Shown here in pieces: positions 1 through 64,000 of a stretch of 64,000 nt of DNA. A program made the translations under genes and the position numbers. Location of the stretch: the NCBI RefSeq assembly GCF_900475285.1, contig NZ_LS483370.1, positions 2,742,001 through 2,806,000 on the forward strand, in the 5' to 3' direction. The stretch is from Pseudomonas taetrolens (GTDB taxonomy: Bacteria; Pseudomonadota; Gammaproteobacteria; Pseudomonadales; Pseudomonadaceae). Under the pieces are notes generated by a model. It made no database searches. It was not told where the DNA came from and saw only the letters and a program-made list of their open reading frames with translations. Position 1 is the first letter of the stretch. Each line of letters opens with the position of its first letter.

Positions 1-2103
1 AACTTGCATAACAATCAGGCGTCGGCACTGCGTTATGCAAACAGCGCGATTGAAAAGTACCCGTCCAACTCGTTTGGCTACATCGAAAAAGCCAAGATCC
101 TGGGCGGTCGCGGCGACGAAGAAGAAGCCATCGAAATACTGAAGCGAGCACCCTCGTGCAGCCAGGTTTCCGAAATGCTGGCACTTTATCGCTCGCCGCT
201 GTTTGCACAGCAAACAAAAGAAACCTTTACCAAGCCCAAGCCGCTGGTCTCGACCAGCGACCTGGAAAAGTCATTCCTGCTGGCCGGGAACGACGAATCG
301 TGGCTCAACATCATCGCCACCCAAGCGCGTCAAGCCATCAAGTCTGACCCACTGAACCTGACCAACTTCAGTATTCTGACGCGCGTATACAGCCAGCTGA
401 ATCAGCATGAAGCACTGATTGAGACGATTAACTCGTTTCCCGAGCACGTATCATCGACACTTAACTACCGCCTGATGCTGTCCAAAGCCTATCAAATGGC
501 ACGCAATCAAGAAGCGGCACTGGATGTGCTGCTGGCGGCACAAGTCAACTACCCTTCTGAACGCAAACTGCTGATGCGAATCAGCGATATGTTGCGTGAC
601 GATGCTCAGGTCGCCCGAGCCTATTCTTATCTGTGTGGCGCCCAAGCCTGTTATCCGGCCTTTGGATCAGTCAAGCGCCTGTCTTTCGAGATTGATCACG
701 CGCTGTACGATGATGCGCGCAACACATTATTGGGCATTTTGAGCTTTCCTCGCGAAACGCTGATGAAGTTCATGCCCATGATTAACCGCGCAACGCCTTT
801 CTTTCCTGATTTGTACGAAAAAACCCAAGCGGCGCGGAATCTCGCACAGTCGCTGCTTTCTGCGGAAAAAGGCAAGAAAGGCATCAACCCGAACGACCAG
901 GTCAAGGTCGCGGTGAAATGCCGCTGGCTACACGAAGCGCAGCTGATCATCAACCGGAACAAAGGCGGCACCCAACCCGTTTCCGAGGAAAATCAGGCCT
1001 GGCTGGATGCCGTGATCCGAAACCTGGGCAAGTCCCGAGTACTTGCTGAAATCGCCAATACCAACGAGGTGTCTCAGCATCTGTACGGCTGGAGCAATGG
1101 CACGATCGTTGACATCGAACCCAGCACCATGGATCTTTCGAAGGTCGTCGAAGTCTTCATTCCAACGGTATTTTTCGCTGCTCCCAACGAAGAAAAACCA
1201 AGCTACGCGACTGTTCGCGAATTCCTGTCAAACGTGTACGGATACCTTCTGTCTCGTAAAGACCTGATTCTGGTACCACGCCACCAATGGAACTGGAGGA
1301 ACTGTGACCCTCGAATTCCAGGCGCCCGCATTGTCAGCTACCACACCAATGCCCCTCTGAGCGACAACCACCTGCACATCCAGGAAGTTCCGCTAGCCGG
1401 TCGTTGCAGCATGGACCACCAGGGGTTTGCAGGTTACTCCTCTCTCGCCACGATCCATGCTCCGATTGAGCAATCGACGACCGAGGTCACGGCCGAGGTG
1501 CTGGCGGCGAATGAAGAGGCGTTGCGCGAAGCGTATATCCATAACAACGTCTCCAAGTATGCGCAGAGCGCAGAGCGCATCACGTACACAGATGAGTACG
1601 TTTTCGTCGCCCTGCAGATACCCACCGATACTGTTGCCGCCCTTGCAGAAATCACAGGCGCAGATTTGGTGCGTACCGTCGCCGAGTACTACGCGGGCAC
1701 GACCACAAAAGTGCGGGTCAAGCGCCACCCCTACTGCAACAGCATGACGGTACAGAAAACACTCGAAGCCCTTTCAAGCCGTGGAGCCATCGAGATGTCG
1801 GACGCCTCGGTCCACGACCTCATATCGGGTGCGAAAGCCGTCTTTACCGTTAACTCCGGCGTTGGACTGGAAGCGCTGCTGCATCGCCGCCCCGTTGTTG
1901 TGACCGGTGAATGCGACTACTCCTACGCCGTTGCTGCATACCCGCGCAGCATTGATGAGCTGAAGACGCGCCTCGACAGCGAGCTCGTCTATGACGCGCA
2001 GCGCACCCAAAAGCTTCTTCATCACTACGTTAATGCGTATTCGATGGCCGCCAATGACGAAGCCGGCATTCACAACAATCTCGCCCGCTGGCTAAACGGT
2101 TGA
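1..2103 (+). CDS. TPR protein with C-terminal capsule-type glycosyltransferase domain (5' end outside window)
   Basis: The frame is open from base 1, so the N-terminus lies upstream; the in-frame TTG at base 4 is only an accidental start. About 700 residues are visible. The first ~330 are helical and TPR-like (for example 'GYIEKAKILGGRGDEEEAIE'). The last ~300 resemble the C-terminal nucleotide-sugar half of KpsC/KpsS-type (Capsule_synth) enzymes: 'VRVKRHPYC' around residue 575 and 'VFTVNSGVGLEALLHRRPVV' around residue 620 match the 'K.HP' and 'S..GfEAL...PV' signatures of that family. It stands directly upstream of the Kdo-synthesis genes, which supports a role in capsule assembly. Substrate and linkage cannot be read from the sequence. 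Ends with TGA at 2101-2103. Confidence 0.7.
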   Translation, partial: NLHNNQASALRYANSAIEKYPSNSFGYIEKAKILGGRGDEEEAIEILKRAPSCSQVSEMLALYRSPLFAQQTKETFTKPKPLVSTSDLEKSFLLAGNDESWLNIIATQARQAIKSDPLNLTNFSILTRVYSQLNQHEALIETINSFPEHVSSTLNYRLMLSKAYQMARNQEAALDVLLAAQVNYPSERKLLMRISDMLRDDAQVARAYSYLCGAQACYPAFGSVKRLSFEIDHALYDDARNTLLGILSFPRETLMKFMPMINRATPFFPDLYEKTQAARNLAQSLLSAEKGKKGINPNDQVKVAVKCRWLHEAQLIINRNKGGTQPVSEENQAWLDAVIRNLGKSRVLAEIANTNEVSQHLYGWSNGTIVDIEPSTMDLSKVVEVFIPTVFFAAPNEEKPSYATVREFLSNVYGYLLSRKDLILVPRHQWNWRNCDPRIPGARIVSYHTNAPLSDNHLHIQEVPLAGRCSMDHQGFAGYSSLATIHAPIEQSTTEVTAEVLAANEEALREAYIHNNVSKYAQSAERITYTDEYVFVALQIPTDTVAALAEITGADLVRTVAEYYAGTTTKVRVKRHPYCNSMTVQKTLEALSSRGAIEMSDASVHDLISGAKAVFTVNSGVGLEALLHRRPVVVTGECDYSYAVAAYPRSIDELKTRLDSELVYDAQRTQKLLHHYVNAYSMAANDEAGIHNNLARWLNG

Positions 2104-2137
2104 GCGCGATTGATGCCAGGCCCGGTCGTGCTTTTTT
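2103..2137 (+). terminator. Probable intrinsic terminator of the TPR-glycosyltransferase gene
   Basis: A seven-base arm at 2103-2109 (AGCGCGA) can pair with 2126-2132 (TCGTGCT, one G-U pair), and six T residues follow at 2132-2137. The loop is long (16 bases), so strength is uncertain. It begins on the last base of the stop codon. Confidence 0.45.
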
Positions 2138-2148
2138 ATACCCGCGCC

Positions 2149-3072
<924 letters not shown>

Positions 3073-3102
3073 GCCCGGCCTTTTGAAGCAAGGATTCTGA
3101 AC

Positions 3103-4389
3103 ATGGCACGCACAGAACAACGGGTCGCGATTGTTATTCCGGCCCGCTACGGCTCGACTCGTTTGCCGGGCAAACCGCTGGCGGACATCTGCGGAAAACC
3201 TATGGTGCAGCACGTGTACGAACGCGCGCTGGAAGTGGTAAACGCTGACGTGGTCGTTGTCGCAACTGACGACGAGCGCGTAGCGCAAGCCGTAGAGGCG
3301 TTTGGCGGTCAATACATCATGACCTCGCCGGATCACCCGTCAGGCACGGATCGTCTGGCAGAAGTCATGGCGAAAGTTGATGCAGATATTTACATCAACT
3401 TGCAAGGCGACGAGCCGCTGGTTCGCCCGGCAGATATCGAAGCCCTCGCTACCGGCATGCTGGCCGACGCACAGGTAAAAGTCGGTACGCTGTGCCATGT
3501 TATCGATGCTCATGAAGCCGCCAATCCCAACACCGTGAAAGTGGTATTGGCCAATAATGGCAATGCGCTCTACTTCAGCCGCTCGCCCATCCCGTACCCG
3601 CGGGATGGCGAAGCAGCCACTTACCTCAAGCATGTCGGCGTGTACGGTTATCGTCGCGACGTGTTGGCGGACTACAGCGGCCTGCCGCAAGCGATGCTGG
3701 AAAACGCCGAGAAACTTGAGCAACTGCGGCTGATGGCTGCCGGTGTGTGCATTCGGGCCTACGTGGTTGAACCCACCGGGCCGGGCGTTGATACGCCTGA
3801 ATGCCTGGAGCAGGTACGCGCCCTGATGAGCGGGAAAACACCGGCTCCTCGCACCACACTGAACGACATTCGCCTAGTGATTACCGATGTGGATGGCGTG
3901 CTGACCGATGGCGGCATCTACTACGACGCAACTGGCGAATGCCTGAAGCGTTTCCATGTGCGTGATGGCATGGGTATGCGCTTGCTGGAAGAAAACGGTG
4001 TGCGCGTGGCGGTGTTGTCCGGTCGTGATTCGCCAACGCTGCGCAAGCGCGTTGCGGATCTGGGCATCACCCTGTGCCAGTTTGGGGTGAAGGATAAACT
4101 GACTGCATGCAATCAGTTGATGGCCGAAGCCGGTGTCAGCGCTGCCAATACAGCGTGCATCGGTGATGACTGCATCGATCTGCCTGCTTTCGCAGCATGC
4201 GCCCTGTCGTTTGCGGTCGCAGATGCTCCTGTGTACGTAAAAGCAGCCGCTACTCACGTACTCACGGCAGCAGGTGGCACGGGTGCTTTCCGCGAAGTGG
4301 CAGACAGTATTTTGTTTGCCCAGGGCAAGGACGCGGTATTGGGCACTGCGGCAGGTTATGCGCAGGTCATGGCCAAGATGGCGCAATAA
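3103..4389 (+). CDS. kdsB-kdsC: Fused CMP-Kdo synthetase (KdsB) and Kdo-8-phosphate phosphatase (KdsC)
   Basis: One 428-residue frame joins two enzymes usually encoded separately. Residues ~6-245 are KdsB: 'IPARYGSTRLPGKPLADI', 'NLQGDEPL', 'YFSRSPIPYPR', 'HVGVYGYRRD', 'EKLEQLRLM'. Residues ~253-428 are KdsC, a HAD phosphatase: nucleophile motif 'DVDGVLTDGG' (Asp262, Asp264), 'VAVLSGRDS', and 'IGDDCIDLPAF' as the metal-binding loop. No stop or internal start separates them, and the linker is only about ten residues ('SGKTPAPRT'). The protein would dephosphorylate Kdo-8-P and activate Kdo to CMP-Kdo, the donor for KpsC/KpsS. Together with kdsA and kpsF the window encodes the full route from ribulose 5-phosphate to CMP-Kdo. 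The fusion order is reversed relative to the reaction order. Confidence 0.92.
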   Translation: MARTEQRVAIVIPARYGSTRLPGKPLADICGKPMVQHVYERALEVVNADVVVVATDDERVAQAVEAFGGQYIMTSPDHPSGTDRLAEVMAKVDADIYINLQGDEPLVRPADIEALATGMLADAQVKVGTLCHVIDAHEAANPNTVKVVLANNGNALYFSRSPIPYPRDGEAATYLKHVGVYGYRRDVLADYSGLPQAMLENAEKLEQLRLMAAGVCIRAYVVEPTGPGVDTPECLEQVRALMSGKTPAPRTTLNDIRLVITDVDGVLTDGGIYYDATGECLKRFHVRDGMGMRLLEENGVRVAVLSGRDSPTLRKRVADLGITLCQFGVKDKLTACNQLMAEAGVSAANTACIGDDCIDLPAFAACALSFAVADAPVYVKAAATHVLTAAGGTGAFREVADSILFAQGKDAVLGTAAGYAQVMAKMAQ

Positions 4390-4410
4390 GTCGACGACTT
4401 GCGCCTGAAT

Positions 4411-4446
4411 AAAAAACGGGGCCTCTAGCAGGCCCCGTTTTTTTAT
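4411..4446. terminator. Strong bidirectional intrinsic terminator after kdsB-kdsC
   Basis: ACGGGGCCT (4416-4424) pairs perfectly with AGGCCCCGT (4430-4438) around a five-base loop. A-run on the left (4411-4416) and T-run on the right (4438-4444) make it usable in both directions: for the kdsA-kdsBC operon on the plus strand and for kpsF from the other side. Confidence 0.9.
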
Positions 4447-4485
4447 TCAGCGTAAGGCGCCAGTTGATCGCGCTATGAAAACAGC

Positions 4486-4515
4486 ACGCGCCTGCCATCA
4501 GGCAGGCGCGTTTTT
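4486..4515 (+). terminator. Second intrinsic terminator between kdsB-kdsC and kpsF
   Basis: CGCGCCTGCC (4487-4496), loop ATCA, GGCAGGCGCG (4501-4510), then TTTTT. A ten-base perfect stem; a short T-rich stretch also follows it on the minus strand, so it may act for the convergent kpsF gene. Bases 4516-4665 hold nothing else that I can support. Confidence 0.75.
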
Positions 4516-4665
4516 CATTTGCCTCAGGCGCTGGACCGTGAGTCCTTCCGGCACAGCGGACGAGCAAGCGGGCCGCGTCCAGCTGCGTAACGGCTATCAA
4601 TTACCGATCGCAGCCTTCGCGCCTCGGCAGCAGCTACAACTGCCCCCAGTATTGGCCGTGGCGAA

Positions 4666-5598
4666 TCAGTCGAAAATTTCAACCACACCCACGATGGCAT
4701 TGGCGTGATTGGTCACGGCCAGGGCGCGGATTTTGTTATCTATCATGTAGGTTTCGGCCTCGGACAGCTGCGAGCTTTCCTCAATGGTGTGCGGGTTGCG
4801 CGTCATGAACCGATCAACCGTGCTGCCGGTGACACCCTGGTTCTGCAGCAGTGCGCGACGCAGGTCGCCGTCAGTGACGATACCTACCAGTACACCCTCG
4901 TCCAGAACCACGGTCAGACCCATGCGGCTCTCGGTCATGGCAAGCAGGCAATCGTGAAAGCTGGTGGACGGGGACACGATAGGCGCCGGAGAGTGCATCA
5001 CATCACTGACGCGAGTCAGCAATTTACGGCCCAGGCTGCCGCCCGGATGGTAACGGGCGAAGTCCATCGGCTTGAACTGAATGGCTGCGATGATGGCGAC
5101 GGCCAGTGCATCACCCATAGCCATGGTGGCCAGTGTTGAAGTGGTCGGTGCCAGGTTGTTCGGACACACTTCACGTTCGACGGAAATGTCGAGCCAGATG
5201 TCAGCATGCTTGGCCAGGGTGGATTTACCATTCCCGGTCATGGCAATGATTTTGTTGCCAAAGGATTTCAAGCTCGGGATCAGCTTGATCAGTTCTTCGG
5301 TTTCACCGCTGTAGCTGATCAGAATCAGCACGTCGATTGGCTTGAGCATGCCCAGATCGCCGTGGAAGGCTTCAGCCGGGTGCAGGAAGAAACTCGGGGT
5401 GCCCGTGGAAGCGAAGGTCGCAACCATTTTTTGACCGATCAAGCCTGACTTGCCCATGCCGCAGACCACGGTGCGTCCTTTACAACCGAGGAGCAGTTCG
5501 ACAGCGCTCTGAAATTCACCATTAAGACGCTCGGCCATTTGGGTGACCGCTTGTGCCTGGGCGATGAGGGCTTCTTTTGCGATAGCGAGGTGATTCAT
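4666..5598 (-). CDS. kpsF: Arabinose-5-phosphate isomerase, KpsF/KdsD type
   Basis: Interconverts ribulose 5-phosphate and arabinose 5-phosphate, the first step to Kdo. The 310-residue protein has the full family layout: SIS domain at ~30-175 ('VCGMGKSGLIGQKMVATF', 'STGTPSFFLHPAEAFHGDLG', 'ISYSGETEEL') and two CBS domains at ~205-310 ('VMHSPAPIVS', 'GIVTDGDLRRAL', 'FMTRNPHTI'). It is convergent with kdsB-kdsC. A housekeeping kdsD should exist elsewhere in the genome, so this copy is inferred to be the capsule-dedicated one. Confidence 0.9.
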   Translation of the reverse strand: MNHLAIAKEALIAQAQAVTQMAERLNGEFQSAVELLLGCKGRTVVCGMGKSGLIGQKMVATFASTGTPSFFLHPAEAFHGDLGMLKPIDVLILISYSGETEELIKLIPSLKSFGNKIIAMTGNGKSTLAKHADIWLDISVEREVCPNNLAPTTSTLATMAMGDALAVAIIAAIQFKPMDFARYHPGGSLGRKLLTRVSDVMHSPAPIVSPSTSFHDCLLAMTESRMGLTVVLDEGVLVGIVTDGDLRRALLQNQGVTGSTVDRFMTRNPHTIEESSQLSEAETYMIDNKIRALAVTNHANAIVGVVEIFD

Positions 5599-5840
5599 CT
5601 TTTTGACTTTCGTCCTTGAAGAGATGGAAAGGATGGGGCAAGGAATTTTAAGCTCTTTGAAACAATTAGCAAACTCACGTCACATACACCCATTGACTTT
5701 TATTGGCTGGATTTCTGTCCAGGCCATAAAAAACGGCCTGATGAGCAAACTTTTCGTTGTACCTGTGTTCTCTATCACTCAGCATATTGCTCCCCATACC
5801 GCAACGAGTCGGACGTACGGCACTCGCCTAAGTTGAAACC
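5599..5840. promoter_or_regulatory. Divergent intergenic region between kpsF and the kinase gene
   Basis: AT-rich 242 bases separating two divergent genes, so it must hold both promoters. A TTGACT (5693-5698) is a fair -35 for the plus strand, but no convincing -10 stands at standard spacing. CAGGCC and GGCCTG (about 5720-5741) form a six-base inverted repeat around an A-rich loop. No JUMPstart/ops element was seen. A plus-strand frame at 5603-5836 has no protein-like features. Confidence 0.4.
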
Positions 5841-6917
5841 ATGAATTCGGATCTACATCCTCTGCAGGGTCGCAGAACACTTTACCGCTGGCAGCACGGC
5901 CAGTTGCAGGACCATTTGCGCGCACTGTTGCCGCAATGGCGGGAACACCCACTGACAGTCGTTAGCCAGGATCTGGACTCCAACGCCTCATTCGTCAACT
6001 ACGTGCGCCATCATCAAATAACTGATCCCTGCACGGGTCTGACCGTGGAACTGGTTGAAAAGTCCATCCGCAAGGTATTTTTTATTGGCAGCCAGGAAGC
6101 GCGCTTTTATCGACAGCTGGACATGCTCGGCGCCAGCACGCAGTTTCAGTACCCGGCTTGCCTGGGGGTGATTGAAACACCGTGGGAAAGCCTGATCTTC
6201 ACTGACTTTGTGCGCGGCAAGCCGCCGCGAATGCCAAGCATCGCACCACAACTGGCCCTTGCCATTGCCGAACAGGAAACCCTGAGCCACGACTACTTAA
6301 GCCGCCAGCCTGCACACAAGGCCCCCCTGTTCTGGAGCATGGACTTTTATCGCCCGTGGTTTCTACTGCGCCCGCGGTTCAACTTTGCGCGCTGTCTGCC
6401 CGAACTTGAGCGGCTCGGACGCAGCGATGAACGCTTCAGCGGGCTGGTGGATAAATTCAAGGCCTTTACCCCAGTACTGGCACGCCTGGCCCGGGCTGCG
6501 CGCCGCAGCCCCAAGTGCATCAGCCATATGGATTACCTGCGCAAGAACCTGTTTGTCGACAAAGGCCAACTGTTGTTGATCGACTGGAGTGAGGTCAAGG
6601 TCGGCCGCGTGGGATTTGATGGTGGGGCTTACTTGAGCGCGCTATTCCGACGAAAGGATATGCCGCTGTTCCTCAAAGCCCAACAGCAATTTATAGACAC
6701 TTATCGCCAAGCGCTGCCGGCGCACTTCGACCCTGATGAAGCGCTCTGCAACCTTCACTACATGTTCCTGCTTAATGCTTTGTTTCACTGCCTGCGCCCG
6801 GAAACCATCAGCGAGTACCAGGAGAAGAAACGCATGCCATTGCTGCGACAGAAGTACGATTATCTGCTTGGCTTGCTGGATGATCAAAGGCAGACTGCCA
6901 TTACGCATTCCGTCTAA
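5841..6917 (+). CDS. APH-like phosphotransferase (kinase fold) of the capsule locus
   Basis: A 358-residue soluble protein with the signature of the aminoglycoside phosphotransferase/choline-kinase fold: 'HMDYLRKNLFV' near residue 230 (HxDxxxxN type catalytic loop) followed by 'LLIDWSEVKVG' (the DW metal-binding motif). The N-terminal 'VEKSIRKVFFIGSQEARFY' may be the nucleotide-binding lobe. Its substrate is unknown; sugar or lipid head-group phosphorylation would fit the setting, and relation to Kdo kinases is possible. It sits between kpsF and kpsC in the capsule direction. Gap to kpsC is 146 AT-rich bases that probably carry the operon promoter, though I cannot assign -35/-10 boxes with confidence. 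Confidence 0.6.
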   Translation: MNSDLHPLQGRRTLYRWQHGQLQDHLRALLPQWREHPLTVVSQDLDSNASFVNYVRHHQITDPCTGLTVELVEKSIRKVFFIGSQEARFYRQLDMLGASTQFQYPACLGVIETPWESLIFTDFVRGKPPRMPSIAPQLALAIAEQETLSHDYLSRQPAHKAPLFWSMDFYRPWFLLRPRFNFARCLPELERLGRSDERFSGLVDKFKAFTPVLARLARAARRSPKCISHMDYLRKNLFVDKGQLLLIDWSEVKVGRVGFDGGAYLSALFRRKDMPLFLKAQQQFIDTYRQALPAHFDPDEALCNLHYMFLLNALFHCLRPETISEYQEKKRMPLLRQKYDYLLGLLDDQRQTAITHSV

Positions 6918-7063
6918 TTTAAGGATTTCCCTACATATAGTTGCGAAAAATCAGGCTTCCCATCCTTAATCTGTATTAATATTCGCGCCTAATATTTAGT
7001 CGTCCAGCTCTGCTTGGCGGCTTATTCCGCACGATACTTCAAACGGATTATTGCTCCACGTTT

Positions 7064-9085
7064 ATGGATGAAGCCACTCCTCTACCGCGCTTATTGATCC
7101 TGTCCAAAGGTGCTCAGTGCATACCCACCCTGCCCTCGCTGCTGCCCGATTACGTGCTGCGAAACGGCACCGTGGCCGACGTGCGCAAAGCCGATTGCAT
7201 GATGGCCTGGGGACGCAAGCCGAGCGCAATCAAAGCCATGGCGATCGCCTCGCAGGCCAATTTGCCGGTCGTCACCCTGGAAGACGGTTTTTTACGCTCC
7301 ATGGGTTTGGGCGCTGATGAGCCGCCGCTGTCGCTGATTGTCGATGACATCGGTGTTTATTACGACGCCAGCGCGCCTTCGCGCCTGGAGCAATTGATTG
7401 GCACCCCACTGAGCCCGGACGAAACCAGTCGCGCCCAGGCGCTGCAACAACTGTGGCAGCAGCAGCGCGTGTCCAAATACAACGACGCACGGATCGAACA
7501 CCCTGATCTGCCGGATGATTGTGTGTTGCTGGCGGATCAAACCTTTGGCGATGCATCACTGCAAGGTGCTGACCCGCAAGCGTTCAACGCCATGCTCGAC
7601 GCGGCCCTGGCGCATTATCCCACCAGCACTGTGCTGCTCAAGGTTCACCCGGATGTAGTCGCGGGTCGCAAGCAAGGGCATTTTGATCTGGCGGCGCTGG
7701 CCACCCACCCTCGGGTGCAGGTGCTGGCGAGCCCTGTTCATCCGGCCGAATTACTGCCGCGCATGCGGGCCGTGTATGTCATGACCTCGCAGCTGGGCTT
7801 CGATGCCCTGATGTGGAATGTGCCCGTGCATACCTGGGGTATGCCGTTTTATGCCGGTTGGGGGCTGACACAGGATCGCTTGCCGCCTCCGCCCCGTCGC
7901 CACCCGGTCAGCCTTGAGCAACTGGTACATGCCAGCCTCGTGCGCTATACGCGTTATGTCAGCCCCGAAACCGGGCAGCCGTGCACGCCAGAGGTGCTGA
8001 TGCACTGGCTGGGTCTGCAGCGCCGCCATCGCAGTGCGCTGCCAGCGTCGGTGCAAATGATGGGTTTCAGCCGCTGGAAAGAACCGCTGGTCATGCTGTT
8101 TTTCAAGGGCTCATCCATTCAGTTCGTCAAACCCGAGCTGCCGCTGGATCCGCTTCTGCCTACGGTGTCCTGGGGCTGTAAACACGACACCGAACTCATG
8201 GCGCACCCTCACCCGGTGAGCCGGGTTGAAGACGGTTTCCTGCGCTCGGTCGGCCTCGGCGCAGGCAAGACCAGGCCGCTGTCCTGGGTCGTGGATGATC
8301 TGGGGATCTACTACGACGCCACCCGCCCGTCGCGCCTGGAACGCATCTTGCTTGAAGATCCCTTTGAGGCTCCATTGCAGATGCGGGCGCAGGCCCTGCG
8401 CGAGGCTATTTGCCGTACAGGGGTCACCAAGTACAACTTGCCCGGCAATCCGTGGCTGCGACCCGCTGAAGCAAAACGGGTGATTCTGGTCACAGGACAA
8501 GTGGAAGACGATGCGTCGATCCGCTTTGGGGCCAATCGCATCCGCAGCAACCTGCAATTACTGCAGGCGGTGCGCGAACGTCATCCCGATGCCTGGGTTC
8601 TGTACAAGCCGCACCCTGAAGTACTCGCCGGCACCCGCGCCCGTGGCCCGGACGAAGAGCAAACGGTGGAATGGTGTGACGAAGTGATCGGTAACACGCC
8701 GCTGCAACACCTGTTGGACACCGTGGATGAGGTGCACGTACTGACCTCCCAGTCCGGTTTTGAAGCCTTGCTTCGCGGAGTCCCTGTGACCACGTATGGC
8801 CAGCCGTTCTATGCCGGCTGGGGCTTGACCCAGGACGAAGACCTGCACCCCGGGGTGCGAGCGCGACGCACACGCACCTTGAACCTGGATCAACTGGTGG
8901 CGGGCACATTGCTGTTGTACCCCACCTACGTCAGCCGCATCACAGATTGCTTTACCACCGCTGAGCAGACTCTTCACGAACTACAACACTGGCGTGCATC
9001 ACCGCAGCCTGGAGCAACCACCAAATGGCAGGATTTGATACAGCGCTTGAACAGTTTGTTGGGCAAAATGCGCCTGAGAAACTGA
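7064..9085 (+). CDS. kpsC: Capsule polysaccharide beta-Kdo transferase KpsC (first copy)
   Basis: A 673-residue two-module protein, the normal KpsC length. Each module carries the same set of motifs: 'LEDGFLRSMGLGADEPPLS' (~70-88) and 'VEDGFLRSVGLGAGKTRPLS' (~388); 'VLLADQTFGDAS' and 'ILVTGQVEDDASIRFG'; 'LLKVHPDV' and 'LYKPHPEV'; 'FYAGWGLTQD' in both halves. KpsC proteins act at the cytoplasmic face of the inner membrane and build the alternating beta-Kdo linker on a phosphatidylglycerol-type acceptor, using CMP-Kdo. First gene of the seven-gene operon ending at 16370; kpsS starts inside its 3' end. Confidence 0.92.
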   Translation: MDEATPLPRLLILSKGAQCIPTLPSLLPDYVLRNGTVADVRKADCMMAWGRKPSAIKAMAIASQANLPVVTLEDGFLRSMGLGADEPPLSLIVDDIGVYYDASAPSRLEQLIGTPLSPDETSRAQALQQLWQQQRVSKYNDARIEHPDLPDDCVLLADQTFGDASLQGADPQAFNAMLDAALAHYPTSTVLLKVHPDVVAGRKQGHFDLAALATHPRVQVLASPVHPAELLPRMRAVYVMTSQLGFDALMWNVPVHTWGMPFYAGWGLTQDRLPPPPRRHPVSLEQLVHASLVRYTRYVSPETGQPCTPEVLMHWLGLQRRHRSALPASVQMMGFSRWKEPLVMLFFKGSSIQFVKPELPLDPLLPTVSWGCKHDTELMAHPHPVSRVEDGFLRSVGLGAGKTRPLSWVVDDLGIYYDATRPSRLERILLEDPFEAPLQMRAQALREAICRTGVTKYNLPGNPWLRPAEAKRVILVTGQVEDDASIRFGANRIRSNLQLLQAVRERHPDAWVLYKPHPEVLAGTRARGPDEEQTVEWCDEVIGNTPLQHLLDTVDEVHVLTSQSGFEALLRGVPVTTYGQPFYAGWGLTQDEDLHPGVRARRTRTLNLDQLVAGTLLLYPTYVSRITDCFTTAEQTLHELQHWRASPQPGATTKWQDLIQRLNSLLGKMRLRN

Positions 9086-10338
9086 AAGCGCGGGCACCAA
9101 ATCCCTCACTTACTCCGGTTTCTCACAGCTTTCTGTTCCTGCAAGGCGTCAGCTCCCCGTTCTTCGCGCGGCTTACCAAATCGCTGCGCGAAATCGGTCA
9201 ACAAGTGCAATGCGTCAACTTCAATGTGGGCGACGTGCTGTACAGCCCTGGCGCACGCACGTTTTGTTCGGCGCACGCCGGGGAACTGGAAGCATTTTAT
9301 AGCCGTACGTTCCACCAGCTTGATGTCACCGACCTGGTGCTGTTCGGCGACTGTCGCCCCGTGCATCTCCCCGCCATCGCACTGGCCCGGCGCCTGGGCA
9401 TTCGGGTCCACGTGTTTGAAGAAGGCTATTTCCGTCCGTACTGGATCACCCTGGAGCGCGACGGCGTCAATAACAACTCGCAACTGCCGAATGACCCGGA
9501 CTGGTATCGGGAAGTCGGCAAGTTCATTCCGCGCTACGACAATGGTACGGCCTTCAAGCAGTCGTTTCTGACCCGGGCCACCCATGACGTGCTGTATCAC
9601 TGCGGCGGCGCGCTGAACAAGCTGTGCTTTCCGAACTACCGCACCCACGCCCCCTTTACGGCCGCCACTGAGTACGTCGGGTATATTCGCCGTGGTGCGC
9701 GCCTGTTGCTTTCAGGGGCTCGCGATGATGCTCTGGTGGCGCAAGTCGCGCGCGAGCGCAACCCAACGTTCCTGTTGCCGCTGCAATTGGACAGCGATGC
9801 ACAGATCAAGGATCACTCCCCCTTCAACAACATGTCCGAAGTGATCGACCATGTGCTGGCTTCGTTTGCCGCGCATGCGCCGGGCGACGCACGGTTAGTG
9901 GTCAAGGATCATCCGCTGACACCGGGGCTGGTGAACTATCAGCGCATCACCAAGACCCTCGCCAGACACTATGACGTAGTCGACCGGGTGGACTTTCTCG
10001 ACAGCGGGCATATGCCTACGCTGTTGTCGCACATTGCCGGGATGATCACGGTCAACAGTACTGCCGGCGCTTCGGCGCTGCTGCACAAGCGCCCGACCTT
10101 CGCCCTGGCCAACCCGATCTACGCCCTGCACGGCCTGACACAACCCGGCAGTCTTGACGATTTCTGGGCACACCCGATCGAACCGGACATGGCTCTGTTT
10201 CATCATTTCCGCAACACGGTGATTCACACCACACAGATCAATGGCGGTTTTTATTCCCGCAGTGGTATCGACCTGGCCGTAAACCAATGCCTGGACGTGC
10301 TGATGGCAAAAACATCGAGAATTGAAAGCTTCCTATGA
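9025..10338 (+). CDS. kpsS: Capsule polysaccharide beta-Kdo transferase KpsS
   Basis: Single-module Capsule_synth protein. It shows the KpsS core 'FLFLQGVSSPFFARL' (~40), 'VHVFEEGYFRPYWITLERDG' (~140), 'FLLPLQLDSD' (~250), 'VVKDHPLT' and 'ITVNSTAGASALLHKRPTF' (~345). KpsS adds the first Kdo to the lipid acceptor that KpsC then extends. The chosen ATG lies 61 bases inside kpsC; the family core starts only at residue ~33 (near 9120), so the true start could be a little later, but no other ATG is present before it. The 3' end overlaps the SDR gene by ATGA. Confidence 0.9.
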   Translation: MAGFDTALEQFVGQNAPEKLKARAPNPSLTPVSHSFLFLQGVSSPFFARLTKSLREIGQQVQCVNFNVGDVLYSPGARTFCSAHAGELEAFYSRTFHQLDVTDLVLFGDCRPVHLPAIALARRLGIRVHVFEEGYFRPYWITLERDGVNNNSQLPNDPDWYREVGKFIPRYDNGTAFKQSFLTRATHDVLYHCGGALNKLCFPNYRTHAPFTAATEYVGYIRRGARLLLSGARDDALVAQVARERNPTFLLPLQLDSDAQIKDHSPFNNMSEVIDHVLASFAAHAPGDARLVVKDHPLTPGLVNYQRITKTLARHYDVVDRVDFLDSGHMPTLLSHIAGMITVNSTAGASALLHKRPTFALANPIYALHGLTQPGSLDDFWAHPIEPDMALFHHFRNTVIHTTQINGGFYSRSGIDLAVNQCLDVLMAKTSRIESFL

Positions 10339-11111
10339 CCCAACGCTCTACGCCCCGCTGTATTTTCATCACTGGTGCGACTGGCGGAATCGGCGGCGCA
10401 CTGGCTCCGGCCTATGCTGCACCAGGGGTGACCCTGATCCTGCAAGGCCGTCGCCTGGACCGCCTGGAAGAAATGGCCGCCGAGTGCCGCGCTCGCGGTG
10501 CCCGTGTCTTGCTTGAACCGATTGATGTACGCGAACTCGACGAATTGCGCGCCATGGTGCGACGCATCAGTGACGCCGAACAACCCGATCTGGTCGTGAT
10601 AGGTGCCGGCATCAACATCGACATCGGCCCTCAGGGTCAAGGTGAGCAGTGGGATGAAACCCGCGCCCTACTGGAAATCAACGTGATGGCCGCGTTCGCC
10701 ACGGTGGAGGCCGCCTTGCCTGCCATGCGCGCCCGTGGTCATGGACAAATTGCGCTGTTCAGCTCGCTGGCCGGGTGGCGCGGATTACCGGTGACGCCGA
10801 GCTACAGCGCGAGCAAGGCTGCGATCCGCGTGTATGGCGAAGCCATTCGCGACTGGCTGGCCCCCGAAGGCGTGAAGATCAATGTGATCGTGCCCGGTTA
10901 TGTCGAGTCGAAAATGTGTTTTGAAATGCCTGGGCCCAAGCCTTTTCTATGGACCGCTGAAAAAGCGGCCAATCGCATCAAGCGCGGTCTGGCGGCAAAC
11001 CAGGCGCGTATCAGCTTCCCCTTTCCGCTGAACCTTGGCACCTGGCTGCTGGGGGTGATTCCGCAGCGCCTTTCTTCGTTTATCTTGCGCGGTCTGAATT
11101 ACAGTGAGTGA
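10335..11111 (+). CDS. Short-chain dehydrogenase/reductase of the capsule lipid module
   Basis: A 258-residue classical SDR: NAD(P)-binding 'TGATGGIGGALA' (residues 13-24, TGxxxGxG), Asn in 'LEINVMAAF' and the catalytic set Ser144, Tyr157, Lys161 ('SYSASK'). The C-terminal ~40 residues ('FPFPLNLGTWLLGVIPQRL') are hydrophobic, as in SDRs that work on membrane lipids such as 3-ketosphinganine reductases. The start overlaps the kpsS stop by four bases and the end overlaps the next gene by eight, so it is translationally coupled. By context it may reduce the 2-amino-3-ketone expected from the oxoamine synthase; this is inference. It recalls WcbP of the Burkholderia pseudomallei capsule I cluster (from memory). 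Confidence 0.8.
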   Translation: MTQRSTPRCIFITGATGGIGGALAPAYAAPGVTLILQGRRLDRLEEMAAECRARGARVLLEPIDVRELDELRAMVRRISDAEQPDLVVIGAGINIDIGPQGQGEQWDETRALLEINVMAAFATVEAALPAMRARGHGQIALFSSLAGWRGLPVTPSYSASKAAIRVYGEAIRDWLAPEGVKINVIVPGYVESKMCFEMPGPKPFLWTAEKAANRIKRGLAANQARISFPFPLNLGTWLLGVIPQRLSSFILRGLNYSE

Positions 11112-12618
11112 GTTTTCCATTCTGCACATCAGTATTGTTGGCCTGCTGATCACCGTTTTGCTCGAACGCCTGCTGATTCCGCGGCCTGAGCTGCGCCGCC
11201 CCTTGAGCTGCTGGTCGCTGCACGCGGGTATCTGGTGCGTCAGCCTGGCGCTGCTGTACGGTTTGACCGCGCGCCCGCTGTTCAGCGGGATCAATGTGGT
11301 ACTGGGCTGGTTGTTGATTGTGATGGTCAGCAACGCCAAGTACCACTCGCTGCGCGAGCCGTTCGTATGCGCCGATTTCGAGTACTTCAGCGACGCCGTA
11401 CGTTTCCCGCGACTGTACCTGCCATTTTTCGGCATCGGTAAAGCCGCCCTGCTGGCCATCGGCTTTGTCATCTACCTCTGGGCAGGGCTGACCTTTGAAC
11501 CACAAGTGGCCGGGGGCCGGCTTGATGCGCTATGGCTGGGCCTGGCCGGGGTGATCCTGCTGAAGCTGGGCCATCGTCGCGATGTACCGAGCTTTGATGC
11601 GCGTGCCGATGTGCAGCGCTGGGGGCTGGCAGCCAGCCTGTGGCGCTATTTTTGGGCCGCCCGTGCACCGGTTGATCCGGCGACCCTGGCCTCGCCTTTC
11701 GATCAGGGCAACATCGCAGCGTCTACCGCGCCATTACCCGACCTGGTGTCGGTGCAGAGCGAGTCTTTTTTTGACGTGCGCGAACTGTGGTCCGGTGTCA
11801 AACCTCAGGTATTGACCGAGTACGACCGCCTCGCAGAAGAAGCTCTGGCACGTGGCAAGCTGCAGGTAGCCGCGTGGGGTGCCAATACCGTGCGCACCGA
11901 ATTCGCTTACCTGACGGGCATTCCCGGCGAACGCTTAGGGGTTCACCGCTTTAATCCATACCGTGTACTGGCGCGCAAGGGCTTGCCGAGTATTGCCAGC
12001 CACCTCAGGGCGCAAGGCTACCGCACGGTCTGTATTCACCCGTTCCATGGCAGCTTTTATGGACGCAACAAGGTGTTGCCCGCCCTGGGTTTCGACGAGT
12101 TCATCGACGTGCGCAGCTTTGATGAGTCGCAGAAAGCCGGACCCTTTATCGGTGATTGCGCCGTGGCGGACAAAATCCGCGAACTGCTGCAAGACCCGAC
12201 CCGCACTCAACCCCTGTTCATCCACGCCGTGACCATGGAAAACCATGGGCCGCTGCACCTTGAACAGGTTGATGCGGCGCAACTGCCCACCTGGTTTGAC
12301 CAGCCTCTGCTGCCAGGCATGGACGATCTGGCCCCCTACTTGCGACATATCGCCAATGCCGACCTGATGCTCGGCAAGCTGCGCACGACCCTCCAGGAAC
12401 AAGCCAACGAAACGCTGCTGTGTTTCTTTGGCGACCATGTGCCCATCCTGCCCAATGTTTATCAGGCCGTTGGCGAGCCCGCAGGCGATACCGATTACCT
12501 GATCTGGTCCAACCGCCGCCCGTTCAACGTCACCCCAAGCCCGCTGCGGGTCGATGCGCTGGCCAGTCGTTTACTGGCCTGTGCTGCTCAAACACGCCCC
12601 ATCAGCGGAGCCGAATGA
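11104..12618 (+). CDS. Membrane LtaS/MdoB-like phosphotransferase or sulfatase
   Basis: 504 residues, GTG start coupled to the SDR stop. The first ~155 residues hold about four membrane segments (around 5-25, 38-55, 62-77, 112-130, with another possible at 141-155). From ~210 follows an alkaline-phosphatase-fold domain with the metal and nucleophile residues of lipoteichoic-acid synthase-like enzymes: Glu220 ('VQSESFFD'), Thr262 ('GANTVRTEF'), His381 ('MENHGPL'), Asp444-His445 ('FFGDHVPI'). Family members transfer phosphoglycerol or phosphoethanolamine from phospholipids outside the cytoplasmic membrane, or hydrolyse sulfate esters. Here the domain may decorate the capsule or its lipid. The acceptor is unknown. 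Confidence 0.75.
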   Translation: MSEFSILHISIVGLLITVLLERLLIPRPELRRPLSCWSLHAGIWCVSLALLYGLTARPLFSGINVVLGWLLIVMVSNAKYHSLREPFVCADFEYFSDAVRFPRLYLPFFGIGKAALLAIGFVIYLWAGLTFEPQVAGGRLDALWLGLAGVILLKLGHRRDVPSFDARADVQRWGLAASLWRYFWAARAPVDPATLASPFDQGNIAASTAPLPDLVSVQSESFFDVRELWSGVKPQVLTEYDRLAEEALARGKLQVAAWGANTVRTEFAYLTGIPGERLGVHRFNPYRVLARKGLPSIASHLRAQGYRTVCIHPFHGSFYGRNKVLPALGFDEFIDVRSFDESQKAGPFIGDCAVADKIRELLQDPTRTQPLFIHAVTMENHGPLHLEQVDAAQLPTWFDQPLLPGMDDLAPYLRHIANADLMLGKLRTTLQEQANETLLCFFGDHVPILPNVYQAVGEPAGDTDYLIWSNRRPFNVTPSPLRVDALASRLLACAAQTRPISGAE

Positions 12619-12621
12619 AGC

Positions 12622-13200
12622 ATGGTTGCCATCGTGCCGGGATCGAGCCTGACGCCCGACCTGCTCGCCGATCCCAAGCTGTCACGCCTGGTGACCGATG
12701 GCCGGGGGTCGCTGTCCTTTATCCTCGGCAATGCTGCCTCACGCCAGCGCCTGTTGAGCGCCAGCATTCACTGGGACCGTATACTGCTGGCCTTCGAAGA
12801 CGGACACGCCGTGGGCTATGCCGCGCTCAAGTACCGGATGCGCGGACCGTTTGCGTTGCGCATCCAACCGTTTGTTCACGAATTTGGCTGGCTCAGCGGC
12901 ACCCTGCGGTTTGCCGCGTTCTGCTTGAGCGAGTGGCGCGAATGGCGTTACCCGTTCTTGCTGTATGGCTTGCGGGTCCGCAAATCGGCGCGCAATCACG
13001 GCATCGCCAGCGCGCTGCTGCAGGCGTGCAGCAAACAGGCAGCGGCCTGTGGATTTACAGCTGTTTATCTGGAAGTGCCGCTGGCCAATGACCGCGCACG
13101 CCATCTGTACCTGCAAAACGGTTTTAGCCTGCTGCGCAAGCGCTGGGTGCCGTGGCCGCCGGTGCGCAGCATGCGCCGCGACGTGGAGGCTCAGCCATGA
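12622..13200 (+). CDS. GNAT-family N-acyltransferase
   Basis: A 192-residue protein with the GNAT acetyl-CoA loop 'RKSARNHGIASALL' (R-x-x-G-x-A around residue 125) and the C-terminal motif 'NDRARHLYLQNGF'. Starts three bases after the preceding stop and overlaps the second kpsC by ATGA, so it belongs to the operon. The acceptor cannot be told; an amino group on a sugar or on the amino-alcohol lipid suggested by the neighbouring genes are both possible. Confidence 0.75.
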   Translation: MVAIVPGSSLTPDLLADPKLSRLVTDGRGSLSFILGNAASRQRLLSASIHWDRILLAFEDGHAVGYAALKYRMRGPFALRIQPFVHEFGWLSGTLRFAAFCLSEWREWRYPFLLYGLRVRKSARNHGIASALLQACSKQAAACGFTAVYLEVPLANDRARHLYLQNGFSLLRKRWVPWPPVRSMRRDVEAQP

Positions 13201-15323
13201 GCGGTCTCGACACCCCCGTCAGCCCTTTGCAGCCGCTGGTTGAAGGGCCCGGCTGGATCGGCATCATGTCGCAATGGGTAGCGTGGAAGGTGCTGCATTT
13301 GCCGCAGTTTCTCGGCCCGGAAGGCGAGCCATTCTGGTTGTGGCAGCGCGGGCGGCATGCGCCCAAAGACCTGAAAGCGATCGCCGGGATTGGCTACAAA
13401 CAGTCATCGGCTCACGCGCGGGTACTGTGCCAGCGCTGGGGCTTGACCTACATCGCACTGGAAGACGGTTTTCTGCGCTCTTCGTCACTGGGTATCGAAG
13501 GTGACACGCCGATGTCGATGGTGGTCGACCCGGTGGGTATCCACTACCTGGCTGATCGCCCTTCCCTGCTGGAAAATATTCTTCAGAACCCCGACAGCCT
13601 TCATCCTGATGAACTTCAAAGTGCCCGCCAACTGATCGATTTGATGCGTCGTACCGGTATCGGCAAATACAACAACGCGCCCGACCTTGACCCCGCCGAC
13701 CCGCTGGGCCGCGAGCAGCCGTTAATACTGGTGGTGGATCAGACCGCCGGCGATTATTCGATTCCGGGTGGCGGGCTGTGCGAAGCCGATTATGTGCGCA
13801 TGCTTGACGTGGCAATCGCCGAAAACCCGGACGCCGACGTCCGTGTGCGCATTCATCCGGACTGCATTGGCGGGCAAAAGCCCAGTTGCCTGCTCGCCGC
13901 CGCAACTGCACGGGGTGTCCCGCTGGAAAGCCGGCCGGTGTCCTGGGCTTCGTTGGCGCGGCGTGCGCGCCGGGTCTACATCGGTACCAGTCAGGCGGGG
14001 CTTGAAGCCCTGATTCAAGGCGTGCCCGTGACCTGCTTTGGCCTGCCTTTCTATGCAGGCTGGGGCCTCACGGACGACCGCATGCCCATCCCACGGCGCC
14101 AGGCCCGACCGGACCTGGTGCAACTGGTGGCAGCCGCTTACATACGCTACAGCCGCTATGTCGATCCACTCACCAGTCTGCCGACCGATGCCCTGACCAT
14201 CGCGCGTCAGTTGGCCCGACAGAAAGCACAAGATGCCGAGTTTGCCGGGAACATCACGGTGCTCGGGATCAAACGGCATAAACAGCACAACCTGCGGCGT
14301 TTTTTCAGCAGCCGCTGGGGTCAGTTGACGTTCACCACAGACAGCCCGGCGCTCCTGGAGAACCTGGCCACCAAGCGCGGCACCTTGCTGGTGTGGGCAG
14401 CCCGTGAACCGGCCAGCCTCAAGGCCCGCGCTCAGGCCGCGAACGTGCCGGTATGGCGTATCGAAGATGGCTTTTTGCGTTCCAGCGGGCTGGGCTCGCT
14501 CAATGCCCCGGCAGTGTCGCTGGTACTCGACCGCAGCGGCATCCACTACGATGCCGGCGCACCTTCTGACCTGGAAACCCTGCTCGAACACGGCGACTTT
14601 GACGCTGCTACGCTGGCAGAAGCCGCCCGACTGCGCGAGCGGATCGTGGCTCTGGGCGCCAGCAAGTTCAACCTCAAAAGTGACGCCGATCACCGCGTAC
14701 GGGCACGACCAGGCCAGCGCCGGATTCTGATACCCGGCCAAGTGGAAGATGACGCCTCACTGCGCTGCAGTATTACTGCCCTGCACGACAATCTGGCGCT
14801 GCTCAGGCATGTTCGCAGCACTGCGCCGGATGCCTGGATCGTGTACAAGCCGCACCCGGATGTCGAAGCAGGCAAACGTTGTGGCCGCGTGAGCGACGCC
14901 GAGTTGCACGGACTGGCCGACCAAGTGTTGCCCAGTACCGATATCACCCGGCTCTACGCCCAGGTCGATGAAGTGCATACCCTCAGTTCGACTGCCGGCT
15001 TCGAAGCCTTGCTGCGCAATTTGACCGTCGTCACCTATGGCACCCCGTTTTATGCCGGCTGGGGTCTGACTCAGGACCAGCAGCCGTTGACCCACCGTAC
15101 CCGGCGTCTTAGCCTGGATGAATTGGTCGCCGGTGTCCTGTTGCGCTATGCACGCTATAACGACCCCCACACCGCGCTGCCCTGCGATGCGTGGCATGCG
15201 CTAACATGCCTGTCGAACCCTCGCCCGCCACGCCTGAGCCACCGGCCGCGCGTTCGGGCATTGCTCAATTACACCCGGACCATGCTCGGATTTCGCCGAG
15301 CAGTGGCTCCGCTAAAGGATTAG
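13197..15323 (+). CDS. Second two-module KpsC-like beta-Kdo transferase
   Basis: 708 residues from ATG 13197, which overlaps the GNAT stop (ATGA); the frame is open 15 codons higher, but that part lies inside the GNAT gene. It repeats the KpsC module plan: 'LEDGFLRSSSLGIEGDTPMS' and 'IEDGFLRSSGLGSLNAPAVS'; 'VVDQTAGDYSIPGGG' and 'ILIPGQVEDDASLRC'; 'VRIHPD' and 'VYKPHPDV'; 'FYAGWGLT' twice. It clearly differs from the first copy, so it is not a recent tandem duplicate. Both halves keep the family motifs. Two complete KpsC proteins plus KpsS in one operon suggest either a longer or different Kdo-type linker or Kdo in the repeat unit. Confidence 0.85.
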   Translation: MSGLDTPVSPLQPLVEGPGWIGIMSQWVAWKVLHLPQFLGPEGEPFWLWQRGRHAPKDLKAIAGIGYKQSSAHARVLCQRWGLTYIALEDGFLRSSSLGIEGDTPMSMVVDPVGIHYLADRPSLLENILQNPDSLHPDELQSARQLIDLMRRTGIGKYNNAPDLDPADPLGREQPLILVVDQTAGDYSIPGGGLCEADYVRMLDVAIAENPDADVRVRIHPDCIGGQKPSCLLAAATARGVPLESRPVSWASLARRARRVYIGTSQAGLEALIQGVPVTCFGLPFYAGWGLTDDRMPIPRRQARPDLVQLVAAAYIRYSRYVDPLTSLPTDALTIARQLARQKAQDAEFAGNITVLGIKRHKQHNLRRFFSSRWGQLTFTTDSPALLENLATKRGTLLVWAAREPASLKARAQAANVPVWRIEDGFLRSSGLGSLNAPAVSLVLDRSGIHYDAGAPSDLETLLEHGDFDAATLAEAARLRERIVALGASKFNLKSDADHRVRARPGQRRILIPGQVEDDASLRCSITALHDNLALLRHVRSTAPDAWIVYKPHPDVEAGKRCGRVSDAELHGLADQVLPSTDITRLYAQVDEVHTLSSTAGFEALLRNLTVVTYGTPFYAGWGLTQDQQPLTHRTRRLSLDELVAGVLLRYARYNDPHTALPCDAWHALTCLSNPRPPRLSHRPRVRALLNYTRTMLGFRRAVAPLKD

Positions 15324-15326
15324 TCC

Positions 15327-16370
15327 ATGTCTGCTTCATTGAAGGATCTGGGCCGTTATGCAGCGCTGCCATGGCATTGCCTGCAACTGCTGACCCACGC
15401 TAAATCGTTTGAGAACAACCCGGTGTTGGGCAGCGCCCGCCTCAATGCCATGGGCTTGCACGTGCAGCGTCGCCAAATGGCGATGAGCATGGCAGCAATG
15501 CGCCGCCGGGCACTGGCGTCGAAGCTGAACCCGGCCGAACTGGCAAGCTTCGAGGAGCAGGGATTCTTCGTGCGCGAAAATGCCCTGCCCGCCGAACAAT
15601 TTGCGGCCTTGCGTGCCGAACTGGGTGATTTGCGCAGCACTGGCTGGGAAATGCGTCAGGGCAAGGCTGTGACCCGGCGCGTAAGCCTGGACCAGGACGT
15701 GCTGGCGCAAAACCCGGCCACCGCTGCCTTCATCGCTGACCGCGGCGTGCGTGATCTGATTTCCTATGCGTCATCGAACACGGGCGGCATCACCTATCAA
15801 TTGCAGTCAATCGTGATCGACGCGGTCAATGCCGACGAAGACCCGCAAACCCGCCTGCACGCTGACACGTTCCACCCGACCGCCAAGGCCTGGTTGTTTC
15901 TGGATGACGTGGCCGACGATCAGGGGCCGTTCAGCTATGTGCCAGGGTCTCATCGCCTGACGCCCGAGCGGTTAGCCTGGGAGTATCGCCAGAGCCTGGG
16001 TGCAGCCCGCTCACCCGAGCAAATGCACCGCGAGGGTTCGTTCCGGATTTATGAGCATGAATTGGCCGGGCTGGGTTTACCGCCGCCGCGGCGTTTCTCG
16101 GTTCCCGCCAATACGCTGGTGGTGGCCGACACATCGGGATTCCACGCCCGTTGCCCGAGTTTGCGCCCGAGCCACCGCGTGGAAATCTACGCAAGCCTGC
16201 GCCGCAACCCGTTTATCCCCTGGCGCGGCGCCCACCTGTTCGCCCTGCCATGGATCGCCAACCACCACATGCGCTGGGACATTCGTCTCAAGCGCATGAT
16301 GGGGTTTGATAAACGCACTCATTGGCGGTTCATCGAACAGCTCAATGCCTACGAAAAGCCGTTTATCTAA
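15327..16370 (+). CDS. PhyH-type Fe(II)/2-oxoglutarate dioxygenase
   Basis: 347 residues, three bases after the second kpsC and last gene of the operon. Iron-binding triad is visible: His178-x-Asp180 ('TRLHADTFH') and His273 ('DTSGFHARCPS'), with Arg284 ('PSHRVEIY') as the likely 2-oxoglutarate ligand; 'SYVPGSHRL' is the typical phytanoyl-CoA dioxygenase loop. Such enzymes hydroxylate fatty acyl chains and other small molecules. Beside a PKS and an oxoamine synthase it may hydroxylate the lipid chain; capsule sugar is the alternative. Residues 1-60 precede the catalytic domain and are of unknown role. Confidence 0.8.
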   Translation: MSASLKDLGRYAALPWHCLQLLTHAKSFENNPVLGSARLNAMGLHVQRRQMAMSMAAMRRRALASKLNPAELASFEEQGFFVRENALPAEQFAALRAELGDLRSTGWEMRQGKAVTRRVSLDQDVLAQNPATAAFIADRGVRDLISYASSNTGGITYQLQSIVIDAVNADEDPQTRLHADTFHPTAKAWLFLDDVADDQGPFSYVPGSHRLTPERLAWEYRQSLGAARSPEQMHREGSFRIYEHELAGLGLPPPRRFSVPANTLVVADTSGFHARCPSLRPSHRVEIYASLRRNPFIPWRGAHLFALPWIANHHMRWDIRLKRMMGFDKRTHWRFIEQLNAYEKPFI

Positions 16371-16392
16371 AATTTCAGGCAGCAAGCAAGCC

Positions 16393-16421
16393 CGGCGCCT
16401 TCAAATTTTTTGAAGGCGCCG
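16393..16421. terminator. Hairpin between the convergent capsule operon and oxoamine synthase gene
   Basis: Perfect 13-base stem, CGGCGCCTTCAAA (16393-16405) with its reverse complement at 16409-16421, loop TTT. No long T-run on either outer side, but the A/T pairs next to the loop and the position between two converging stops make it the likely shared terminator. Confidence 0.65.
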
Positions 16422-16431
16422 AGTTGGCGGT

Positions 16432-17811
16432 TCAGCCCAGTCGCGCCATTTCTTCGGCCACGATGGCCACGGTCCGGCTGATCTGCTCTTCGGTGTGTTC
16501 ACACGACACAAAAAAGCGCACCCGCGCGGCTTGCTCCGGTACTGCCGGGTAGAGGATCGGCTGAGCGTTGATCCCGCGCTCAAACAAGGCGCTGGACAGC
16601 CGTCCCGCCTTGAGCGAGCTGCCGGTAATCACCGGTATCACGGCCAGCCCGGTACTGGTTGCCGTATCCAGCCCGGCCGCCTTGGCCAATCGCAAAAACT
16701 GCTCGCCACGAGCCTGGACGGTCTGCACTCGCTCATGGTCATTGACCAGGCAGCGCAGTGCCGCCAAAGCTGATGCCGTGACGGACGGCGGCATACCCAC
16801 ACTGTAGAGAAAACCCGGCGCCAGAAACTTCAAATGCTCCACCAGCGCCGTATTACCCGCAATGTAGCCACCGCAGCTGGCGAGGGTCTTGCTCAGGGTC
16901 CCCATCCATATATCGACGTCATCCCCGGCCAGGCCGAAGTGTTCACGTATACCCTTGCCTGTCACACCCATGACGCCCAGGGAATGAGCCTCATCGTCCA
17001 TCAGGAAGATTTTGTGCTTGCGCTTGAGTTCGACGAATCGCGGCAAGTCCGGATAGTCGCCATCCATGCTGTAAATGCCTTCGACCACCACCAGCACTCG
17101 CTCAAAATACTGGCGCTGCTCACCCAGAATCCGGTCCAGCGCTTGCCAGTCGTTGTGAGCAAAGCTCAGGCGACGGGCACCCGAGAGCTGAATGCCCTGC
17201 AACACACTGTTATGTACCAACTCATCATGCAGCACTAAATCCCGAGGGCCGAACAGATAGCCGATGGTGGTGACGTTCGTGGCATGACCGCTGACGAACA
17301 CAACCGCGTCATCCACTTGGTAAAAGCTGGCCAACTCGCGCTCCAGCTCACGGTGCAACGGTCGATCACCGGACACCACGCGACTGGCCGATACCGAGGT
17401 GCCGTAACGATCTATCGCGTCCTTGGCCGCCTGGGCCACGGCCGGATGCCCGGAGTAGCCCAGGTAGTTGTAACTGGCAAAGTTCACGTAGTCCCGACCG
17501 CCAATGCAGGTTTCAGCCCCCGCCAGTCCGTCATGCAAACGGAAAAACGGGTTGCCCAACCCCATGCGCGCAGCACTTTGCTGCATGAACTGCATCTGCT
17601 GATAGCCGGGATACTGATCGAACCGGTAAAACGCCTCGGGTACTTTCAGTGCCGCCTGCTGCGCCTGCTCAAGGGTCGCGCCATTGTTGTCTGCTGCTTC
17701 TGCACCGCTGCGACGGCGCTCCAGTGCTTGCTGGATCAACCGTTGCTTGATACCCCCACTCAGACCGCCGGGGGTTTTTGCACTTATCTCACTCAAGCAG
17801 GTATCACTCAC
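16432..17811 (-). CDS. PLP-dependent alpha-oxoamine synthase (serine palmitoyltransferase/AONS family)
   Basis: 459 residues, GTG start overlapping the PKS stop (GTGA), so it is translated together with the PKS. The oxoamine synthase core starts near residue 90 after an N-terminal extension of ~85 residues. Key motifs: 'SYNYLGYSGHP', 'YGTSVSASRVVSGD', 'HDELVHNSVLQG', 'MDDEAHSLGVMG' (Asp273, His276) and 'GTLSKTLASCGG' with the PLP lysine at Lys308. The family joins an amino acid to an acyl thioester with loss of CO2, giving a 2-amino ketone. Coupling with a PKS lacking a thioesterase suggests it releases the polyketide chain from the ACP. Amino-acid choice (serine, alanine, glycine) is not evident. 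It recalls WcbT of the Burkholderia pseudomallei capsule (from memory). Confidence 0.88.
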   Translation of the reverse strand: MSDTCLSEISAKTPGGLSGGIKQRLIQQALERRRSGAEAADNNGATLEQAQQAALKVPEAFYRFDQYPGYQQMQFMQQSAARMGLGNPFFRLHDGLAGAETCIGGRDYVNFASYNYLGYSGHPAVAQAAKDAIDRYGTSVSASRVVSGDRPLHRELERELASFYQVDDAVVFVSGHATNVTTIGYLFGPRDLVLHDELVHNSVLQGIQLSGARRLSFAHNDWQALDRILGEQRQYFERVLVVVEGIYSMDGDYPDLPRFVELKRKHKIFLMDDEAHSLGVMGVTGKGIREHFGLAGDDVDIWMGTLSKTLASCGGYIAGNTALVEHLKFLAPGFLYSVGMPPSVTASALAALRCLVNDHERVQTVQARGEQFLRLAKAAGLDTATSTGLAVIPVITGSSLKAGRLSSALFERGINAQPILYPAVPEQAARVRFFVSCEHTEEQISRTVAIVAEEMARLG

Positions 17812-20800
17812 TGAATCAAACGGTTAGGTGTTGCGACACTTTCGGTCAGCTCGGCCACTTGTTCCTGGGTCATGTGCGTGCCGTGACGAGCCAGGACACT
17901 TTCAGCCATCGCTGCAGGTGCCGACGACTCGTTGGCCGACGCCTCACCACGCAACAGGCTCAAAATACGCACGCTTAGCTTGTCAATGCTGGAGCTTTCG
18001 CTGAGTTCCATGACCGGCAGGCGAACGCCAAAGCGCTCTTCCAGGGCCACGATCAGCTCGACACTCATCAATGAGTCCAGCCCCAGCTCCTGCAACGGCC
18101 GCTGTGTATCCAGGCGCGATGCCGGCAGGCGCAGAATTTCACACACCTCGTGCTTGAGCAGTTCAGCAAAACGCTCCAGCAGCTGGTCATCGTCCAGCTC
18201 GACGAGCATGCGTTGAATGTCTTCGGCGTCGTTGTCGTCTTCCTGATCTCCGCCGTGAGCGCGCACCAACTCCAGGAAACGCGGGGACGCGGCGCTTGGC
18301 AGGAAACGCGACAAGGCTTTCCATTCCAGCTCCAGCACGCCGGTACCGTCATCGCCGTTGAGCAACATCTGCTCCAGGTGCGACAACGCGACTTCGGCTC
18401 GCAACGCAGCGCCGCCCATACGGCTTTGCAGCGCATCCTTGATCTGTTCGTTGCGGGCCAGAAAGCCGACATCGTCAATCGCGCCCCACAGCACGGCGGT
18501 TGCCGCCAGCCCTTGAGCACGGCGATATCGCGCCAGCGCTTCAAGCCAATGGTTGGCCGCCACGTAGTTGGCCTGTCCAGGGTTACCGAACAGTGTGGTG
18601 GCCGAAGAGAACATCACAAAGAAGTCCAGCGCCAGCTCACGGGTCAGTTGGTGCAGGTATTGTGCACCTTTGGCCTTGGGTTCCAGCACCCGTTGCAATT
18701 GCTCGGCGTCGAGATTGCGGATCAGGCTGTCGTCGATGACGGTGGCCGCGTGCACCAAGCCCCGTAGCGGGTACGGACTGGCGGCGATGCGCTCAAAGAC
18801 ACCGCGCAGTTGCACTTCATCAGTGATGTCACACGCCACTGCTTGCACATCAATACCTTGCGCGTGCCACACGGCAAGGCTTGGTTGAACCTCAAGACTG
18901 GCCGCGCCACGGCGACCCAGCAGCACCAGGTGCCGTGCGCCCTTGTCCACCAGCCACTGCGCGGTACGCAAGCCAAAGCCACCCACCCCGCCCGTGACCA
19001 GGTAAGTCGCTTCGCCACTGAGTTGCAGCGCCTTTTCTGGCTGGACACGGGTTTCCACCAAGTGCTCGATGGGGTTGCCATAGGTCACGACGATCTTGCC
19101 GATCTGACGGGCCTGCTGCATGTAGCGGAACGCTTCGACCACCTGGTTGGCGTCGAATTCGCGGAACGGCAGCGGGTGCAGGATGCCTTGTTCGAACAGC
19201 TCCATCATGTTCCCGAACAAACGTCGGGTCAGGTCCGGGCGCTCGCTCATCAACTGGTCGGCGTCGATGCCGAAATAACTGATGTTATTGCGAAACGGCC
19301 GCAAACCAATACGGGTGTTCTGGTAGAAGTCGCGCTTGCCCAACTCCAGGAAGCGGCCGAACGGTTTAAGGACTCGCAGGTTACGGTTGATCGCCTCACC
19401 TGCCAGCGAGTTGAGCACCACGTCGACACCCCGTCCGCCAGTCACCTCCAGCACTTCATCGGCGTACGCCAGCGAGCGGGAATCGAAGATGTGCTCAACA
19501 CCCAGCAGGCGCAGGAAATCGCGTTTCTCGTCACTGCCAGCGGTGGCATAGATCTCGGCACCGCACCATTTGGCGATTTGAATTGCGGCAATACCGACAC
19601 CGCCCGCAGCACCGTGGATCAGGACTTTCTCGCCCGGCTCCAGACGCGCCAAATAATGCAACGCGTAGTACACGGTGAAGAACGTACTCGGAATAGTCGC
19701 GGCCGCTTCGAACGACATCCCAGTCGGGATTTTCGCCACGGCGTTGGCGTTGGTCACCAGACGGTTGGCAAAACTGCAGGGGCCAAAGCCTACGACCCGG
19801 TCGCCGGGGGCAAAATCGCCCAAGACTTCAGCGCCCTTGCCTTGCACCACACCGGAAAATTCGAAACCCAGAGTCGGGCCAGAGAAACCGTTCTCGATGG
19901 CTTCATCGGACAACAGCCCCAGTGCAAACATCACGTCGCGGAAGTTGAGGCCCGTGGCGCGTACGGCAATGTCCAGTTCATCTACCGCCGGCACACTTGG
20001 ATCGCGCACTTCCCAACGCAGGTTGCGCAATTGACCCGGCAGGTCAAAGCCCAGGCTGATTCGGCTGTCCTTGGCGTCAACTGGCTGGGCCCGTTCCGCC
20101 AGCACCCGCAGACGCGGCACATAGCGTTGACCGTCAGCCGTGATGGCCATCTCGGTCTCGGCATCGGCATGCAACAGCGCCGGGATCAGACTGACTAAAG
20201 GTGCGTTGAGTGCCAGATCCAGCAGGCGGATGCGGCAGTTGGCGGATTCATTGGCCAGGGTTCGGCCAAAGCCCCAGAAGGCCGCATCGGCAATGGCATC
20301 CACATCCGTCGCAGGTTCGGCACCGTACCAGTGACCCGCCGCACCACGGCTGAGCAGCCAGCACGTCGGGGCCATGCCCAACGATTCGCACGCCTGGACC
20401 AACGCAGCCGCCTGCATGCAGCGGGCACCCTGTGCGTCCAGACCGTGTGCCGCATCAAGACCGGCCATATGCACGACATGATCAGGGGCTTGATCCAGCG
20501 CCAGCAATTGCTGCGCCACCGCCTGAACATCCCCCGGCACCAGCAGGCTCACCGTCTGCCCTTGCTCGCGCAAGGCGTAGGCCAGTTGCTCTGCGCCCGC
20601 GTGCTGAGCTTGCGCCAGCAACGCCCAGTGCTGCACGGTGACTTCAGGTGCAACGCTGCCCGTGTTGTCGAGCTTGCCGGCCAGCAACAGATAACTGCCA
20701 CAGGCATTGCCCGGCAAGGCCTCAAGGGTATGGGTCAGGTTCAGACCGTGGCGTTGCAGCTCTACCTGCCAGAACGACGGGCGCTGTTGGCGCGACAATG

Positions 20801-23800
20801 CCTGTTCCGGACCTGCCAGCCACCAGTCACTCTGGGCACCGAACACAAAGTCGGCCCAGCGCGCAGGGTGCTGGGCCAGCAGCGCCACTTCGCCATGCGG
20901 GTTGAGATGGCTACCGGCCTGGCGCAGTGCTTCGCCCACGGTATCCAGAGCCGCCAGATCGCTGGGCACCAGCACCCAGTCAAAGTTGCCGGCAGCACTC
21001 AGTTGCGCGAAATCAATCAGGTTCAGCGCCGGGCAATCAACGCGCAGCATCTGCGCCAACTCCGGCTCCGCTACGCAATAGGTGTAATCGACGCGATCAA
21101 AATCGATCCCGGCGTACAGCGACTCGGCAAACGACGGCCCGCCCAGACCCAGTTCCAGCACCCGAAGGCGCTGGCCGTCAGGCAACGCTGCCAAACGCTG
21201 CGCAAGGGTATCGCGCACACCGGCCAACAAACGTTGCTGGCCCACTGCACCCAGCACCAGACGCACCAGGTTGGCGCCACTGGTTTCGCGGGGCAGCAGT
21301 TGCTCAAGGGTTTGTTCCCCGTTAAGCAATGCCTGCAAATGGCGGCCGATGCGGCCCACCGAATGAATCAGCTGGAAATGTTCCGGGTAGCTCTGGAACA
21401 GCTCTTGCCAAATGGCTTGGCTGGAAGGACGCTCAGCAGCATCGACAACGCTCACGCAGCCATTGGCATCGCGGCTCAGGCTGCCGTCTTCCAGGCCCAG
21501 ACGCAGCAAGGTGCTGAGGTAGTGGCTGGAAACGCCCTCCTGTTGCGACCAGAGGTCAATTTGCTCTGCACTCAGTTGACCGCCCGCTTGCTCGATCAGG
21601 TCCTGCACAAAGCTTGTGCACAACACATCCAGCAACGGCTCGACTTCGTTCAGGTAGCACAACTGCACAGGCTCATCGGCCAGCGTCTGGAAATGCGGCA
21701 GCAGCGGCGTGCTGCCGATGGCTTCACGCTGCACGGGGGTGACCTGACCGGGAGCAGCCAGGCCCACATGTGCCATGTGTTTGATATCGCCGTTGCGATC
21801 ACGCTGCAGACGCACACCGCGAAAGCGCGCGTCCTTTATCGACAACACGGCAGCGCCAGTGGCGTCGAACAGGGTGAAATCCACCAGCAATGAATGCTCG
21901 GTACGCTTGAGTTGGCGCACTTCCGCCAGGCATGGCACGCCGCCCGCCCTGGCGTAGGCGATGCGTCCCAGTTTCACCGGAATAAACGCCAGCCCCTTGT
22001 TCGTGCCGGGCTGGCCCACCAGCAATTCGGTAATCAGCTGGAACGCGCCATCCAGCAACGCCGGGTGCACATACAGGTCGTCCATTTCAGGGCGGATGAC
22101 CTCGGGAACGCTCAATTGCGCAAGGATGCGCGCCGGCTCGACCCACACTGCCGCGACGGTTTGATAAGCCGGGCCGTAGTTCAGGCCCACCGCACAGGTC
22201 AGCGCCAAATGTTGCGCACCGGTAAAGTCCGCCGGACGCGACGGCAAAGCCGGTGCACGCCCGCCCAGCATCACGCCTCGAGCTTCACCGGGCAGCCGCG
22301 CCACCACGTGCTGTACCCATTCTTCGTGCTGGGCCAGGCCACGGGAAGCAATATGCAAAGTGCCATCAGCCGGTTCGATATTGATCCGGATTTTTTTACT
22401 GCCGTCATGGCTGAGCAGCAGCGGGTTGTGAATTTCCAGTTCTTCGATGTCGACGAACTCACCCGGCTGATGCTGCAAGGCCGCCGCCAGTGCCAGCTCG
22501 CTAAAGCCAGCGCCCGGAAACAGTACCGCTTCACCGACCTTGTGATCGCCCAGGCTAGGGAACACCTGGGTATCGAGGCGGTTTTCCCAGGTCAGTGCAC
22601 GATCAGGCAGCAAGTGGCCCAACAACGGGTGCACGCGCTTGCGTTGCAGCACCCCGAGCGACTCGGCGCTGACCGGCAGATAGAAGTGTTCGCGCTGCCA
22701 GCTGTAGTTCGGCAGCTTTACATGGCGCCCGGTGACCGGAAAGTGCGTTTGCCACTGTGGTTGCGCACCGGCAATCAGCAGTTTGGCAACGCTGCGCTCC
22801 AGCAGGAAAACGCTGTTATCCATGCGCAACAGTGTCGCAATCACTTGGCCGGAGCGCTCGGCGCTGGTCAGTGCATCCGTGACATAGGAGCGCAGGATCG
22901 GGTGCGGGCCCACCTCGACAAACAGGTTGAAGCCCTGCGCCACCAGTGCATCCATCGCACCCTGGAACAACACCGGCATGCGAATGTTCTGCCACCAGTA
23001 GTGGCCGTCCAGACGCTCACCCTCCAGCTGGGCGCCGACCACAGTGGAATAAAACGGCAATGTGGTACTGCGCGGACGGATGTGCGCCAGATCAGCAATC
23101 ACTTGCTGCTCTATAGGGTTCATGCTCGGGGAATGGAACGCGTAGTCCAGGTCCAGCAAGCGGATAAACACCTGGCGCTCGCTCAACACTTGCTCCAGTT
23201 GAGTCAACGCTTCAAGCGGACCGGCCACCGTGGCGCCACGGGAGCTGTTTTCGCCCGCGATCACCAGTAACTGCTCCAGCCCCAGTTCCACCAGCACTGC
23301 CGAGGTCGCTTCGGCGCAGAGGCCGACGGCGGCCATACGGCCAGTACCCCGGGTCAGCCCTTGCAGACGACTGCGATGGAAAATCACTTGGGTCGCGTCT
23401 TCGAGGCTCAGGGCGCCGCTGGCCCAGGCGGCCGCGACTTCGCCGACGCTGTGCCCGATCACCGCGGATGGATGAAAACCTTGCGCCACCAGCACGCGGG
23501 TGACTGCAACTTGCAAGGCAAACAGCGCAGGTTGCGCAATCTCGGTACGCACATAACGGTCGTCGCCGTTTTCGCCCGACAGTTCAGCCCGCAGCGAATA
23601 ACCGGCCAACGGCTGGAACAGTGCATCGACTTCGGCCACGGCCGCTTCAAACACCGGGTCGCCGAGCATCGCCCGGCCCATGCCTTGCCATTGCGAACCG
23701 TTGCCCGAGTAGACAAAGACCGGGCCCTGAGCGTTGTCCAGCGCCTGACCGGCTTCGACCACGGAGCTCAATTCGCTGAGGCTCGGATCTTGGGCGTAGT

Positions 23801-25325
23801 CGGCCAGCGCTTGCGCAGCTTCGGCACAATCGGAGCCAATCAGCAGCAAGCGATGGCTGTGGGCATCACGGCGAAACAGGGCCTGATAGGCCACGTCGTA
23901 AAAATCGGCTTCCGGCCTGGACGCCAGATATTCAGCGTAATCCTGAGCGGTTGCACGCAGGCCGTCGGCGTCTTTGGCGCTGAGCATCAACGGCAGACGG
24001 CGGCCAGGTGTTGACGCGCGCGAGACGGCCAGCGGCTCGGCGCTTTGCAAAATAACGTGAGCGTTGGCGCCACCAAACCCGAAAGAGTTGATACCGACAG
24101 TCAGTTGCCCTTCAGCCTTGAGCGGCTGATTGGCGGTAACCACCTGCAGGTTGAGGTCGGCAAACGGAATCGTCGGGTTGAGTGCATCGCCGCCGATGGT
24201 CGCAGGTACCATCCGCTCACTCAGGCAATTGAGGGCCTTCATCAACCCCGCCACGCCCGATGCCGCCTCGAGATGCCCCATGTTGCTTTTGACAGACCCT
24301 ATCGGCAGCGGGTTACCCGCCCCGCGGGCCTGACCCAATGATTCACCAATGGCACGACTCTCAATGGGGTCACCCACTGCGGTGCCTGTGCCATGGGCTT
24401 CGAGGTAGTCCAGCTGCGAGGGGTCGATACCGACCTTGGCGTAGATGCCTTTGAGCAGCGCCGCCTGCGCTTCAGCGCTGGGCAGCGTCAGGCTCGACTT
24501 GCGGCCATCGGTATTGACCGCACTGGCCGCTACCACGGCCAAAATCGGGTTGCCGTCCGCCAGCGCCTGATCGTAGTCCTTGAGCAGGAACAGTCCACCG
24601 CCCTCCGAACGCGCATAGCCATCACCGTTCTGGTCAAACGACTGGCAACGCCCGGTACGCGACAACATCGAGGCCTTGGCAAAAATCATGAAACCGAACG
24701 GATGCATGTGCAGGCTAATGCCGCCGGTCACGGCCTGATCGATATCACCGCTGAGAATCGCCTGACACGCCTGATGGAAGGCCACCAGTGAGGACGAACA
24801 CGCGGTGTCGATGGCCATGCTGGGGCCACGCAGATCGTAAAAGAAGGACAGACGATTGGCGGCAATACTCATGGTATTGCCGGTGGCCGTGGCCGCGTCG
24901 ATGGACGCCATGTCATCGACCACACGGTAGGCCTGCTCGACGCTGGCAATACCCAAGTAAACGCCACAGTTGCTGCCGCGCAGGCTGGACGGTTTAACCC
25001 CGGCGTTTTCGAAGGTTTCCCAGCACATTTCGAGCAGCATGCGCTGTTGCGGATCCATCATCATGGCTTCGCGCGGCGAAATACTGAAAAAACCCGCATC
25101 AAAAGCGGTTATATCGCCCAGAGAGCCCGAGGCGAAGGTATACGTGGTGGCCGGACTGGCTTTGTCAGGGTGTAGAAACTCGGCATGTTCCCAGCGCGAG
25201 GCATCGACCTGAGTCACCAGGTCGCGCCCCTCCATCAGGTTCTGCCAGAAGCTGCTGGCCGTGGAACCGGGAAAACGGAAAGAATTACCAACAATTGCTA
25301 CCTGTCTACGTTTTGTCAAAACCAT
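17808..25325 (-). CDS. Highly reducing type I polyketide synthase (KS-AT-DH-(MT-like)-ER-KR-ACP)
   Basis: A 2505-residue single-module megasynthase. KS ~8-430 with Cys176 ('DTACSSSLV'), 'EAHGTGTAVGDP' and 'SNMGHLEAASG'; AT ~535-860 with 'GHSVGEVAAAWA' and 'YAFHSPS'; DH ~905-1190 with 'LGDHKVGEAVLFPG' and 'HPALLDGAFQ'; a region ~1290-1530 like a C-methyltransferase but with a weak SAM motif ('VLELGLGGPSFAES'); a structural KR part; ER ~1790-2100 ('VLIHGAAGGVGIAAIQ'); KR ~2130-2330 ('YLVTGGVGGFGLRTAQ', 'GQANYVAANHWLEALA'); ACP ~2390-2460 ('ELGLDSLMSVEL'). All reductive domains look intact, so an iteratively made saturated chain is expected. No thioesterase; the coupled oxoamine synthase is the likely release enzyme. 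AAGGA abuts ATG 25325; the TTG two codons on is better spaced and may be the real start. Resembles WcbR of B. pseudomallei (from memory). Confidence 0.92.
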   Translation of the reverse strand: MVLTKRRQVAIVGNSFRFPGSTASSFWQNLMEGRDLVTQVDASRWEHAEFLHPDKASPATTYTFASGSLGDITAFDAGFFSISPREAMMMDPQQRMLLEMCWETFENAGVKPSSLRGSNCGVYLGIASVEQAYRVVDDMASIDAATATGNTMSIAANRLSFFYDLRGPSMAIDTACSSSLVAFHQACQAILSGDIDQAVTGGISLHMHPFGFMIFAKASMLSRTGRCQSFDQNGDGYARSEGGGLFLLKDYDQALADGNPILAVVAASAVNTDGRKSSLTLPSAEAQAALLKGIYAKVGIDPSQLDYLEAHGTGTAVGDPIESRAIGESLGQARGAGNPLPIGSVKSNMGHLEAASGVAGLMKALNCLSERMVPATIGGDALNPTIPFADLNLQVVTANQPLKAEGQLTVGINSFGFGGANAHVILQSAEPLAVSRASTPGRRLPLMLSAKDADGLRATAQDYAEYLASRPEADFYDVAYQALFRRDAHSHRLLLIGSDCAEAAQALADYAQDPSLSELSSVVEAGQALDNAQGPVFVYSGNGSQWQGMGRAMLGDPVFEAAVAEVDALFQPLAGYSLRAELSGENGDDRYVRTEIAQPALFALQVAVTRVLVAQGFHPSAVIGHSVGEVAAAWASGALSLEDATQVIFHRSRLQGLTRGTGRMAAVGLCAEATSAVLVELGLEQLLVIAGENSSRGATVAGPLEALTQLEQVLSERQVFIRLLDLDYAFHSPSMNPIEQQVIADLAHIRPRSTTLPFYSTVVGAQLEGERLDGHYWWQNIRMPVLFQGAMDALVAQGFNLFVEVGPHPILRSYVTDALTSAERSGQVIATLLRMDNSVFLLERSVAKLLIAGAQPQWQTHFPVTGRHVKLPNYSWQREHFYLPVSAESLGVLQRKRVHPLLGHLLPDRALTWENRLDTQVFPSLGDHKVGEAVLFPGAGFSELALAAALQHQPGEFVDIEELEIHNPLLLSHDGSKKIRINIEPADGTLHIASRGLAQHEEWVQHVVARLPGEARGVMLGGRAPALPSRPADFTGAQHLALTCAVGLNYGPAYQTVAAVWVEPARILAQLSVPEVIRPEMDDLYVHPALLDGAFQLITELLVGQPGTNKGLAFIPVKLGRIAYARAGGVPCLAEVRQLKRTEHSLLVDFTLFDATGAAVLSIKDARFRGVRLQRDRNGDIKHMAHVGLAAPGQVTPVQREAIGSTPLLPHFQTLADEPVQLCYLNEVEPLLDVLCTSFVQDLIEQAGGQLSAEQIDLWSQQEGVSSHYLSTLLRLGLEDGSLSRDANGCVSVVDAAERPSSQAIWQELFQSYPEHFQLIHSVGRIGRHLQALLNGEQTLEQLLPRETSGANLVRLVLGAVGQQRLLAGVRDTLAQRLAALPDGQRLRVLELGLGGPSFAESLYAGIDFDRVDYTYCVAEPELAQMLRVDCPALNLIDFAQLSAAGNFDWVLVPSDLAALDTVGEALRQAGSHLNPHGEVALLAQHPARWADFVFGAQSDWWLAGPEQALSRQQRPSFWQVELQRHGLNLTHTLEALPGNACGSYLLLAGKLDNTGSVAPEVTVQHWALLAQAQHAGAEQLAYALREQGQTVSLLVPGDVQAVAQQLLALDQAPDHVVHMAGLDAAHGLDAQGARCMQAAALVQACESLGMAPTCWLLSRGAAGHWYGAEPATDVDAIADAAFWGFGRTLANESANCRIRLLDLALNAPLVSLIPALLHADAETEMAITADGQRYVPRLRVLAERAQPVDAKDSRISLGFDLPGQLRNLRWEVRDPSVPAVDELDIAVRATGLNFRDVMFALGLLSDEAIENGFSGPTLGFEFSGVVQGKGAEVLGDFAPGDRVVGFGPCSFANRLVTNANAVAKIPTGMSFEAAATIPSTFFTVYYALHYLARLEPGEKVLIHGAAGGVGIAAIQIAKWCGAEIYATAGSDEKRDFLRLLGVEHIFDSRSLAYADEVLEVTGGRGVDVVLNSLAGEAINRNLRVLKPFGRFLELGKRDFYQNTRIGLRPFRNNISYFGIDADQLMSERPDLTRRLFGNMMELFEQGILHPLPFREFDANQVVEAFRYMQQARQIGKIVVTYGNPIEHLVETRVQPEKALQLSGEATYLVTGGVGGFGLRTAQWLVDKGARHLVLLGRRGAASLEVQPSLAVWHAQGIDVQAVACDITDEVQLRGVFERIAASPYPLRGLVHAATVIDDSLIRNLDAEQLQRVLEPKAKGAQYLHQLTRELALDFFVMFSSATTLFGNPGQANYVAANHWLEALARYRRAQGLAATAVLWGAIDDVGFLARNEQIKDALQSRMGGAALRAEVALSHLEQMLLNGDDGTGVLELEWKALSRFLPSAASPRFLELVRAHGGDQEDDNDAEDIQRMLVELDDDQLLERFAELLKHEVCEILRLPASRLDTQRPLQELGLDSLMSVELIVALEERFGVRLPVMELSESSSIDKLSVRILSLLRGEASANESSAPAAMAESVLARHGTHMTQEQVAELTESVATPNRLIQ

Positions 25326-25661
25326 TCCTTAAAAATACTCATGACCACCATCCCATCCTGTCGATGGCTGCATGCCGAGCGGGTTAAATGCTGGCAAGTT
25401 GTTAAGCGTCACCTGGAGGTTGTCGATGTATCTGCGACTGACTTGCTGCGTACACGTGACGAATAAGGTCTATTGCCGAATTGTCTTAGGAAATGCCTAT
25501 ATTTAGTGTCGGAATAATACGCGATCTAGGCCATGAGGCAAAATGTCTTGAGCGCCACACGGCGACTTACTGCCCAGTGACACGCTACAGAGTGACGAAA
25601 GCCCCCCTGGACACGAGACTCCACCCGCTGAAGCGTGGCCCCCTGACTTTCCCGCGCCCAC
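25326..25661. promoter_or_regulatory. Upstream region of the PKS-oxoamine synthase operon
   Basis: About 340 bases with no supported gene. AT-rich patches at ~25490-25520 include TATTAT/TAAATA-like boxes in the minus direction and are the likeliest site of the PKS promoter, leaving a leader of ~170 bases. A plus-strand frame from 25493 runs through the tRNA gene and is not protein-like. Confidence 0.35.
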
Positions 25662-25696
25662 AAAAAAGCCCCGCAGACGTTAATCTGCGGGGCTTT
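25662..25696 (-). terminator. Intrinsic terminator of tRNA-Cys
   Basis: On the minus strand a ten-base perfect GC-rich stem (25684-25693 with 25668-25677, loop of six) is followed by six T residues (25662-25667 are A on the plus strand). It lies six bases from the tRNA 3' end. Confidence 0.9.
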
Positions 25697-25701
25697 GAAT
25701 G

Positions 25702-25775
25702 TGGAGGCCGAAGCCGGAATCGAACCGGCGTGGGCGGATTTGCAATCCGCTGCATAACCATTTTGCTATTCGGCC
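25702..25775 (-). tRNA. tRNA-Cys (anticodon GCA)
   Basis: 74 bases read on the minus strand fold as a complete cloverleaf: acceptor GGCCGAA/TTCGGCC, anticodon arm GCGGA-TTGCAAA-TCCGC with anticodon GCA, T-arm GCCGG-TTCGATT-CCGGC, discriminator T and encoded CCA. Confidence 0.97.
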
Positions 25776-26141
25776 AATTGTGCTTGAGGCTTCATTAGAA
25801 ACATCAAAAACAAGAAACTTTGCTCGGCGACTCTATCGCTGCAAGCCTTTGATTCATCAGCACTTCAGGTGGCTGCCCGGGCTGATGGCGCGCATTATGT
25901 ACTAGATCATGGAAGCTGGCAACCCCCTGAATTCTAATAATTTTTAGTGAATGCCGAGGGCCGCTGAATGCTCCGGCCTGTCTGCGCTAGAGCACTATCC
26001 TTCGCCAAGCAATCAAGCGTCCTACCGCTTGTGCTACTTATGCCCTCGCCATCAGAAGATTTGGCCGACTTCTTCGCCAGAGATGCTCACGTACAGTCTC
26101 GCCGCCGTTAACGAACGGACTGACGAACTTATTGGAGCTTT
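25776..26141. promoter_or_regulatory. Intergenic region between tRNA-Cys and the lipoprotein gene
   Basis: 366 bases carrying the tRNA promoter on one side and the lipoprotein promoter on the other. 'TTCTAATAATTTTTAG' near 25930 is the most AT-rich stretch. I see no further gene, tRNA or repeat here. Confidence 0.35.
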
Positions 26142-26576
26142 ATGATGAAAACGATATGGAAGACTGCCGCTGTCGCTGCAGTAGTTTTGGCAACCAGCGG
26201 CTGCATGAGCCACAACGTAAGCCAGCCCAATGCTCCGATCGCCGGCACGGTGACTGCTGATCTGAAAGCCAACATTGAAGTGGGCAGCGAAATTACCGGG
26301 CAATCGTCCTCGAATATCTTGTTTGGCGTGCTGAAGATCAGCGGCGACAGCGAGTTCGCGGACGGCGTGACTTACGGCGGCCCGGCACCCGCCTTCAGCT
26401 TGCCGGATCCGGTATCGGCGACCAAGGCTGCCGCTGCCTATAAAGCAGTCAAGAGCTCGGGCTCGGATCTGATCGTCGCTCCACGCTACGCCGTTTCAGT
26501 TGAAGACTACTTCATCTTCAAGAAGGTCAATGTGACCGTGACCGGTAGCAAAGGTACGATCAAGACCATTCGCTAA
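26142..26576 (+). CDS. Small lipoprotein of unknown function
   Basis: 144 residues (143 from the second ATG at 26145, which is better spaced from the GGAG at ~26131). A type II signal peptide ends in lipobox 'LATSGC' with the lipidated Cys around residue 21. The mature part (~120 residues) has 'NAPIAGTVTADLKANIEVG' and 'SGSDLIVAPRYAVSVEDYF', a pattern seen in small outer-membrane-associated lipoproteins of proteobacteria that share the 'GADxIVxPxY' theme. No enzyme motif. Stands alone with its own promoter region; function unknown. Confidence 0.8.
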   Translation: MMKTIWKTAAVAAVVLATSGCMSHNVSQPNAPIAGTVTADLKANIEVGSEITGQSSSNILFGVLKISGDSEFADGVTYGGPAPAFSLPDPVSATKAAAAYKAVKSSGSDLIVAPRYAVSVEDYFIFKKVNVTVTGSKGTIKTIR

Positions 26577-26735
26577 GTCGAATCGTTGACCCGGCGGCAC
26601 GCCTGAGGTCGCTCGGGCTGATTCCCCAGTCAGCACATGCCCTGCCCTGGCAAAGCCCTGATGATTTGCCAGGGTTACGAGCGACCGATTGATCGCCCAG
26701 CGGGTTCGGCGGGACGCGTGTCCCGCCACCTGCCG

Positions 26736-27311
26736 TCAAATCACCACATTGCGAATGAAGCGTACCGCACGCTCGCCGTCATTGCGGTAAGCATGCGGCC
26801 TGTCACTGGCGTACATATAGAATTCGCCCGCGCTGAATGTCAGTACCTGATCGTCGATCACTAACGTCAAGCAACCGTCAAACACGTAGAGCTGCTCATT
26901 CCAGCCCTCGGCATCCGCTTGCGAGAAATAAGTCTCGCCCGGCTGCAGCGTCCACTCCCAAAGCTCAACCTCGCGACAAGCGACGGCTTTGGCCAGCAAC
27001 ACGGCCTTGCTCCCGGCAATGGCACCCGTCCACGCCACTTCATTGATCCGGCTGGGATCAGGCGAACCTGGCGCCTGGATCAAATCACTGAACGCGACAT
27101 TGAGGGCCTCGGCGACCCGGTCCAGCGTGCTCAGGCTGACATTCTTTTCACCCGCCTCGATCGCCACCAGCATCCGCCGACTGACACCGGACAATTCGGA
27201 CAGAGCGCTTTGACTGAGTTGCGCCGCTTGCCTCAAGCGCCGGACGTTCTGGCTGACATGCTGCAAGACCGAGGCGCGTTGTGAATTTTCTTTGGGCACT
27301 ATATTGCTCAC
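26736..27311 (-). CDS. XRE-type regulator with C-terminal cupin sensor domain
   Basis: 191 residues from GTG 27311 ('VSNIVPKENSQ'). The frame is open 63 codons further up, but that stretch overlaps the divergent gene and the operators and looks non-coding. HTH_3 domain at ~18-72 ('NVRRLRQAAQLSQSALSELS', 'VSLSTLDRVAEALN'), cupin at ~110-185 ('LQPGETYFSQADAEGWNEQL', 'LTFSAGEFYMYASDRPHAY'). Proteins of this design repress or activate an adjacent transporter or catabolic gene in response to a small ligand. Divergent from the EamA permease; two palindromes in between are its likely operators. Confidence 0.85.
   Translation of the reverse strand: MSNIVPKENSQRASVLQHVSQNVRRLRQAAQLSQSALSELSGVSRRMLVAIEAGEKNVSLSTLDRVAEALNVAFSDLIQAPGSPDPSRINEVAWTGAIAGSKAVLLAKAVACREVELWEWTLQPGETYFSQADAEGWNEQLYVFDGCLTLVIDDQVLTFSAGEFYMYASDRPHAYRNDGERAVRFIRNVVI
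27296..27307. promoter_or_regulatory. Operator-like imperfect palindrome 1 (GCACTATATTGC)
   Basis: Ten of twelve positions are symmetric, matching the pattern GCA-N-TATA-N-TGC shared with the perfect palindrome 29 bases away. It overlaps the first codons of the XRE-cupin gene, as expected for an autoregulatory site. Confidence 0.5.
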
Positions 27312-27324
27312 CTTATGGGACTGC

Positions 27325-27336
27325 GCAGTATACTGC
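27325..27336. promoter_or_regulatory. Operator-like perfect palindrome 2 (GCAGTATACTGC)
   Basis: A 12-base perfect palindrome upstream of both divergent genes. Its centre includes TATACT on both strands, a good -10 hexamer, so binding here would block transcription. With palindrome 1 it forms a tandem pair about three helical turns apart. Confidence 0.6.
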
Positions 27337-27392
27337 TCAGCTTTGGCGCATTGTGCGTCCCCCTTAACCCAGTGCGCAAGGTTGCGACGCCC

Positions 27393-28322
27393 TTGAAATT
27401 TTCCAGACTGTTGTCTTTGAGTTCCCGCCTCAGCAAAGCGGAATGCGTACTGGTGCTGATCACCATGGTGTGGGGCATCACCTTTTTGCTGGTGCAACAT
27501 GCGCTGACGGCCAGCGGGCCAATGTTCTTTGTCGGCCTTCGCTTTGCCGCGGCGGCCTGTATCGTCGCGCTTTTTTCGATGCGCAGTTTGCGTGGCATTA
27601 CGCTGCTCGAGTTAAAGGCCGGGATGTTCATCGGTGTCTCGATCATGCTCGGTTACGGGCTGCAAACCATTGGCTTGCAAACCATCCCAAGCAGCCAGTC
27701 TGCTTTTATTACTGCGCTTTACGTCCCCTTTGTACCGTTGCTGCAATGGCTGGTCCTGGGGCGACGCCCCGGTTTGATGCCAAGCCTGGGCATTATTCTG
27801 GCGTTTACCGGGCTGATGCTGTTATCCGGGCCTGGCGGCGCGTCGCTGAAGTTCAGCCCGGGTGAAATCGCCACGCTGGTCAGCGCCATTGCCATCGCCG
27901 CAGAAATCATTCTGATCAGCGCCTATGCCGGCCAGGTGGATGTGCGCAGGGTCACCGTGGTGCAACTGAGTACGGCCTCGATTCTGGCTTTTTTGATGAT
28001 TGTGCCGACACAAGAAGCCATACCCGACTTTTCATGGCTATTGTTAGCCAGTGCGGTAGGGCTGGGTGCCGCCAGTGCGGTGATTCAAGTTGCCATGAAC
28101 TGGGCGCAAAAAAGCGTATCCCCCACTCGGGCCACGCTGATTTACGCAGGTGAGCCGGTATGGGCCGGCATCGCCGGGCGTCTGGCGGGCGAGCGGCTGC
28201 CAGGGATTGCCTTGCTCGGGGCGGCCTTGATTGTTGCAGCGGTGATCGTCAGTGAGTTAAAAACCAAGGGTAAGCCCCTCGCCGCCGATCAGGAAAGGCT
28301 AGGCGACGAAGCCAGCGACTAA
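27393..28322 (+). CDS. EamA/DMT-family permease
   Basis: About 309 residues with ten hydrophobic segments in two EamA repeats ('LVLITMVWGITFLLVQHAL' at the first helix; 'LGAASAVIQVAMNWAQKSVS' and 'ATLIYAGEPVWAGIAGRL' in the second repeat). These proteins export metabolites such as amino acids. The frame is open from ATG 27315, but that codon lies upstream of the putative -10/operator at 27325-27336, so a later start is more likely: TTG 27393 or TTG 27417. No strong ribosome binding site decides between them. Probably controlled by the divergent XRE-cupin regulator. Substrate unknown. Confidence 0.85.
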   Translation: MKFSRLLSLSSRLSKAECVLVLITMVWGITFLLVQHALTASGPMFFVGLRFAAAACIVALFSMRSLRGITLLELKAGMFIGVSIMLGYGLQTIGLQTIPSSQSAFITALYVPFVPLLQWLVLGRRPGLMPSLGIILAFTGLMLLSGPGGASLKFSPGEIATLVSAIAIAAEIILISAYAGQVDVRRVTVVQLSTASILAFLMIVPTQEAIPDFSWLLLASAVGLGAASAVIQVAMNWAQKSVSPTRATLIYAGEPVWAGIAGRLAGERLPGIALLGAALIVAAVIVSELKTKGKPLAADQERLGDEASD

Positions 28323-28501
28323 AGCCACTGCCCTGACCTGCCATGTGAAAAATCATATTCAGGAGCGTTCATACAAGGACGAAACCGGAACACGCAGCAA
28401 CGGGTTGCACACATTTTGTAGGATTCCTCTGCAGACTCGTTGTTGGTGATCCACTAACGGCCACGTATGATCGCTCACAAACTCCTGCAGATTAGAAGCC
28501 T

Positions 28502-31408
28502 ATGTCCCTGATAGTTCTACTGCTTCTGCCCTTTATCGGCAGCTGTCTGGCGGCTGTTTTGCCGCACAACGCCCGCAACAGTGAATCACTGTTGGCCGGT
28601 CTGATTGCACTGATCGGTACCGTTCAAGTAGCCCTGCTCTACCCGCAAATAGCCCATGGCGGCGTGATTCGCGAAGAGTTCATGTGGCTGCCCAGTCTCG
28701 GCTTGAATTTCGTCCTGCGCCTGGACGGATTCGCCTGGCTGTTCTCCATACTGGTGCTTGGCATCGGCACGCTGGTGTCGCTGTACGCGCGCTATTACAT
28801 GTCACCCGAAGACCCGGTGCCGCGGTTCTTCGCGTTTTTCCTGGCGTTCATGGGGGCCATGCTTGGCCTCGTGCTTTCAGGCAATTTGATTCAGATCGTT
28901 TTCTTCTGGGAGCTCACCAGCCTCTTTTCATTCTTGCTGATTGGTTATTGGCACCACCGTTCGGACGCTCGACGCGGCGCTTATATGGCGCTGATGGTCA
29001 CGGGCGCCGGGGGGTTGTGTCTGCTGGCGGGGGTCATGCTGCTCGGCCATGTCGTCGGCAGCTATGATCTGGATACAGTGCTCGCGGCCGGCGATCAAAT
29101 CCGCGCACACAGCCTGTATCCGATTTTGCTCCCCCTTATCCTGATCGGCGCCCTGAGCAAAAGCGCGCAGTTTCCGTTTCACTTCTGGCTGCCCCACGCG
29201 ATGGCCGCACCAACGCCCGTATCGGCTTACTTGCACTCGGCAACCATGGTCAAGGCCGGGGTCTTCTTGCTGGCCAGGTTGTGGCCCTCATTGTCCGGCA
29301 GTGAAGAGTGGTTCTGGATTGTCAGCGGTGCCGGCGCCTGCACCCTGGTACTCGGCGCGTACTGCGCGATGTTTCAAAATGACCTCAAAGGCCTGCTGGC
29401 CTATTCGACCATCAGCCATCTCGGCCTGATTACCCTGCTGCTGGGTCTCAACAGCCCATTGGCCGCGGTCGCCGCGGTGTTCCACATCCTCAACCATGCA
29501 ACCTTCAAAGCGTCCCTGTTCATGGCCGCGGGCATCATCGACCACGAAAGCGGCACCCGGGATATCCGCAAGCTCAGCGGCCTGTTCAAGCTCATGCCCT
29601 ACACCGCAACCCTGGCCATGGTCGCCAGCGCTTCGATGGCCGGGGTGCCGCTGCTCAACGGTTTCCTGTCCAAAGAGATGTTCTTTGCCGAAACCGTGTT
29701 CATCAACTCCACGGCCTGGGTTGAAATCGCCCTGCCCGTGATCGCGACCATCGCCGGCACATTCAGCGTGGCCTATGCCTTGCGCTTTACTGTGGACGTC
29801 TTCTTCGGTCCACCCGCGACCAACCTGCCGCATACCCCGCACGAGCCGCCGCGCTGGATGCGCGCACCGGTTGAACTGCTGGTGTTCACCTGCCTGATGG
29901 TAGGTATCTTCCCGGCACACACCATCGGTCCGTTGCTGGCGGCCGCCGCGCAACCGGTGGTGGGTGGCGAGTTGCCGGAATACAGCCTGGCCATCTGGCA
30001 CGGCTTGAATGCACCGATGATCATGAGCCTGATCGCCATGTCGGGCGGCATCGTGCTCTATGTCCTGCTGCGCAAGCAGCTCAAGCTCGGGCGCTTCCCG
30101 CGGCCGCCGCTGACCCGCTACTTCGACGGCAAGCGCTTTTTCGAGCGCAGCCTGGTGGTGATCATGCGCGGCGCGCGCCGGATCGAGCGACGCATCAGTA
30201 CTCAGCGCCTGCAAACCCAGCTGTTCCTGTTGATCCTGGCCGCCGTGATTGCCGGTCTGATCCCGATGCTCTACAGCGTTCTCACCTGGGGCGACCGGCC
30301 GAAAATCCCAGGGTCGATCGTATTCGTCACCCTTTGGCTACTGGCGATTGCCTGTGCGCTGGGTGCCGCCTGGCAAGCGAAATATCACCGGCTTGCGGCC
30401 CTGACCATGGTCAGCGTGTGCGGCCTGATGACCTGCGTGACCTTTGTCTGGTTCTCGGCACCTGACCTGGCCCTGACTCAACTGGTGGTCGAAGTCGTGA
30501 CCACCGTGCTGATCCTGCTGGGCCTGCGCTGGCTACCACGCCGGATCGAAGACGTCTCGCCCTTGCCCGGCACCTTGCGCAAGGCACGGACCCGTCGCCT
30601 GCGCGACTTGCTGCTGTCCTTTGCCGTCGGCGGCGGCATGGCGTTGCTGTCCTACGCAATGCTGACTCGTCAGACTCCCAACGACATCTCTTCGTTCTAC
30701 CTCAGCCGTGCCCTGCCGGAAGGCGGCGGCAGCAATGTGGTGAATGTGATGCTGGTGGATTTCCGGGGTTTCGACACATTGGGTGAAATCACCGTACTGG
30801 CCGCCGTGGCACTGACTGTATTTGCCCTGCTGCGCCGCTTCCGCCCGCCCAAGGAAAGCATGGAGCTACCGGCCCAGCAGCGCCTGCTGGCCAAGGACGT
30901 GGTCACCGATCTGGTCAACCCGCGCAGCGCCAGCGATACCGCACTGGGATTCATGATGGTGCCGGCGGTGCTGGTGCGCCTGCTGCTGCCAGTGGCCTTC
31001 ATCGTATCGATGTACCTGTTCATGCGCGGTCACAACCAGCCGGGCGGCGGATTTGTTGCCGGCCTGGTGATGTCGGTGGCGTTCATCCTGCAATACATGG
31101 TTGCCGGTACACAGTGGGTTGAAGCCCAGATGAGCCTGCGTCCCTTGCGCTGGATGGGCACCGGTTTGTTGTGCGCCACACTCACCGGCCTGGGCGCGAT
31201 TCCCTTGGGTTATCCGTTCCTGACCACTCACACCGCACACTTCAGCCTGCCGTTGCTGGGCGATATTCATGTCGCCAGCGCCCTGTTCTTCGACATTGGC
31301 GTCTTCGCGGTGGTCGTCGGTGCCACCCTGCTCATCCTGACTGCACTGGCTCACCAGTCCGTGCGCGCCCATCGACCCGCTCTTCAAAACAAGACTGGAG
31401 CCTCCTGA
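28502..31408 (+). CDS. mnhA: Monovalent cation/H+ antiporter subunit A fused with subunit B
   Basis: 968 residues, many membrane helices. Residues ~1-790 are the NuoL-like MnhA/PhaA part ('ELTSLFSFLLIGYW', 'KSAQFPFHFWLPHAMAAPTP', 'GLLAYSTISHLGLI', 'LLNGFLSKEMFF') including the extra C-terminal MnhA helices; residues ~830-960 are the MnhB domain ('RLLLPVAFIVSMYLFMRGHN', 'GGGFVAGLVMSVAFILQYM'). This fused AB form marks the six-gene (group 2, Pha/Sha) version of Mrp antiporters, which extrude Na+ or K+ in exchange for protons and aid alkaline and salt tolerance. First gene of the operon; the stop overlaps the mnhC start by one base. Confidence 0.95.
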   Translation: MSLIVLLLLPFIGSCLAAVLPHNARNSESLLAGLIALIGTVQVALLYPQIAHGGVIREEFMWLPSLGLNFVLRLDGFAWLFSILVLGIGTLVSLYARYYMSPEDPVPRFFAFFLAFMGAMLGLVLSGNLIQIVFFWELTSLFSFLLIGYWHHRSDARRGAYMALMVTGAGGLCLLAGVMLLGHVVGSYDLDTVLAAGDQIRAHSLYPILLPLILIGALSKSAQFPFHFWLPHAMAAPTPVSAYLHSATMVKAGVFLLARLWPSLSGSEEWFWIVSGAGACTLVLGAYCAMFQNDLKGLLAYSTISHLGLITLLLGLNSPLAAVAAVFHILNHATFKASLFMAAGIIDHESGTRDIRKLSGLFKLMPYTATLAMVASASMAGVPLLNGFLSKEMFFAETVFINSTAWVEIALPVIATIAGTFSVAYALRFTVDVFFGPPATNLPHTPHEPPRWMRAPVELLVFTCLMVGIFPAHTIGPLLAAAAQPVVGGELPEYSLAIWHGLNAPMIMSLIAMSGGIVLYVLLRKQLKLGRFPRPPLTRYFDGKRFFERSLVVIMRGARRIERRISTQRLQTQLFLLILAAVIAGLIPMLYSVLTWGDRPKIPGSIVFVTLWLLAIACALGAAWQAKYHRLAALTMVSVCGLMTCVTFVWFSAPDLALTQLVVEVVTTVLILLGLRWLPRRIEDVSPLPGTLRKARTRRLRDLLLSFAVGGGMALLSYAMLTRQTPNDISSFYLSRALPEGGGSNVVNVMLVDFRGFDTLGEITVLAAVALTVFALLRRFRPPKESMELPAQQRLLAKDVVTDLVNPRSASDTALGFMMVPAVLVRLLLPVAFIVSMYLFMRGHNQPGGGFVAGLVMSVAFILQYMVAGTQWVEAQMSLRPLRWMGTGLLCATLTGLGAIPLGYPFLTTHTAHFSLPLLGDIHVASALFFDIGVFAVVVGATLLILTALAHQSVRAHRPALQNKTGAS

Positions 31409-31752
31409 TGGAAGAAGTCATCGCTATCGCTATCGGCGTTCTGGCCGCTTCAGGCACCTGGCTGGTATTGCGTCCACGGACCTTTCAGGTAGTCATGGGC
31501 CTGTGCCTGCTGTCGTACGGGGTCAACCTGTTCATTTTCAGCATGGGCAGCCTGTTTATCGGCAAGGAGCCGGTGATCAAGAACGGCGTGCCTCAGGACC
31601 TGCTCAATTACACCGATCCGCTGCCCCAGGCGCTCGTTCTGACCGCCATCGTCATCAGTTTCGCCATGACCGCGCTGTTTCTAGTGGTCTTGCTGGCCTC
31701 CCGGGGCCTGACCGGTACCGACCACGTAGATGGCCGGGAGCCTAAAGAATGA
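31408..31752 (+). CDS. mnhC: Cation/H+ antiporter subunit C
   Basis: 114 residues from ATG 31408 (TGATG overlap with mnhA); frames starting earlier belong to mnhA sequence. NuoK-like with three helices: 'AIAIGVLAASGTWLVL', 'VVMGLCLLSYGVNLFIFSMG', 'ALVLTAIVISFAMTALFLVV', the last with the conserved 'DPLPQALVLTAIVI' motif. Overlaps mnhD by ATGA. Confidence 0.95.
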   Translation: MEEVIAIAIGVLAASGTWLVLRPRTFQVVMGLCLLSYGVNLFIFSMGSLFIGKEPVIKNGVPQDLLNYTDPLPQALVLTAIVISFAMTALFLVVLLASRGLTGTDHVDGREPKE

Positions 31753-33434
31753 ATTTGATGCCGCATCTGATCGTCGCGCCCATTCTGTTACCGCTGCTGA
31801 CCGCCGCCTGCATGCTGTTGCTGGGGGAAAAACACCGACCGCTGAAAGCTCGGATCAATCTGGTCTCGACCCTGCTCGGCCTCGGCATTGCCGTGTTGCT
31901 GCTGGTGTGGACCCAGCAGCAGAGCACACCGGCAGCCATTGGCGTGTACCTGCCCAGCAACTGGCAAGTGCCCTTCGGGATTGCCCTGGTGGTCGATCCT
32001 CTGGCTGCGCTGATGCTGGTCCTGACCGGCATCATCGCCAGCTGCGCCCTGCTGTTCGCCATGGCCCGCTGGGACCGTGCCGGGGCCAGCTTTCACGCCC
32101 TGTTCCAGATCCAGCTGATGGGCCTGTACGGGGCCTTCCTGACAGCCGACCTGTTCAACCTGTTTGTGTTCTTCGAAGTGCTGCTGGCCGCTTCCTACGG
32201 GCTGATGCTCCACGGCTCGGGCAAGGCGCGGGTTTCGGCGGGGTTGCACTACATCTCGATCAACCTGCTGGCTTCGTCCCTGTTCCTGATTGGTGCGGCC
32301 TTGATCTACGGTGTCACCGGAACCCTGAACATGGCCGACCTGGCCTTGAAAATCCCCCTGGTGCCGGAAGCTGATCGCGGCTTGCTGCACGCCGGTGCCG
32401 CCATTCTCGCCATCGCCTTCCTGGCCAAGGCCGGCATGTGGCCGCTGAACTTCTGGCTGGTACCGGCCTATTCGTCGGCCAGCGCACCAGTTGCCGCGCT
32501 GTTCGCGATCATGACCAAAGTCGGGATCTACACCGTGCTGCGGTTATGGACCTTGCTGTTTTCCGGTCAGGCCGGGGCCTCGGCCTACTTTGCCAGCGAC
32601 TGGCTGATCTACGGCGGCATGGCGACCATCGTCTGCGCCGCCATCGCCATCCTCGCCGCCCAGCGTCTTGAGCGCATGGCCAGCCTGAGCATCCTGGTCT
32701 CGGCCGGGATCCTGCTGTCGGCGGTCGGTTTCGCCCAACCCAACCTGACCGCTGCCGCCCTGTTCTATCTGGTCAGCTCGACGCTGGCCCTGAGCGCATT
32801 GTTCATGCTGGGCGAGCTGATCGAGCGTTCGCGCTCCTCCAACGAACCGATCCTTGAAGACGATGCAGAACCCCTGCCCAGCCTGATGGAATCATTGAAC
32901 CCACCGCGCGGCACCAACCTGGATGACGAACAGAAAGCCGTGGTCGGTCTGATCATTCCGTGGACGATGGCGTTCCTGGGGCTGAGTTTTATCGCCTGCG
33001 CCCTGTTGATTATCGGTATGCCGCCGTTGTCCGGGTTCATTGGCAAACTGAGCCTGCTCAATGCCCTGCTCAATCCGATGGGCCTGGGTAACGACACCGG
33101 AGCACCGATCTCCGGCAGCGCCTGGAGCCTGTTGGTGCTGTTGATCCTCTCGGGCCTGGCATCGCTGATCGCCTTTTCACGCATGGGCATTCAACGCTTC
33201 TGGACACCCCTTGAGCGCCCTTCGCCGCTACTGCGTCGTTTCGAATGCATCCCCATCGTGATCCTGCTTGGCCTGTGCGTGGTGCTGACCTTCAAGGCAG
33301 AGCCCGTGCTGCGTTACACTCAGGCCGCCGCCGACACCCTGAACACCCCCGAGCGTTATGTGATGGCGGTACTTGGCACGCGCCCGGTACCCAGCCCTGA
33401 AGCCAGGGCCGCTCTGCAGGAGGTGCAACCATGA
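31749..33434 (+). CDS. mnhD: Cation/H+ antiporter subunit D
   Basis: 561 residues, NuoM/N-like membrane protein: 'LFNLFVFFEVLLAASYGLML', 'AFLAKAGMWPLNFWLVPAYS', 'FAIMTKVGIYTVLRL', with the membrane Glu and Lys residues used in proton transfer. Contains a hydrophilic insert at ~365-400 ('EDDAEPLPSLMESLNPPRG'), as in other pseudomonad subunits. Start and stop overlap the neighbours by ATGA. Confidence 0.95.
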   Translation: MNLMPHLIVAPILLPLLTAACMLLLGEKHRPLKARINLVSTLLGLGIAVLLLVWTQQQSTPAAIGVYLPSNWQVPFGIALVVDPLAALMLVLTGIIASCALLFAMARWDRAGASFHALFQIQLMGLYGAFLTADLFNLFVFFEVLLAASYGLMLHGSGKARVSAGLHYISINLLASSLFLIGAALIYGVTGTLNMADLALKIPLVPEADRGLLHAGAAILAIAFLAKAGMWPLNFWLVPAYSSASAPVAALFAIMTKVGIYTVLRLWTLLFSGQAGASAYFASDWLIYGGMATIVCAAIAILAAQRLERMASLSILVSAGILLSAVGFAQPNLTAAALFYLVSSTLALSALFMLGELIERSRSSNEPILEDDAEPLPSLMESLNPPRGTNLDDEQKAVVGLIIPWTMAFLGLSFIACALLIIGMPPLSGFIGKLSLLNALLNPMGLGNDTGAPISGSAWSLLVLLILSGLASLIAFSRMGIQRFWTPLERPSPLLRRFECIPIVILLGLCVVLTFKAEPVLRYTQAAADTLNTPERYVMAVLGTRPVPSPEARAALQEVQP

Positions 33435-33919
33435 AGCGCCTGTTTCCGGCTCCCTGGCTGTCCCTTGCGCTGTGGCTGCTGTGGCTGTTGCTCAACCTTT
33501 CGTTGAGCGCCGGCAACCTGCTGCTGGGCGCCGCGCTGGCCTTTGCGGCCCCGCTGATGATGGCCCCGCTGCGACCATTGCCGATTCGCATTCGACGTCC
33601 CGGGGTGATTCTCAAGCTGTTCTTTCTGGTCGGTCGTGACGTGGTGATTTCCAACATTGCCGTCGCCTGGGGCGTGCTCAATGCCGGCAAAAAGCCGCCA
33701 CGCTCGCGGTTCATCAAGATCCCCCTGGACCTGCACGACGCCAACGGCCTGGCTGCCCTGTCAATGATCACCACCGTGGTGCCCGGCACCATCTGGTCGG
33801 AACTGGCGCTGGACCGCAGCATCCTGCTGCTGCACGTGTTCGACCTGGATGACGAAGCGCAGTTTATTGAGCACTTCAAGGCCACCTACGAACGCCCTCT
33901 GATGGAGATCTTTGAATGA
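33431..33919 (+). CDS. mnhE: Cation/H+ antiporter subunit E
   Basis: 162 residues with N-terminal helices ('LSLALWLLWLLLNLSLSAGN', 'LLLGAALAFAAPLM') and the family motif 'ANGLAALSMITTVVPGTIWS' near residue 105. Overlaps both neighbours by ATGA, so the operon is translated as one coupled unit. Confidence 0.93.
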   Translation: MKRLFPAPWLSLALWLLWLLLNLSLSAGNLLLGAALAFAAPLMMAPLRPLPIRIRRPGVILKLFFLVGRDVVISNIAVAWGVLNAGKKPPRSRFIKIPLDLHDANGLAALSMITTVVPGTIWSELALDRSILLLHVFDLDDEAQFIEHFKATYERPLMEIFE

Positions 33920-34194
33920 GTGCCCTGCTCTCCAATGCGATCCTGCTCAGCCTGTTCATCTTCAGCCTGGCCATGGTCCTGACCGTGATCCGGCTCTTCA
34001 AGGGGCCGTCTGCCCAGGACCGGGTTCTGGCGCTGGACTACCTGTACATCCTGGCCATGCTGATGATGCTGGTGCTGGGGATCCGCTACGCCAGTGACAC
34101 CTACTTTGAAGGTGCATTGCTGATAGCCCTGTTCGGTTTTGTCGGCTCGTTTGCGCTGGCCAAATTCCTGTTGCGTGGCGAGGTGATCGAATGA
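33916..34194 (+). CDS. mnhF: Cation/H+ antiporter subunit F
   Basis: 92 residues, three helices, with the subunit F signature 'IRLFKGPSAQDRVLALDYLY' at ~26-45. Overlaps mnhG by ATGA. Confidence 0.93.
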   Translation: MSALLSNAILLSLFIFSLAMVLTVIRLFKGPSAQDRVLALDYLYILAMLMMLVLGIRYASDTYFEGALLIALFGFVGSFALAKFLLRGEVIE

Positions 34195-34562
34195 ATTCCG
34201 TCAGCGAGCTCTCTCTCTGGATTGAAATTCCGGTGGCGCTGCTACTGGTACTGAGCAGCCTGTTTGCCCTGTGCGGCGCGATCGGTCTGTTACGCCTAAA
34301 AGACTTCTTTGAGCGCATGCACCCACCGGCTCTGGCCTCCACCCTCGGCGCCTGGGGCGTGGCACTGGCCTCGATCCTGTACTTCTCGGCCCTTAAATCG
34401 ACGCTCGTGCTTCACGCATGGCTGATTCCAATCCTGCTGTCCATCACCGTGCCGGTGACCACCCTTTTGCTGGCGCGTACCTCACTGTTCCGCAAACGCA
34501 TGGCGGGCGAAGACGTACCGGCTGAAGTCAGCAGCGGCGGACGCAGCGAAGGTGGCAGCTGA
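34191..34562 (+). CDS. mnhG: Cation/H+ antiporter subunit G
   Basis: 123 residues, three helices; 'GAIGLLRLKDFFERMHPPAL' (~30-50) is the subunit G signature. Last gene of the six-gene operon; followed by a large palindrome that may terminate it. Confidence 0.93.
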   Translation: MNSVSELSLWIEIPVALLLVLSSLFALCGAIGLLRLKDFFERMHPPALASTLGAWGVALASILYFSALKSTLVLHAWLIPILLSITVPVTTLLLARTSLFRKRMAGEDVPAEVSSGGRSEGGS

Positions 34563-34583
34563 CACGAGCACAGAAAACAAACG

Positions 34584-34624
34584 CCCTCAGCCAGCACGCT
34601 CTCCGGGAGAGGGCTGGCTGAGGG
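34584..34624. repeat. Large intergenic palindrome, REP-like or terminator
   Basis: CCCTCAGCCAGC (34584-34595) pairs perfectly with GCTGGCTGAGGG (34613-34624), and inside it CTCTCC pairs with GGAGAG. This composite form ('CCCTC...CTCTCC/GGGAGAG...GAGGG') looks like a dispersed pseudomonad intergenic palindrome. No T-run follows. It separates the convergent mnhG and tonB genes. Confidence 0.65.
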
Positions 34625-34681
34625 GCAGACGCCAGTCGAACGCTTCACACCCATTCTTTACCGCTCGAAAACGGCTCCCCC

Positions 34682-35488
34682 TCACTGAATCTTGTAGTGA
34701 AAGGTGTTGCGTACCCCCGGCACGCTGACCGGCTGGCCATCCACTACGCGCGGTTGGTAGCGGAAGGTCGCTGCAGCTATCAAGGACGGCCGGATAAAGG
34801 CCGGGTGGCAGCTGCCCACCACCTTGGGATTCTCGACTTTTCCCTGCGGTGTCACCGAATACTCAACGGTACAGTCACCTTGTATGCCTTTGTCCAGTGC
34901 GCGCTGCGGGTAGTCAGGGGCCTGTTTGCTGATAGGCAAGTATTGACGGGTGTCCAGCGCCGCCGCGGCCTGCTGAGCACGCCGGGCGTTATCAGCGGCA
35001 GCACGCGCCTGCAGGGCCGCCGCGTCAGCCTGTGCTTGCTGACGCTGGGCCTCAAGCTGCTCTGCGCGCTGCCGGGCCATTTTCTGTTGTTCGAGCTGTT
35101 GCGTTTCTCGCCGTTGTTTTTGCTGCGCAACCCGCTTGCGGGCCAGGGCGGCCTGTTCCAGTTGACGGGCCTGAAGCTGTGGGTCAACGCTGGGCTTTAC
35201 CACTTCGGGCCTGGCCTCCCTCTCCGACGGCGATGGCACGACGGGTAAAGGATCAGCGGGTGGCGTAACCACCCGGGGCTCGGCGGGCATCATGACCAGC
35301 CGAGTCTTCAGCGTCGAAGGTGCAGCCGGATCCGGAGCGTGTTCGACACTCCAGCCCAGCACCAGCAAGGCCACCACCGCGCCGTGCAAAGCCACGGTCA
35401 ATCCCAGGGCCTGACCGTTGCGCCACAGCGTGGCCCAGCGTAACGGTTGCCCGGGCGGTGAGGAGATGTGCATCAGCGCCGTACTCAT
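34682..35488 (-). CDS. tonB: TonB energy-transducing protein
   Basis: 268 residues: one membrane anchor at ~28-48 ('LGLTVALHGAVVALLVLGW'), a Pro-rich linker, an Ala/Gln/Arg-rich coiled-coil stretch ~105-175, and a C-terminal TonB domain ('DYPQRALDKGIQGDCTVEYS', 'FRYQPRVVDGQPVS'). It couples the inner-membrane proton gradient to outer-membrane receptors. Overlaps exbD by four bases and is the last gene of the receptor-phytase-exbB-exbD-tonB run, so it is probably dedicated to that receptor. Confidence 0.92.
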   Translation of the reverse strand: MSTALMHISSPPGQPLRWATLWRNGQALGLTVALHGAVVALLVLGWSVEHAPDPAAPSTLKTRLVMMPAEPRVVTPPADPLPVVPSPSEREARPEVVKPSVDPQLQARQLEQAALARKRVAQQKQRRETQQLEQQKMARQRAEQLEAQRQQAQADAAALQARAAADNARRAQQAAAALDTRQYLPISKQAPDYPQRALDKGIQGDCTVEYSVTPQGKVENPKVVGSCHPAFIRPSLIAAATFRYQPRVVDGQPVSVPGVRNTFHYKIQ

Positions 35489-35937
35489 TGCGGGGCCTCG
35501 GTCACCAGCCCCAGGTTGCTGACTCCCCCTTGCTGCAAGGCCGCCATGGCCTTGACCACGCTGCCATAACCCGCTTCATTGTCGGCGCGAATGTACACTT
35601 GGGTATCACTGTTCTGCGCCACCACCTGCGCGATCTTGGCCTGCAGCTCTTCAAGGTTGAGTGCGCTGTCGGTCTGGTTCCGGGTATCCAGCTCACTGCC
35701 CAGGTTCCAGTAATACCCACCCTCGGCTTTGACTGACAACGTCAGGATTTGTTGCTGGCTGTCATTGACCAACGCTTCACTGGCGACTTTGGGCAGCTCG
35801 ATCTTGACCCCTTGAGTCAGCATCGGCGCGGTCACCATGAAGATCACCAACAGCACCAGCATCACGTCGATGTAAGGCACTACGTTCATTTCGGCCTTGG
35901 GCCCATGTTTGCGCTGCGGTCGAGCTAGCATGTTCAA
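35485..35937 (-). CDS. exbD: ExbD-type biopolymer transport protein
   Basis: 150 residues: one N-terminal helix ('VVPYIDVMLVLLVIFMVTAP') with the conserved membrane Asp of ExbD/TolR, then a periplasmic domain ('VYIRADNEAGYGSVVKAMAA'). Forms the proton channel with ExbB. Eight bases separate it from exbB. Confidence 0.93.
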   Translation of the reverse strand: MNMLARPQRKHGPKAEMNVVPYIDVMLVLLVIFMVTAPMLTQGVKIELPKVASEALVNDSQQQILTLSVKAEGGYYWNLGSELDTRNQTDSALNLEELQAKIAQVVAQNSDTQVYIRADNEAGYGSVVKAMAALQQGGVSNLGLVTEAPQ

Positions 35938-35945
35938 ACTCCCTG

Positions 35946-36656
35946 TTAAGCGGCAGCAGCCATGTTCCGCGAGCCGGCATGCAGGTTGCGGTACAGGCGC
36001 ATCTGGACTTCATTGCCGAGGCTGTAATAGCGGGTCAGCAAGGTCTGGCTGCGGGCCGAAAAACGGTTGTAGGCAATCACTGCCGGAATCGCCGCAAACA
36101 GGCCAATGGCCGTAGCGATCAACGCTTCAGCAATGCCCGGGGCCACGGTCGACAGGGTCGCCTGCTGAACCTGGGACAAACCGATGAAAGAGTTCATGAT
36201 CCCCCAGACAGTGCCGAACAGGCCGATGTAGGGGCTGACCGAACCTACGGTGGCGAGAAACTGCAGGCCCTTTTCCAGACGGATTTCCTGCTCGCTGATG
36301 GCGACATACAGTGCCCGCTCCACCCCTTGCATCACACCTTCTGCATCCACACCCGGTTGCTGCTTGAGCTGCGCATACTCGTTGTAGGCCGCAGTAAATA
36401 CCTGCTCGGCGCCCGCGTCTTCGTTGCCTGCCTCACGGCTATCGCGGTACAGGCTATTCAACTCGCCAGGGGCACGGAAACGCTGGGCGAAGCTCTCAAT
36501 GTCGCGCTCACTGCGGCGCAGGATGGCGCTGCGGCGCACAATCAAAAACCAGCTGAGCATCGAAGCCATCAGCAAGGTCAGCATTACCGCCTTCACCAGC
36601 AAACTCGCGTCGCTGATCAGGCCCCAGATCGTCATGTGTTCCATGGTTGCGTGCAT
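35946..36656 (-). CDS. exbB: ExbB/TolQ-type proton channel protein
   Basis: 236 residues from ATG 36656, which has AGGAG seven bases upstream; the frame is open to 36689, but that region forms a hairpin. MotA/TolQ/ExbB domain with three helices; signatures 'LATVGSVSPYIGLFGTVWGI' and 'IAEALIATAIGLFAAIPAVI'. It resembles TolQ in places, but its partners here are exbD and tonB. Confidence 0.92.
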   Translation of the reverse strand: MHATMEHMTIWGLISDASLLVKAVMLTLLMASMLSWFLIVRRSAILRRSERDIESFAQRFRAPGELNSLYRDSREAGNEDAGAEQVFTAAYNEYAQLKQQPGVDAEGVMQGVERALYVAISEQEIRLEKGLQFLATVGSVSPYIGLFGTVWGIMNSFIGLSQVQQATLSTVAPGIAEALIATAIGLFAAIPAVIAYNRFSARSQTLLTRYYSLGNEVQMRLYRNLHAGSRNMAAAA

Positions 36657-36676
36657 GCTGCGCTCCTGGCTGAAAG

Positions 36677-36701
36677 CGGCGCCCGCCAAGGGTGGGCGCC
36701 G
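36677..36701 (-). terminator. Hairpin between the phytase gene and exbB
   Basis: CGGCGCCC (36677-36684) pairs perfectly with GGGCGCCG (36694-36701). Only three T residues follow on the minus strand, so it may be a weak terminator or processing site lowering exbB-exbD-tonB expression relative to phytase. Confidence 0.5.
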
Positions 36702-36744
36702 TTAAAGAATTGAAATCGATTCGAGTGACCGCTTGATGACCGGG

Positions 36745-38661
36745 TCAAGGCAACTGCAATGCCTTGGCGACTTCGGCCCACGGGATGAATTTGTAGTTCT
36801 GGCTTTGTTCGGGCATGCGCTTGCGGCCGTCCTGCACCACCAGCATCCCTTGGCTCCAGGGGCCACCGAGGTTGGCCGAAGTCACTTCCAGACCATCGGT
36901 TTCCGAAGCACCATCAATCCCGGCCACGGCATTCACCCCCACCCGGAATACCCCGCGCACGGCATAGGGCGGCTCGGCATCCAGCACCACATAGCTGTCA
37001 TTGCCCTGGCTGGAAATCACCAGGTAGTCGTGCCCTTGCCCCTGATACAGCGCCAGACCCTCAATGTCGTCATGCACCCTGTCCCCCACCTTGATCACAC
37101 TGCTCAACGTGGCAGGCTGGTCCGGACGGGCATCGACGGCCCACACCGCTACATCCTCTTCACCGAGGAACAGCCGCTGGCGCCGGTCGTCCGCCACGCA
37201 GCCTTCAGGTTGAGTCGGCACCTTGAGCTGGCGCACCTGCTCACCTTCAACCCGGCTACCTTTAGCGAACAGGCGATGCTGCACAAAGGTCCCGTCCTGG
37301 TCGTTGGCAAAGCTGTAGATATCGCCCGAAGGCGCCTTGAACAGGCACAGGCCGTAGATGTCCTTGAGTGAGGTGGCGATCTCACCCACCTCCCGCACTT
37401 CACCACTGGCACGGTCGATGCTGAACACACTCAAGCTGTTGTGATCGCGATGGGTGGCCACCGCCAGATCTACAGTGCGGCCCCCCAATGCAAAGCCCGG
37501 GCGCACATCCACATTATTCAAACGTCCCACGGGCAGGTGCTGCACGCGGTGCCCTTGCAGGTCATAGACTTCCAGACCGTTTTTCTTGTTGGTGCCCAGC
37601 ACCCGGCTCAGCTCCGGTTGCTGGGGGTGCAACCAAATCGCCGGGTCATCGGCAGCATCACCCTGGCTGACAACCGGGTCAGTCTGTACGATGGGCCTGA
37701 CCACCGGGAGGGCCGCAGGGACGGCAACCGGGGTGACTTTCCAGTCCAGTGCGCCTTCGAACAGCTGGTTGTTGTCACCATCCTGTACCAGCACCTGCAA
37801 GCCCTGTGGCGTTTGGCGCAGGGCCAGATGTTCGGGCTCTACCAGGCCTTTCAAGGACAAGCCGGCTACCGGCACCCAGCGTTTGCCCTGCTGCTGATAC
37901 AGGTGCAGCTGCGCCGCTTCAGGGTCCAGCCCGAGCAACCCGCCCGGCACCAGCGCCATGGCACCTGCGGCTTGCTTGATCTCGCCGAAGGGTTCGATCA
38001 TCGCCACCGGGACACGTGACGCCTCGGCTTCAGCGTGAGCCGGATACGCCCACCAGCCCACATTTTCTTCGTTGACGAAAAGCTGTTGTGTCGCGTCATC
38101 GACCTGGCAGAACTCAGCATTCGGCGGTAACGGCAAACTGCGGACCAGCCGTGGCTCATTCAGGCGCTGGCTGTCTGCGGCCACCAGCCATTGCTCGCCC
38201 TTGCCTTCTTCACCGACCGTGAACAGGTAAATAGTGTTCGCCTCATCGCGATACAGGCACACGCCATTGACCGCATAGTCCCGCGCCGGCAGGTAGATGG
38301 GCGACTGCCATTCATGGCTCTGCGGATTAACACTGAACAGCGCTACCTGTTGTTTCTTCTCATCGTGACTGGCGACCAGTACCTGATCGCCCAATGCCCG
38401 GCTGTCCAGCCCGACAAACGAACCCGTTGCCCGACTTAAGGTTTTGCCCTGTTTGTCGAGCAACAACAGGCCTTCACGCTTGCTGGCGGCCAGGCGCTCA
38501 TCGGCGGTTCCGGCAGGCAGATAACTCAGGGCCTGAGCCTTGCTGGCGGTCCACGATCGCAGCAGCGGCGGGCTGATCTCTACGGCCGCCTGCACGCTGC
38601 CTGCCGTCAGGCACACCAGCAAAGGCAACAACCGGGGTTTGCGCTTAAACAAAAAAGTCAT
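36745..38661 (-). CDS. Two-domain beta-propeller phytase
   Basis: 638 residues from ATG 38661 (AAGGA upstream). Signal peptide ends near 'LTAGSVQA', so the enzyme is exported. The second half (~315-638) is a complete beta-propeller phytase domain with 'DDPAIWLHPQQPELSRVLG', 'KNGLEVYDLQG', 'NNVDVRPGF', 'DIYGLCLF', 'PEGCVADDRRQRLFLGEEDV' and 'EGLALYQ', including the acidic Ca2+/phosphate-site residues. The first half (~25-310) has the same repeat plan ('NAEFCQVDDATQQLFVNEEN') but looks degenerate. Beta-propeller phytases hydrolyse phytate with Ca2+ and release phosphate. It follows the TonB-dependent receptor by 45 bases. Confidence 0.9.
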   Translation of the reverse strand: MTFLFKRKPRLLPLLVCLTAGSVQAAVEISPPLLRSWTASKAQALSYLPAGTADERLAASKREGLLLLDKQGKTLSRATGSFVGLDSRALGDQVLVASHDEKKQQVALFSVNPQSHEWQSPIYLPARDYAVNGVCLYRDEANTIYLFTVGEEGKGEQWLVAADSQRLNEPRLVRSLPLPPNAEFCQVDDATQQLFVNEENVGWWAYPAHAEAEASRVPVAMIEPFGEIKQAAGAMALVPGGLLGLDPEAAQLHLYQQQGKRWVPVAGLSLKGLVEPEHLALRQTPQGLQVLVQDGDNNQLFEGALDWKVTPVAVPAALPVVRPIVQTDPVVSQGDAADDPAIWLHPQQPELSRVLGTNKKNGLEVYDLQGHRVQHLPVGRLNNVDVRPGFALGGRTVDLAVATHRDHNSLSVFSIDRASGEVREVGEIATSLKDIYGLCLFKAPSGDIYSFANDQDGTFVQHRLFAKGSRVEGEQVRQLKVPTQPEGCVADDRRQRLFLGEEDVAVWAVDARPDQPATLSSVIKVGDRVHDDIEGLALYQGQGHDYLVISSQGNDSYVVLDAEPPYAVRGVFRVGVNAVAGIDGASETDGLEVTSANLGGPWSQGMLVVQDGRKRMPEQSQNYKFIPWAEVAKALQLP

Positions 38662-38706
38662 GCGTCGTTCATCCTTCTCGCGCCCTCGCCGGGCGCGCAA
38701 GCGTGC

Positions 38707-41241
38707 TTAAAAGTGGGTAAAGGTCAGACCCAGCGAATAGGTCGGGCCGTACTCTTCGTACTGATTGTTGAAGCGGCTGTTACCGCTGTAGACGAAGTAC
38801 GGCTGATCGGTGAGGTTCTGTGCATCAAAGGTGACTTGCAGGTTTTTGCTGAGCGAATAGCGGGCGCTGAAGTCGACAAAGGTCTGGGAGTCGACATGCA
38901 GGTCATGGGCCTTGTCGTTGATCCCGGCCAACTCGTACAGGTAGTCCGACTTGTAGTTGGCCGACAGGCGCAGGCTCAGCGTGTCGTCCTCCCAGCCGAG
39001 CATCAGGTTGCCGACGGTATCGGATTGGTTTGGCAAGTCGATATCACGCTTGCGCGTCCCGCCCGAGGCGGCATCAAACCCTTCGATGCTGGCCTTTGAA
39101 CGGCTGAACGTGGTGTTGGCGCCCAGGATGACGCCGTTCCACGGTGCTGGTAGCCAGTCGAATTTTTGGGAGTAGGCCAGTTCGAGCCCGTACAGCTTGG
39201 CGCTGTCGCCATTGGCGTAGGTGTGCGCTTCAGTGAAGTCCGCCCACACACCGCTGCCGGCCAGATCGTTGTTGTAGACGAAGTTCTTGATGTCTTTGTA
39301 GAAGAGGAACGCCGAGACCGTCCCGGCATGCCCCATGAAGTGTTCGATCCCGAGGTCGAAGTTGCTCGACTCCAGTGGTTTGAGGTTCGGGTTGCCGAAC
39401 TCCGCCACGTCATCATCGATGACAAAGCCCGGCGCCAATTGGCCAAAAGTCGGGCGCACCACAGAGTTGGTCCAGGCGGCGCGTACCTGGGTGTTTTTAT
39501 CCAATTGGTAACGCGCGTGCAGCCCCGGTAACCAATGATGGTAATCGCGCCGAGTGTCCTGGGCCTCGAACGCACCATCGCGTACGCCGGTGCCCTTGGC
39601 TTCAAATTTCGTGCCCTCGTAGCGCATCCCGGCGATAAAGCGCCAGTCGTCTATATCGACCGTGTTCATCACGTAGGCGGCATTGATGTCTTCGTGCAGG
39701 GTGAAGTCATTGGCCCGCGACTCTTCTTCATCGTAGTAAGCGCCGGGGTTCAGCCCGCCAATCAGGTCCTTGATCGCGCTGCCGCTAATGCCAGGGCCGA
39801 ACTGTCCCAGCGAGTAGTGCACATTGCCCTTGTTGAATTGGTCGAGGTTGAGCTGTGCGTCGCTGTAGCCCAGATCAGAAAAGTCTTCGTACACCCAGGC
39901 ATTGAGGTCGTTGTCTTTTTTGCGACGGCTGACTTTGCCGCCGAATTTGGCCTGTGAGGCATAGCCCTGCACGTCGTAATCACGGGCCAGGTCGAGACGG
40001 ATGTTCTTCTCGGTGTCCTGGGTGTGCTGCTCTTCCCAGTCCACTTTGTCGAGGGTGAAACGGGTCGGGTCATAAAAACCCGGGCCGATGATCGGACGCG
40101 GCTTTTCGGTGTCGTAAAAGCCGCTGTCGGCAAAACTGGAATTACCCTTGAACGTAGCCCCGGCGATATGTCCCGGGCTGTCTTCGCTGGACTTGCTGTA
40201 GCCAGCCTGGCCGCTCAGGGTCCACAGCCCCATCATCCGCTCACCGCCGAACACATAGGACTGGATTTCCTGGGTCTCTTCGCGCTGCTTGAGCTTGCGC
40301 TTGGCCTTGGCTTTGCCCCGCTCGCCTGCCGCTAGCCCCGGGTCGAATTCAAGGCTGGTGGAGTTGCGGGTTTCGCTGTCTTTATAGCGGCTGTAGAGCG
40401 TGCGCAGGTAAAGGCTGGTGTCGTCGTCGGGCTTGTAGTCGAAGTTCAACCCGCCACCGGTCCGCTCACGGGTGATGTCGTATACCCGCTGCTCGAAACT
40501 GTTCAGGCGCGCGCCGTCGGTGAAATCCCAGTCACCGCCGGTTTCGACGTTGTCCGAGCCGAAATCACGTTTATTCCAGCTCAAGGCGGCCGCCACACCG
40601 AAGTTGTCGATGCCGTCTCCGAGGCTGAAGCGGTCGCTGATGGCACCCGAAACCTTGGGGCTGGTTTGATCGGTGTTCTTGTTGTAACCGGCTTCGGTAC
40701 TACCGGTATAAAACAGGCCTTCATGGTCAAAAGCCGACAGGCTACGCACGTCCACGGTGCCGCCCAGGGAGTTGGCGTCCATGTCCGGGGTCAGGGTTTT
40801 GATCACCGACAATGATTGCACCAGCTCGGATGGCAGCACATCCAGGGCCACGGCCCGGCGGGCACTTTCCGGAGATGGCACCAGCGTGCCGTTGATGGTC
40901 ACGCTGTTGAGGTCCGGACCCAGGCCTCGCACGCTGACGAAACGCCCCTCACCCTGGTCGCGCTCGATGCTGATGCCCGGCAAACGCTGCACGGCTTCAG
41001 CGACGTTGGCATCCAGCAACTGGGCAACACCGTCCGCATGCACCACGCTTTCGACCGAGTCTGAGTTGCGTTGCTGCTTGAGTGCCTGATCAAGGCTGGC
41101 GGCCTGGCCTACCACCTCAACGTGCTCAGTGGCGCCAATGGCCACCGGCTCCGCAGCGCTCAGGCGTTCGCTGGCAATCGCCATGGCCAGCGCACTCACG
41201 GTAAAGCCGACCCACTGCGCCCTGCTCCGACACTTGTACAT
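38707..41241 (-). CDS. TonB-dependent outer-membrane receptor, phytase-associated
   Basis: 844 residues from ATG 41241 ('MYKCRSRAQW'); the frame is open 89 codons higher, but that part covers the PHO box and promoter. Signal peptide to ~'SERLSAAEP', plug domain ~40-170 ('VAEAVQRLPGISIERDQGEG', 'VSVRGLGPDLNSVTINGTLV', 'DANSLGGTVDVR'), then a 22-strand barrel ending in the aromatic C-terminus 'LGLTFTHF'. Of the TIGR01782 type by its plug motifs. First gene of an operon with phytase, exbB, exbD and tonB; likely imports phytate, an inositol phosphate or a metal-phytate complex. Confidence 0.9.
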   Translation of the reverse strand: MYKCRSRAQWVGFTVSALAMAIASERLSAAEPVAIGATEHVEVVGQAASLDQALKQQRNSDSVESVVHADGVAQLLDANVAEAVQRLPGISIERDQGEGRFVSVRGLGPDLNSVTINGTLVPSPESARRAVALDVLPSELVQSLSVIKTLTPDMDANSLGGTVDVRSLSAFDHEGLFYTGSTEAGYNKNTDQTSPKVSGAISDRFSLGDGIDNFGVAAALSWNKRDFGSDNVETGGDWDFTDGARLNSFEQRVYDITRERTGGGLNFDYKPDDDTSLYLRTLYSRYKDSETRNSTSLEFDPGLAAGERGKAKAKRKLKQREETQEIQSYVFGGERMMGLWTLSGQAGYSKSSEDSPGHIAGATFKGNSSFADSGFYDTEKPRPIIGPGFYDPTRFTLDKVDWEEQHTQDTEKNIRLDLARDYDVQGYASQAKFGGKVSRRKKDNDLNAWVYEDFSDLGYSDAQLNLDQFNKGNVHYSLGQFGPGISGSAIKDLIGGLNPGAYYDEEESRANDFTLHEDINAAYVMNTVDIDDWRFIAGMRYEGTKFEAKGTGVRDGAFEAQDTRRDYHHWLPGLHARYQLDKNTQVRAAWTNSVVRPTFGQLAPGFVIDDDVAEFGNPNLKPLESSNFDLGIEHFMGHAGTVSAFLFYKDIKNFVYNNDLAGSGVWADFTEAHTYANGDSAKLYGLELAYSQKFDWLPAPWNGVILGANTTFSRSKASIEGFDAASGGTRKRDIDLPNQSDTVGNLMLGWEDDTLSLRLSANYKSDYLYELAGINDKAHDLHVDSQTFVDFSARYSLSKNLQVTFDAQNLTDQPYFVYSGNSRFNNQYEEYGPTYSLGLTFTHF

Positions 41242-41318
41242 GCTTGTTCTCCCCCAGAATCCCGTTTCAGGCCGGGCAAATGGCCCGACAACCTGGAAGC
41301 GAAACCTAGGGTCGGTGA

Positions 41319-41336
41319 ATGACAGTGCTGTGACAG
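41319..41336 (-). promoter_or_regulatory. PHO box (PhoB-binding site)
   Basis: On the minus strand the sequence is CTGTCAC-AGCA-CTGTCAT: two direct 7-base repeats 11 bases apart, matching the PHO box consensus (CTGTCAT, four AT-rich bases, CTGTCA[TC]) except for the spacer composition. It ends 77 bases upstream of the receptor start codon, in the position of a -35 element. Predicts induction under phosphate starvation. Confidence 0.8.
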
Positions 41337-41448
41337 TCATTCCCGGAAGCACCGGAACAGAGGTGTTTTCGCGGTAATTACGCGCAAAGTGAGCTGAATT
41401 GACCTTAAAACCCCGGCCGTAACCGCTGCCCGTAACAGCGGTCGGGCC

Positions 41449-41480
41449 GAACGAGGCCGCGCCCGCTGCGCAGCAGTCGT
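41449..41480 (+). repeat. Short dispersed intergenic repeat, copy 1
   Basis: Shares GAACGAGGCCGCG and GCTGCGCAGCAG, separated by 3-4 variable bases, with copy 2 at 43666-43698 in the same orientation. The two copies bracket the GGDEF-AraC gene pair. Confidence 0.55.
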
Positions 41481-41674
41481 CGTGCCCTGCTTCCCTGTTC
41501 AGGATCAACGGCTGGGCGTCGCCTCGCTCCGCTCCTCAATGGCTACGGTCAGGACATGAAATTCCTTCGCGGCTTTAAACATTTACGGTGAGCTGATTCG
41601 ACCTGCATACCCCGTAACACCCTTGTCACATGGCTCTGCTCTGCTGGGCGGCAATACGTTTTGGTAGAACCGTC

Positions 41675-42595
41675 ATGACCTGGCTCAACGTGCTTAAGCA
41701 CCATCGCTGGAAACTTGCTCTGCTGATAGTGGCCGCCAATATCGGGCTGTGGCTCAACATCGCCTTTGGTGCCCATAAAGCGCTCACTGAATGGCAATGG
41801 CTGGACATGGTCGGCGAAGGCGGTACTGCGCTGTTTATCCTGCTGTGGCTGGCGCTGGTACTTAAAAGCCGTCCAACCGGGCGCGTCACCAACTACCTGG
41901 CGCTGGGTCTGTGCTGCCTGTTTTTCTCGTGGTGGATGGACCTGCTCGACGAGTTCATTCGCCTGCCCGAGCACATTCACTGGGATCACTGGCTGGAATC
42001 CGGACCGATGCCTGTCGGCATGGTGCTGCTGACCATCGGCCTGTACCACTGGCACCGCGAACAACTGGCAATCAGCCAGCAGATGGAGAAGCGCGAGCGC
42101 GTGTTTCGCGAGCATCGGCTGTTCGACAAACTCACGCCGCTGGGCGGTGCCGATTATCTCAAACATCAGGTCAGCGACTGTCTGGCCCATAGCCTTGAGC
42201 AGCAACAACCGCTGTCGTTGCTGGCGCTGGATCTTGACCATTTCGCGGCCATCAACCGGCAATACGGGCATGCCGAAGGCGACGCCGTGCTGCAAGCCCT
42301 CAGCCAGTTATTGCTGCTCAACCTGCGGCGTCACGATCTGTTGTGCCGATTGGCCGGCGACCGCTTTGTGGTCCTGCTGCCCAACACCGGCGAAAGTCAG
42401 GCGCGCCTGCTGGCACTGGAGCTGGAACAAGCGGTGCAGAGCCTGGCGCACAAAACCCGCCAACATGGCGAGCGCGTGCACCTGGCGGCAAGTACAGCGG
42501 TGGTCATGGCCATGGATGAAGCGCCCGACGCGCTGCTCAAACGCCTTAATCTGGCCCTGGCACGTGCCAAACCCCTGCGGATCAAGCGCGCATGA
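41675..42595 (+). CDS. Membrane-anchored GGDEF-domain protein with degenerate active-site motif
   Basis: 306 residues from ATG 41675 ('MTWLNVLKHH'); the frame is open to ATG 41630, which lacks a better binding site. N-terminal part has about four to five membrane segments to ~residue 130, then a linker helix and a GGDEF domain at ~155-300. The substrate-site Asp and Asn are kept ('LALDLDHFAAINRQYGHAEG'), but the signature is 'AGDRF' in place of GGDEF: the catalytic Glu is Arg. Activity as a diguanylate cyclase is therefore doubtful. Overlaps the next regulator gene by ATGA. Confidence 0.82.
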   Translation: MTWLNVLKHHRWKLALLIVAANIGLWLNIAFGAHKALTEWQWLDMVGEGGTALFILLWLALVLKSRPTGRVTNYLALGLCCLFFSWWMDLLDEFIRLPEHIHWDHWLESGPMPVGMVLLTIGLYHWHREQLAISQQMEKRERVFREHRLFDKLTPLGGADYLKHQVSDCLAHSLEQQQPLSLLALDLDHFAAINRQYGHAEGDAVLQALSQLLLLNLRRHDLLCRLAGDRFVVLLPNTGESQARLLALELEQAVQSLAHKTRQHGERVHLAASTAVVMAMDEAPDALLKRLNLALARAKPLRIKRA

Positions 42596-43626
42596 CGCTT
42601 AAAACCACGTGGTACGAAACTGACAGCCGTTTTATCGCCGGGCATTACCAGCCGGCAACGCTGATTGATCTGGCGTTATCGCGAGGTATCGACAGTCATC
42701 GACTGCTGCGGGGCACCGGGCTGTTTTACGAAGATATTGTGGCCGGCCACACGCGTCTCAGCCCCCAGCAGTGCTTCAGCCTGATCGGTAATACCCAGCG
42801 TTTGCTCGAGGCCGATGACAGCAGCTTTCTGTTCGGCCAGCGCTTGCTGCCAGGACACTACGGCCCGGCCAGCCATGCCCTGCAACAGGCGCAGAACCTG
42901 CATCAGGCTCTGGAAACCGTAGTCCACCACCGGGCCTTGCTCAGCCCGTGGCTGACACCGCGCTTGCTGCTGGATGAGAAGTACGCCTACGTATACTGGC
43001 TCGACAGTTGCGGCGCACAAGAGCACTTGCGCTTTGTGCTGGAGGCCAGCATGACAGCATTAATGGCCATGAGTCAGTGGCTCAGCGGCGAACGCCTGCC
43101 GTGGGAGTGCTGCTTCAGCCATGCAGAACCGCGCTATGTGGAGCAGTACTGGGTGCACCTAGGTGAAAACACCCAATTCGCCAGCCAGCTCGACATGATG
43201 CGCATCCCCCGCGAATACCTGACCCGGCCCTGGCCCAATGCCTCGGCGATAGCACGCCAGGTCGCGCTGCAACAGGCCCGGGAGCAGCTGCATAGTCTGG
43301 GTTTCAGTGCCAGCCTGCTCGACCGTTTATATGTGTATTTGCGCAACAGCGCGCAACAGGCACCGGGGCTGGAGCAGGCGGCGCAGCACTTTGCGATGAG
43401 CCAGGCGACACTCAAGCGCAAACTGAACAAGCACGGCACCCATTTCCAGGCCCAGCAGGATCAGGCGCGCAAACACATGGCGCTGTATCTGTATCAGATC
43501 AAGGGCATGAGCAACGAAGCGGTCGCCGAGTACCTCAACTTCAATGACCCGGCCAACTTCAGGCGCGCCCTCAAGCGCTGGACCGGGTGTACACCGAACC
43601 TGATTCGCCAGTTCTTGTCGTTGTAA
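42592..43626 (+). CDS. AraC-family regulator (OruR-like, Arabinose_bd N-terminus)
   Basis: 344 residues. N-terminal ligand domain (~20-200) of the type found in OruR/ArgR-like AraC regulators; C-terminal HTH_18 domain at ~250-340 ('LEQAAQHFAMSQATLKRKLN', 'VAEYLNFNDPANFRRALKRW'). Translationally coupled to the GGDEF protein (ATGA), so the two probably act in one pathway. Inducer and targets unknown. Confidence 0.85.
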   Translation: MTLKTTWYETDSRFIAGHYQPATLIDLALSRGIDSHRLLRGTGLFYEDIVAGHTRLSPQQCFSLIGNTQRLLEADDSSFLFGQRLLPGHYGPASHALQQAQNLHQALETVVHHRALLSPWLTPRLLLDEKYAYVYWLDSCGAQEHLRFVLEASMTALMAMSQWLSGERLPWECCFSHAEPRYVEQYWVHLGENTQFASQLDMMRIPREYLTRPWPNASAIARQVALQQAREQLHSLGFSASLLDRLYVYLRNSAQQAPGLEQAAQHFAMSQATLKRKLNKHGTHFQAQQDQARKHMALYLYQIKGMSNEAVAEYLNFNDPANFRRALKRWTGCTPNLIRQFLSL

Positions 43627-43665
43627 CCCTGGGGCATCCCGCCATTACGTAGCAGTGGACGAGTA

Positions 43666-43698
43666 GAACGAGGCCGCGACTGGCTGCGCAGCAGACGT
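43666..43698 (+). repeat. Short dispersed intergenic repeat, copy 2
   Basis: Same core as copy 1 (41449-41480): GAACGAGGCCGCG followed by GCTGCGCAGCAG and CGT. Lies between the AraC gene and dpkA, two convergent genes. Confidence 0.55.
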
Positions 43699-43747
43699 AA
43701 AGCCTCATCACTCAGCGTGTCAGCGGCTACGGGTTTCGAGCGGGACC

Positions 43748-44776
43748 TTACCCTGCCAACGCCCGCAATTTAGCCAGTTCATCGGCCGCCAGCGGGATAC
43801 CGTCTTCCAGGGATTTGGCCCGCTGGTTGAATCGACGATCGCCGGGCAGGCGCTCCAGGCCGACGGCGTGCATTTGTCGAACGAGTTCCGCGCTGCGCTG
43901 GGCGAAGCTGTTGCCACCGGATTTAGTCGGATCGACCACGATCAGCAATTGCCCGGTCCACGGGGTTTGTGCACCCGGGTGCTTGGACCAGTCGAACTCG
44001 AATGAGAAGTTGCCCCCGGTCAGCGCGGCCGCCAGCAGTTCGACCATCATCGACAAGGCCGACCCCTTGTGCCCGCCAAAGGGCAGCAAGGCACCGCCCT
44101 CAAGGATGGCTTTCGGATCTTCGGTCGGTGCACCGAGCTTGTCGACGCCCATACCGGCGGGCAACGAATGCCCCTTGCGGGCAGCAATTTGTACATCGCC
44201 GTGGGCAATGGCGCTGGTGGCCAGGTCGAATACGATCGGGTGGCCGTCCGCACACGGCGCAGCAAAGGCGATCGGGTTGGTACCGAACAAGGGTTTTTGT
44301 GCACCGTGGGGCACCACGCAGGTCATGCTGTTGACCACGCTCAAGGCCACCAGGCCTTCCTCCGCAAACGGCTCAACATCGGGCCACAACGCGGCAAAAT
44401 GGTGCGAGTTACGAATCGCCAGTACGGCAATCCCGGCACTCCGGGCCTTTTCGATCAGCAACTGGCGGGCCGCGGCCAACGCCGGTTGCGCAAAGCCATT
44501 GGCCGCATCGACACGAATAAAGCCCGACGCCACGTCTTCAACCACAGGCGTCGCCTGACCGTCGACCCAATGGCTGGCCAACGACGATAGATACCCCGCA
44601 ATACGAAACACCCCGTGACTGTAAGAACCATCGCGCTGGGCCCGGGCGCAGTTGTCAGCCAGTACTTGAGCAACAGCCGCTGAAGTACCGTGACGTTCGA
44701 AAATGCGTTGCAGCAAGGCAGTCAGTTCGCTGAGGGACAACGACTCTACGGGCTGAGTGGCAGGGGTCTGAGACAT
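43748..44776 (-). CDS. dpkA: Delta1-piperideine-2-carboxylate reductase (DpkA-like, malate/L-lactate dehydrogenase 2 family)
   Basis: 342 residues with the Ldh_2 fold signatures 'SYSHGVFRIAGYL', 'IRNSHHFAALWPDVEPFAEE', 'FGTNPIAFAAP' and 'LPFGGHKGSALSMMVELLAA'. NADPH-dependent enzymes of this type reduce the cyclic imines delta1-piperideine-2-carboxylate and delta1-pyrroline-2-carboxylate to L-pipecolate and L-proline. The neighbours (RpiR regulator, basic-amino-acid ABC transporter, AmaD-like dehydrogenase) match the D-lysine catabolic cluster of Pseudomonas putida, which supports the DpkA assignment over a generic malate dehydrogenase. Divergent from the regulator. Confidence 0.85.
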   Translation of the reverse strand: MSQTPATQPVESLSLSELTALLQRIFERHGTSAAVAQVLADNCARAQRDGSYSHGVFRIAGYLSSLASHWVDGQATPVVEDVASGFIRVDAANGFAQPALAAARQLLIEKARSAGIAVLAIRNSHHFAALWPDVEPFAEEGLVALSVVNSMTCVVPHGAQKPLFGTNPIAFAAPCADGHPIVFDLATSAIAHGDVQIAARKGHSLPAGMGVDKLGAPTEDPKAILEGGALLPFGGHKGSALSMMVELLAAALTGGNFSFEFDWSKHPGAQTPWTGQLLIVVDPTKSGGNSFAQRSAELVRQMHAVGLERLPGDRRFNQRAKSLEDGIPLAADELAKLRALAG

Positions 44777-44837
44777 GCGGGCGCTCCAATCTAGTTGTTA
44801 TTGTCGATGTGCAATGGTGGGGCCAACTATCCTGCGA

Positions 44838-44853
44838 TGACAGTTATCTGTCA
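44838..44853. promoter_or_regulatory. Inverted repeat TGACAG-TTAT-CTGTCA upstream of dpkA/regulator
   Basis: Perfect 6-4-6 palindrome in the divergent region. The half-site TGACAG/CTGTCA recurs in the second palindrome 15 bases on, so both are probably bound by the adjacent RpiR-type regulator. Confidence 0.6.
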
Positions 44854-44867
44854 ATTGTTGACTTAAT

Positions 44868-44891
44868 GACAGAAAACATTCACTTTCTGTC
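44868..44891. promoter_or_regulatory. Inverted repeat GACAGAAA-N8-TTTCTGTC upstream of the regulator gene
   Basis: Perfect 8-8-8 palindrome ending 32 bases before the regulator start. It shares TGACAG/CTGTC half-sites with the palindrome at 44838-44853; a TTGAC lies between them. Likely an autoregulatory operator. Confidence 0.6.
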
Positions 44892-44923
44892 CCGCGCTGA
44901 AAATAAAAACAGGAAATACAGTT

Positions 44924-45798
44924 GTGAGCCAGCCCATCAAGCAACGCCTCGAGAGCAGTCTGTCAACCGCCGCCCCTTCGGGCCGGGCGATTGCCAGCTA
45001 CATGCTGGCCAATCTCTACGAACTGCCCTTTCAGACCGCCGCCGACATCGCCAGCAAGCTGGGGGTCAGCGAATCCAGCGTCGGGCGTTTTTGTCGCGCA
45101 TTGGGCTACAGCCATTTCAAGGACCTGAAAAACGACCTCAAGGAAGACCTGGGTGATGGCCCGTGGCTGGTCGGTGATCGCCTGCAGGAATTTCGCCAGC
45201 AGTCGAGCCAGAGCCCGCAAGGCCTGCCGCGCAGTTTTGAGCTGGAAGTCGGGGCGCTGGTCAAGGTCTATGAATACAGCCTGACCCCTGAATGGCAAAC
45301 GGTCAGCCAGCGTCTGGCCACCCGGCGCAAGGTGTTTGTGGCCGGCTTTCAAACCGAGCGCGGGATCGCCGCCTCAATGGTGCATTTACTGCAATACCTG
45401 CGCGACGGCGTGCACTTGGTCGATGGCTCGGCCGGGCATTACGCCGACGTACTGCTGTGCCCGGCAGAAGACTGCGCGCTGGTGGTGTTCGAAGCGCGGC
45501 GCTATTCACGCCATGCTCAGCACTTATGCCGCAAGGCGCGCGAAGCCGGGATCCCGGTCACGCTGATTACCGATACGTTTTGCGACTGGGCAGACTCGGT
45601 CGCCGATGAAGTCTTCCGAGTGCCCACCGAATTCAATCTGTTCTGGGAATCCACGGCAGCCATGCTGTCGCTGGTGCATCTGCTGATCAACGAAGTGTCA
45701 AACAACTGGGACCGGACGTGGAAAAACGTCTTGAGGCAACCGCGGCCTTACACAATGAGTTCGTGGGCTACACATCCTCACCCGGATCAAAACAATAA
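44924..45798 (+). CDS. RpiR-family (HTH-SIS) regulator of D-lysine use, with C-terminal frameshift
   Basis: GTG start. HTH_6 domain ~1-77 ('TAADIASKLGVSESSVGRFC'), SIS domain ~115-260 ('FVAGFQTERGIAASMVHLL', 'DCALVVFEARRYSRHAQHLC'). The given frame has no stop and runs on into the binding-protein gene, giving a 547-residue fusion. In another frame, bases 45710-45798 encode a sensible tail ('GPDVEKRLEATAALHNEFVG') ending in TAA 14 bases before the next start. Adding one base (most simply a C in 'AACAACTGGG', ~45703-45710) restores a 291-residue protein of normal length. So a one-base deletion, real or a sequencing error, is indicated; the HTH and SIS domains are untouched. Confidence 0.8.
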
Positions 45799-45811
45799 AA
45801 CGAGGTGCCAG

Positions 45812-46567
45812 ATGAAAAACGTCATTCGCTTTGCCAGTGCCTGTGCCATGGTTGTTGCCGTCGCGTCCAATGCGCACGCAGACACGCTGACAATCGCCAC
45901 GGAAGGCGCTTACCCTCCGTTCAACACCATTAACTCAGACGGTACGGTGTCCGGATTTGACGTGGATATCACCAAGGCCTTGTGCGAACGCATGAATGCC
46001 CAGTGCACGATCGTGGCGCAGGATTGGGACGGCATCATTCCCGGGCTGATGGCGAAAAAGTACGACGCTATCGTGGCCTCGATGATTGTGACCGATGAGC
46101 GCAAAAAGAAAATCGCGTTTACCAATCATTACTACCGCACACCGCTGTCAATCGCCGTGCCCAAGGATTCGGACATCACCGATGCCCAGACCAACTTCAA
46201 GGGCCGAACCATCGGCGCCCAGGGCGCAGCCACCCAAGGCATCTACGCCGAAGATCACTACGAAAAGGCCGGCGCCAAGTTAAACCTCTACCCGACACTG
46301 GACGAAGCCAACAGCGAGTTGAAATCAGGTCGGGTCGATGCAGTGATTGCCGACAAGTTTCCGTTGCTGGAGTGGATCAACAAGTCCAGCGATGACTGCT
46401 GCAAGATCATCGGAGATGTCGACGGCACCATGGCGGACGCCTCGATTGCCGTGCGCCAGGAAGACAACGCGCTGCGCGAACGCTTTAACAAGGCGCTCGA
46501 CGAAATCGTCGCCGATGGCACCTATAAAAAGATCTCCAGCCAGTACTTTGACTTCGATATTTATTAA
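45812..46567 (+). CDS. Amino-acid ABC transporter substrate-binding protein (basic amino acid type)
   Basis: 251 residues from ATG 45812 (GAGG ten bases upstream). Signal peptide 'FASACAMVVAVASNAHA', then an SBP_bac_3 domain: 'TLTIATEGAYPPFN', 'SGFDVDITKALCERM', 'WDGIIPGLMAKKYDAIVASM', 'SGRVDAVIADKFPLLEW'. Related to lysine/arginine/ornithine/histidine-binding proteins. Its frame is open into the upstream regulator because of the frameshift described there, but the signal peptide shows it is a separate protein. Likely binds D-lysine (inference from the cluster). Confidence 0.9.
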   Translation: MKNVIRFASACAMVVAVASNAHADTLTIATEGAYPPFNTINSDGTVSGFDVDITKALCERMNAQCTIVAQDWDGIIPGLMAKKYDAIVASMIVTDERKKKIAFTNHYYRTPLSIAVPKDSDITDAQTNFKGRTIGAQGAATQGIYAEDHYEKAGAKLNLYPTLDEANSELKSGRVDAVIADKFPLLEWINKSSDDCCKIIGDVDGTMADASIAVRQEDNALRERFNKALDEIVADGTYKKISSQYFDFDIY

Positions 46568-46573
46568 GTCGCC

Positions 46574-46596
46574 CGCCCTCGGCCAAGGCTGAGGGC
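46574..46596 (+). terminator. Hairpin between binding-protein and permease genes
   Basis: GCCCTCGG (46575-46582 region) can pair with CTGAGGGC (46589-46596) around a short loop, without a T-run. Such hairpins after binding-protein genes usually protect the upstream message or cut downstream expression. Confidence 0.45.
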
Positions 46597-46678
46597 CTCC
46601 CTGCCCAATTACCTTGCCCTGCGTACACGCCGTACGCAGCGGTTGAATGTCGGCCCAATTCTGCCCGGGGATTCGAGC

Positions 46679-47398
46679 ATGCTCGATCAACTCTCACTTC
46701 TCTCTTTCGCCAGTGGTGGCTGGGGTTCGGCGCTGCTCGCCGGGGCCTTGGTGACCATTGCCCTGGCGCTAAGCTGCCTGCCCATCGGTTTGCCCCTGGG
46801 GCTGCTGGTGGCCGTGGCGGCACGCTCGAAAAACCGCTGGGCGCGCGCCTGGGCCACCACGTTTTCCACGGTGTTTCGCGGCTTGCCCGAATTGCTCACA
46901 CTGCTGATTATTTACTACGGCTGCCAGATTGCTGCGCAAAAAGTCCTGGCCCTGATGGGCTACGACGTGCAGGTCACGATCAATACCTTTGTGGCCGCCA
47001 TGGTTGCGTTCAGCCTGGTATTCGCCGCATTTTCCAGCGAAATCTGGCTGGGGGCGTTCAAAACCATTCCCAAGGGCCAGTTCGAAGCGGCGTCTGCACT
47101 GGGTCTGTCCCGATTCACCACATTCCGCAAGGTGGTGCTGCCACAGCTGGCACGCATCGCTCTGCCCGGCCTGTCTAACAACTGGCTTTCGCTGCTCAAG
47201 GACACCTCTCTGGTGTCGACCATCTCGCTGGTGGACCTGATGCGCCAGACCAATCTGGCGGTCAGCGTGACCAAAGAACCGATGCTGTTCTACAGCGTCG
47301 CCTGCCTGGGCTATCTGTTTTTCTCGGCTATTTCCGGGCGGCTGTTCAGCTTCCTTGAACGCTACTTCAGCCGCCACCAACGGAGCGTGCGCCCATGA
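46679..47398 (+). CDS. Amino-acid ABC transporter permease (HisQ type)
   Basis: 239 residues from ATG 46679 (GGGG upstream); the frame is open to 46643. About five helices and the EAA loop 'ASALGLSRFTTFRKVVLPQL' at ~145-165, with 'RGLPELLTLLIIYYGCQIAA' as in HisQ/ArtQ. Overlaps the second permease by ATGA. Confidence 0.9.
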   Translation: MLDQLSLLSFASGGWGSALLAGALVTIALALSCLPIGLPLGLLVAVAARSKNRWARAWATTFSTVFRGLPELLTLLIIYYGCQIAAQKVLALMGYDVQVTINTFVAAMVAFSLVFAAFSSEIWLGAFKTIPKGQFEAASALGLSRFTTFRKVVLPQLARIALPGLSNNWLSLLKDTSLVSTISLVDLMRQTNLAVSVTKEPMLFYSVACLGYLFFSAISGRLFSFLERYFSRHQRSVRP

Positions 47399-48105
47399 GC
47401 CTGACTGACCTGCAAAACATGTTTCTCAGCCCTGACCTGCTGGAACGCTATGGCCCGCGCTTTATCGACGGGCTGTTGGTGACCGGCAAGCTGGTGGCGA
47501 TTTCGTTCACCCTGGGCGCATTGCTCGGCTTGCTGATTGCCCTCGGGCGCTTGTCCAGCAACCGTTTTTTGCGCAGCTTCACCGGCGCCTACGTCTACTT
47601 CTTCCGCGGCTCGCCGCTGCTGGCGCAATTGTTCCTGCTGTATTACGGCCTGGGCTCGTTCAAAGGCTTTTGGCAAGACGTCGGCTTGTGGTGGTTTTTC
47701 CGCGATGCCTGGTTCTGCACCCTGCTCGCCTTCACCTTGAACACCGCGGCTTATCAAGCCGAAATTCTGCGCGGCAGCATCCTGTCGGTGGCCCAGGGCC
47801 AACGCGAAGCCTGCAAGGCGCTGAACCTGTCGCGCTGGACCACATTCCGCAAAATCATCCTGCCGCAATCACTGCTGGTGGCCATCGGCCCGTTGGGCAA
47901 TGAATTGATCCTGATGATCAAGGCCAGCGCCATCGCCTCGCTGGTGACCATCTACGATTTGATGGGCGTCACCAAAATGGCCTTTTCCCGCAGCTTCGAC
48001 TTCCAGGTCTACCTGTGGGCCGCCGTGCTGTACCTGTTAATCGTGGAAGTGGTGCGCCGCAGCCTGAAGCTGATCGAAGGCCGCCTCGGACGTCACGTGC
48101 AGTAA
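47395..48105 (+). CDS. Amino-acid ABC transporter permease (HisM type)
   Basis: 236 residues; 'YFFRGSPLLAQLFLLYYGLG' and EAA loop 'CKALNLSRWTTFRKIILPQS', typical HisM/ArtM. Forms a heterodimer with the preceding permease. Confidence 0.9.
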   Translation: MSLTDLQNMFLSPDLLERYGPRFIDGLLVTGKLVAISFTLGALLGLLIALGRLSSNRFLRSFTGAYVYFFRGSPLLAQLFLLYYGLGSFKGFWQDVGLWWFFRDAWFCTLLAFTLNTAAYQAEILRGSILSVAQGQREACKALNLSRWTTFRKIILPQSLLVAIGPLGNELILMIKASAIASLVTIYDLMGVTKMAFSRSFDFQVYLWAAVLYLLIVEVVRRSLKLIEGRLGRHVQ

Positions 48106-48154
48106 GCCCATTATTCGGGCTGCAAACACGGCCCTCTGCGTTAAGGATTTGTTT

Positions 48155-49396
48155 ATGCATTGCGACACTATCGTTCTGGGGGCCGGCATCGTCGGCGTCA
48201 GTACCGCGCTGCAACTCCAGGCCCGAGGCCGCAACGTGGTGCTGATCGACCGCGCCCAACCCGGTACAGGAACCAGCCATGGCAACGCCGGGCTGATCGA
48301 GCGCGCCAGTGTTATTCCCTACTCGTTCCCCCGGGAAATCGCCCGGCTGCTGCGCTATGGCCTCAATCAACAATCCGATGTGCGCTACAGCCTCAAGCAC
48401 CTGCCCAAGGCCGGCCGGTGGCTGATGCACTACTGGCGCGAGTCCGGCCCCTCAGGGCTGGCCAAAGCCACGCAAGCGATGCTGCCCCTGATTGAAAAGT
48501 GCGTCAGCGAACATGACCTGCTGTCCGAGCCAGCCGGCATGGGCGGCCTGATTCAAGACAGCGGCTGGATCGAGGTGTACCGCACCCTGGCCGACTTCGA
48601 CAAAGCCCAGCGCGATGCCGCCGCCCTGGCTGAGTACAAGCTCAACTACCGGGTGCTGGATCAGCAGCAAGTCCACGCACTGGAGCCGGGCCTGCACTCC
48701 GATGTCATCGGCGGCATTCACTGGCTCGACCCCAAGACCGTCAGCGATCCCGGCGGCCTGACCCGCGGCTACGCCGAACTGTTTATCAAGCGTGGCGGCC
48801 ACTTCGTGATCGGTGATGCCACTCGCCTGCGCTCAACGGCCGGCCAGTGGCAGGTCGAAAGCCAGAAAGGCCTGATCGTGGCCAATGAAGCGGTGATCGC
48901 ACTCGGCCCACAGGCCCGTGAGATTTTCGAGCCGTTGGGGTACCCGATTCCCCTGGCAATCAAGCGCGGCTACCACATGCATTACGCCGCACGGGATGGC
49001 CAGACCATGCAGCATCCTATTCTCGACTCGGTGGGCGGCTACGTCCTGGCCCCGATGGTGGGCGGCATTCGCCTGACCACCGGTATCGAATTTGCTGACA
49101 GCGATGACCCGATCAACGAAATCCAGCTGCGTCGCTGCGAAGCCCATGCCCAACGCCTGTACCCCCTGGGCAAACGCGTGGATGCCGAACCGTGGCTCGG
49201 TCGTCGTCCTTGCCTGCCGGACATGTGCCCGGTGATCGGCCCGGCCAGTCGCCACAAGGGCTTGTGGTTCAACTTTGGCCACGCTCATCACGGCCTGACG
49301 CTGGGTCCGGTCAGCGGGCGCCTGCTGGCCGAGATGATGACCGGCGAAACACCTTTCACCGACCCGACTCCCTACAGCGCCGAGCGCTTTAACTGA
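48155..49396 (+). CDS. amaD: FAD-dependent D-amino-acid dehydrogenase, AmaD-like
   Basis: 413 residues from ATG 48155 (AAGGA seven bases upstream; a TTG two codons earlier is less likely). DAO-fold oxidoreductase: FAD motif '[17 protein letters not shown]' at the N-terminus, '[11 protein letters not shown]', '[20 protein letters not shown]' and '[20 protein letters not shown]'. DadA-like enzymes oxidise D-amino acids to 2-oxo acids. Between transporter genes and linked to dpkA it corresponds to AmaD of P. putida, which converts D-lysine toward delta1-piperideine-2-carboxylate. Confidence 0.85.
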
Positions 49397-49412
49397 TCAT
49401 TGGAGACACACT

Positions 49413-50201
49413 ATGCACGCTCAAACTGCCCAGGTTCACAGCCATGTGTCGCCAGTCACTGACACTCGCAAGGTGGTGGTGGATATCGCCGGTCTGAACA
49501 AGTACTACAGCGCTTTTCACGTTCTAAAGGGCATCGACCTCAAAGTACGCGAAGGTGAACGCATCGTTCTGTGCGGGCCGTCCGGCTCAGGCAAGTCGAC
49601 CCTGATCCGCTGTATCAATCGCCTGGAAATTGCCGAAAAAGGCAGCATCCTGATCAACAACACCGACCTGTCGCAGACCACCCGCGAAGCGGCCAAGGTG
49701 CGCAGCGAAATCGGCATGGTGTTTCAGCATTTCAACCTGTTCCCCCACATGAGCGTGCTCGACAACTGCATTCTGGCGCCGATGTCGGTACGGGGTTTGT
49801 CGCGTAAAAAGGCCATCGAGCTGGCGCAGCACTTCTTGAACAAGGTCGGCATCGCCAGCCAGGCCGACAAATACCCGAGCCAGCTCTCCGGCGGCCAGCA
49901 GCAGCGCGTGGCCATTGCCCGGGCCTTGTGCATGGAGCCGAAAATCATGCTGTTCGATGAGCCCACTTCGGCGCTTGACCCGGAAATGGTCAGCGAAGTG
50001 CTGGACGTGATGGTCAACCTGGCAGGCAGCGGCATGACCATGCTCTGCGTCACCCACGAAATGGGTTTTGCCCGACAAGTGGCGGAGCGCGTGCTGTTTC
50101 TGGATGGCGGCATGATCATCGAAGACTCACCGCCGAACGACTTCTTCAATGCGCCGAAAAGCCCGCGGGCCAAGGCATTCCTTGCGCAGATCGTGCATTG
50201 A
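49413..50201 (+). CDS. Amino-acid ABC transporter ATPase (HisP/GlnQ type)
   Basis: 262 residues; Walker A 'GPSGSGKST', Q-loop '[17 protein letters not shown]', signature '[15 protein letters not shown]', Walker B '[16 protein letters not shown]'. GGAG lies ten bases upstream of the ATG. Energises uptake by the two permeases encoded upstream; amaD is placed between them and this gene. Confidence 0.95.
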
Positions 50202-50249
50202 GAACCCGGTAGGCGCGTACCTGCTCGCGCCTACCGTTCAACAGGGCTG

Positions 50250-52310
<2,061 letters not shown>

Positions 52311-52498
52311 TCACGGAACGCGGGATGCTCTGCGGCTCCCGTCGTTGGATGTCAGGCACAGTAAAGGCTCATCCCCCCCCACTCAATGACCCAAAATTAC
52401 AAATTATTAACCCAAATGCGCAGCCCCCCTTGGCAAGCAGGCATGGGCCACCTACCCTAGAGGCCGAATCCTGAATACGGCTGCCTGCTCTATTTCCC

Positions 52499-53629
52499 AT
52501 GCGTAAACTCATTGGCTGCACCTTACTGACCGCCCTTGTCGCCGCTGCCGGTGCTTACGGGTACTGGACCACTCAACGTGATGTCGGCCATTACCTGTCG
52601 GATTTACGTGTCAATCTGGCCATCAATGATGGGGCTGACAATCAGCGGGGCAATCTGCTCGGTATCGAGCCCGACTTGTCACCGCGCGACTTTCAAAGCC
52701 TGGCCCTGGTGCACCTGAAACTCGCCGCCTACCTTAATGCTGCCCGCGACGCCGGGTTGCTCAATGACAAAACCATCGTGGTATTGCCTGAGCACATCGG
52801 CACCTGGCTGATGTTCAAGGGCGAAAAGAATGAGCTGTACCAGGCTGCCAACCTGAACGAAGCCATGCGCTGGCTGGCGCTGAGCAACCCGCTGGATTTT
52901 GCTGGCGCATGGTTGCGGGCTGATGGCGAAAGCCGGGTCAATGATGCGCACCTGCGCATGAAAGCCGACAGCATGGCTGCCGATTACCAGACGCTGTTTG
53001 GCGGCCTGGCCAAGGAATTTGGCGTGACCATGGTGGCCGGGAGCATTGCGTTGCCGGCACCACGGATCGAGCACGGCAAGCTACTCCCCGGCTCGGGTCC
53101 GCTGTACAACAGCAGCATCGTGTTTGGCCGCGACGGTGCACCGCTCGGCAAGCCGCAACGCCAGCTGTTGCCAACGTACGAAGAACAAAGCTACATCATG
53201 CCCAGCCCGGATCATCAGCTGAGTGTCATCGACACCCCCGCCGGCCGATTGGGCATCCTGGTGGGCAGCGACAGCTGGTACCCCGAAAACTACCGGTCCC
53301 TGAATGAACAAGGGGCACAATTGATCGCCGTACCGGCGTTCATTGTGGGCAAGAACACGTGGGAAAATCCCTGGGGCGGCTACAAAAGCGTCTCCACGCC
53401 CAGCGAAATCAGCCTGCGCCCCGGAGAGGTCAGCGAAGGCGCAGCCTGGCACCGCCTGACCCTGATCAGCAGCCTGCCCACCAGCTCGGCCGAAGCCGGT
53501 GTCACGGTGTTCCTGCGGGGCAAGTTCTGGGACAAACACAGTGCCGGCCAAGGCTTTATCAGTCGTAATGGCCAGACCAGCCCGGACATGCCGGCGACCG
53601 GTGCCCGACTGCTGAACCTCTGGCTGTAA
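52499..53629 (+). CDS. Carbon-nitrogen hydrolase (nitrilase)-fold protein lacking the catalytic cysteine
   Basis: 376 residues with an N-terminal signal or membrane segment ('LIGCTLLTALVAAAGAYGYW'). Nitrilase-fold landmarks: 'IVVLPEHIGTWL' (Glu near residue 100), 'LPTYEEQSY' and 'PAGRLGILVGSDSWYPENYR' where family members have 'ICYDxxFPE'. Here the nucleophile Cys is replaced (G-S-D), so classical amidase activity is doubtful, unless the adjacent Ser serves. Four bases upstream of an AraC-type regulator, probably in one operon. Function unknown. Confidence 0.75.
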   Translation: MRKLIGCTLLTALVAAAGAYGYWTTQRDVGHYLSDLRVNLAINDGADNQRGNLLGIEPDLSPRDFQSLALVHLKLAAYLNAARDAGLLNDKTIVVLPEHIGTWLMFKGEKNELYQAANLNEAMRWLALSNPLDFAGAWLRADGESRVNDAHLRMKADSMAADYQTLFGGLAKEFGVTMVAGSIALPAPRIEHGKLLPGSGPLYNSSIVFGRDGAPLGKPQRQLLPTYEEQSYIMPSPDHQLSVIDTPAGRLGILVGSDSWYPENYRSLNEQGAQLIAVPAFIVGKNTWENPWGGYKSVSTPSEISLRPGEVSEGAAWHRLTLISSLPTSSAEAGVTVFLRGKFWDKHSAGQGFISRNGQTSPDMPATGARLLNLWL

Positions 53630-53633
53630 GGCG

Positions 53634-54674
53634 ATGAAACCGCTGCCGATGCGCCTGGGGGACCTGTCGGTGGGGTTTGTGCAAACCCTCGCGGACGCGG
53701 TGATCAGCTGCGGTCAGGATCCCCGGCCGCTGCTCGAACAGTTCGGCCTTGATCCTGCCCGTCTCGCCCAGCCACTGGCACGGTTGTCGATCCCGCGTTA
53801 CATGCGCCTGGGTCATGCAGCCATTGCATTGACCGGTAACCCGGCCCTGGGTTTGTGCATGGGCCGTCTCAGTCGCCTGAGCCAGCTCGGACTCGCCGGT
53901 GTCACCGCCGCCCAGGCCCCGACCGTACGAGAAGCAGCCCGCACCCTGATTCGCTTCGAGCCCCTGTATGGTTCCAATTATCGCGGCCAGTCGAGCCTGC
54001 ACGAGGACGCCCGGGGCGCGTGGCTGCGCTTCTATTCCATCAGCCCGTACAACGCCTATAACCGCTTTGTGGTGGACTCGATCATTGCCGGATGGCTGCA
54101 GCAGCTGTCATCCGTCGCAGACCAACCCCTGAGCTGCGAACAGATCGACATTGAATTCAGCGAACCTGACTATGCCGGGCATTACGCCTCGCTGTGCCAG
54201 GTACCGGTGCACTTTCGCGCCGACACCAATCAACTGCGCCTGAACCATGCCACCCTCGACCTGCGCAATCCCCAGCACTGCCCGAGCACCTGGGCCTACC
54301 TGCTGCAATTGTGCGAGCGTGAACTGGAGCAATTGACCCGCACCCGCAGCCTGCGCGAGCGCATCACTCAATTGCTGGGACCTTTGCTCAATGGCGGTCG
54401 GGAGCCCGACCTGGAAGAAGTGGCGGCACGTCTGAAGCTGCCGACCTGGACGCTGCGGCGCAAGCTCAGCGAAGAAGGCACTCAATTTCGCGCCATTCTC
54501 AACGACACGCGCCGCGACCTGGCCATGACCTATATCCGTGACACGGAGCTGGCCTTTGGCGAAATTGCCTATCTGTTGGGGTTTGCCTCAGCCGAGGCGT
54601 TTCAACGGGCATTCAAACGCTGGAACGCCGAAACTCCGGGAGAGTTCCGACGTCGCCAGCGTCATTCGGCGTGA
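53634..54674 (+). CDS. AraC-family regulator (Arabinose_bd N-terminus)
   Basis: 346 residues; N-terminal ligand domain ~20-200 ('LGHAAIALTGNPALGLCMGR') and C-terminal HTH_18 at ~245-340 ('VAARLKLPTWTLRRKLSEEG', 'IAYLLGFASAEAFQRAFKRW'). Same architecture as the regulator at 42592-43626 but clearly different in sequence. Follows the nitrilase-like gene by four bases. Confidence 0.87.
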   Translation: MKPLPMRLGDLSVGFVQTLADAVISCGQDPRPLLEQFGLDPARLAQPLARLSIPRYMRLGHAAIALTGNPALGLCMGRLSRLSQLGLAGVTAAQAPTVREAARTLIRFEPLYGSNYRGQSSLHEDARGAWLRFYSISPYNAYNRFVVDSIIAGWLQQLSSVADQPLSCEQIDIEFSEPDYAGHYASLCQVPVHFRADTNQLRLNHATLDLRNPQHCPSTWAYLLQLCERELEQLTRTRSLRERITQLLGPLLNGGREPDLEEVAARLKLPTWTLRRKLSEEGTQFRAILNDTRRDLAMTYIRDTELAFGEIAYLLGFASAEAFQRAFKRWNAETPGEFRRRQRHSA

Positions 54675-54690
54675 ATGCAACGCCGCCGAG

Positions 54691-54777
54691 TCAAAGCTCG
54701 GTGGCGTCGTCAGCAGGTTCCAGCGGGTCCAGTTCAAATGCCTGATACTCGAGCAACTCTTCCTGATAGTCATCCAT
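54691..54777 (-). CDS. Small acidic protein, 28 codons
   Basis: Too short for usual gene calling. The minus strand reads ATG at 54777 with GAGGA about seven bases upstream and a stop at 54691. The product begins 'MDDYQEELLEYQAFELDP' and ends 'DDATEL': 28 residues with a net charge near -11 and no Lys or Arg. The good ribosome binding site and the non-random acidic composition support a real gene; I believe similar short acidic proteins exist in other pseudomonads (not checked). Function unknown. A GC hairpin (about 54681-54706) at its 3' end may terminate it and the convergent araC gene. Confidence 0.55.
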   Translation of the reverse strand: MDDYQEELLEYQAFELDPLEPADDATEL

Positions 54778-54927
54778 GGCTACATCCTCATCGTCTGGTG
54801 GTTTTGATCATTGTTCAATGACAGTGAGCGCCAGCATAAAGTGCCCGCATGAAGAAAAAATGACAGCTTCATCGGCCTCCGGTACTCACAGTAAAACGTA
54901 GCAGATCGCTTCGGATTTAGCGCACCT

Positions 54928-55797
54928 TTATTGCGCCGGCGCAGGCTCTGTGCTGGCGGGTGCAGAGGGCTGTACAGCTTCAGGCGCCGAGGCATCCGAC
55001 GCAGGTTGCGCAGCGGCCGGAGGCGCAGTGTCCGGCACAGGCTGAACCTCGATTGGAATGATGGGCTCTGCGGCTGCGGGTGGCACCACCGGCTGTGAGC
55101 CGGCAGGCTCGACTACTGCCTCGCTGGCAGGCACCGGAGCCGGTTCAGGTGCTGCCGGTACCGGTGCCAGCGTCCTGGGCGCAGGGGCCGCATCGACGTC
55201 AACGGGTGCAGGCTCAGGAACACCCAGGTCAGCCTTGGGCTTTTCAGGGATGTGGGCAGTCTTTTTCACTTCCTTGGGCAGGAAGACTTCTACCAGGGTG
55301 AAGTAACGCTCATAGAACTGCGGTGAGGACACGGTTTCGCTGGCGACTTTAACCATCGAATCATCGGAAGAACCGATCGGCATCGACACCGAACCCAATA
55401 CACCCACGCCAAGACTGGCCGAGTTATTCACTTTCTTCAGCGCATAACGGTCCTGAAGCGCATTGGCAAACATTGTTGAATGGTGTTCTGTCCCGCCGTC
55501 CACGGCACATACCACGTTGAAGCTGATTTCCAGATGGCTTTCACCAGTTTGCTGGAAGCTTTTGTGGCCGCTGATCATGGTCGGGTCATTACTGGTGATG
55601 ATGTAGCCCTGACTGAGCAAGGCACGGCGCGCAGCCTCGCACGAGGCCTTGTCGGTAACCGGGTAATTGCGCGAGAACGTACCAGAGTCATCGAAGTTTT
55701 CATGCTCGTAAATCGCGGTTTTCTGCGATGAGCAACCTGCGAGTCCCGTCAGCACTAGGGCGACAAGCGTGGTACGCAAGTGGAATGGCATAGACAT
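54928..55797 (-). CDS. Lipoprotein with Pro/Ala-rich tail (DUF2242-like)
   Basis: 289 residues. Signal peptide with lipobox 'LTGLAGCSSQ' (Cys ~22). Globular part ~25-190 ('KASCEAARRALLSQGYIITS', 'SLGVGVLGSVSMPIGSSDDS', 'FYERYFTLVEVFLP') resembles the DUF2242 lipoproteins of pseudomonads; the last ~95 residues are a low-complexity Pro/Ala/Glu/Val tail that may span the periplasm or cell wall. Role unknown. The region 54778-54927 upstream of its stop shows nothing else. Confidence 0.8.
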   Translation of the reverse strand: MSMPFHLRTTLVALVLTGLAGCSSQKTAIYEHENFDDSGTFSRNYPVTDKASCEAARRALLSQGYIITSNDPTMISGHKSFQQTGESHLEISFNVVCAVDGGTEHHSTMFANALQDRYALKKVNNSASLGVGVLGSVSMPIGSSDDSMVKVASETVSSPQFYERYFTLVEVFLPKEVKKTAHIPEKPKADLGVPEPAPVDVDAAPAPRTLAPVPAAPEPAPVPASEAVVEPAGSQPVVPPAAAEPIIPIEVQPVPDTAPPAAAQPASDASAPEAVQPSAPASTEPAPAQ

Positions 55798-55887
55798 TGA
55801 ACATCCTGAAGAGAACGGTGCGAGGCGTATTGTGCATCAGTTCGAGAGGCTCGCGCGCGGTTTGATTCCATACCGCTTACTGCCTAC

Positions 55888-55917
55888 GACGGCCGCACCG
55901 CCGGACGCGGCCTCGCT
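55888..55917 (-). repeat. Possible third copy of the GAGGCCGCG intergenic repeat
   Basis: Read on the minus strand it contains GCGAGGCCGCGTCC followed by GCGGTGCGGCCGTCGT, similar in plan to copies 1 and 2. Lies between the lipoprotein and emrB-like genes. Match is partial. Confidence 0.35.
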
Positions 55918-55958
55918 CCCCTCGATCACTGCTGCGCCCCACGCCTTTGGAACCGTGC

Positions 55959-57503
55959 TCAGCTCCTGGCTTGCTGGCGTAATGCCAAAGCGGCCATGCC
56001 ACACACAATCAACGCAACACAGGAAACGTAGAACGCATCGCTGTATGCCATCAGGTAAGCCTCGCGGCGCACGGTGTGCATCAGGCTTTCGATCACAAGC
56101 TGTTGAGCGGGCAATAATTGATTGAAGACAAAATCCTCGCTGCCAGCCACCCCGGCGCGCAGGCGCTCCTGCAACGAAGGGGAAAACAGGGTGATGGACT
56201 CCCCCACCCGTTCCGAGTGAAAACGCTCGCGTATCGCCACCACCTGGGTCAACCCCGCCGTGCCCACGGCACCGCCGAGGTTGCGCAACATGGAAAACAA
56301 GGCGGAGGCAGAGCCGGCCTCGTCTTTGGCCAGCCCGGAGACCGCCAGCACTGACAGCGCCACCATAATCAGCGGCTGCCCGATGCCTCGCACCACCGTG
56401 GAAGGAATAATCACGTTGGCGGCGCTATCGACATTCAGGTGCGCGCCCAGATAGCACCCCAGCGCCATGATGAAAAAACCGCTGGCAACCATCAGCTTCG
56501 GGTTGAGCCATTTCATCAGGCGCGGCATGAACGGCGCCAGTACCAGTTGCACCATACCGTAGGCAATCAGGCTGACGCCGATTTCCCGTGCGTTATACCC
56601 CTGCAATTGGGAGAGGTAGTTGGGCACCAGAAACACCAGACCGAAGGTGGCGCCGCCAAAAATGAACATCGCAGCGCTGGCCACTCCGAAGTTATAGCTT
56701 TTGAGCAGACGCAAGTTGATGAAGGACCGCCGACCATACAGCTGTGACAGCACGAAATACACCAGGGCAATGCCTGCAATCACCGACATCCAGACAATGA
56801 ACCCGGAGCCGAACCAGTCCTTGCGCCCCCCTTCTTCCAGAACGATCTGCAAGCCGCCCAAGCCCACGATCATGGCGGCAATGCCACCCCAGTCCCCGCG
56901 CCGGAGCAGGCTCAACTGCATGGGTTTGGCATCGATGGACCAGGCGACCGCCATCAGCAGGAGAATGCCCGGCGCCAATTGCAGATAGAAAATCCAGCGC
57001 CAGGAGTAGGCGTCGGTAAGCCACCCGCCAATGGACGGGCCGGCGGCCTGGGCGACACTGTTGGACAAGGCGAACAACGCCATGCCCATGGCGATCTTGC
57101 TGGGTGGAAATTCAGTGATGATCAGCTGGAACGACAGGGGGATCAGCACCGCACCGGCCGCCCCCTGGATCACCCGGATTATAATCATCACCTGCAGGTT
57201 CGGCGCCCAGGAGCAGGCTACGGATGCCACCAGGAAAACAAATGACCCCATGAGCATCACCCGGCGCAGGGAGAACACCTGGACTAGCCAGGCGGTCAAC
57301 GGGATCATCACGATTTCCGCGACCAGGTACGCGGTTGAAATCCACGATCCCTCCTCGAAGGTTGCGCCCAGGGAACCTTCGATTTCCGGCAGCGCAGCAC
57401 TCGTCACATGCACGTTCATGCCCGCCATGAAGCAGCCGAACAGCCCGCCGATGACCGCAACCCAGGCACGCATGGAGACGGCCTTTTCACCTGCCTCACT
57501 CAT
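55959..57503 (-). CDS. DHA2-family drug efflux transporter (EmrB-like)
   Basis: 514 residues, 14 predicted helices. MFS DHA2 signatures: 'MAGMNVHVTSAALPEIEGSL', 'GSWISTAYLVAEIVMIPLTA' and 'RVIQGAAGAVLIPLSFQLII'. Works as the inner-membrane pump with an EmrA-like adaptor and an outer-membrane factor. Start overlaps the adaptor gene by eight bases. Confidence 0.92.
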   Translation of the reverse strand: MSEAGEKAVSMRAWVAVIGGLFGCFMAGMNVHVTSAALPEIEGSLGATFEEGSWISTAYLVAEIVMIPLTAWLVQVFSLRRVMLMGSFVFLVASVACSWAPNLQVMIIIRVIQGAAGAVLIPLSFQLIITEFPPSKIAMGMALFALSNSVAQAAGPSIGGWLTDAYSWRWIFYLQLAPGILLLMAVAWSIDAKPMQLSLLRRGDWGGIAAMIVGLGGLQIVLEEGGRKDWFGSGFIVWMSVIAGIALVYFVLSQLYGRRSFINLRLLKSYNFGVASAAMFIFGGATFGLVFLVPNYLSQLQGYNAREIGVSLIAYGMVQLVLAPFMPRLMKWLNPKLMVASGFFIMALGCYLGAHLNVDSAANVIIPSTVVRGIGQPLIMVALSVLAVSGLAKDEAGSASALFSMLRNLGGAVGTAGLTQVVAIRERFHSERVGESITLFSPSLQERLRAGVAGSEDFVFNQLLPAQQLVIESLMHTVRREAYLMAYSDAFYVSCVALIVCGMAALALRQQARS

Positions 57504-58646
57504 GGGCGGCGCCCTGCATCTGTGGCCGGGTATCCACGCGAGTAATCACCGACATGCCCGGCAAAATGGGGCCGCCTTCATCATGCTGATCAATTTCAAC
57601 CTTCACCGCAAAACGCTGCACGATCTTGGTGAAGTTGCCGGTGGCATTGTCCGACGGCAACAGGGCGAACACCGCCCCCGAACCGGGCGAGAAACTCACG
57701 ACATGACCTTTGAGCTTGCGCCCCGAATAGCTGTCGATACTGATGTCCACCGCCTGCCCGGCGCGCATGTCACGCAGCTGTGTTTCCTTGTAATTGGCCA
57801 CCACGTAGGCCTGCTGCACGGGACCACCGCCAAGAGCGGCAAACCCGGCACGACATATTGGCGAATCCGCACTTTGCGCTGCCCCACGACGCCGTCTATC
57901 GGTGAGCGGATCAACGTATCGTCCAGTGCGTGGACCGCCAGGTTCAACCGGGCCTGCGCCTGGCGCCGCCGGGCAATCTGTTGTTTGAGCGAAGCTTCCG
58001 CCAATTGGCGCCGGGTGACCGCGACACTCAGCCGGGTTTTCTGCTCTCGCTGCATCGCCTGCGCACTGTCCACCGCAGCATTGGCCTGGGTGTAGCTGGC
58101 GGCAGCACTTTCCAGGCGCTGGGTACTGGCGGCGTGCTCGCGGGCCAAGCCTTCGTAACGGCGCTGATCGAGGGCCGCCCGACGTCTCTCTGCGTTCGCG
58201 CCACGGACATGGGCATCCGCCTGGGCAACAGCGGCCTTCTGCTGGGCAATCAGGCTGTCGGTGACATGCAGGTTCGCCTGTCGGGCTGCGACAGATGCCT
58301 CGGTTTCAGCCAATTCAGCACGCGCCTGTTCCAGCCGGGCCTGATAATCACGATCCTCAATACGCACCAATACATCCCCAGCCTTGACCGGCTGATCATC
58401 CTCCACCAGCACTTGGGCCACGTATCCGGACACCCGTGGACTGATCGGGATCCAGTCAGCGCGCACATAGGCATCATCGGTCTGCTCCAGGTAGCGGCCG
58501 ACGGTCATCCAGTACACCCCGAACGCCACCGCCCCGAGCAACAGTGCAGCACCTGCGAGCAGGATCAAGTGCCGCTTGCGGCGCTGCTTGCGCGCATGCG
58601 CTTGCTCGTCCTGGAGAACGGTTTTTTCATCAACGGCAATATTCAT
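57496..58646 (-). pseudogene. EmrA/HlyD-type membrane-fusion protein, split by a one-base frameshift
   Basis: Two overlapping minus-strand frames together make one adaptor. The first (from ATG 58646) has the membrane anchor ('LILLAGAALLLGAVAFGVYW'), 'YLEQTDDAYVRADWIPISPR', coiled-coil and 'DDTLIRSPIDGVVGQRKVRI' and is correct to 'PGLPLLAVVP'; it then shifts to nonsense. The rest ('QQAYVVANYKETQLRDMRAG' to 'MSVITRVDTRPQ') lies in another frame from 57819. Restoring one C in the CCC at 57820-57822 gives a 383-residue protein, the usual EmrA length. Either an inactive gene or a homopolymer sequencing error. Overlaps the outer-membrane factor gene (ATGA) and the pump gene. Confidence 0.85.
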
Positions 58647-60142
58647 GGACGGGTACCGGAAAAAGTGACGCTAGCGTGTGAGAACGAATCGACCGGGGCA
58701 GCGACCGAAGAGGACTGCCAGCCCCCACCCAGCGCCCGGAACAGGGCGATCTGGCGTTGCAGCAACTGGCCATCGGCATCGGCGCGTGCGGCTTGCAGAC
58801 GAACCAGTTCGCGTTCGCTGTCCAGCACGTCAAGAAAGCCGATAGACCCGGCGTTGTAATTGATCTGTGCCAATGTCCAGGCCTGGCGACTGCTGTCGAG
58901 GGCCTGGCTCAAGGCCGCATGGTGTTGCCGCTCGCCGTCATACAACGCCAGAGCCTGACGCACCTCCTTCAGGGCGTTAAGGACACTGGCCTCGAATTGC
59001 GCCACCTCGACCTGCTCCAGTGCCCGGGCCTGGTTAACCCGCGCACGATTGGCACGCCAGTTGGGAAACTGCCAGGTCATCAGCGGACCAATGCCGAACA
59101 TCACCGCGCTGCTGTCCCCCAACTCATGGGGCCTGTGACTGGATGCAGACACCGAAGCGCCAAAGGTCACCTTCGGGTACAGATCGGCCTGGGCGATATC
59201 CACTTGTAACGAAGCTGCCTGCAGCACTCGCTCGGCCTTGCGAATATCCGGACGGCGCGCCAACAGCTGCCATCCATCGCCCACCGGCAGTTCAGCGTTG
59301 AGTTGTGGCACAACGTCACAAGCAGCAACGCCGGTGCCCTGCTCCAGATCAGCCACCCCGGTCAACATCGCCAGCTCGTAAAGCGCCGCTTGCCGACGCG
59401 CCTCAAGCATGGGCAGCAGGGCCCGGGTTTCGCCTTGCAATGCTTGCATTCGGCGGTACTCAAGATCCGTGGCCACACCGGCGCGGCGCTGGCGGTCGGT
59501 CAACGCCAGGCTTTGCCCGACCACTTGCAGGGAATGGCGCTGGACCTTCGCCCGCGCCCCCAGGGCACACGCGTTCACGTAGGCCCGGGTGGTTTGCGCC
59601 ACCACCGTGACGCGCAACAGGTCTTCGGCATCCTGTGCCGCTGCCGCCTGCACCTGAGACCGCTCGAGGGTACGTTGCACCTGGCCCCAAACGTCCACTT
59701 GGTAGGCCAGTTCAAAGCCTGGGTTGAACGCCCACTGTGACGGGGCCTGACGCTCGGTCGCCTCGGCCAGGGTCTGATCGTCGGCGGTCCTGCCATAAGC
59801 AGCGCCCAGCGACGCCCGAGTCGACGGCCAGCGTTCGGCATCGGCCTGCATGATACCGGCCAGCATCGCTTGCACATGGGCCTGAGCCGCCGCAAGGTCA
59901 CGGTTATGCGCCAACGCCTGCTGCACCAGCTCATCGAGCTCAGGATCGTTGTACAACTGCCACCAGCGCTCGGGCAAAGCCCGGGCTGAAACACCTTGCG
60001 GCAGGCGACTCAATGCATCGGCTGGCTGCAGATGTGGTCGGGCCGAAGGATGAGTCACCCATGCGGAGCAACCGGCCAACAAGACGAGCGCCCCGCCCAG
60101 AAACGAAAGACGGCCGGGCCACGCGGAAAAAGAAAGCGAACA
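58643..60142 (-). CDS. Outer-membrane efflux lipoprotein (OprM/NodT family)
   Basis: 499 residues from ATG 60142 (frame open to 60166). Lipobox 'LVLLAGCSAW' near residue 26; two OEP repeats ('WWQLYNDPELDELVQQALAH', 'GGWQ' near the end; 'LLARRPDIRKAERVLQAASL' in the middle; 'NYNAGSIGFLDVLDSERELV' in the second repeat). Forms the trimeric channel for the EmrAB-like pump. First gene of the efflux operon; the 194 bases before it must hold the promoter. Confidence 0.9.
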   Translation of the reverse strand, partial: CSLSFSAWPGRLSFLGGALVLLAGCSAWVTHPSARPHLQPADALSRLPQGVSARALPERWWQLYNDPELDELVQQALAHNRDLAAAQAHVQAMLAGIMQADAERWPSTRASLGAAYGRTADDQTLAEATERQAPSQWAFNPGFELAYQVDVWGQVQRTLERSQVQAAAAQDAEDLLRVTVVAQTTRAYVNACALGARAKVQRHSLQVVGQSLALTDRQRRAGVATDLEYRRMQALQGETRALLPMLEARRQAALYELAMLTGVADLEQGTGVAACDVVPQLNAELPVGDGWQLLARRPDIRKAERVLQAASLQVDIAQADLYPKVTFGASVSASSHRPHELGDSSAVMFGIGPLMTWQFPNWRANRARVNQARALEQVEVAQFEASVLNALKEVRQALALYDGERQHHAALSQALDSSRQAWTLAQINYNAGSIGFLDVLDSERELVRLQAARADADGQLLQRQIALFRALGGGWQSSSVAAPVDSFSHASVTFSGTRP

Positions 60143-60336
60143 CATCACAGGAATCCAGAGTGCCAAGGAGAAGCGCAGCGTAAAAGAACGCCGGACTGCG
60201 CTTCTCCCGAGTTCCAGACAACCATCGTTTCGATTGGGACAACGTAGCCTCAGCCGCGGTCTTGAGCACAGCCCAAGGTGCCCCGCAGGCGCAGGCAGAG
60301 CGTATTCGAGAGCTTGGGAGGATGCATTGCGCGCAA

Positions 60337-61077
60337 TCAGGCCTGACGGCAGGTGCTTGGGGTGTAACCCATCGTGCGCTTGAACATGGCGCTAAAGGCG
60401 CTGGGGCTTTGGTAACCGTGCTCCAGTGCCACTTCCAGAATGGATACGCCGCAGGCCAGTCGCTGGATACAGAGCAGCAGCCGGGTACGCTTGCGCCATT
60501 CGCCGTAGCTCATGCCCAGTTCTTTCTGGAACAGCCGGGCCAGCGTGCGCGAACTCATGTTGAGTTTCACCGCCCAACTCTCCAGTTTCGATTCCTGCGA
60601 GGGGTTGTCGATAAAGTCGGCACACAACGACTTGAGTCGCGGCTCGTCAGGCAGCGGAACGTGGGCCAGAACCCGCGGCGCCCTGCCGAGCTCCGAGAAG
60701 ATCAGTGCGACGATTTGTATGTGCCGCACCAGGGCCGATTCGCTGTCGGACTCATCGGCCGCCGCGACGATCAACTCACGCAGCAGCGGTGAAACCTTGA
60801 TGACATGACATTCCCCGGTCAGAGCACAGGGCGCACCCGGGGTGATCAACAAGGTGCGCATGCGCACTTCGCCCGTCATGCGGATCTGATGCTCCACACC
60901 CGAAGGAACCCAGAGCGCATGCCCGGAAGGCACCACCCATGTTGTCCCGGCCACCGACACCAGCATCACACCATTAATGGCGTAGACCAGCTGACCTTCC
61001 GCATGCCGATGCGCAGCCACGATGTCGCCGTGAGCGTAGTTGCCGGCAAGTGCCGCCAGGGCGGTATGGGCATTCAT
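60337..61077 (-). CDS. AraC-family regulator with N-terminal cupin domain
   Basis: 246 residues: cupin/AraC_binding part ~15-95 ('AHRHAEGQLVYAINGVMLVS', 'WVVPSGHALWVPSGVEHQ') and HTH_18 at ~165-243 ('WAVKLNMSSRTLARLFQKEL', 'LEVALEHGYQSPSAFSAMFK'). Encoded just upstream of the efflux operon on the same strand, and the likely regulator of it. Confidence 0.88.
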   Translation of the reverse strand: MNAHTALAALAGNYAHGDIVAAHRHAEGQLVYAINGVMLVSVAGTTWVVPSGHALWVPSGVEHQIRMTGEVRMRTLLITPGAPCALTGECHVIKVSPLLRELIVAAADESDSESALVRHIQIVALIFSELGRAPRVLAHVPLPDEPRLKSLCADFIDNPSQESKLESWAVKLNMSSRTLARLFQKELGMSYGEWRKRTRLLLCIQRLACGVSILEVALEHGYQSPSAFSAMFKRTMGYTPSTCRQA

Positions 61078-61431
61078 CTCAAGAAGGCACCGGAACGGCC
61101 GGCCATTCGTATGAGATAAGGACAGTGGCGTGCAGGACCCTTAAGCACATGACGGTTCTCTTTTTTCGGCTGCGGCCAGCCGGGAAGACGCTGCCCGGCT
61201 GAAGACTGGATCCAATATTAAACGAAATAAGGTGGCAACCTCTTGCGTAATCCGGCATTGGACGTCTCGGTAATCACCCATAATCGCGTCTGGCTGGATT
61301 TTTTGGTGATTTACAGCACGCCTTATCGGATACCGGGCTTTACGACGGCTGCTACGCACCAGGGAGGATTCTCTCGCGGCTACACCTGGCTGCGATTGCC
61401 GAGCAGCAGGAGGCGAACCAAATTCCGGGCA
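61078..61431. other. Intergenic region with no supported gene
   Basis: About 350 bases between the AraC gene and the tRNA cluster. It holds a 7-base stem hairpin (AGCCGGG 61178-61184 with CCCGGCT 61194-61200). Short frames on both strands (for example minus 61141-61434) have no protein-like features or binding sites. It may be the remnant of something older, but nothing recognisable remains. Confidence 0.5.
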
Positions 61432-61459
61432 CAAAAAAAGCGACCCTAAGGTCGCTTTC
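61432..61459 (-). terminator. Intrinsic terminator of the tRNA-Val-Asp-Asp operon
   Basis: On the minus strand AGCGACC (61456-61450) and GGTCGCT (61445-61439) form a seven-base stem with a four-base loop, followed by seven T residues (61432-61438 are A on the plus strand). Confidence 0.88.
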
Positions 61460-61498
61460 TTTGTAGCTTCAGAGAGTTCAAGGGCTCTGAAGCAAATA

Positions 61499-61575
61499 TG
61501 GCGCAGCGGACGGGACTCGAACCCGCGACCCCCGGCGTGACAGGCCGGTATTCTAACCGACTGAACTACCGCTGC
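61499..61575 (-). tRNA. tRNA-Asp (anticodon GTC), second copy
   Basis: 77 bases with encoded CCA; acceptor GCAGCGG/CCGCTGC, anticodon loop CCTGTCACG with GTC, T-loop TTCGAGT. Identical to the copy 101 bases upstream. Confidence 0.97.
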
Positions 61576-61676
61576 GTATCGCTCGGACTTGCGTCCGTTT
61601 GAAACTTTTAAACCTGTGACTGAAGGGCTTCGGTGCCTTTCAATCGCAAGCCAGGAAAACCTGACTTGTACAAATA

Positions 61677-61753
61677 TGGCGCAGCGGACGGGACTCGAAC
61701 CCGCGACCCCCGGCGTGACAGGCCGGTATTCTAACCGACTGAACTACCGCTGC
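61677..61753 (-). tRNA. tRNA-Asp (anticodon GTC), first copy
   Basis: 77 bases with encoded CCA, same sequence as the tRNA at 61499-61575, including some flanking bases, so a tandem duplication. Confidence 0.97.
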
Positions 61754-61808
61754 GCGTCGGTTGGCTGTTCTTTTCAGAACACCCTTCTCTTTCGAGAAAC
61801 TCAAGAAG

Positions 61809-61884
61809 TGGTGGGTGATGACGGGATCGAACCGCCGACCCTCTGCTTGTAAGGCAGATGCTCTCCCAGCTGAGCTAATCACCC
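61809..61884 (-). tRNA. tRNA-Val (anticodon TAC)
   Basis: 76 bases with encoded CCA; acceptor GGGTGAT/ATCACCC, D-arm AGCTCAGCTGGGAGAGC, anticodon loop CTTACAA with TAC. First of the three-tRNA operon. Confidence 0.97.
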
Positions 61885-62028
61885 TTTTACTTCGTTGAGG
61901 CCGCGAAATTTACGCACCTATCGAAGCTAAGTCAAGGACAAGATTGAACTTTTTTTAAAATAAGCAAAACCCGATAAGCCCTGACAATAGCGAGCAATCC
62001 GCGCGCAAACACACGGATGACTCATCCC

Positions 62029-62808
62029 CTACTCTTCGTACACCATTTTCTTGCTCATGCCGCCGTCCACCACAAATTCCTGCCCGGTCACAAACCCGGC
62101 GTTGCGCGACAGCAGCCAGGCAACCATGGAGGCAACGTCCTCCACGGTTCCGGCACGACCCGCAGGATGCTGGGCGTGATCGGCGTCGGTCAATGGCTCG
62201 GCACGCCGCGCAGAAGCGTCACGTGCGTCGATCCAGCCCGGGCTCACCGCATTGACCCTGATTTCCGGCCCGAGACTGATGGCCAGCGCATGGGTCAAGG
62301 CCAGCAAACCGCCCTTGCTCGCCACATAAGCCTCGGTGTCGGGCTCTGACTGACGGGCCCGGGTAGAGGTCAGGTTCACGATCGAACCACAATGCGCACG
62401 CAAATAAGGCGCGCAATGCTTGGCCAGCAACATGGGCCCGGTCAGGTTGACCGCCATGACCCGGTTCCAGTGTTCCAGATCAAGGCTTTCAAGGGTGATG
62501 TTGCGCGGATCTGCGATTGCAGCGTTGCACACCAGCGCATCCAGCCGCCCGAACTGACCGAGCACCTGAGCCACGCACTGTGTGACATCCGTCTCGATCG
62601 CAACGTCCATGGCCACGAACCAGGCACTGTCACCCAATGCCTTGGCCACCTTCGAGCCACGGGCCCGGTCAATATCACTCAGCACCACTTGCCAGCCTTC
62701 ACTGACCAGCCATGCCGCGATACCCAGACCAATGCCACGTGCAGCGCCTGTCACCAGCGCTACACGGCCATTACCGGCTACCGGCGCCTGAAGCGTCCAG
62801 TCGGTCAC
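62029..62808 (-). CDS. Short-chain dehydrogenase/reductase, metZ-linked
   Basis: 259 residues, GTG start overlapping the metZ stop (GTGA). Classical SDR: '[16 protein letters not shown]' (TGxxxGIG), 'VCNAAIADP' (NAA), Ser in '[10 protein letters not shown]', Tyr-x-x-x-Lys in 'AYVASKGG', C-terminal '[18 protein letters not shown]' typical of FabG-like proteins. Substrate unknown. The metZ-SDR pair is found in other Pseudomonas genomes, in the same order (from memory). Confidence 0.87.
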
Positions 62809-64000
62809 AGCGCCGCCAAGCCTCGCGCCAGGTCAGCCTGCAGGTCAGTCACGTCTTCCAGGCCGACCGCAATACGGATCAAACTGTCGCGAATGCCGGC
62901 AGCTTCGCGCTCCTGAGGTGCCAATCGACCATGGGACGTGGTCGCCGGATGGGTGATGGTGGTTTTGCTGTCACCCAGGTTGGCCGTGATCGAGATCAGG
63001 CGCGTGGCATCGATAAAGCGCCAGGCGCCCTCTTTGCCGCCAGAGACTTCAAAACTGACCACTGCACCAAAGCCACGCTGCTGACGCTGGGCCAGCTCAT
63101 ACTGCGGATGGCTTTGCAGGCCGGCATAGTGGACCTTCTCAACGCCCTCCTGCTGCTCCAGCCATTCGGCCAGCGCCAAGGCGCTGGCACAATGGGCTCG
63201 CATACGCAGGTTCAGGGTCTCCAGCCCCTTGAGGAATATCCAGGCATTGAATGGGCTGAGCGTCGGCCCGGCAGTGCGCAGAAAACCAACGACTTCTTTC
63301 ATCTGCTCGCCGCGACCGGCCACCACACCGCCCATGCAACGACCCTGGCCGTCGATGAACTTGGTCGCCGAATGCACCACGATGTCCGCACCCAGCTTCA
63401 ATGGCTGCTGCAGCGCCGGGGTGCAGAAGCAATTATCGACCACCAGCATGGCGCCCTTGGCGTGGGCGATTTCCGCCAGAGCGGCGATATCGACCAGTTC
63501 GGCCAGGGGATTGGATGGGGATTCGACAAACAGCAACCGGGTGTTGGGCTTGATCGCCGCATCCCACCCGGCCAGTTCGGCCAGCGGGACGTAATCGACC
63601 TGAACACCAAACCGCTTGAAGTACTTCTCGAACAAGCTGATGGTCGAGCCGAAAACGCTGCGTGACACCAGAATATGATCACCGGCACTGCACAGGCTCA
63701 TCACCACCGACAGGATGGCCGCCATGCCCGTAGCGGTCGCCACGGCTTGCTCGGCACCTTCCAGCGCAGCAATACGCTCTTCAAAGGCCCGTACAGTGGG
63801 GTTGGTGTAACGCGAATAAACATTGCCCGCGACCTCACCCGAGAACCGCGCTGCGGCATCGGCCGCCGTGCGGAACACATAGCTGGAGGTGAGGAACATT
63901 GCATCACCGTGCTCGCCTTCCGGCGTACGGTGCTGCCCGGCACGCACTGCCAAGGTGTCGAACGCTACACCTTCCAGGTCGCTGTCCAGCCGACCGGCAT
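62805..64000 (-). CDS. metZ: O-succinylhomoserine sulfhydrylase (5' end outside window)
   Basis: The frame is open to the window edge, so the start lies beyond base 64000; about 397 residues are visible. PLP enzyme of the Cys/Met metabolism family: '[20 protein letters not shown]', '[20 protein letters not shown]', PLP lysine in '[18 protein letters not shown]', '[20 protein letters not shown]'. Makes homocysteine from O-succinylhomoserine and sulfide in methionine synthesis. Only the first few residues appear to be missing, since the N-terminal '[20 protein letters not shown]' is present. Confidence 0.95.

What the first reader, a model, noticed from the sequence alone, without database searches (positions are those of the whole stretch)
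10335..25325. Putative sphingoid-like lipid pathway built from a PKS inside a capsule locus
Seen: a fully reducing PKS without thioesterase is translationally coupled to an alpha-oxoamine synthase, and the convergent capsule operon encodes an SDR with a hydrophobic C-terminus, a PhyH dioxygenase, a GNAT and an LtaS-like phosphotransferase among kpsC/kpsS. Known: serine palmitoyltransferase-family enzymes plus a 3-keto SDR make sphingoid bases, and fungal sphinganine-analogue toxins use reducing PKS with an oxoamine synthase. Inferred: polyketide chain, released with an amino acid to a 2-amino ketone, reduced by the SDR, hydroxylated by PhyH, possibly N-acylated by the GNAT and given a phospho head group. 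It could serve as an unusual lipid anchor for, or decoration of, the Kdo-linked capsule. Gene content recalls wcbO-wcbT of Burkholderia pseudomallei (memory, unchecked).
Basis: partly seen in the sequence, partly recalled or inferred. Interest (0 to 1): 0.88.

Follow-up and report, generated by a model that had tools for sequence, protein, structure and literature searches.

The report
Sphingolipid anchor pathway for a capsule
A Pseudomonas capsule gene cluster carries a polyketide-type sphingolipid pathway that most likely builds the lipid foot on which the sugar capsule is assembled, which would join a newly found bacterial sphingolipid pathway to a 30-year-old puzzle about capsule anchoring.

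Summary
In detail: a fully reducing iterative PKS without thioesterase (17808-25325, minus) overlaps (GTGA) an alpha-oxoamine synthase (AOS, 16432-17811) and faces a convergent capsule operon (KpsC, KpsS, SDR, LtaS-like transferase, GNAT, second KpsC, PhyH). Gene content equals the known rkp-1 (Rhizobium) and wcb (Burkholderia) capsule clusters.

New here: (1) AOS of Sga, Rkp and Wcb type fall in one clade; (2) the LtaS-like protein resembles phosphoglycerol transferases, with a catalytic domain predicted cytoplasmic; (3) KpsS, which adds the first Kdo to the lipid, splits in two: one clade holds all 21 sampled rows from PKS-AOS genomes plus three genomes with canonical SPT that also carry the LtaS-like gene beside KpsS; E. 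coli KpsS lies outside.

Best explanation: the cluster makes sphinganine-phosphoglycerol, a lyso-PG look-alike, as dedicated acceptor for the Kdo-linked capsule. Chemistry very likely; anchor role inferred. PhyH and GNAT steps are unsupported.

The parts
17808..25325 (-). Iterative fully reducing type I PKS, orthologue of SgaA / RkpA / WcbR; makes the long acyl chain on its ACP
   Evidence: Pfam; the two sgaA primers of PMC12134224 match its two ends with 1 mismatch each; 94% identical in G586, 65-84% in other Pseudomonas loci
16432..17811 (-). Alpha-oxoamine synthase, orthologue of SgaB (shown serine C-acyltransferase) / RkpG / WcbT; releases the chain with L-serine as 3-ketosphinganine
   Evidence: K308, the PLP lysine by motif, invariant in 10 of 10 aligned
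10335..11111 (+). SDR, position-equivalent of SgaC / RkpH / WcbP; proposed 3-ketosphinganine reductase
   Evidence: nearest folds HSD17B13, 11beta-HSD1; tandem with the LtaS-like gene also where both are unlinked from PKS-AOS
11104..12618 (+). LtaS/GacH-like membrane phosphotransferase (RkpI/WcbQ type); proposed phosphoglycerol transferase to sphinganine, catalytic domain predicted cytoplasmic
9025..10338 (+). KpsS, proposed first beta-Kdo transferase acting on the sphingoid acceptor
   Evidence: KpsS trees
7064..9085 (+). KpsC, beta-Kdo linker transferase
13152..15323 (+). Second KpsC-type protein (two PF05159 stretches); an ATG at about 13197 is an alternative start
12622..13200 (+). GNAT acyltransferase; role unknown, not part of the conserved core
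15327..16370 (+). PhyH-type dioxygenase; role unknown, not part of the conserved core
4666..5598 (-). SIS-CBS protein, KdsD-type arabinose-5-phosphate isomerase (Kdo precursor; name by domain pair, recalled)
3103..4389 (+). Cytidylyltransferase with C-terminal HAD domain (CMP-Kdo synthetase type)

Best explanation
The cluster makes a dedicated sphingoid lipid anchor for the Kdo-linked, ABC-exported capsule. Steps: (1) the iterative PKS builds a long saturated chain on its ACP [product shown for the orthologue SgaA]; (2) the AOS takes the chain, most likely straight from the ACP, and joins it to L-serine as 3-ketosphinganine [serine specificity shown for SgaB with acyl-CoA; use of ACP inferred from natural ACP-AOS fusions]; (3) the SDR reduces it to sphinganine [inferred]; (4) the LtaS-like membrane enzyme moves phosphoglycerol onto the 1-OH at the cytoplasmic face [inferred; phosphoglycerol-sphingolipids were proposed from mass in MYb115]; (5) the product has one long chain and a free phosphoglycerol end, like lyso-phosphatidylglycerol, and serves KpsS then KpsC as acceptor for the Kdo linker [inferred]; (6) the capsule is polymerised on it and exported by KpsMTED [known for group 2 capsules].
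For: Orthologue chemistry: PMC12134224 (sections 7-9 and 15 read): PKS or AOS deletion abolishes the C24/26/28 sphinganines; SgaB has a virtually exclusive preference for L-Ser over Ala and Gly; +154 Da products assigned as probable phosphoglycerol forms. Orthology: sgaA primers match both PKS ends with 1 mismatch; AOS tree, one set of 60 rows with Pseudomonas, Burkholderia, Rhizobium and Halomonas rows, SH-aLRT 97. Conserved order: Rhizobium PKS-AOS-SDR-LtaS-like-KpsS (L148, L149), the rkpA/G/H/I/J set, described as making, modifying and transporting a lipid carrier or anchor (PMC3557214, PMC4881576 passages). Capsule link: 43 of 87 loci hold a capsule assembly or export gene within the held flank. 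PF05159 is found in 13 of 13 other phylum-sample genomes with AOS >=53% identity against 67 of the remaining 385 (Fisher p 4e-10). Phosphoglycerol transfer: best fold match GacH, then LtaP and LtaS; E220, T262, D444, H445 (catalytic by analogy with LtaS, recalled) invariant in 15 of 15 including Rhizobium. Topology: 15 of 15 show five helices at the looser threshold, with the positive charges on the catalytic-domain side (8-15 against 1-3); the structure model has five matching helices. Acceptor co-evolution: the 21 KpsS rows (19 genomes) with PKS-AOS plus 3 SPT genomes form one clade (97/87) apart from both E. coli rows; among 20 KpsS genomes without PKS-AOS the LtaS-like gene occurs in exactly those 3 (1 in 1140 if independent), beside or near KpsS. 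No canonical SPT in the own genome at E <= 1e-100. ACP-AOS fusions: L056, L143 (PKS), L120, L126, L144 (AMP-binding-ACP).
Against: No anchor chemistry from any of these capsules was seen. From a title in a reference list only: S. meliloti Rm1021 poly-Kdo is reported with a phospholipid anchor, which may or may not fit. The third MYb115 primer (AOS 3' end) finds no near match in the window (7 mismatches, unrelated places). G262, G265, G167 have PKS-AOS and this KpsS type but no detectable LtaS-like gene. Nitrosomonas europaea, Leeia and one MAG (L093, L097, L086) have PKS-AOS and SDR-LtaS-like but no PF05159, so Kdo transfer is not universal; 4 of 19 PKS-adjacent AOS genomes of the phylum sample lack PF05159. 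G400 carries PKS-AOS far from its capsule operon. The topology call depends on the number of helices found: at the stricter threshold the window's own protein (four helices) and two relatives (L200, L201) come out the other way, and 4 of 11 five-helix control proteins come out 'in' by narrow margins. SDR of window type lacks sequence proof of being a 3-ketosphinganine reductase. KpsS rows without PKS-AOS were near the top of the score list, not a random draw, and two of the three SPT genomes in the clade are of one family. In MYb115 the sphinganines occur free and act on the host, so anchoring need not be their only role. The AOS falls below the curated cut-offs of the three NCBIfam SPT models it matches.
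Confidence: 0.62

Rival explanations
1. The PKS-AOS pair is a secondary-metabolite pathway for free sphingolipids that act on hosts or the membrane; it sits next to capsule genes for historical reasons only.
For: That is how PMC12134224 presents it. In the complete genome G400 the pair is about 2 Mb from the capsule operon. More distant PKS-AOS clusters (L056-L058, L069) have no KpsC/KpsS nearby; L056 and L057 have only a KpsT-like ATPase hit.
Against: Repeated linkage across gamma-, beta- and alphaproteobacteria, KpsS splitting with the trait, published involvement of rkpG/H/I/J in capsule production (titles and review passages).
Confidence: 0.2
2. The lipid is a transient carrier or a membrane partner needed for export by KpsMTED, while the finished capsule stays on phosphatidylglycerol.
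For: A paper says 'lipid carrier or anchor' (PMC3557214, passage); a review and the cited title of Muller 2009 speak of secretion.
Against: KpsS, which acts before export, tracks the trait.
Confidence: 0.1
3. The anchor is an N-acylated or otherwise modified sphingoid (GNAT, PhyH, or the LpxC homologue of Burkholderia), that is ceramide- or lipid-A-like rather than free sphinganine-phosphoglycerol.
For: GNAT in Pseudomonas, LpxC homologue and a weak GNAT beside the AOS in Burkholderiaceae; in SPT genomes the base would normally be acylated (recalled).
Against: Such genes are in a minority of held flanks (GNAT 7, LpxC 9, PhyH 5 of 87); the MYb115 lipids reported carry no N-acyl group.
Confidence: 0.15
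4. Chance neighbours without functional link.
For: None found.
Against: Conserved order and overlap.
Confidence: 0.02

Closest known systems
PfSgaA/SgaB/SgaC of Pseudomonas fluorescens MYb115 (Peters et al. 2025, PMC12134224)
   Same: PKS ends match by primers, AOS follows the PKS; by locus-tag spacing four genes lie between SDR and AOS, as in the window (LtaS-like, GNAT, KpsC2, PhyH; inference)
   Different: The paper treats it as a secondary-metabolite cluster; words beginning capsul, polysaccharide or rkp do not occur in its main text
rkp-1 region (rkpA-G-H-I-J) of Sinorhizobium/Rhizobium
   Same: PKS, AOS, SDR, LtaS-like, KpsS in one order (L148, L149); role stated as lipid carrier or anchor
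   Different: Window has AOS-PKS on the opposite strand, plus KpsC, second KpsC, GNAT, PhyH
wcbO-T of Burkholderia
   Same: KpsS, SDR, LtaS-like, PKS, AOS (L115 with L152); names wcbO-T assigned from memory
   Different: Burkholderia has an LpxC homologue between PKS and AOS
Group 2 capsule with (lyso-)PG and poly-Kdo (E. coli K5)
   Same: KpsC, KpsS, KpsMTED; PMC7694667 and PMC11041684 passages
   Different: The two E. coli KpsS rows lie outside this KpsS clade
LtaS / LtaP / GacH phosphoglycerol transferases
   Same: Fold and catalytic residues
   Different: Predicted opposite membrane orientation of the catalytic domain (LtaS orientation recalled)
Fungal fumonisin and sphingofungin pathways
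   Same: PKS-derived sphingoid-like chains with a KDSR homologue (passage in PMC12134224); a solved sphingofungin aminoacyl transferase is a distant relative of the AOS (9pep)
   Different: Bacterial, proposed envelope use

Membership tests
rkp-1/wcb capsule lipid cluster | Monomodular PKS plus AOS plus SDR plus sulfatase-like protein plus KpsS-type protein in one locus | tested here: met
   names of the individual rkp/wcb genes partly recalled
rkp-1/wcb capsule lipid cluster | AOS orthologous to the Rhizobium and Burkholderia ones | tested here: met
   one set of 60 rows, SH-aLRT 97 (quick method)
rkp-1/wcb capsule lipid cluster | Mutants lose capsule | not testable with these tools
   literature titles and review passages only
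SgaABC sphinganine pathway | PKS and AOS orthologous to MYb115 SgaA, SgaB | tested here: met
   primer match with 1 mismatch at each PKS end; the AOS-end primer finds no near match; MYb115 protein sequences themselves were not held
SgaABC sphinganine pathway | Serine-specific condensation and C24-C28 sphinganines | not testable with these tools
   shown for MYb115 only
Canonical serine palmitoyltransferase (NCBIfam NF047599, NF047600, NF047603) | Score over the curated cut-off | tested here: not met
   270, 293, 213 bits against 500, 640, 670; separate clade. It works like an SPT, it is not filed as one
Group 2 (KpsC/KpsS, Kdo-linked) capsule | KpsC, KpsS, Kdo supply and KpsMTED-type exporter | tested here: met
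   below the NF050054 KpsS equivalog cut-off (283 of 600), as are the five AOS-minus KpsS scored (345-395)
LtaS/GacH phosphoglycerol transferases | Fold and catalytic Glu, Thr, Asp-His | tested here: met
LtaS/GacH phosphoglycerol transferases | Extracytoplasmic catalytic domain | tested here: inconclusive
   charge bias predicts cytoplasmic in 15 of 15 at the looser helix threshold; the opposite for the window's protein at the stricter one
3-ketosphinganine reductase (KDSR) | Sequence or fold specific for KDSR | tested here: inconclusive
   nearest folds are other membrane-bound lipid SDRs; no KDSR among the listed PDB matches

The most novel reading that the evidence does not exclude
A whole branch of Gram-negative ABC-exported capsules, across gamma-, beta- and alphaproteobacteria, is built not on phosphatidylglycerol but on sphinganine-phosphoglycerol. 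The base comes either from a PKS-AOS assembly line or from canonical SPT; an LtaS-type phosphoglycerol transferase turned to face the cytoplasm makes the acceptor; and a separate KpsS clade is specialised for it. The lipid carrier sought for rkp-1 and wcb since the 1990s is then a sphingolipid.
Probability: 0.5. Interest if true: 0.9.

Novelty: new variant of a known kind. Interest (0 to 1): 0.78.

Why it matters
It would name the long-unknown lipid made by the rkp-1 and wcb capsule genes, give a cell-envelope reason for the recently found PKS-made sphingolipids, and predict sphingolipids in many Pseudomonas, Burkholderia, Halomonas, Bordetella and Rhizobium relatives. It gives simple tests: delete the AOS, look at the capsule's reducing end, and assay KpsS of the two clades on the two acceptors.

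Tried and rejected
PhyH and GNAT as pathway steps: rejected as core because found in the held flank of 5 and 7 of 87 loci (flanks are cut, so these are lower bounds). Methylation of the chain: the stretch between DH and ER has a degenerate SAM-like motif (VLELGLGGPS); not pursued. LpxC-type deacetylase as a general step: an extra LpxC is found in G324 (Burkholderia-like) and some other genomes of the phylum, but each of the seven Pseudomonas genomes tested has one copy. Canonical SPT as source of the base in the own genome: none at E <= 1e-100. Viral contigs: no match. SDR as a proven KDSR: sequence and fold searches did not decide. Kiss 1997 and Muller 2009 are not held, so their content is known here only from titles and reviews. 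NCBIfam scores of L246, L249 and L263 are void: the longest reading frame there was probably not the KpsS frame. G549 cannot be judged for linkage: its contig ends about 0.9 kb past the AOS.

Rows dropped or chosen: for the 87 loci I left out 20 loci outside the AOS clade and 3 duplicates. The AOS tree used 103 rows, thinning the named loci (quick method, long branches noted there). The KpsS tree had 41 rows; one search left out L240 (long branch, on the AOS-minus side) and added two E. coli rows. The 20 AOS-minus KpsS rows were taken down the score list, passing over G341 and G235 of an already sampled family; not a random draw. All six genomes of the sample with both SPT and PF05159 are in the tree. 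The 21 PKS-AOS rows come from 19 genomes (G262 and G265 twice); G324, whose only PF05159 hit is weak, was left out. The helix threshold was 0.9 (window: four helices) and 0.7 for the LtaS-like family (five in 15 of 15). Other PF00884 membrane proteins were run at 0.9: of 11 with five helices that are not of the LtaS-like family, 7 came out 'out' and 4 'in' by narrow margins (9:7, 10:9, 11:9, 6:5). At 0.9 members of the family itself came out mixed (L191-L194, L222 and, narrowly, L190/L217 'in'; L200, L201, L214 'out', with four or six helices called).

Full report
What is there. The window lies in a 4.84-Mb single-contig genome, by protein kinship a Pseudomonas. The reported genes are real and intact. 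The PKS has KS, AT, DH, ER, KR and ACP domains and no thioesterase match; the AOS start overlaps the PKS stop. The opposite strand carries KpsC, KpsS, SDR, a sulfatase-superfamily membrane protein, GNAT, a second KpsC-type protein and PhyH. Kdo supply genes are beside them and KpsM, KpsT, KpsE and Poly_export genes lie 9-13 kb upstream of the window.

Known relatives. The set is the rkp-1/wcb type. Two Rhizobium loci (L148, L149) read PKS-AOS-SDR-LtaS-like-KpsS, the rkpA/G/H/I/J order (gene identities partly recalled). One paper states that rkpA seems to make, and rkpGHIJ to modify and transport, a lipophilic molecule that may be a carrier or anchor for the capsule; a review says the rkp-1 products make and modify a specific lipid carrier (PMC3557214, PMC4881576; passages). 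Burkholderia (L115 with L152) reads KpsS-SDR-LtaS-like-PKS-LpxC homologue-AOS.

The chemistry. PMC12134224 (abstract, sections 7-9 and 15, passages) shows that MYb115 SgaA (PKS) and SgaB (AOS) make C24, C26 and C28 sphinganines. SgaB condenses L-serine with acyl-CoA in vitro and is virtually exclusive for serine over alanine and glycine. Lipids 154 Da heavier were assigned as most likely phosphoglycerol forms; an SDR (SgaC) was proposed as reductase. The sgaA start and end primers match the two ends of the window's PKS with one mismatch each; the primer for the AOS end finds no near match, and the exact start primer is found in one of 157 loci, L070. By locus-tag spacing four genes lie between SgaC and SgaB, as here (inference). 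The main text has no word beginning with capsul, polysaccharide or rkp. My searches that combined sphingolipid, sphinganine, SPT or AOS terms with capsule, Kdo, KpsS, anchor or PKS terms listed no paper that by title or abstract joins the two (open-licence PMC only; some searches found 1808, 290 and 21 papers and listed 20, 30 and 20).

One AOS clade. In a tree of 103 AOS-family proteins the Pseudomonas, Burkholderia, Bordetella, Halomonas, Nitrosomonas and Rhizobium enzymes fall in one set of 60 rows (SH-aLRT 97), apart from canonical SPT and from BioF. The AOS misses the NCBIfam SPT cut-offs, so it is an SPT by function of its orthologue, not by family. Natural fusions put this kind of AOS behind an ACP: in a whole PKS (L056), in a KR-ACP-AOS piece (L143), and in planctomycete AMP-binding-ACP-AOS proteins (L120, L126, L144). 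This supports release straight from the ACP.

Capsule link. AOS at E <= 1e-90 is found in 22 of 398 phylum genomes and in 8 of 199 genomes of the genus, own included in both; one of the 8 (G437) is a distant pair. PF05159 (KpsC/KpsS) is in 80 of 398. All 13 other genomes with AOS of at least 53% identity have it, one of them (G324) only weakly and on another contig; Fisher p 4e-10. The 53% line was set after seeing the data. Of all 19 PKS-adjacent AOS genomes in the sample, own included, 15 have PF05159. Of 87 loci, 43 hold a capsule assembly or export gene in the held flank. For 22 more (L040, L041, L043, L048, L073, L076, L077, L095, L096, L098-L101, L103, L107-L109, L112-L115, L118) PF05159 hits lie by coordinates within about 18 kb (my reading; contig identity inferred). 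Of 50 AOS genomes given to (of 80 loci; four of the 50 are planctomycete types outside the clade), 40 have PF05159. Six of six other Pseudomonas with AOS of at least 74% have PF05159. In G400 the capsule operon KpsS-SDR-LtaS-like-GNAT-KpsC2 sits at 4.66 Mb and PKS-AOS at 2.70 Mb. Nitrosomonas europaea, Leeia and a betaproteobacterial MAG have no PF05159, but have KpsM, KpsT, KpsE beside the AOS and an SDR-LtaS-like pair elsewhere. So in those genomes the SDR-LtaS-like tandem goes with PKS-AOS even when unlinked. Of the 15 genomes, 9 have the LtaS-like gene; the six without are G437, G322, G169 (outside the clade), G012, G265 and G262.

The LtaS-like step. Sequence and predicted structure (pLDDT 88) match LTA primase, GacH and LtaS before sulfatases and MCR-1/EptA; E220, T262, D444 and H445 are invariant in 15 of 15 including Rhizobium. 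With the looser helix threshold all 15 have five helices and a charge bias that places the catalytic domain in the cytoplasm, and the model shows helices 6-21, 34-55, 58-83, 111-131, 138-156 before that domain. The call is sensitive to helix count, as told under Tried and rejected. If true, it differs from LtaS (recalled) and puts the enzyme where KpsS works. The +154 Da lipids equal a phosphoglycerol group (C3H7O5P; arithmetic). Sphinganine-phosphoglycerol has one long chain and a free glycerol, like lyso-PG, which KpsS primes in E. coli K5 (PMC7694667 passage).

Acceptor co-evolution. In the KpsS tree the 21 rows from 19 PKS-AOS genomes and three others form one clade (97/87); both E. coli rows and all remaining rows lie outside (without E. 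coli, needs 2 label changes against 14 in shuffles). The three others (G303, G317, G327) lack PKS-AOS at E <= 1e-90 but carry canonical SPT, and they alone of 20 KpsS genomes without PKS-AOS carry the LtaS-like gene, next to KpsS or one gene away in a capsule locus. One further SPT genome (G103) has neither the gene nor this KpsS. Taxonomy does not explain it all: families f51 and probably f20 have members on both sides (G265 inside, G392 outside; G328 of f20 outside, Burkholderia rows inside, their family code inferred from G324). Exceptions: G262, G265, G167 lack a detectable LtaS-like gene.

Verdict. The pathway chemistry is known from a close orthologue. Its use as capsule anchor is not shown, but follows from joining that work with rkp-1/wcb genetics, and is supported by the comparative results above.

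Noticed in passing
L120:7859-11332, L126:2911-6414, L144:318-3755: Planctomycete AMP-binding-ACP-AOS fusion proteins, in the sister set of the capsule AOS clade: a possible fatty-acid-fed sphingoid synthase.
   Followed up: partly
L056:9832-17667(-): A single 2611-aa protein with a whole PKS and the AOS fused; genome (71% complete) without a PF05159 match.
   Followed up: partly
L115:9051-9959: LpxC homologue (PF03331, 2e-64) between PKS and AOS in Burkholderiaceae, with a weak GNAT behind the AOS.
   Followed up: partly
L129:1-3195: KR, DH and AOS in one frame without a detected ACP, in a Myxococcota MAG.
   Followed up: no
L040:11376-11891, also L041, L095, L099, L100: NusG/RfaH-like antiterminator gene just behind the PKS-AOS operon.
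   Followed up: no
L082:11348-12193: Formyl-transferase-like gene near the AOS; the family is hit in six of 87 loci.
   Followed up: no
window 5841-6917(+): APH-type kinase between KdsD and KpsC; could phosphorylate a sugar or lipid of the pathway.
   Followed up: no
window 4-2103(+): TPR protein with a C-terminal PF05159 stretch, a further kind of KpsC/KpsS relative in the locus.
   Followed up: no
L069 (Pseudomonas G437): A second, more distant PKS-AOS pair in Pseudomonas (AOS 44%) without capsule genes in the held flank.
   Followed up: no
L257, L258, L259, L260: Two KpsS paralogues each in G262 and G265, which lack a detectable LtaS-like gene.
   Followed up: no
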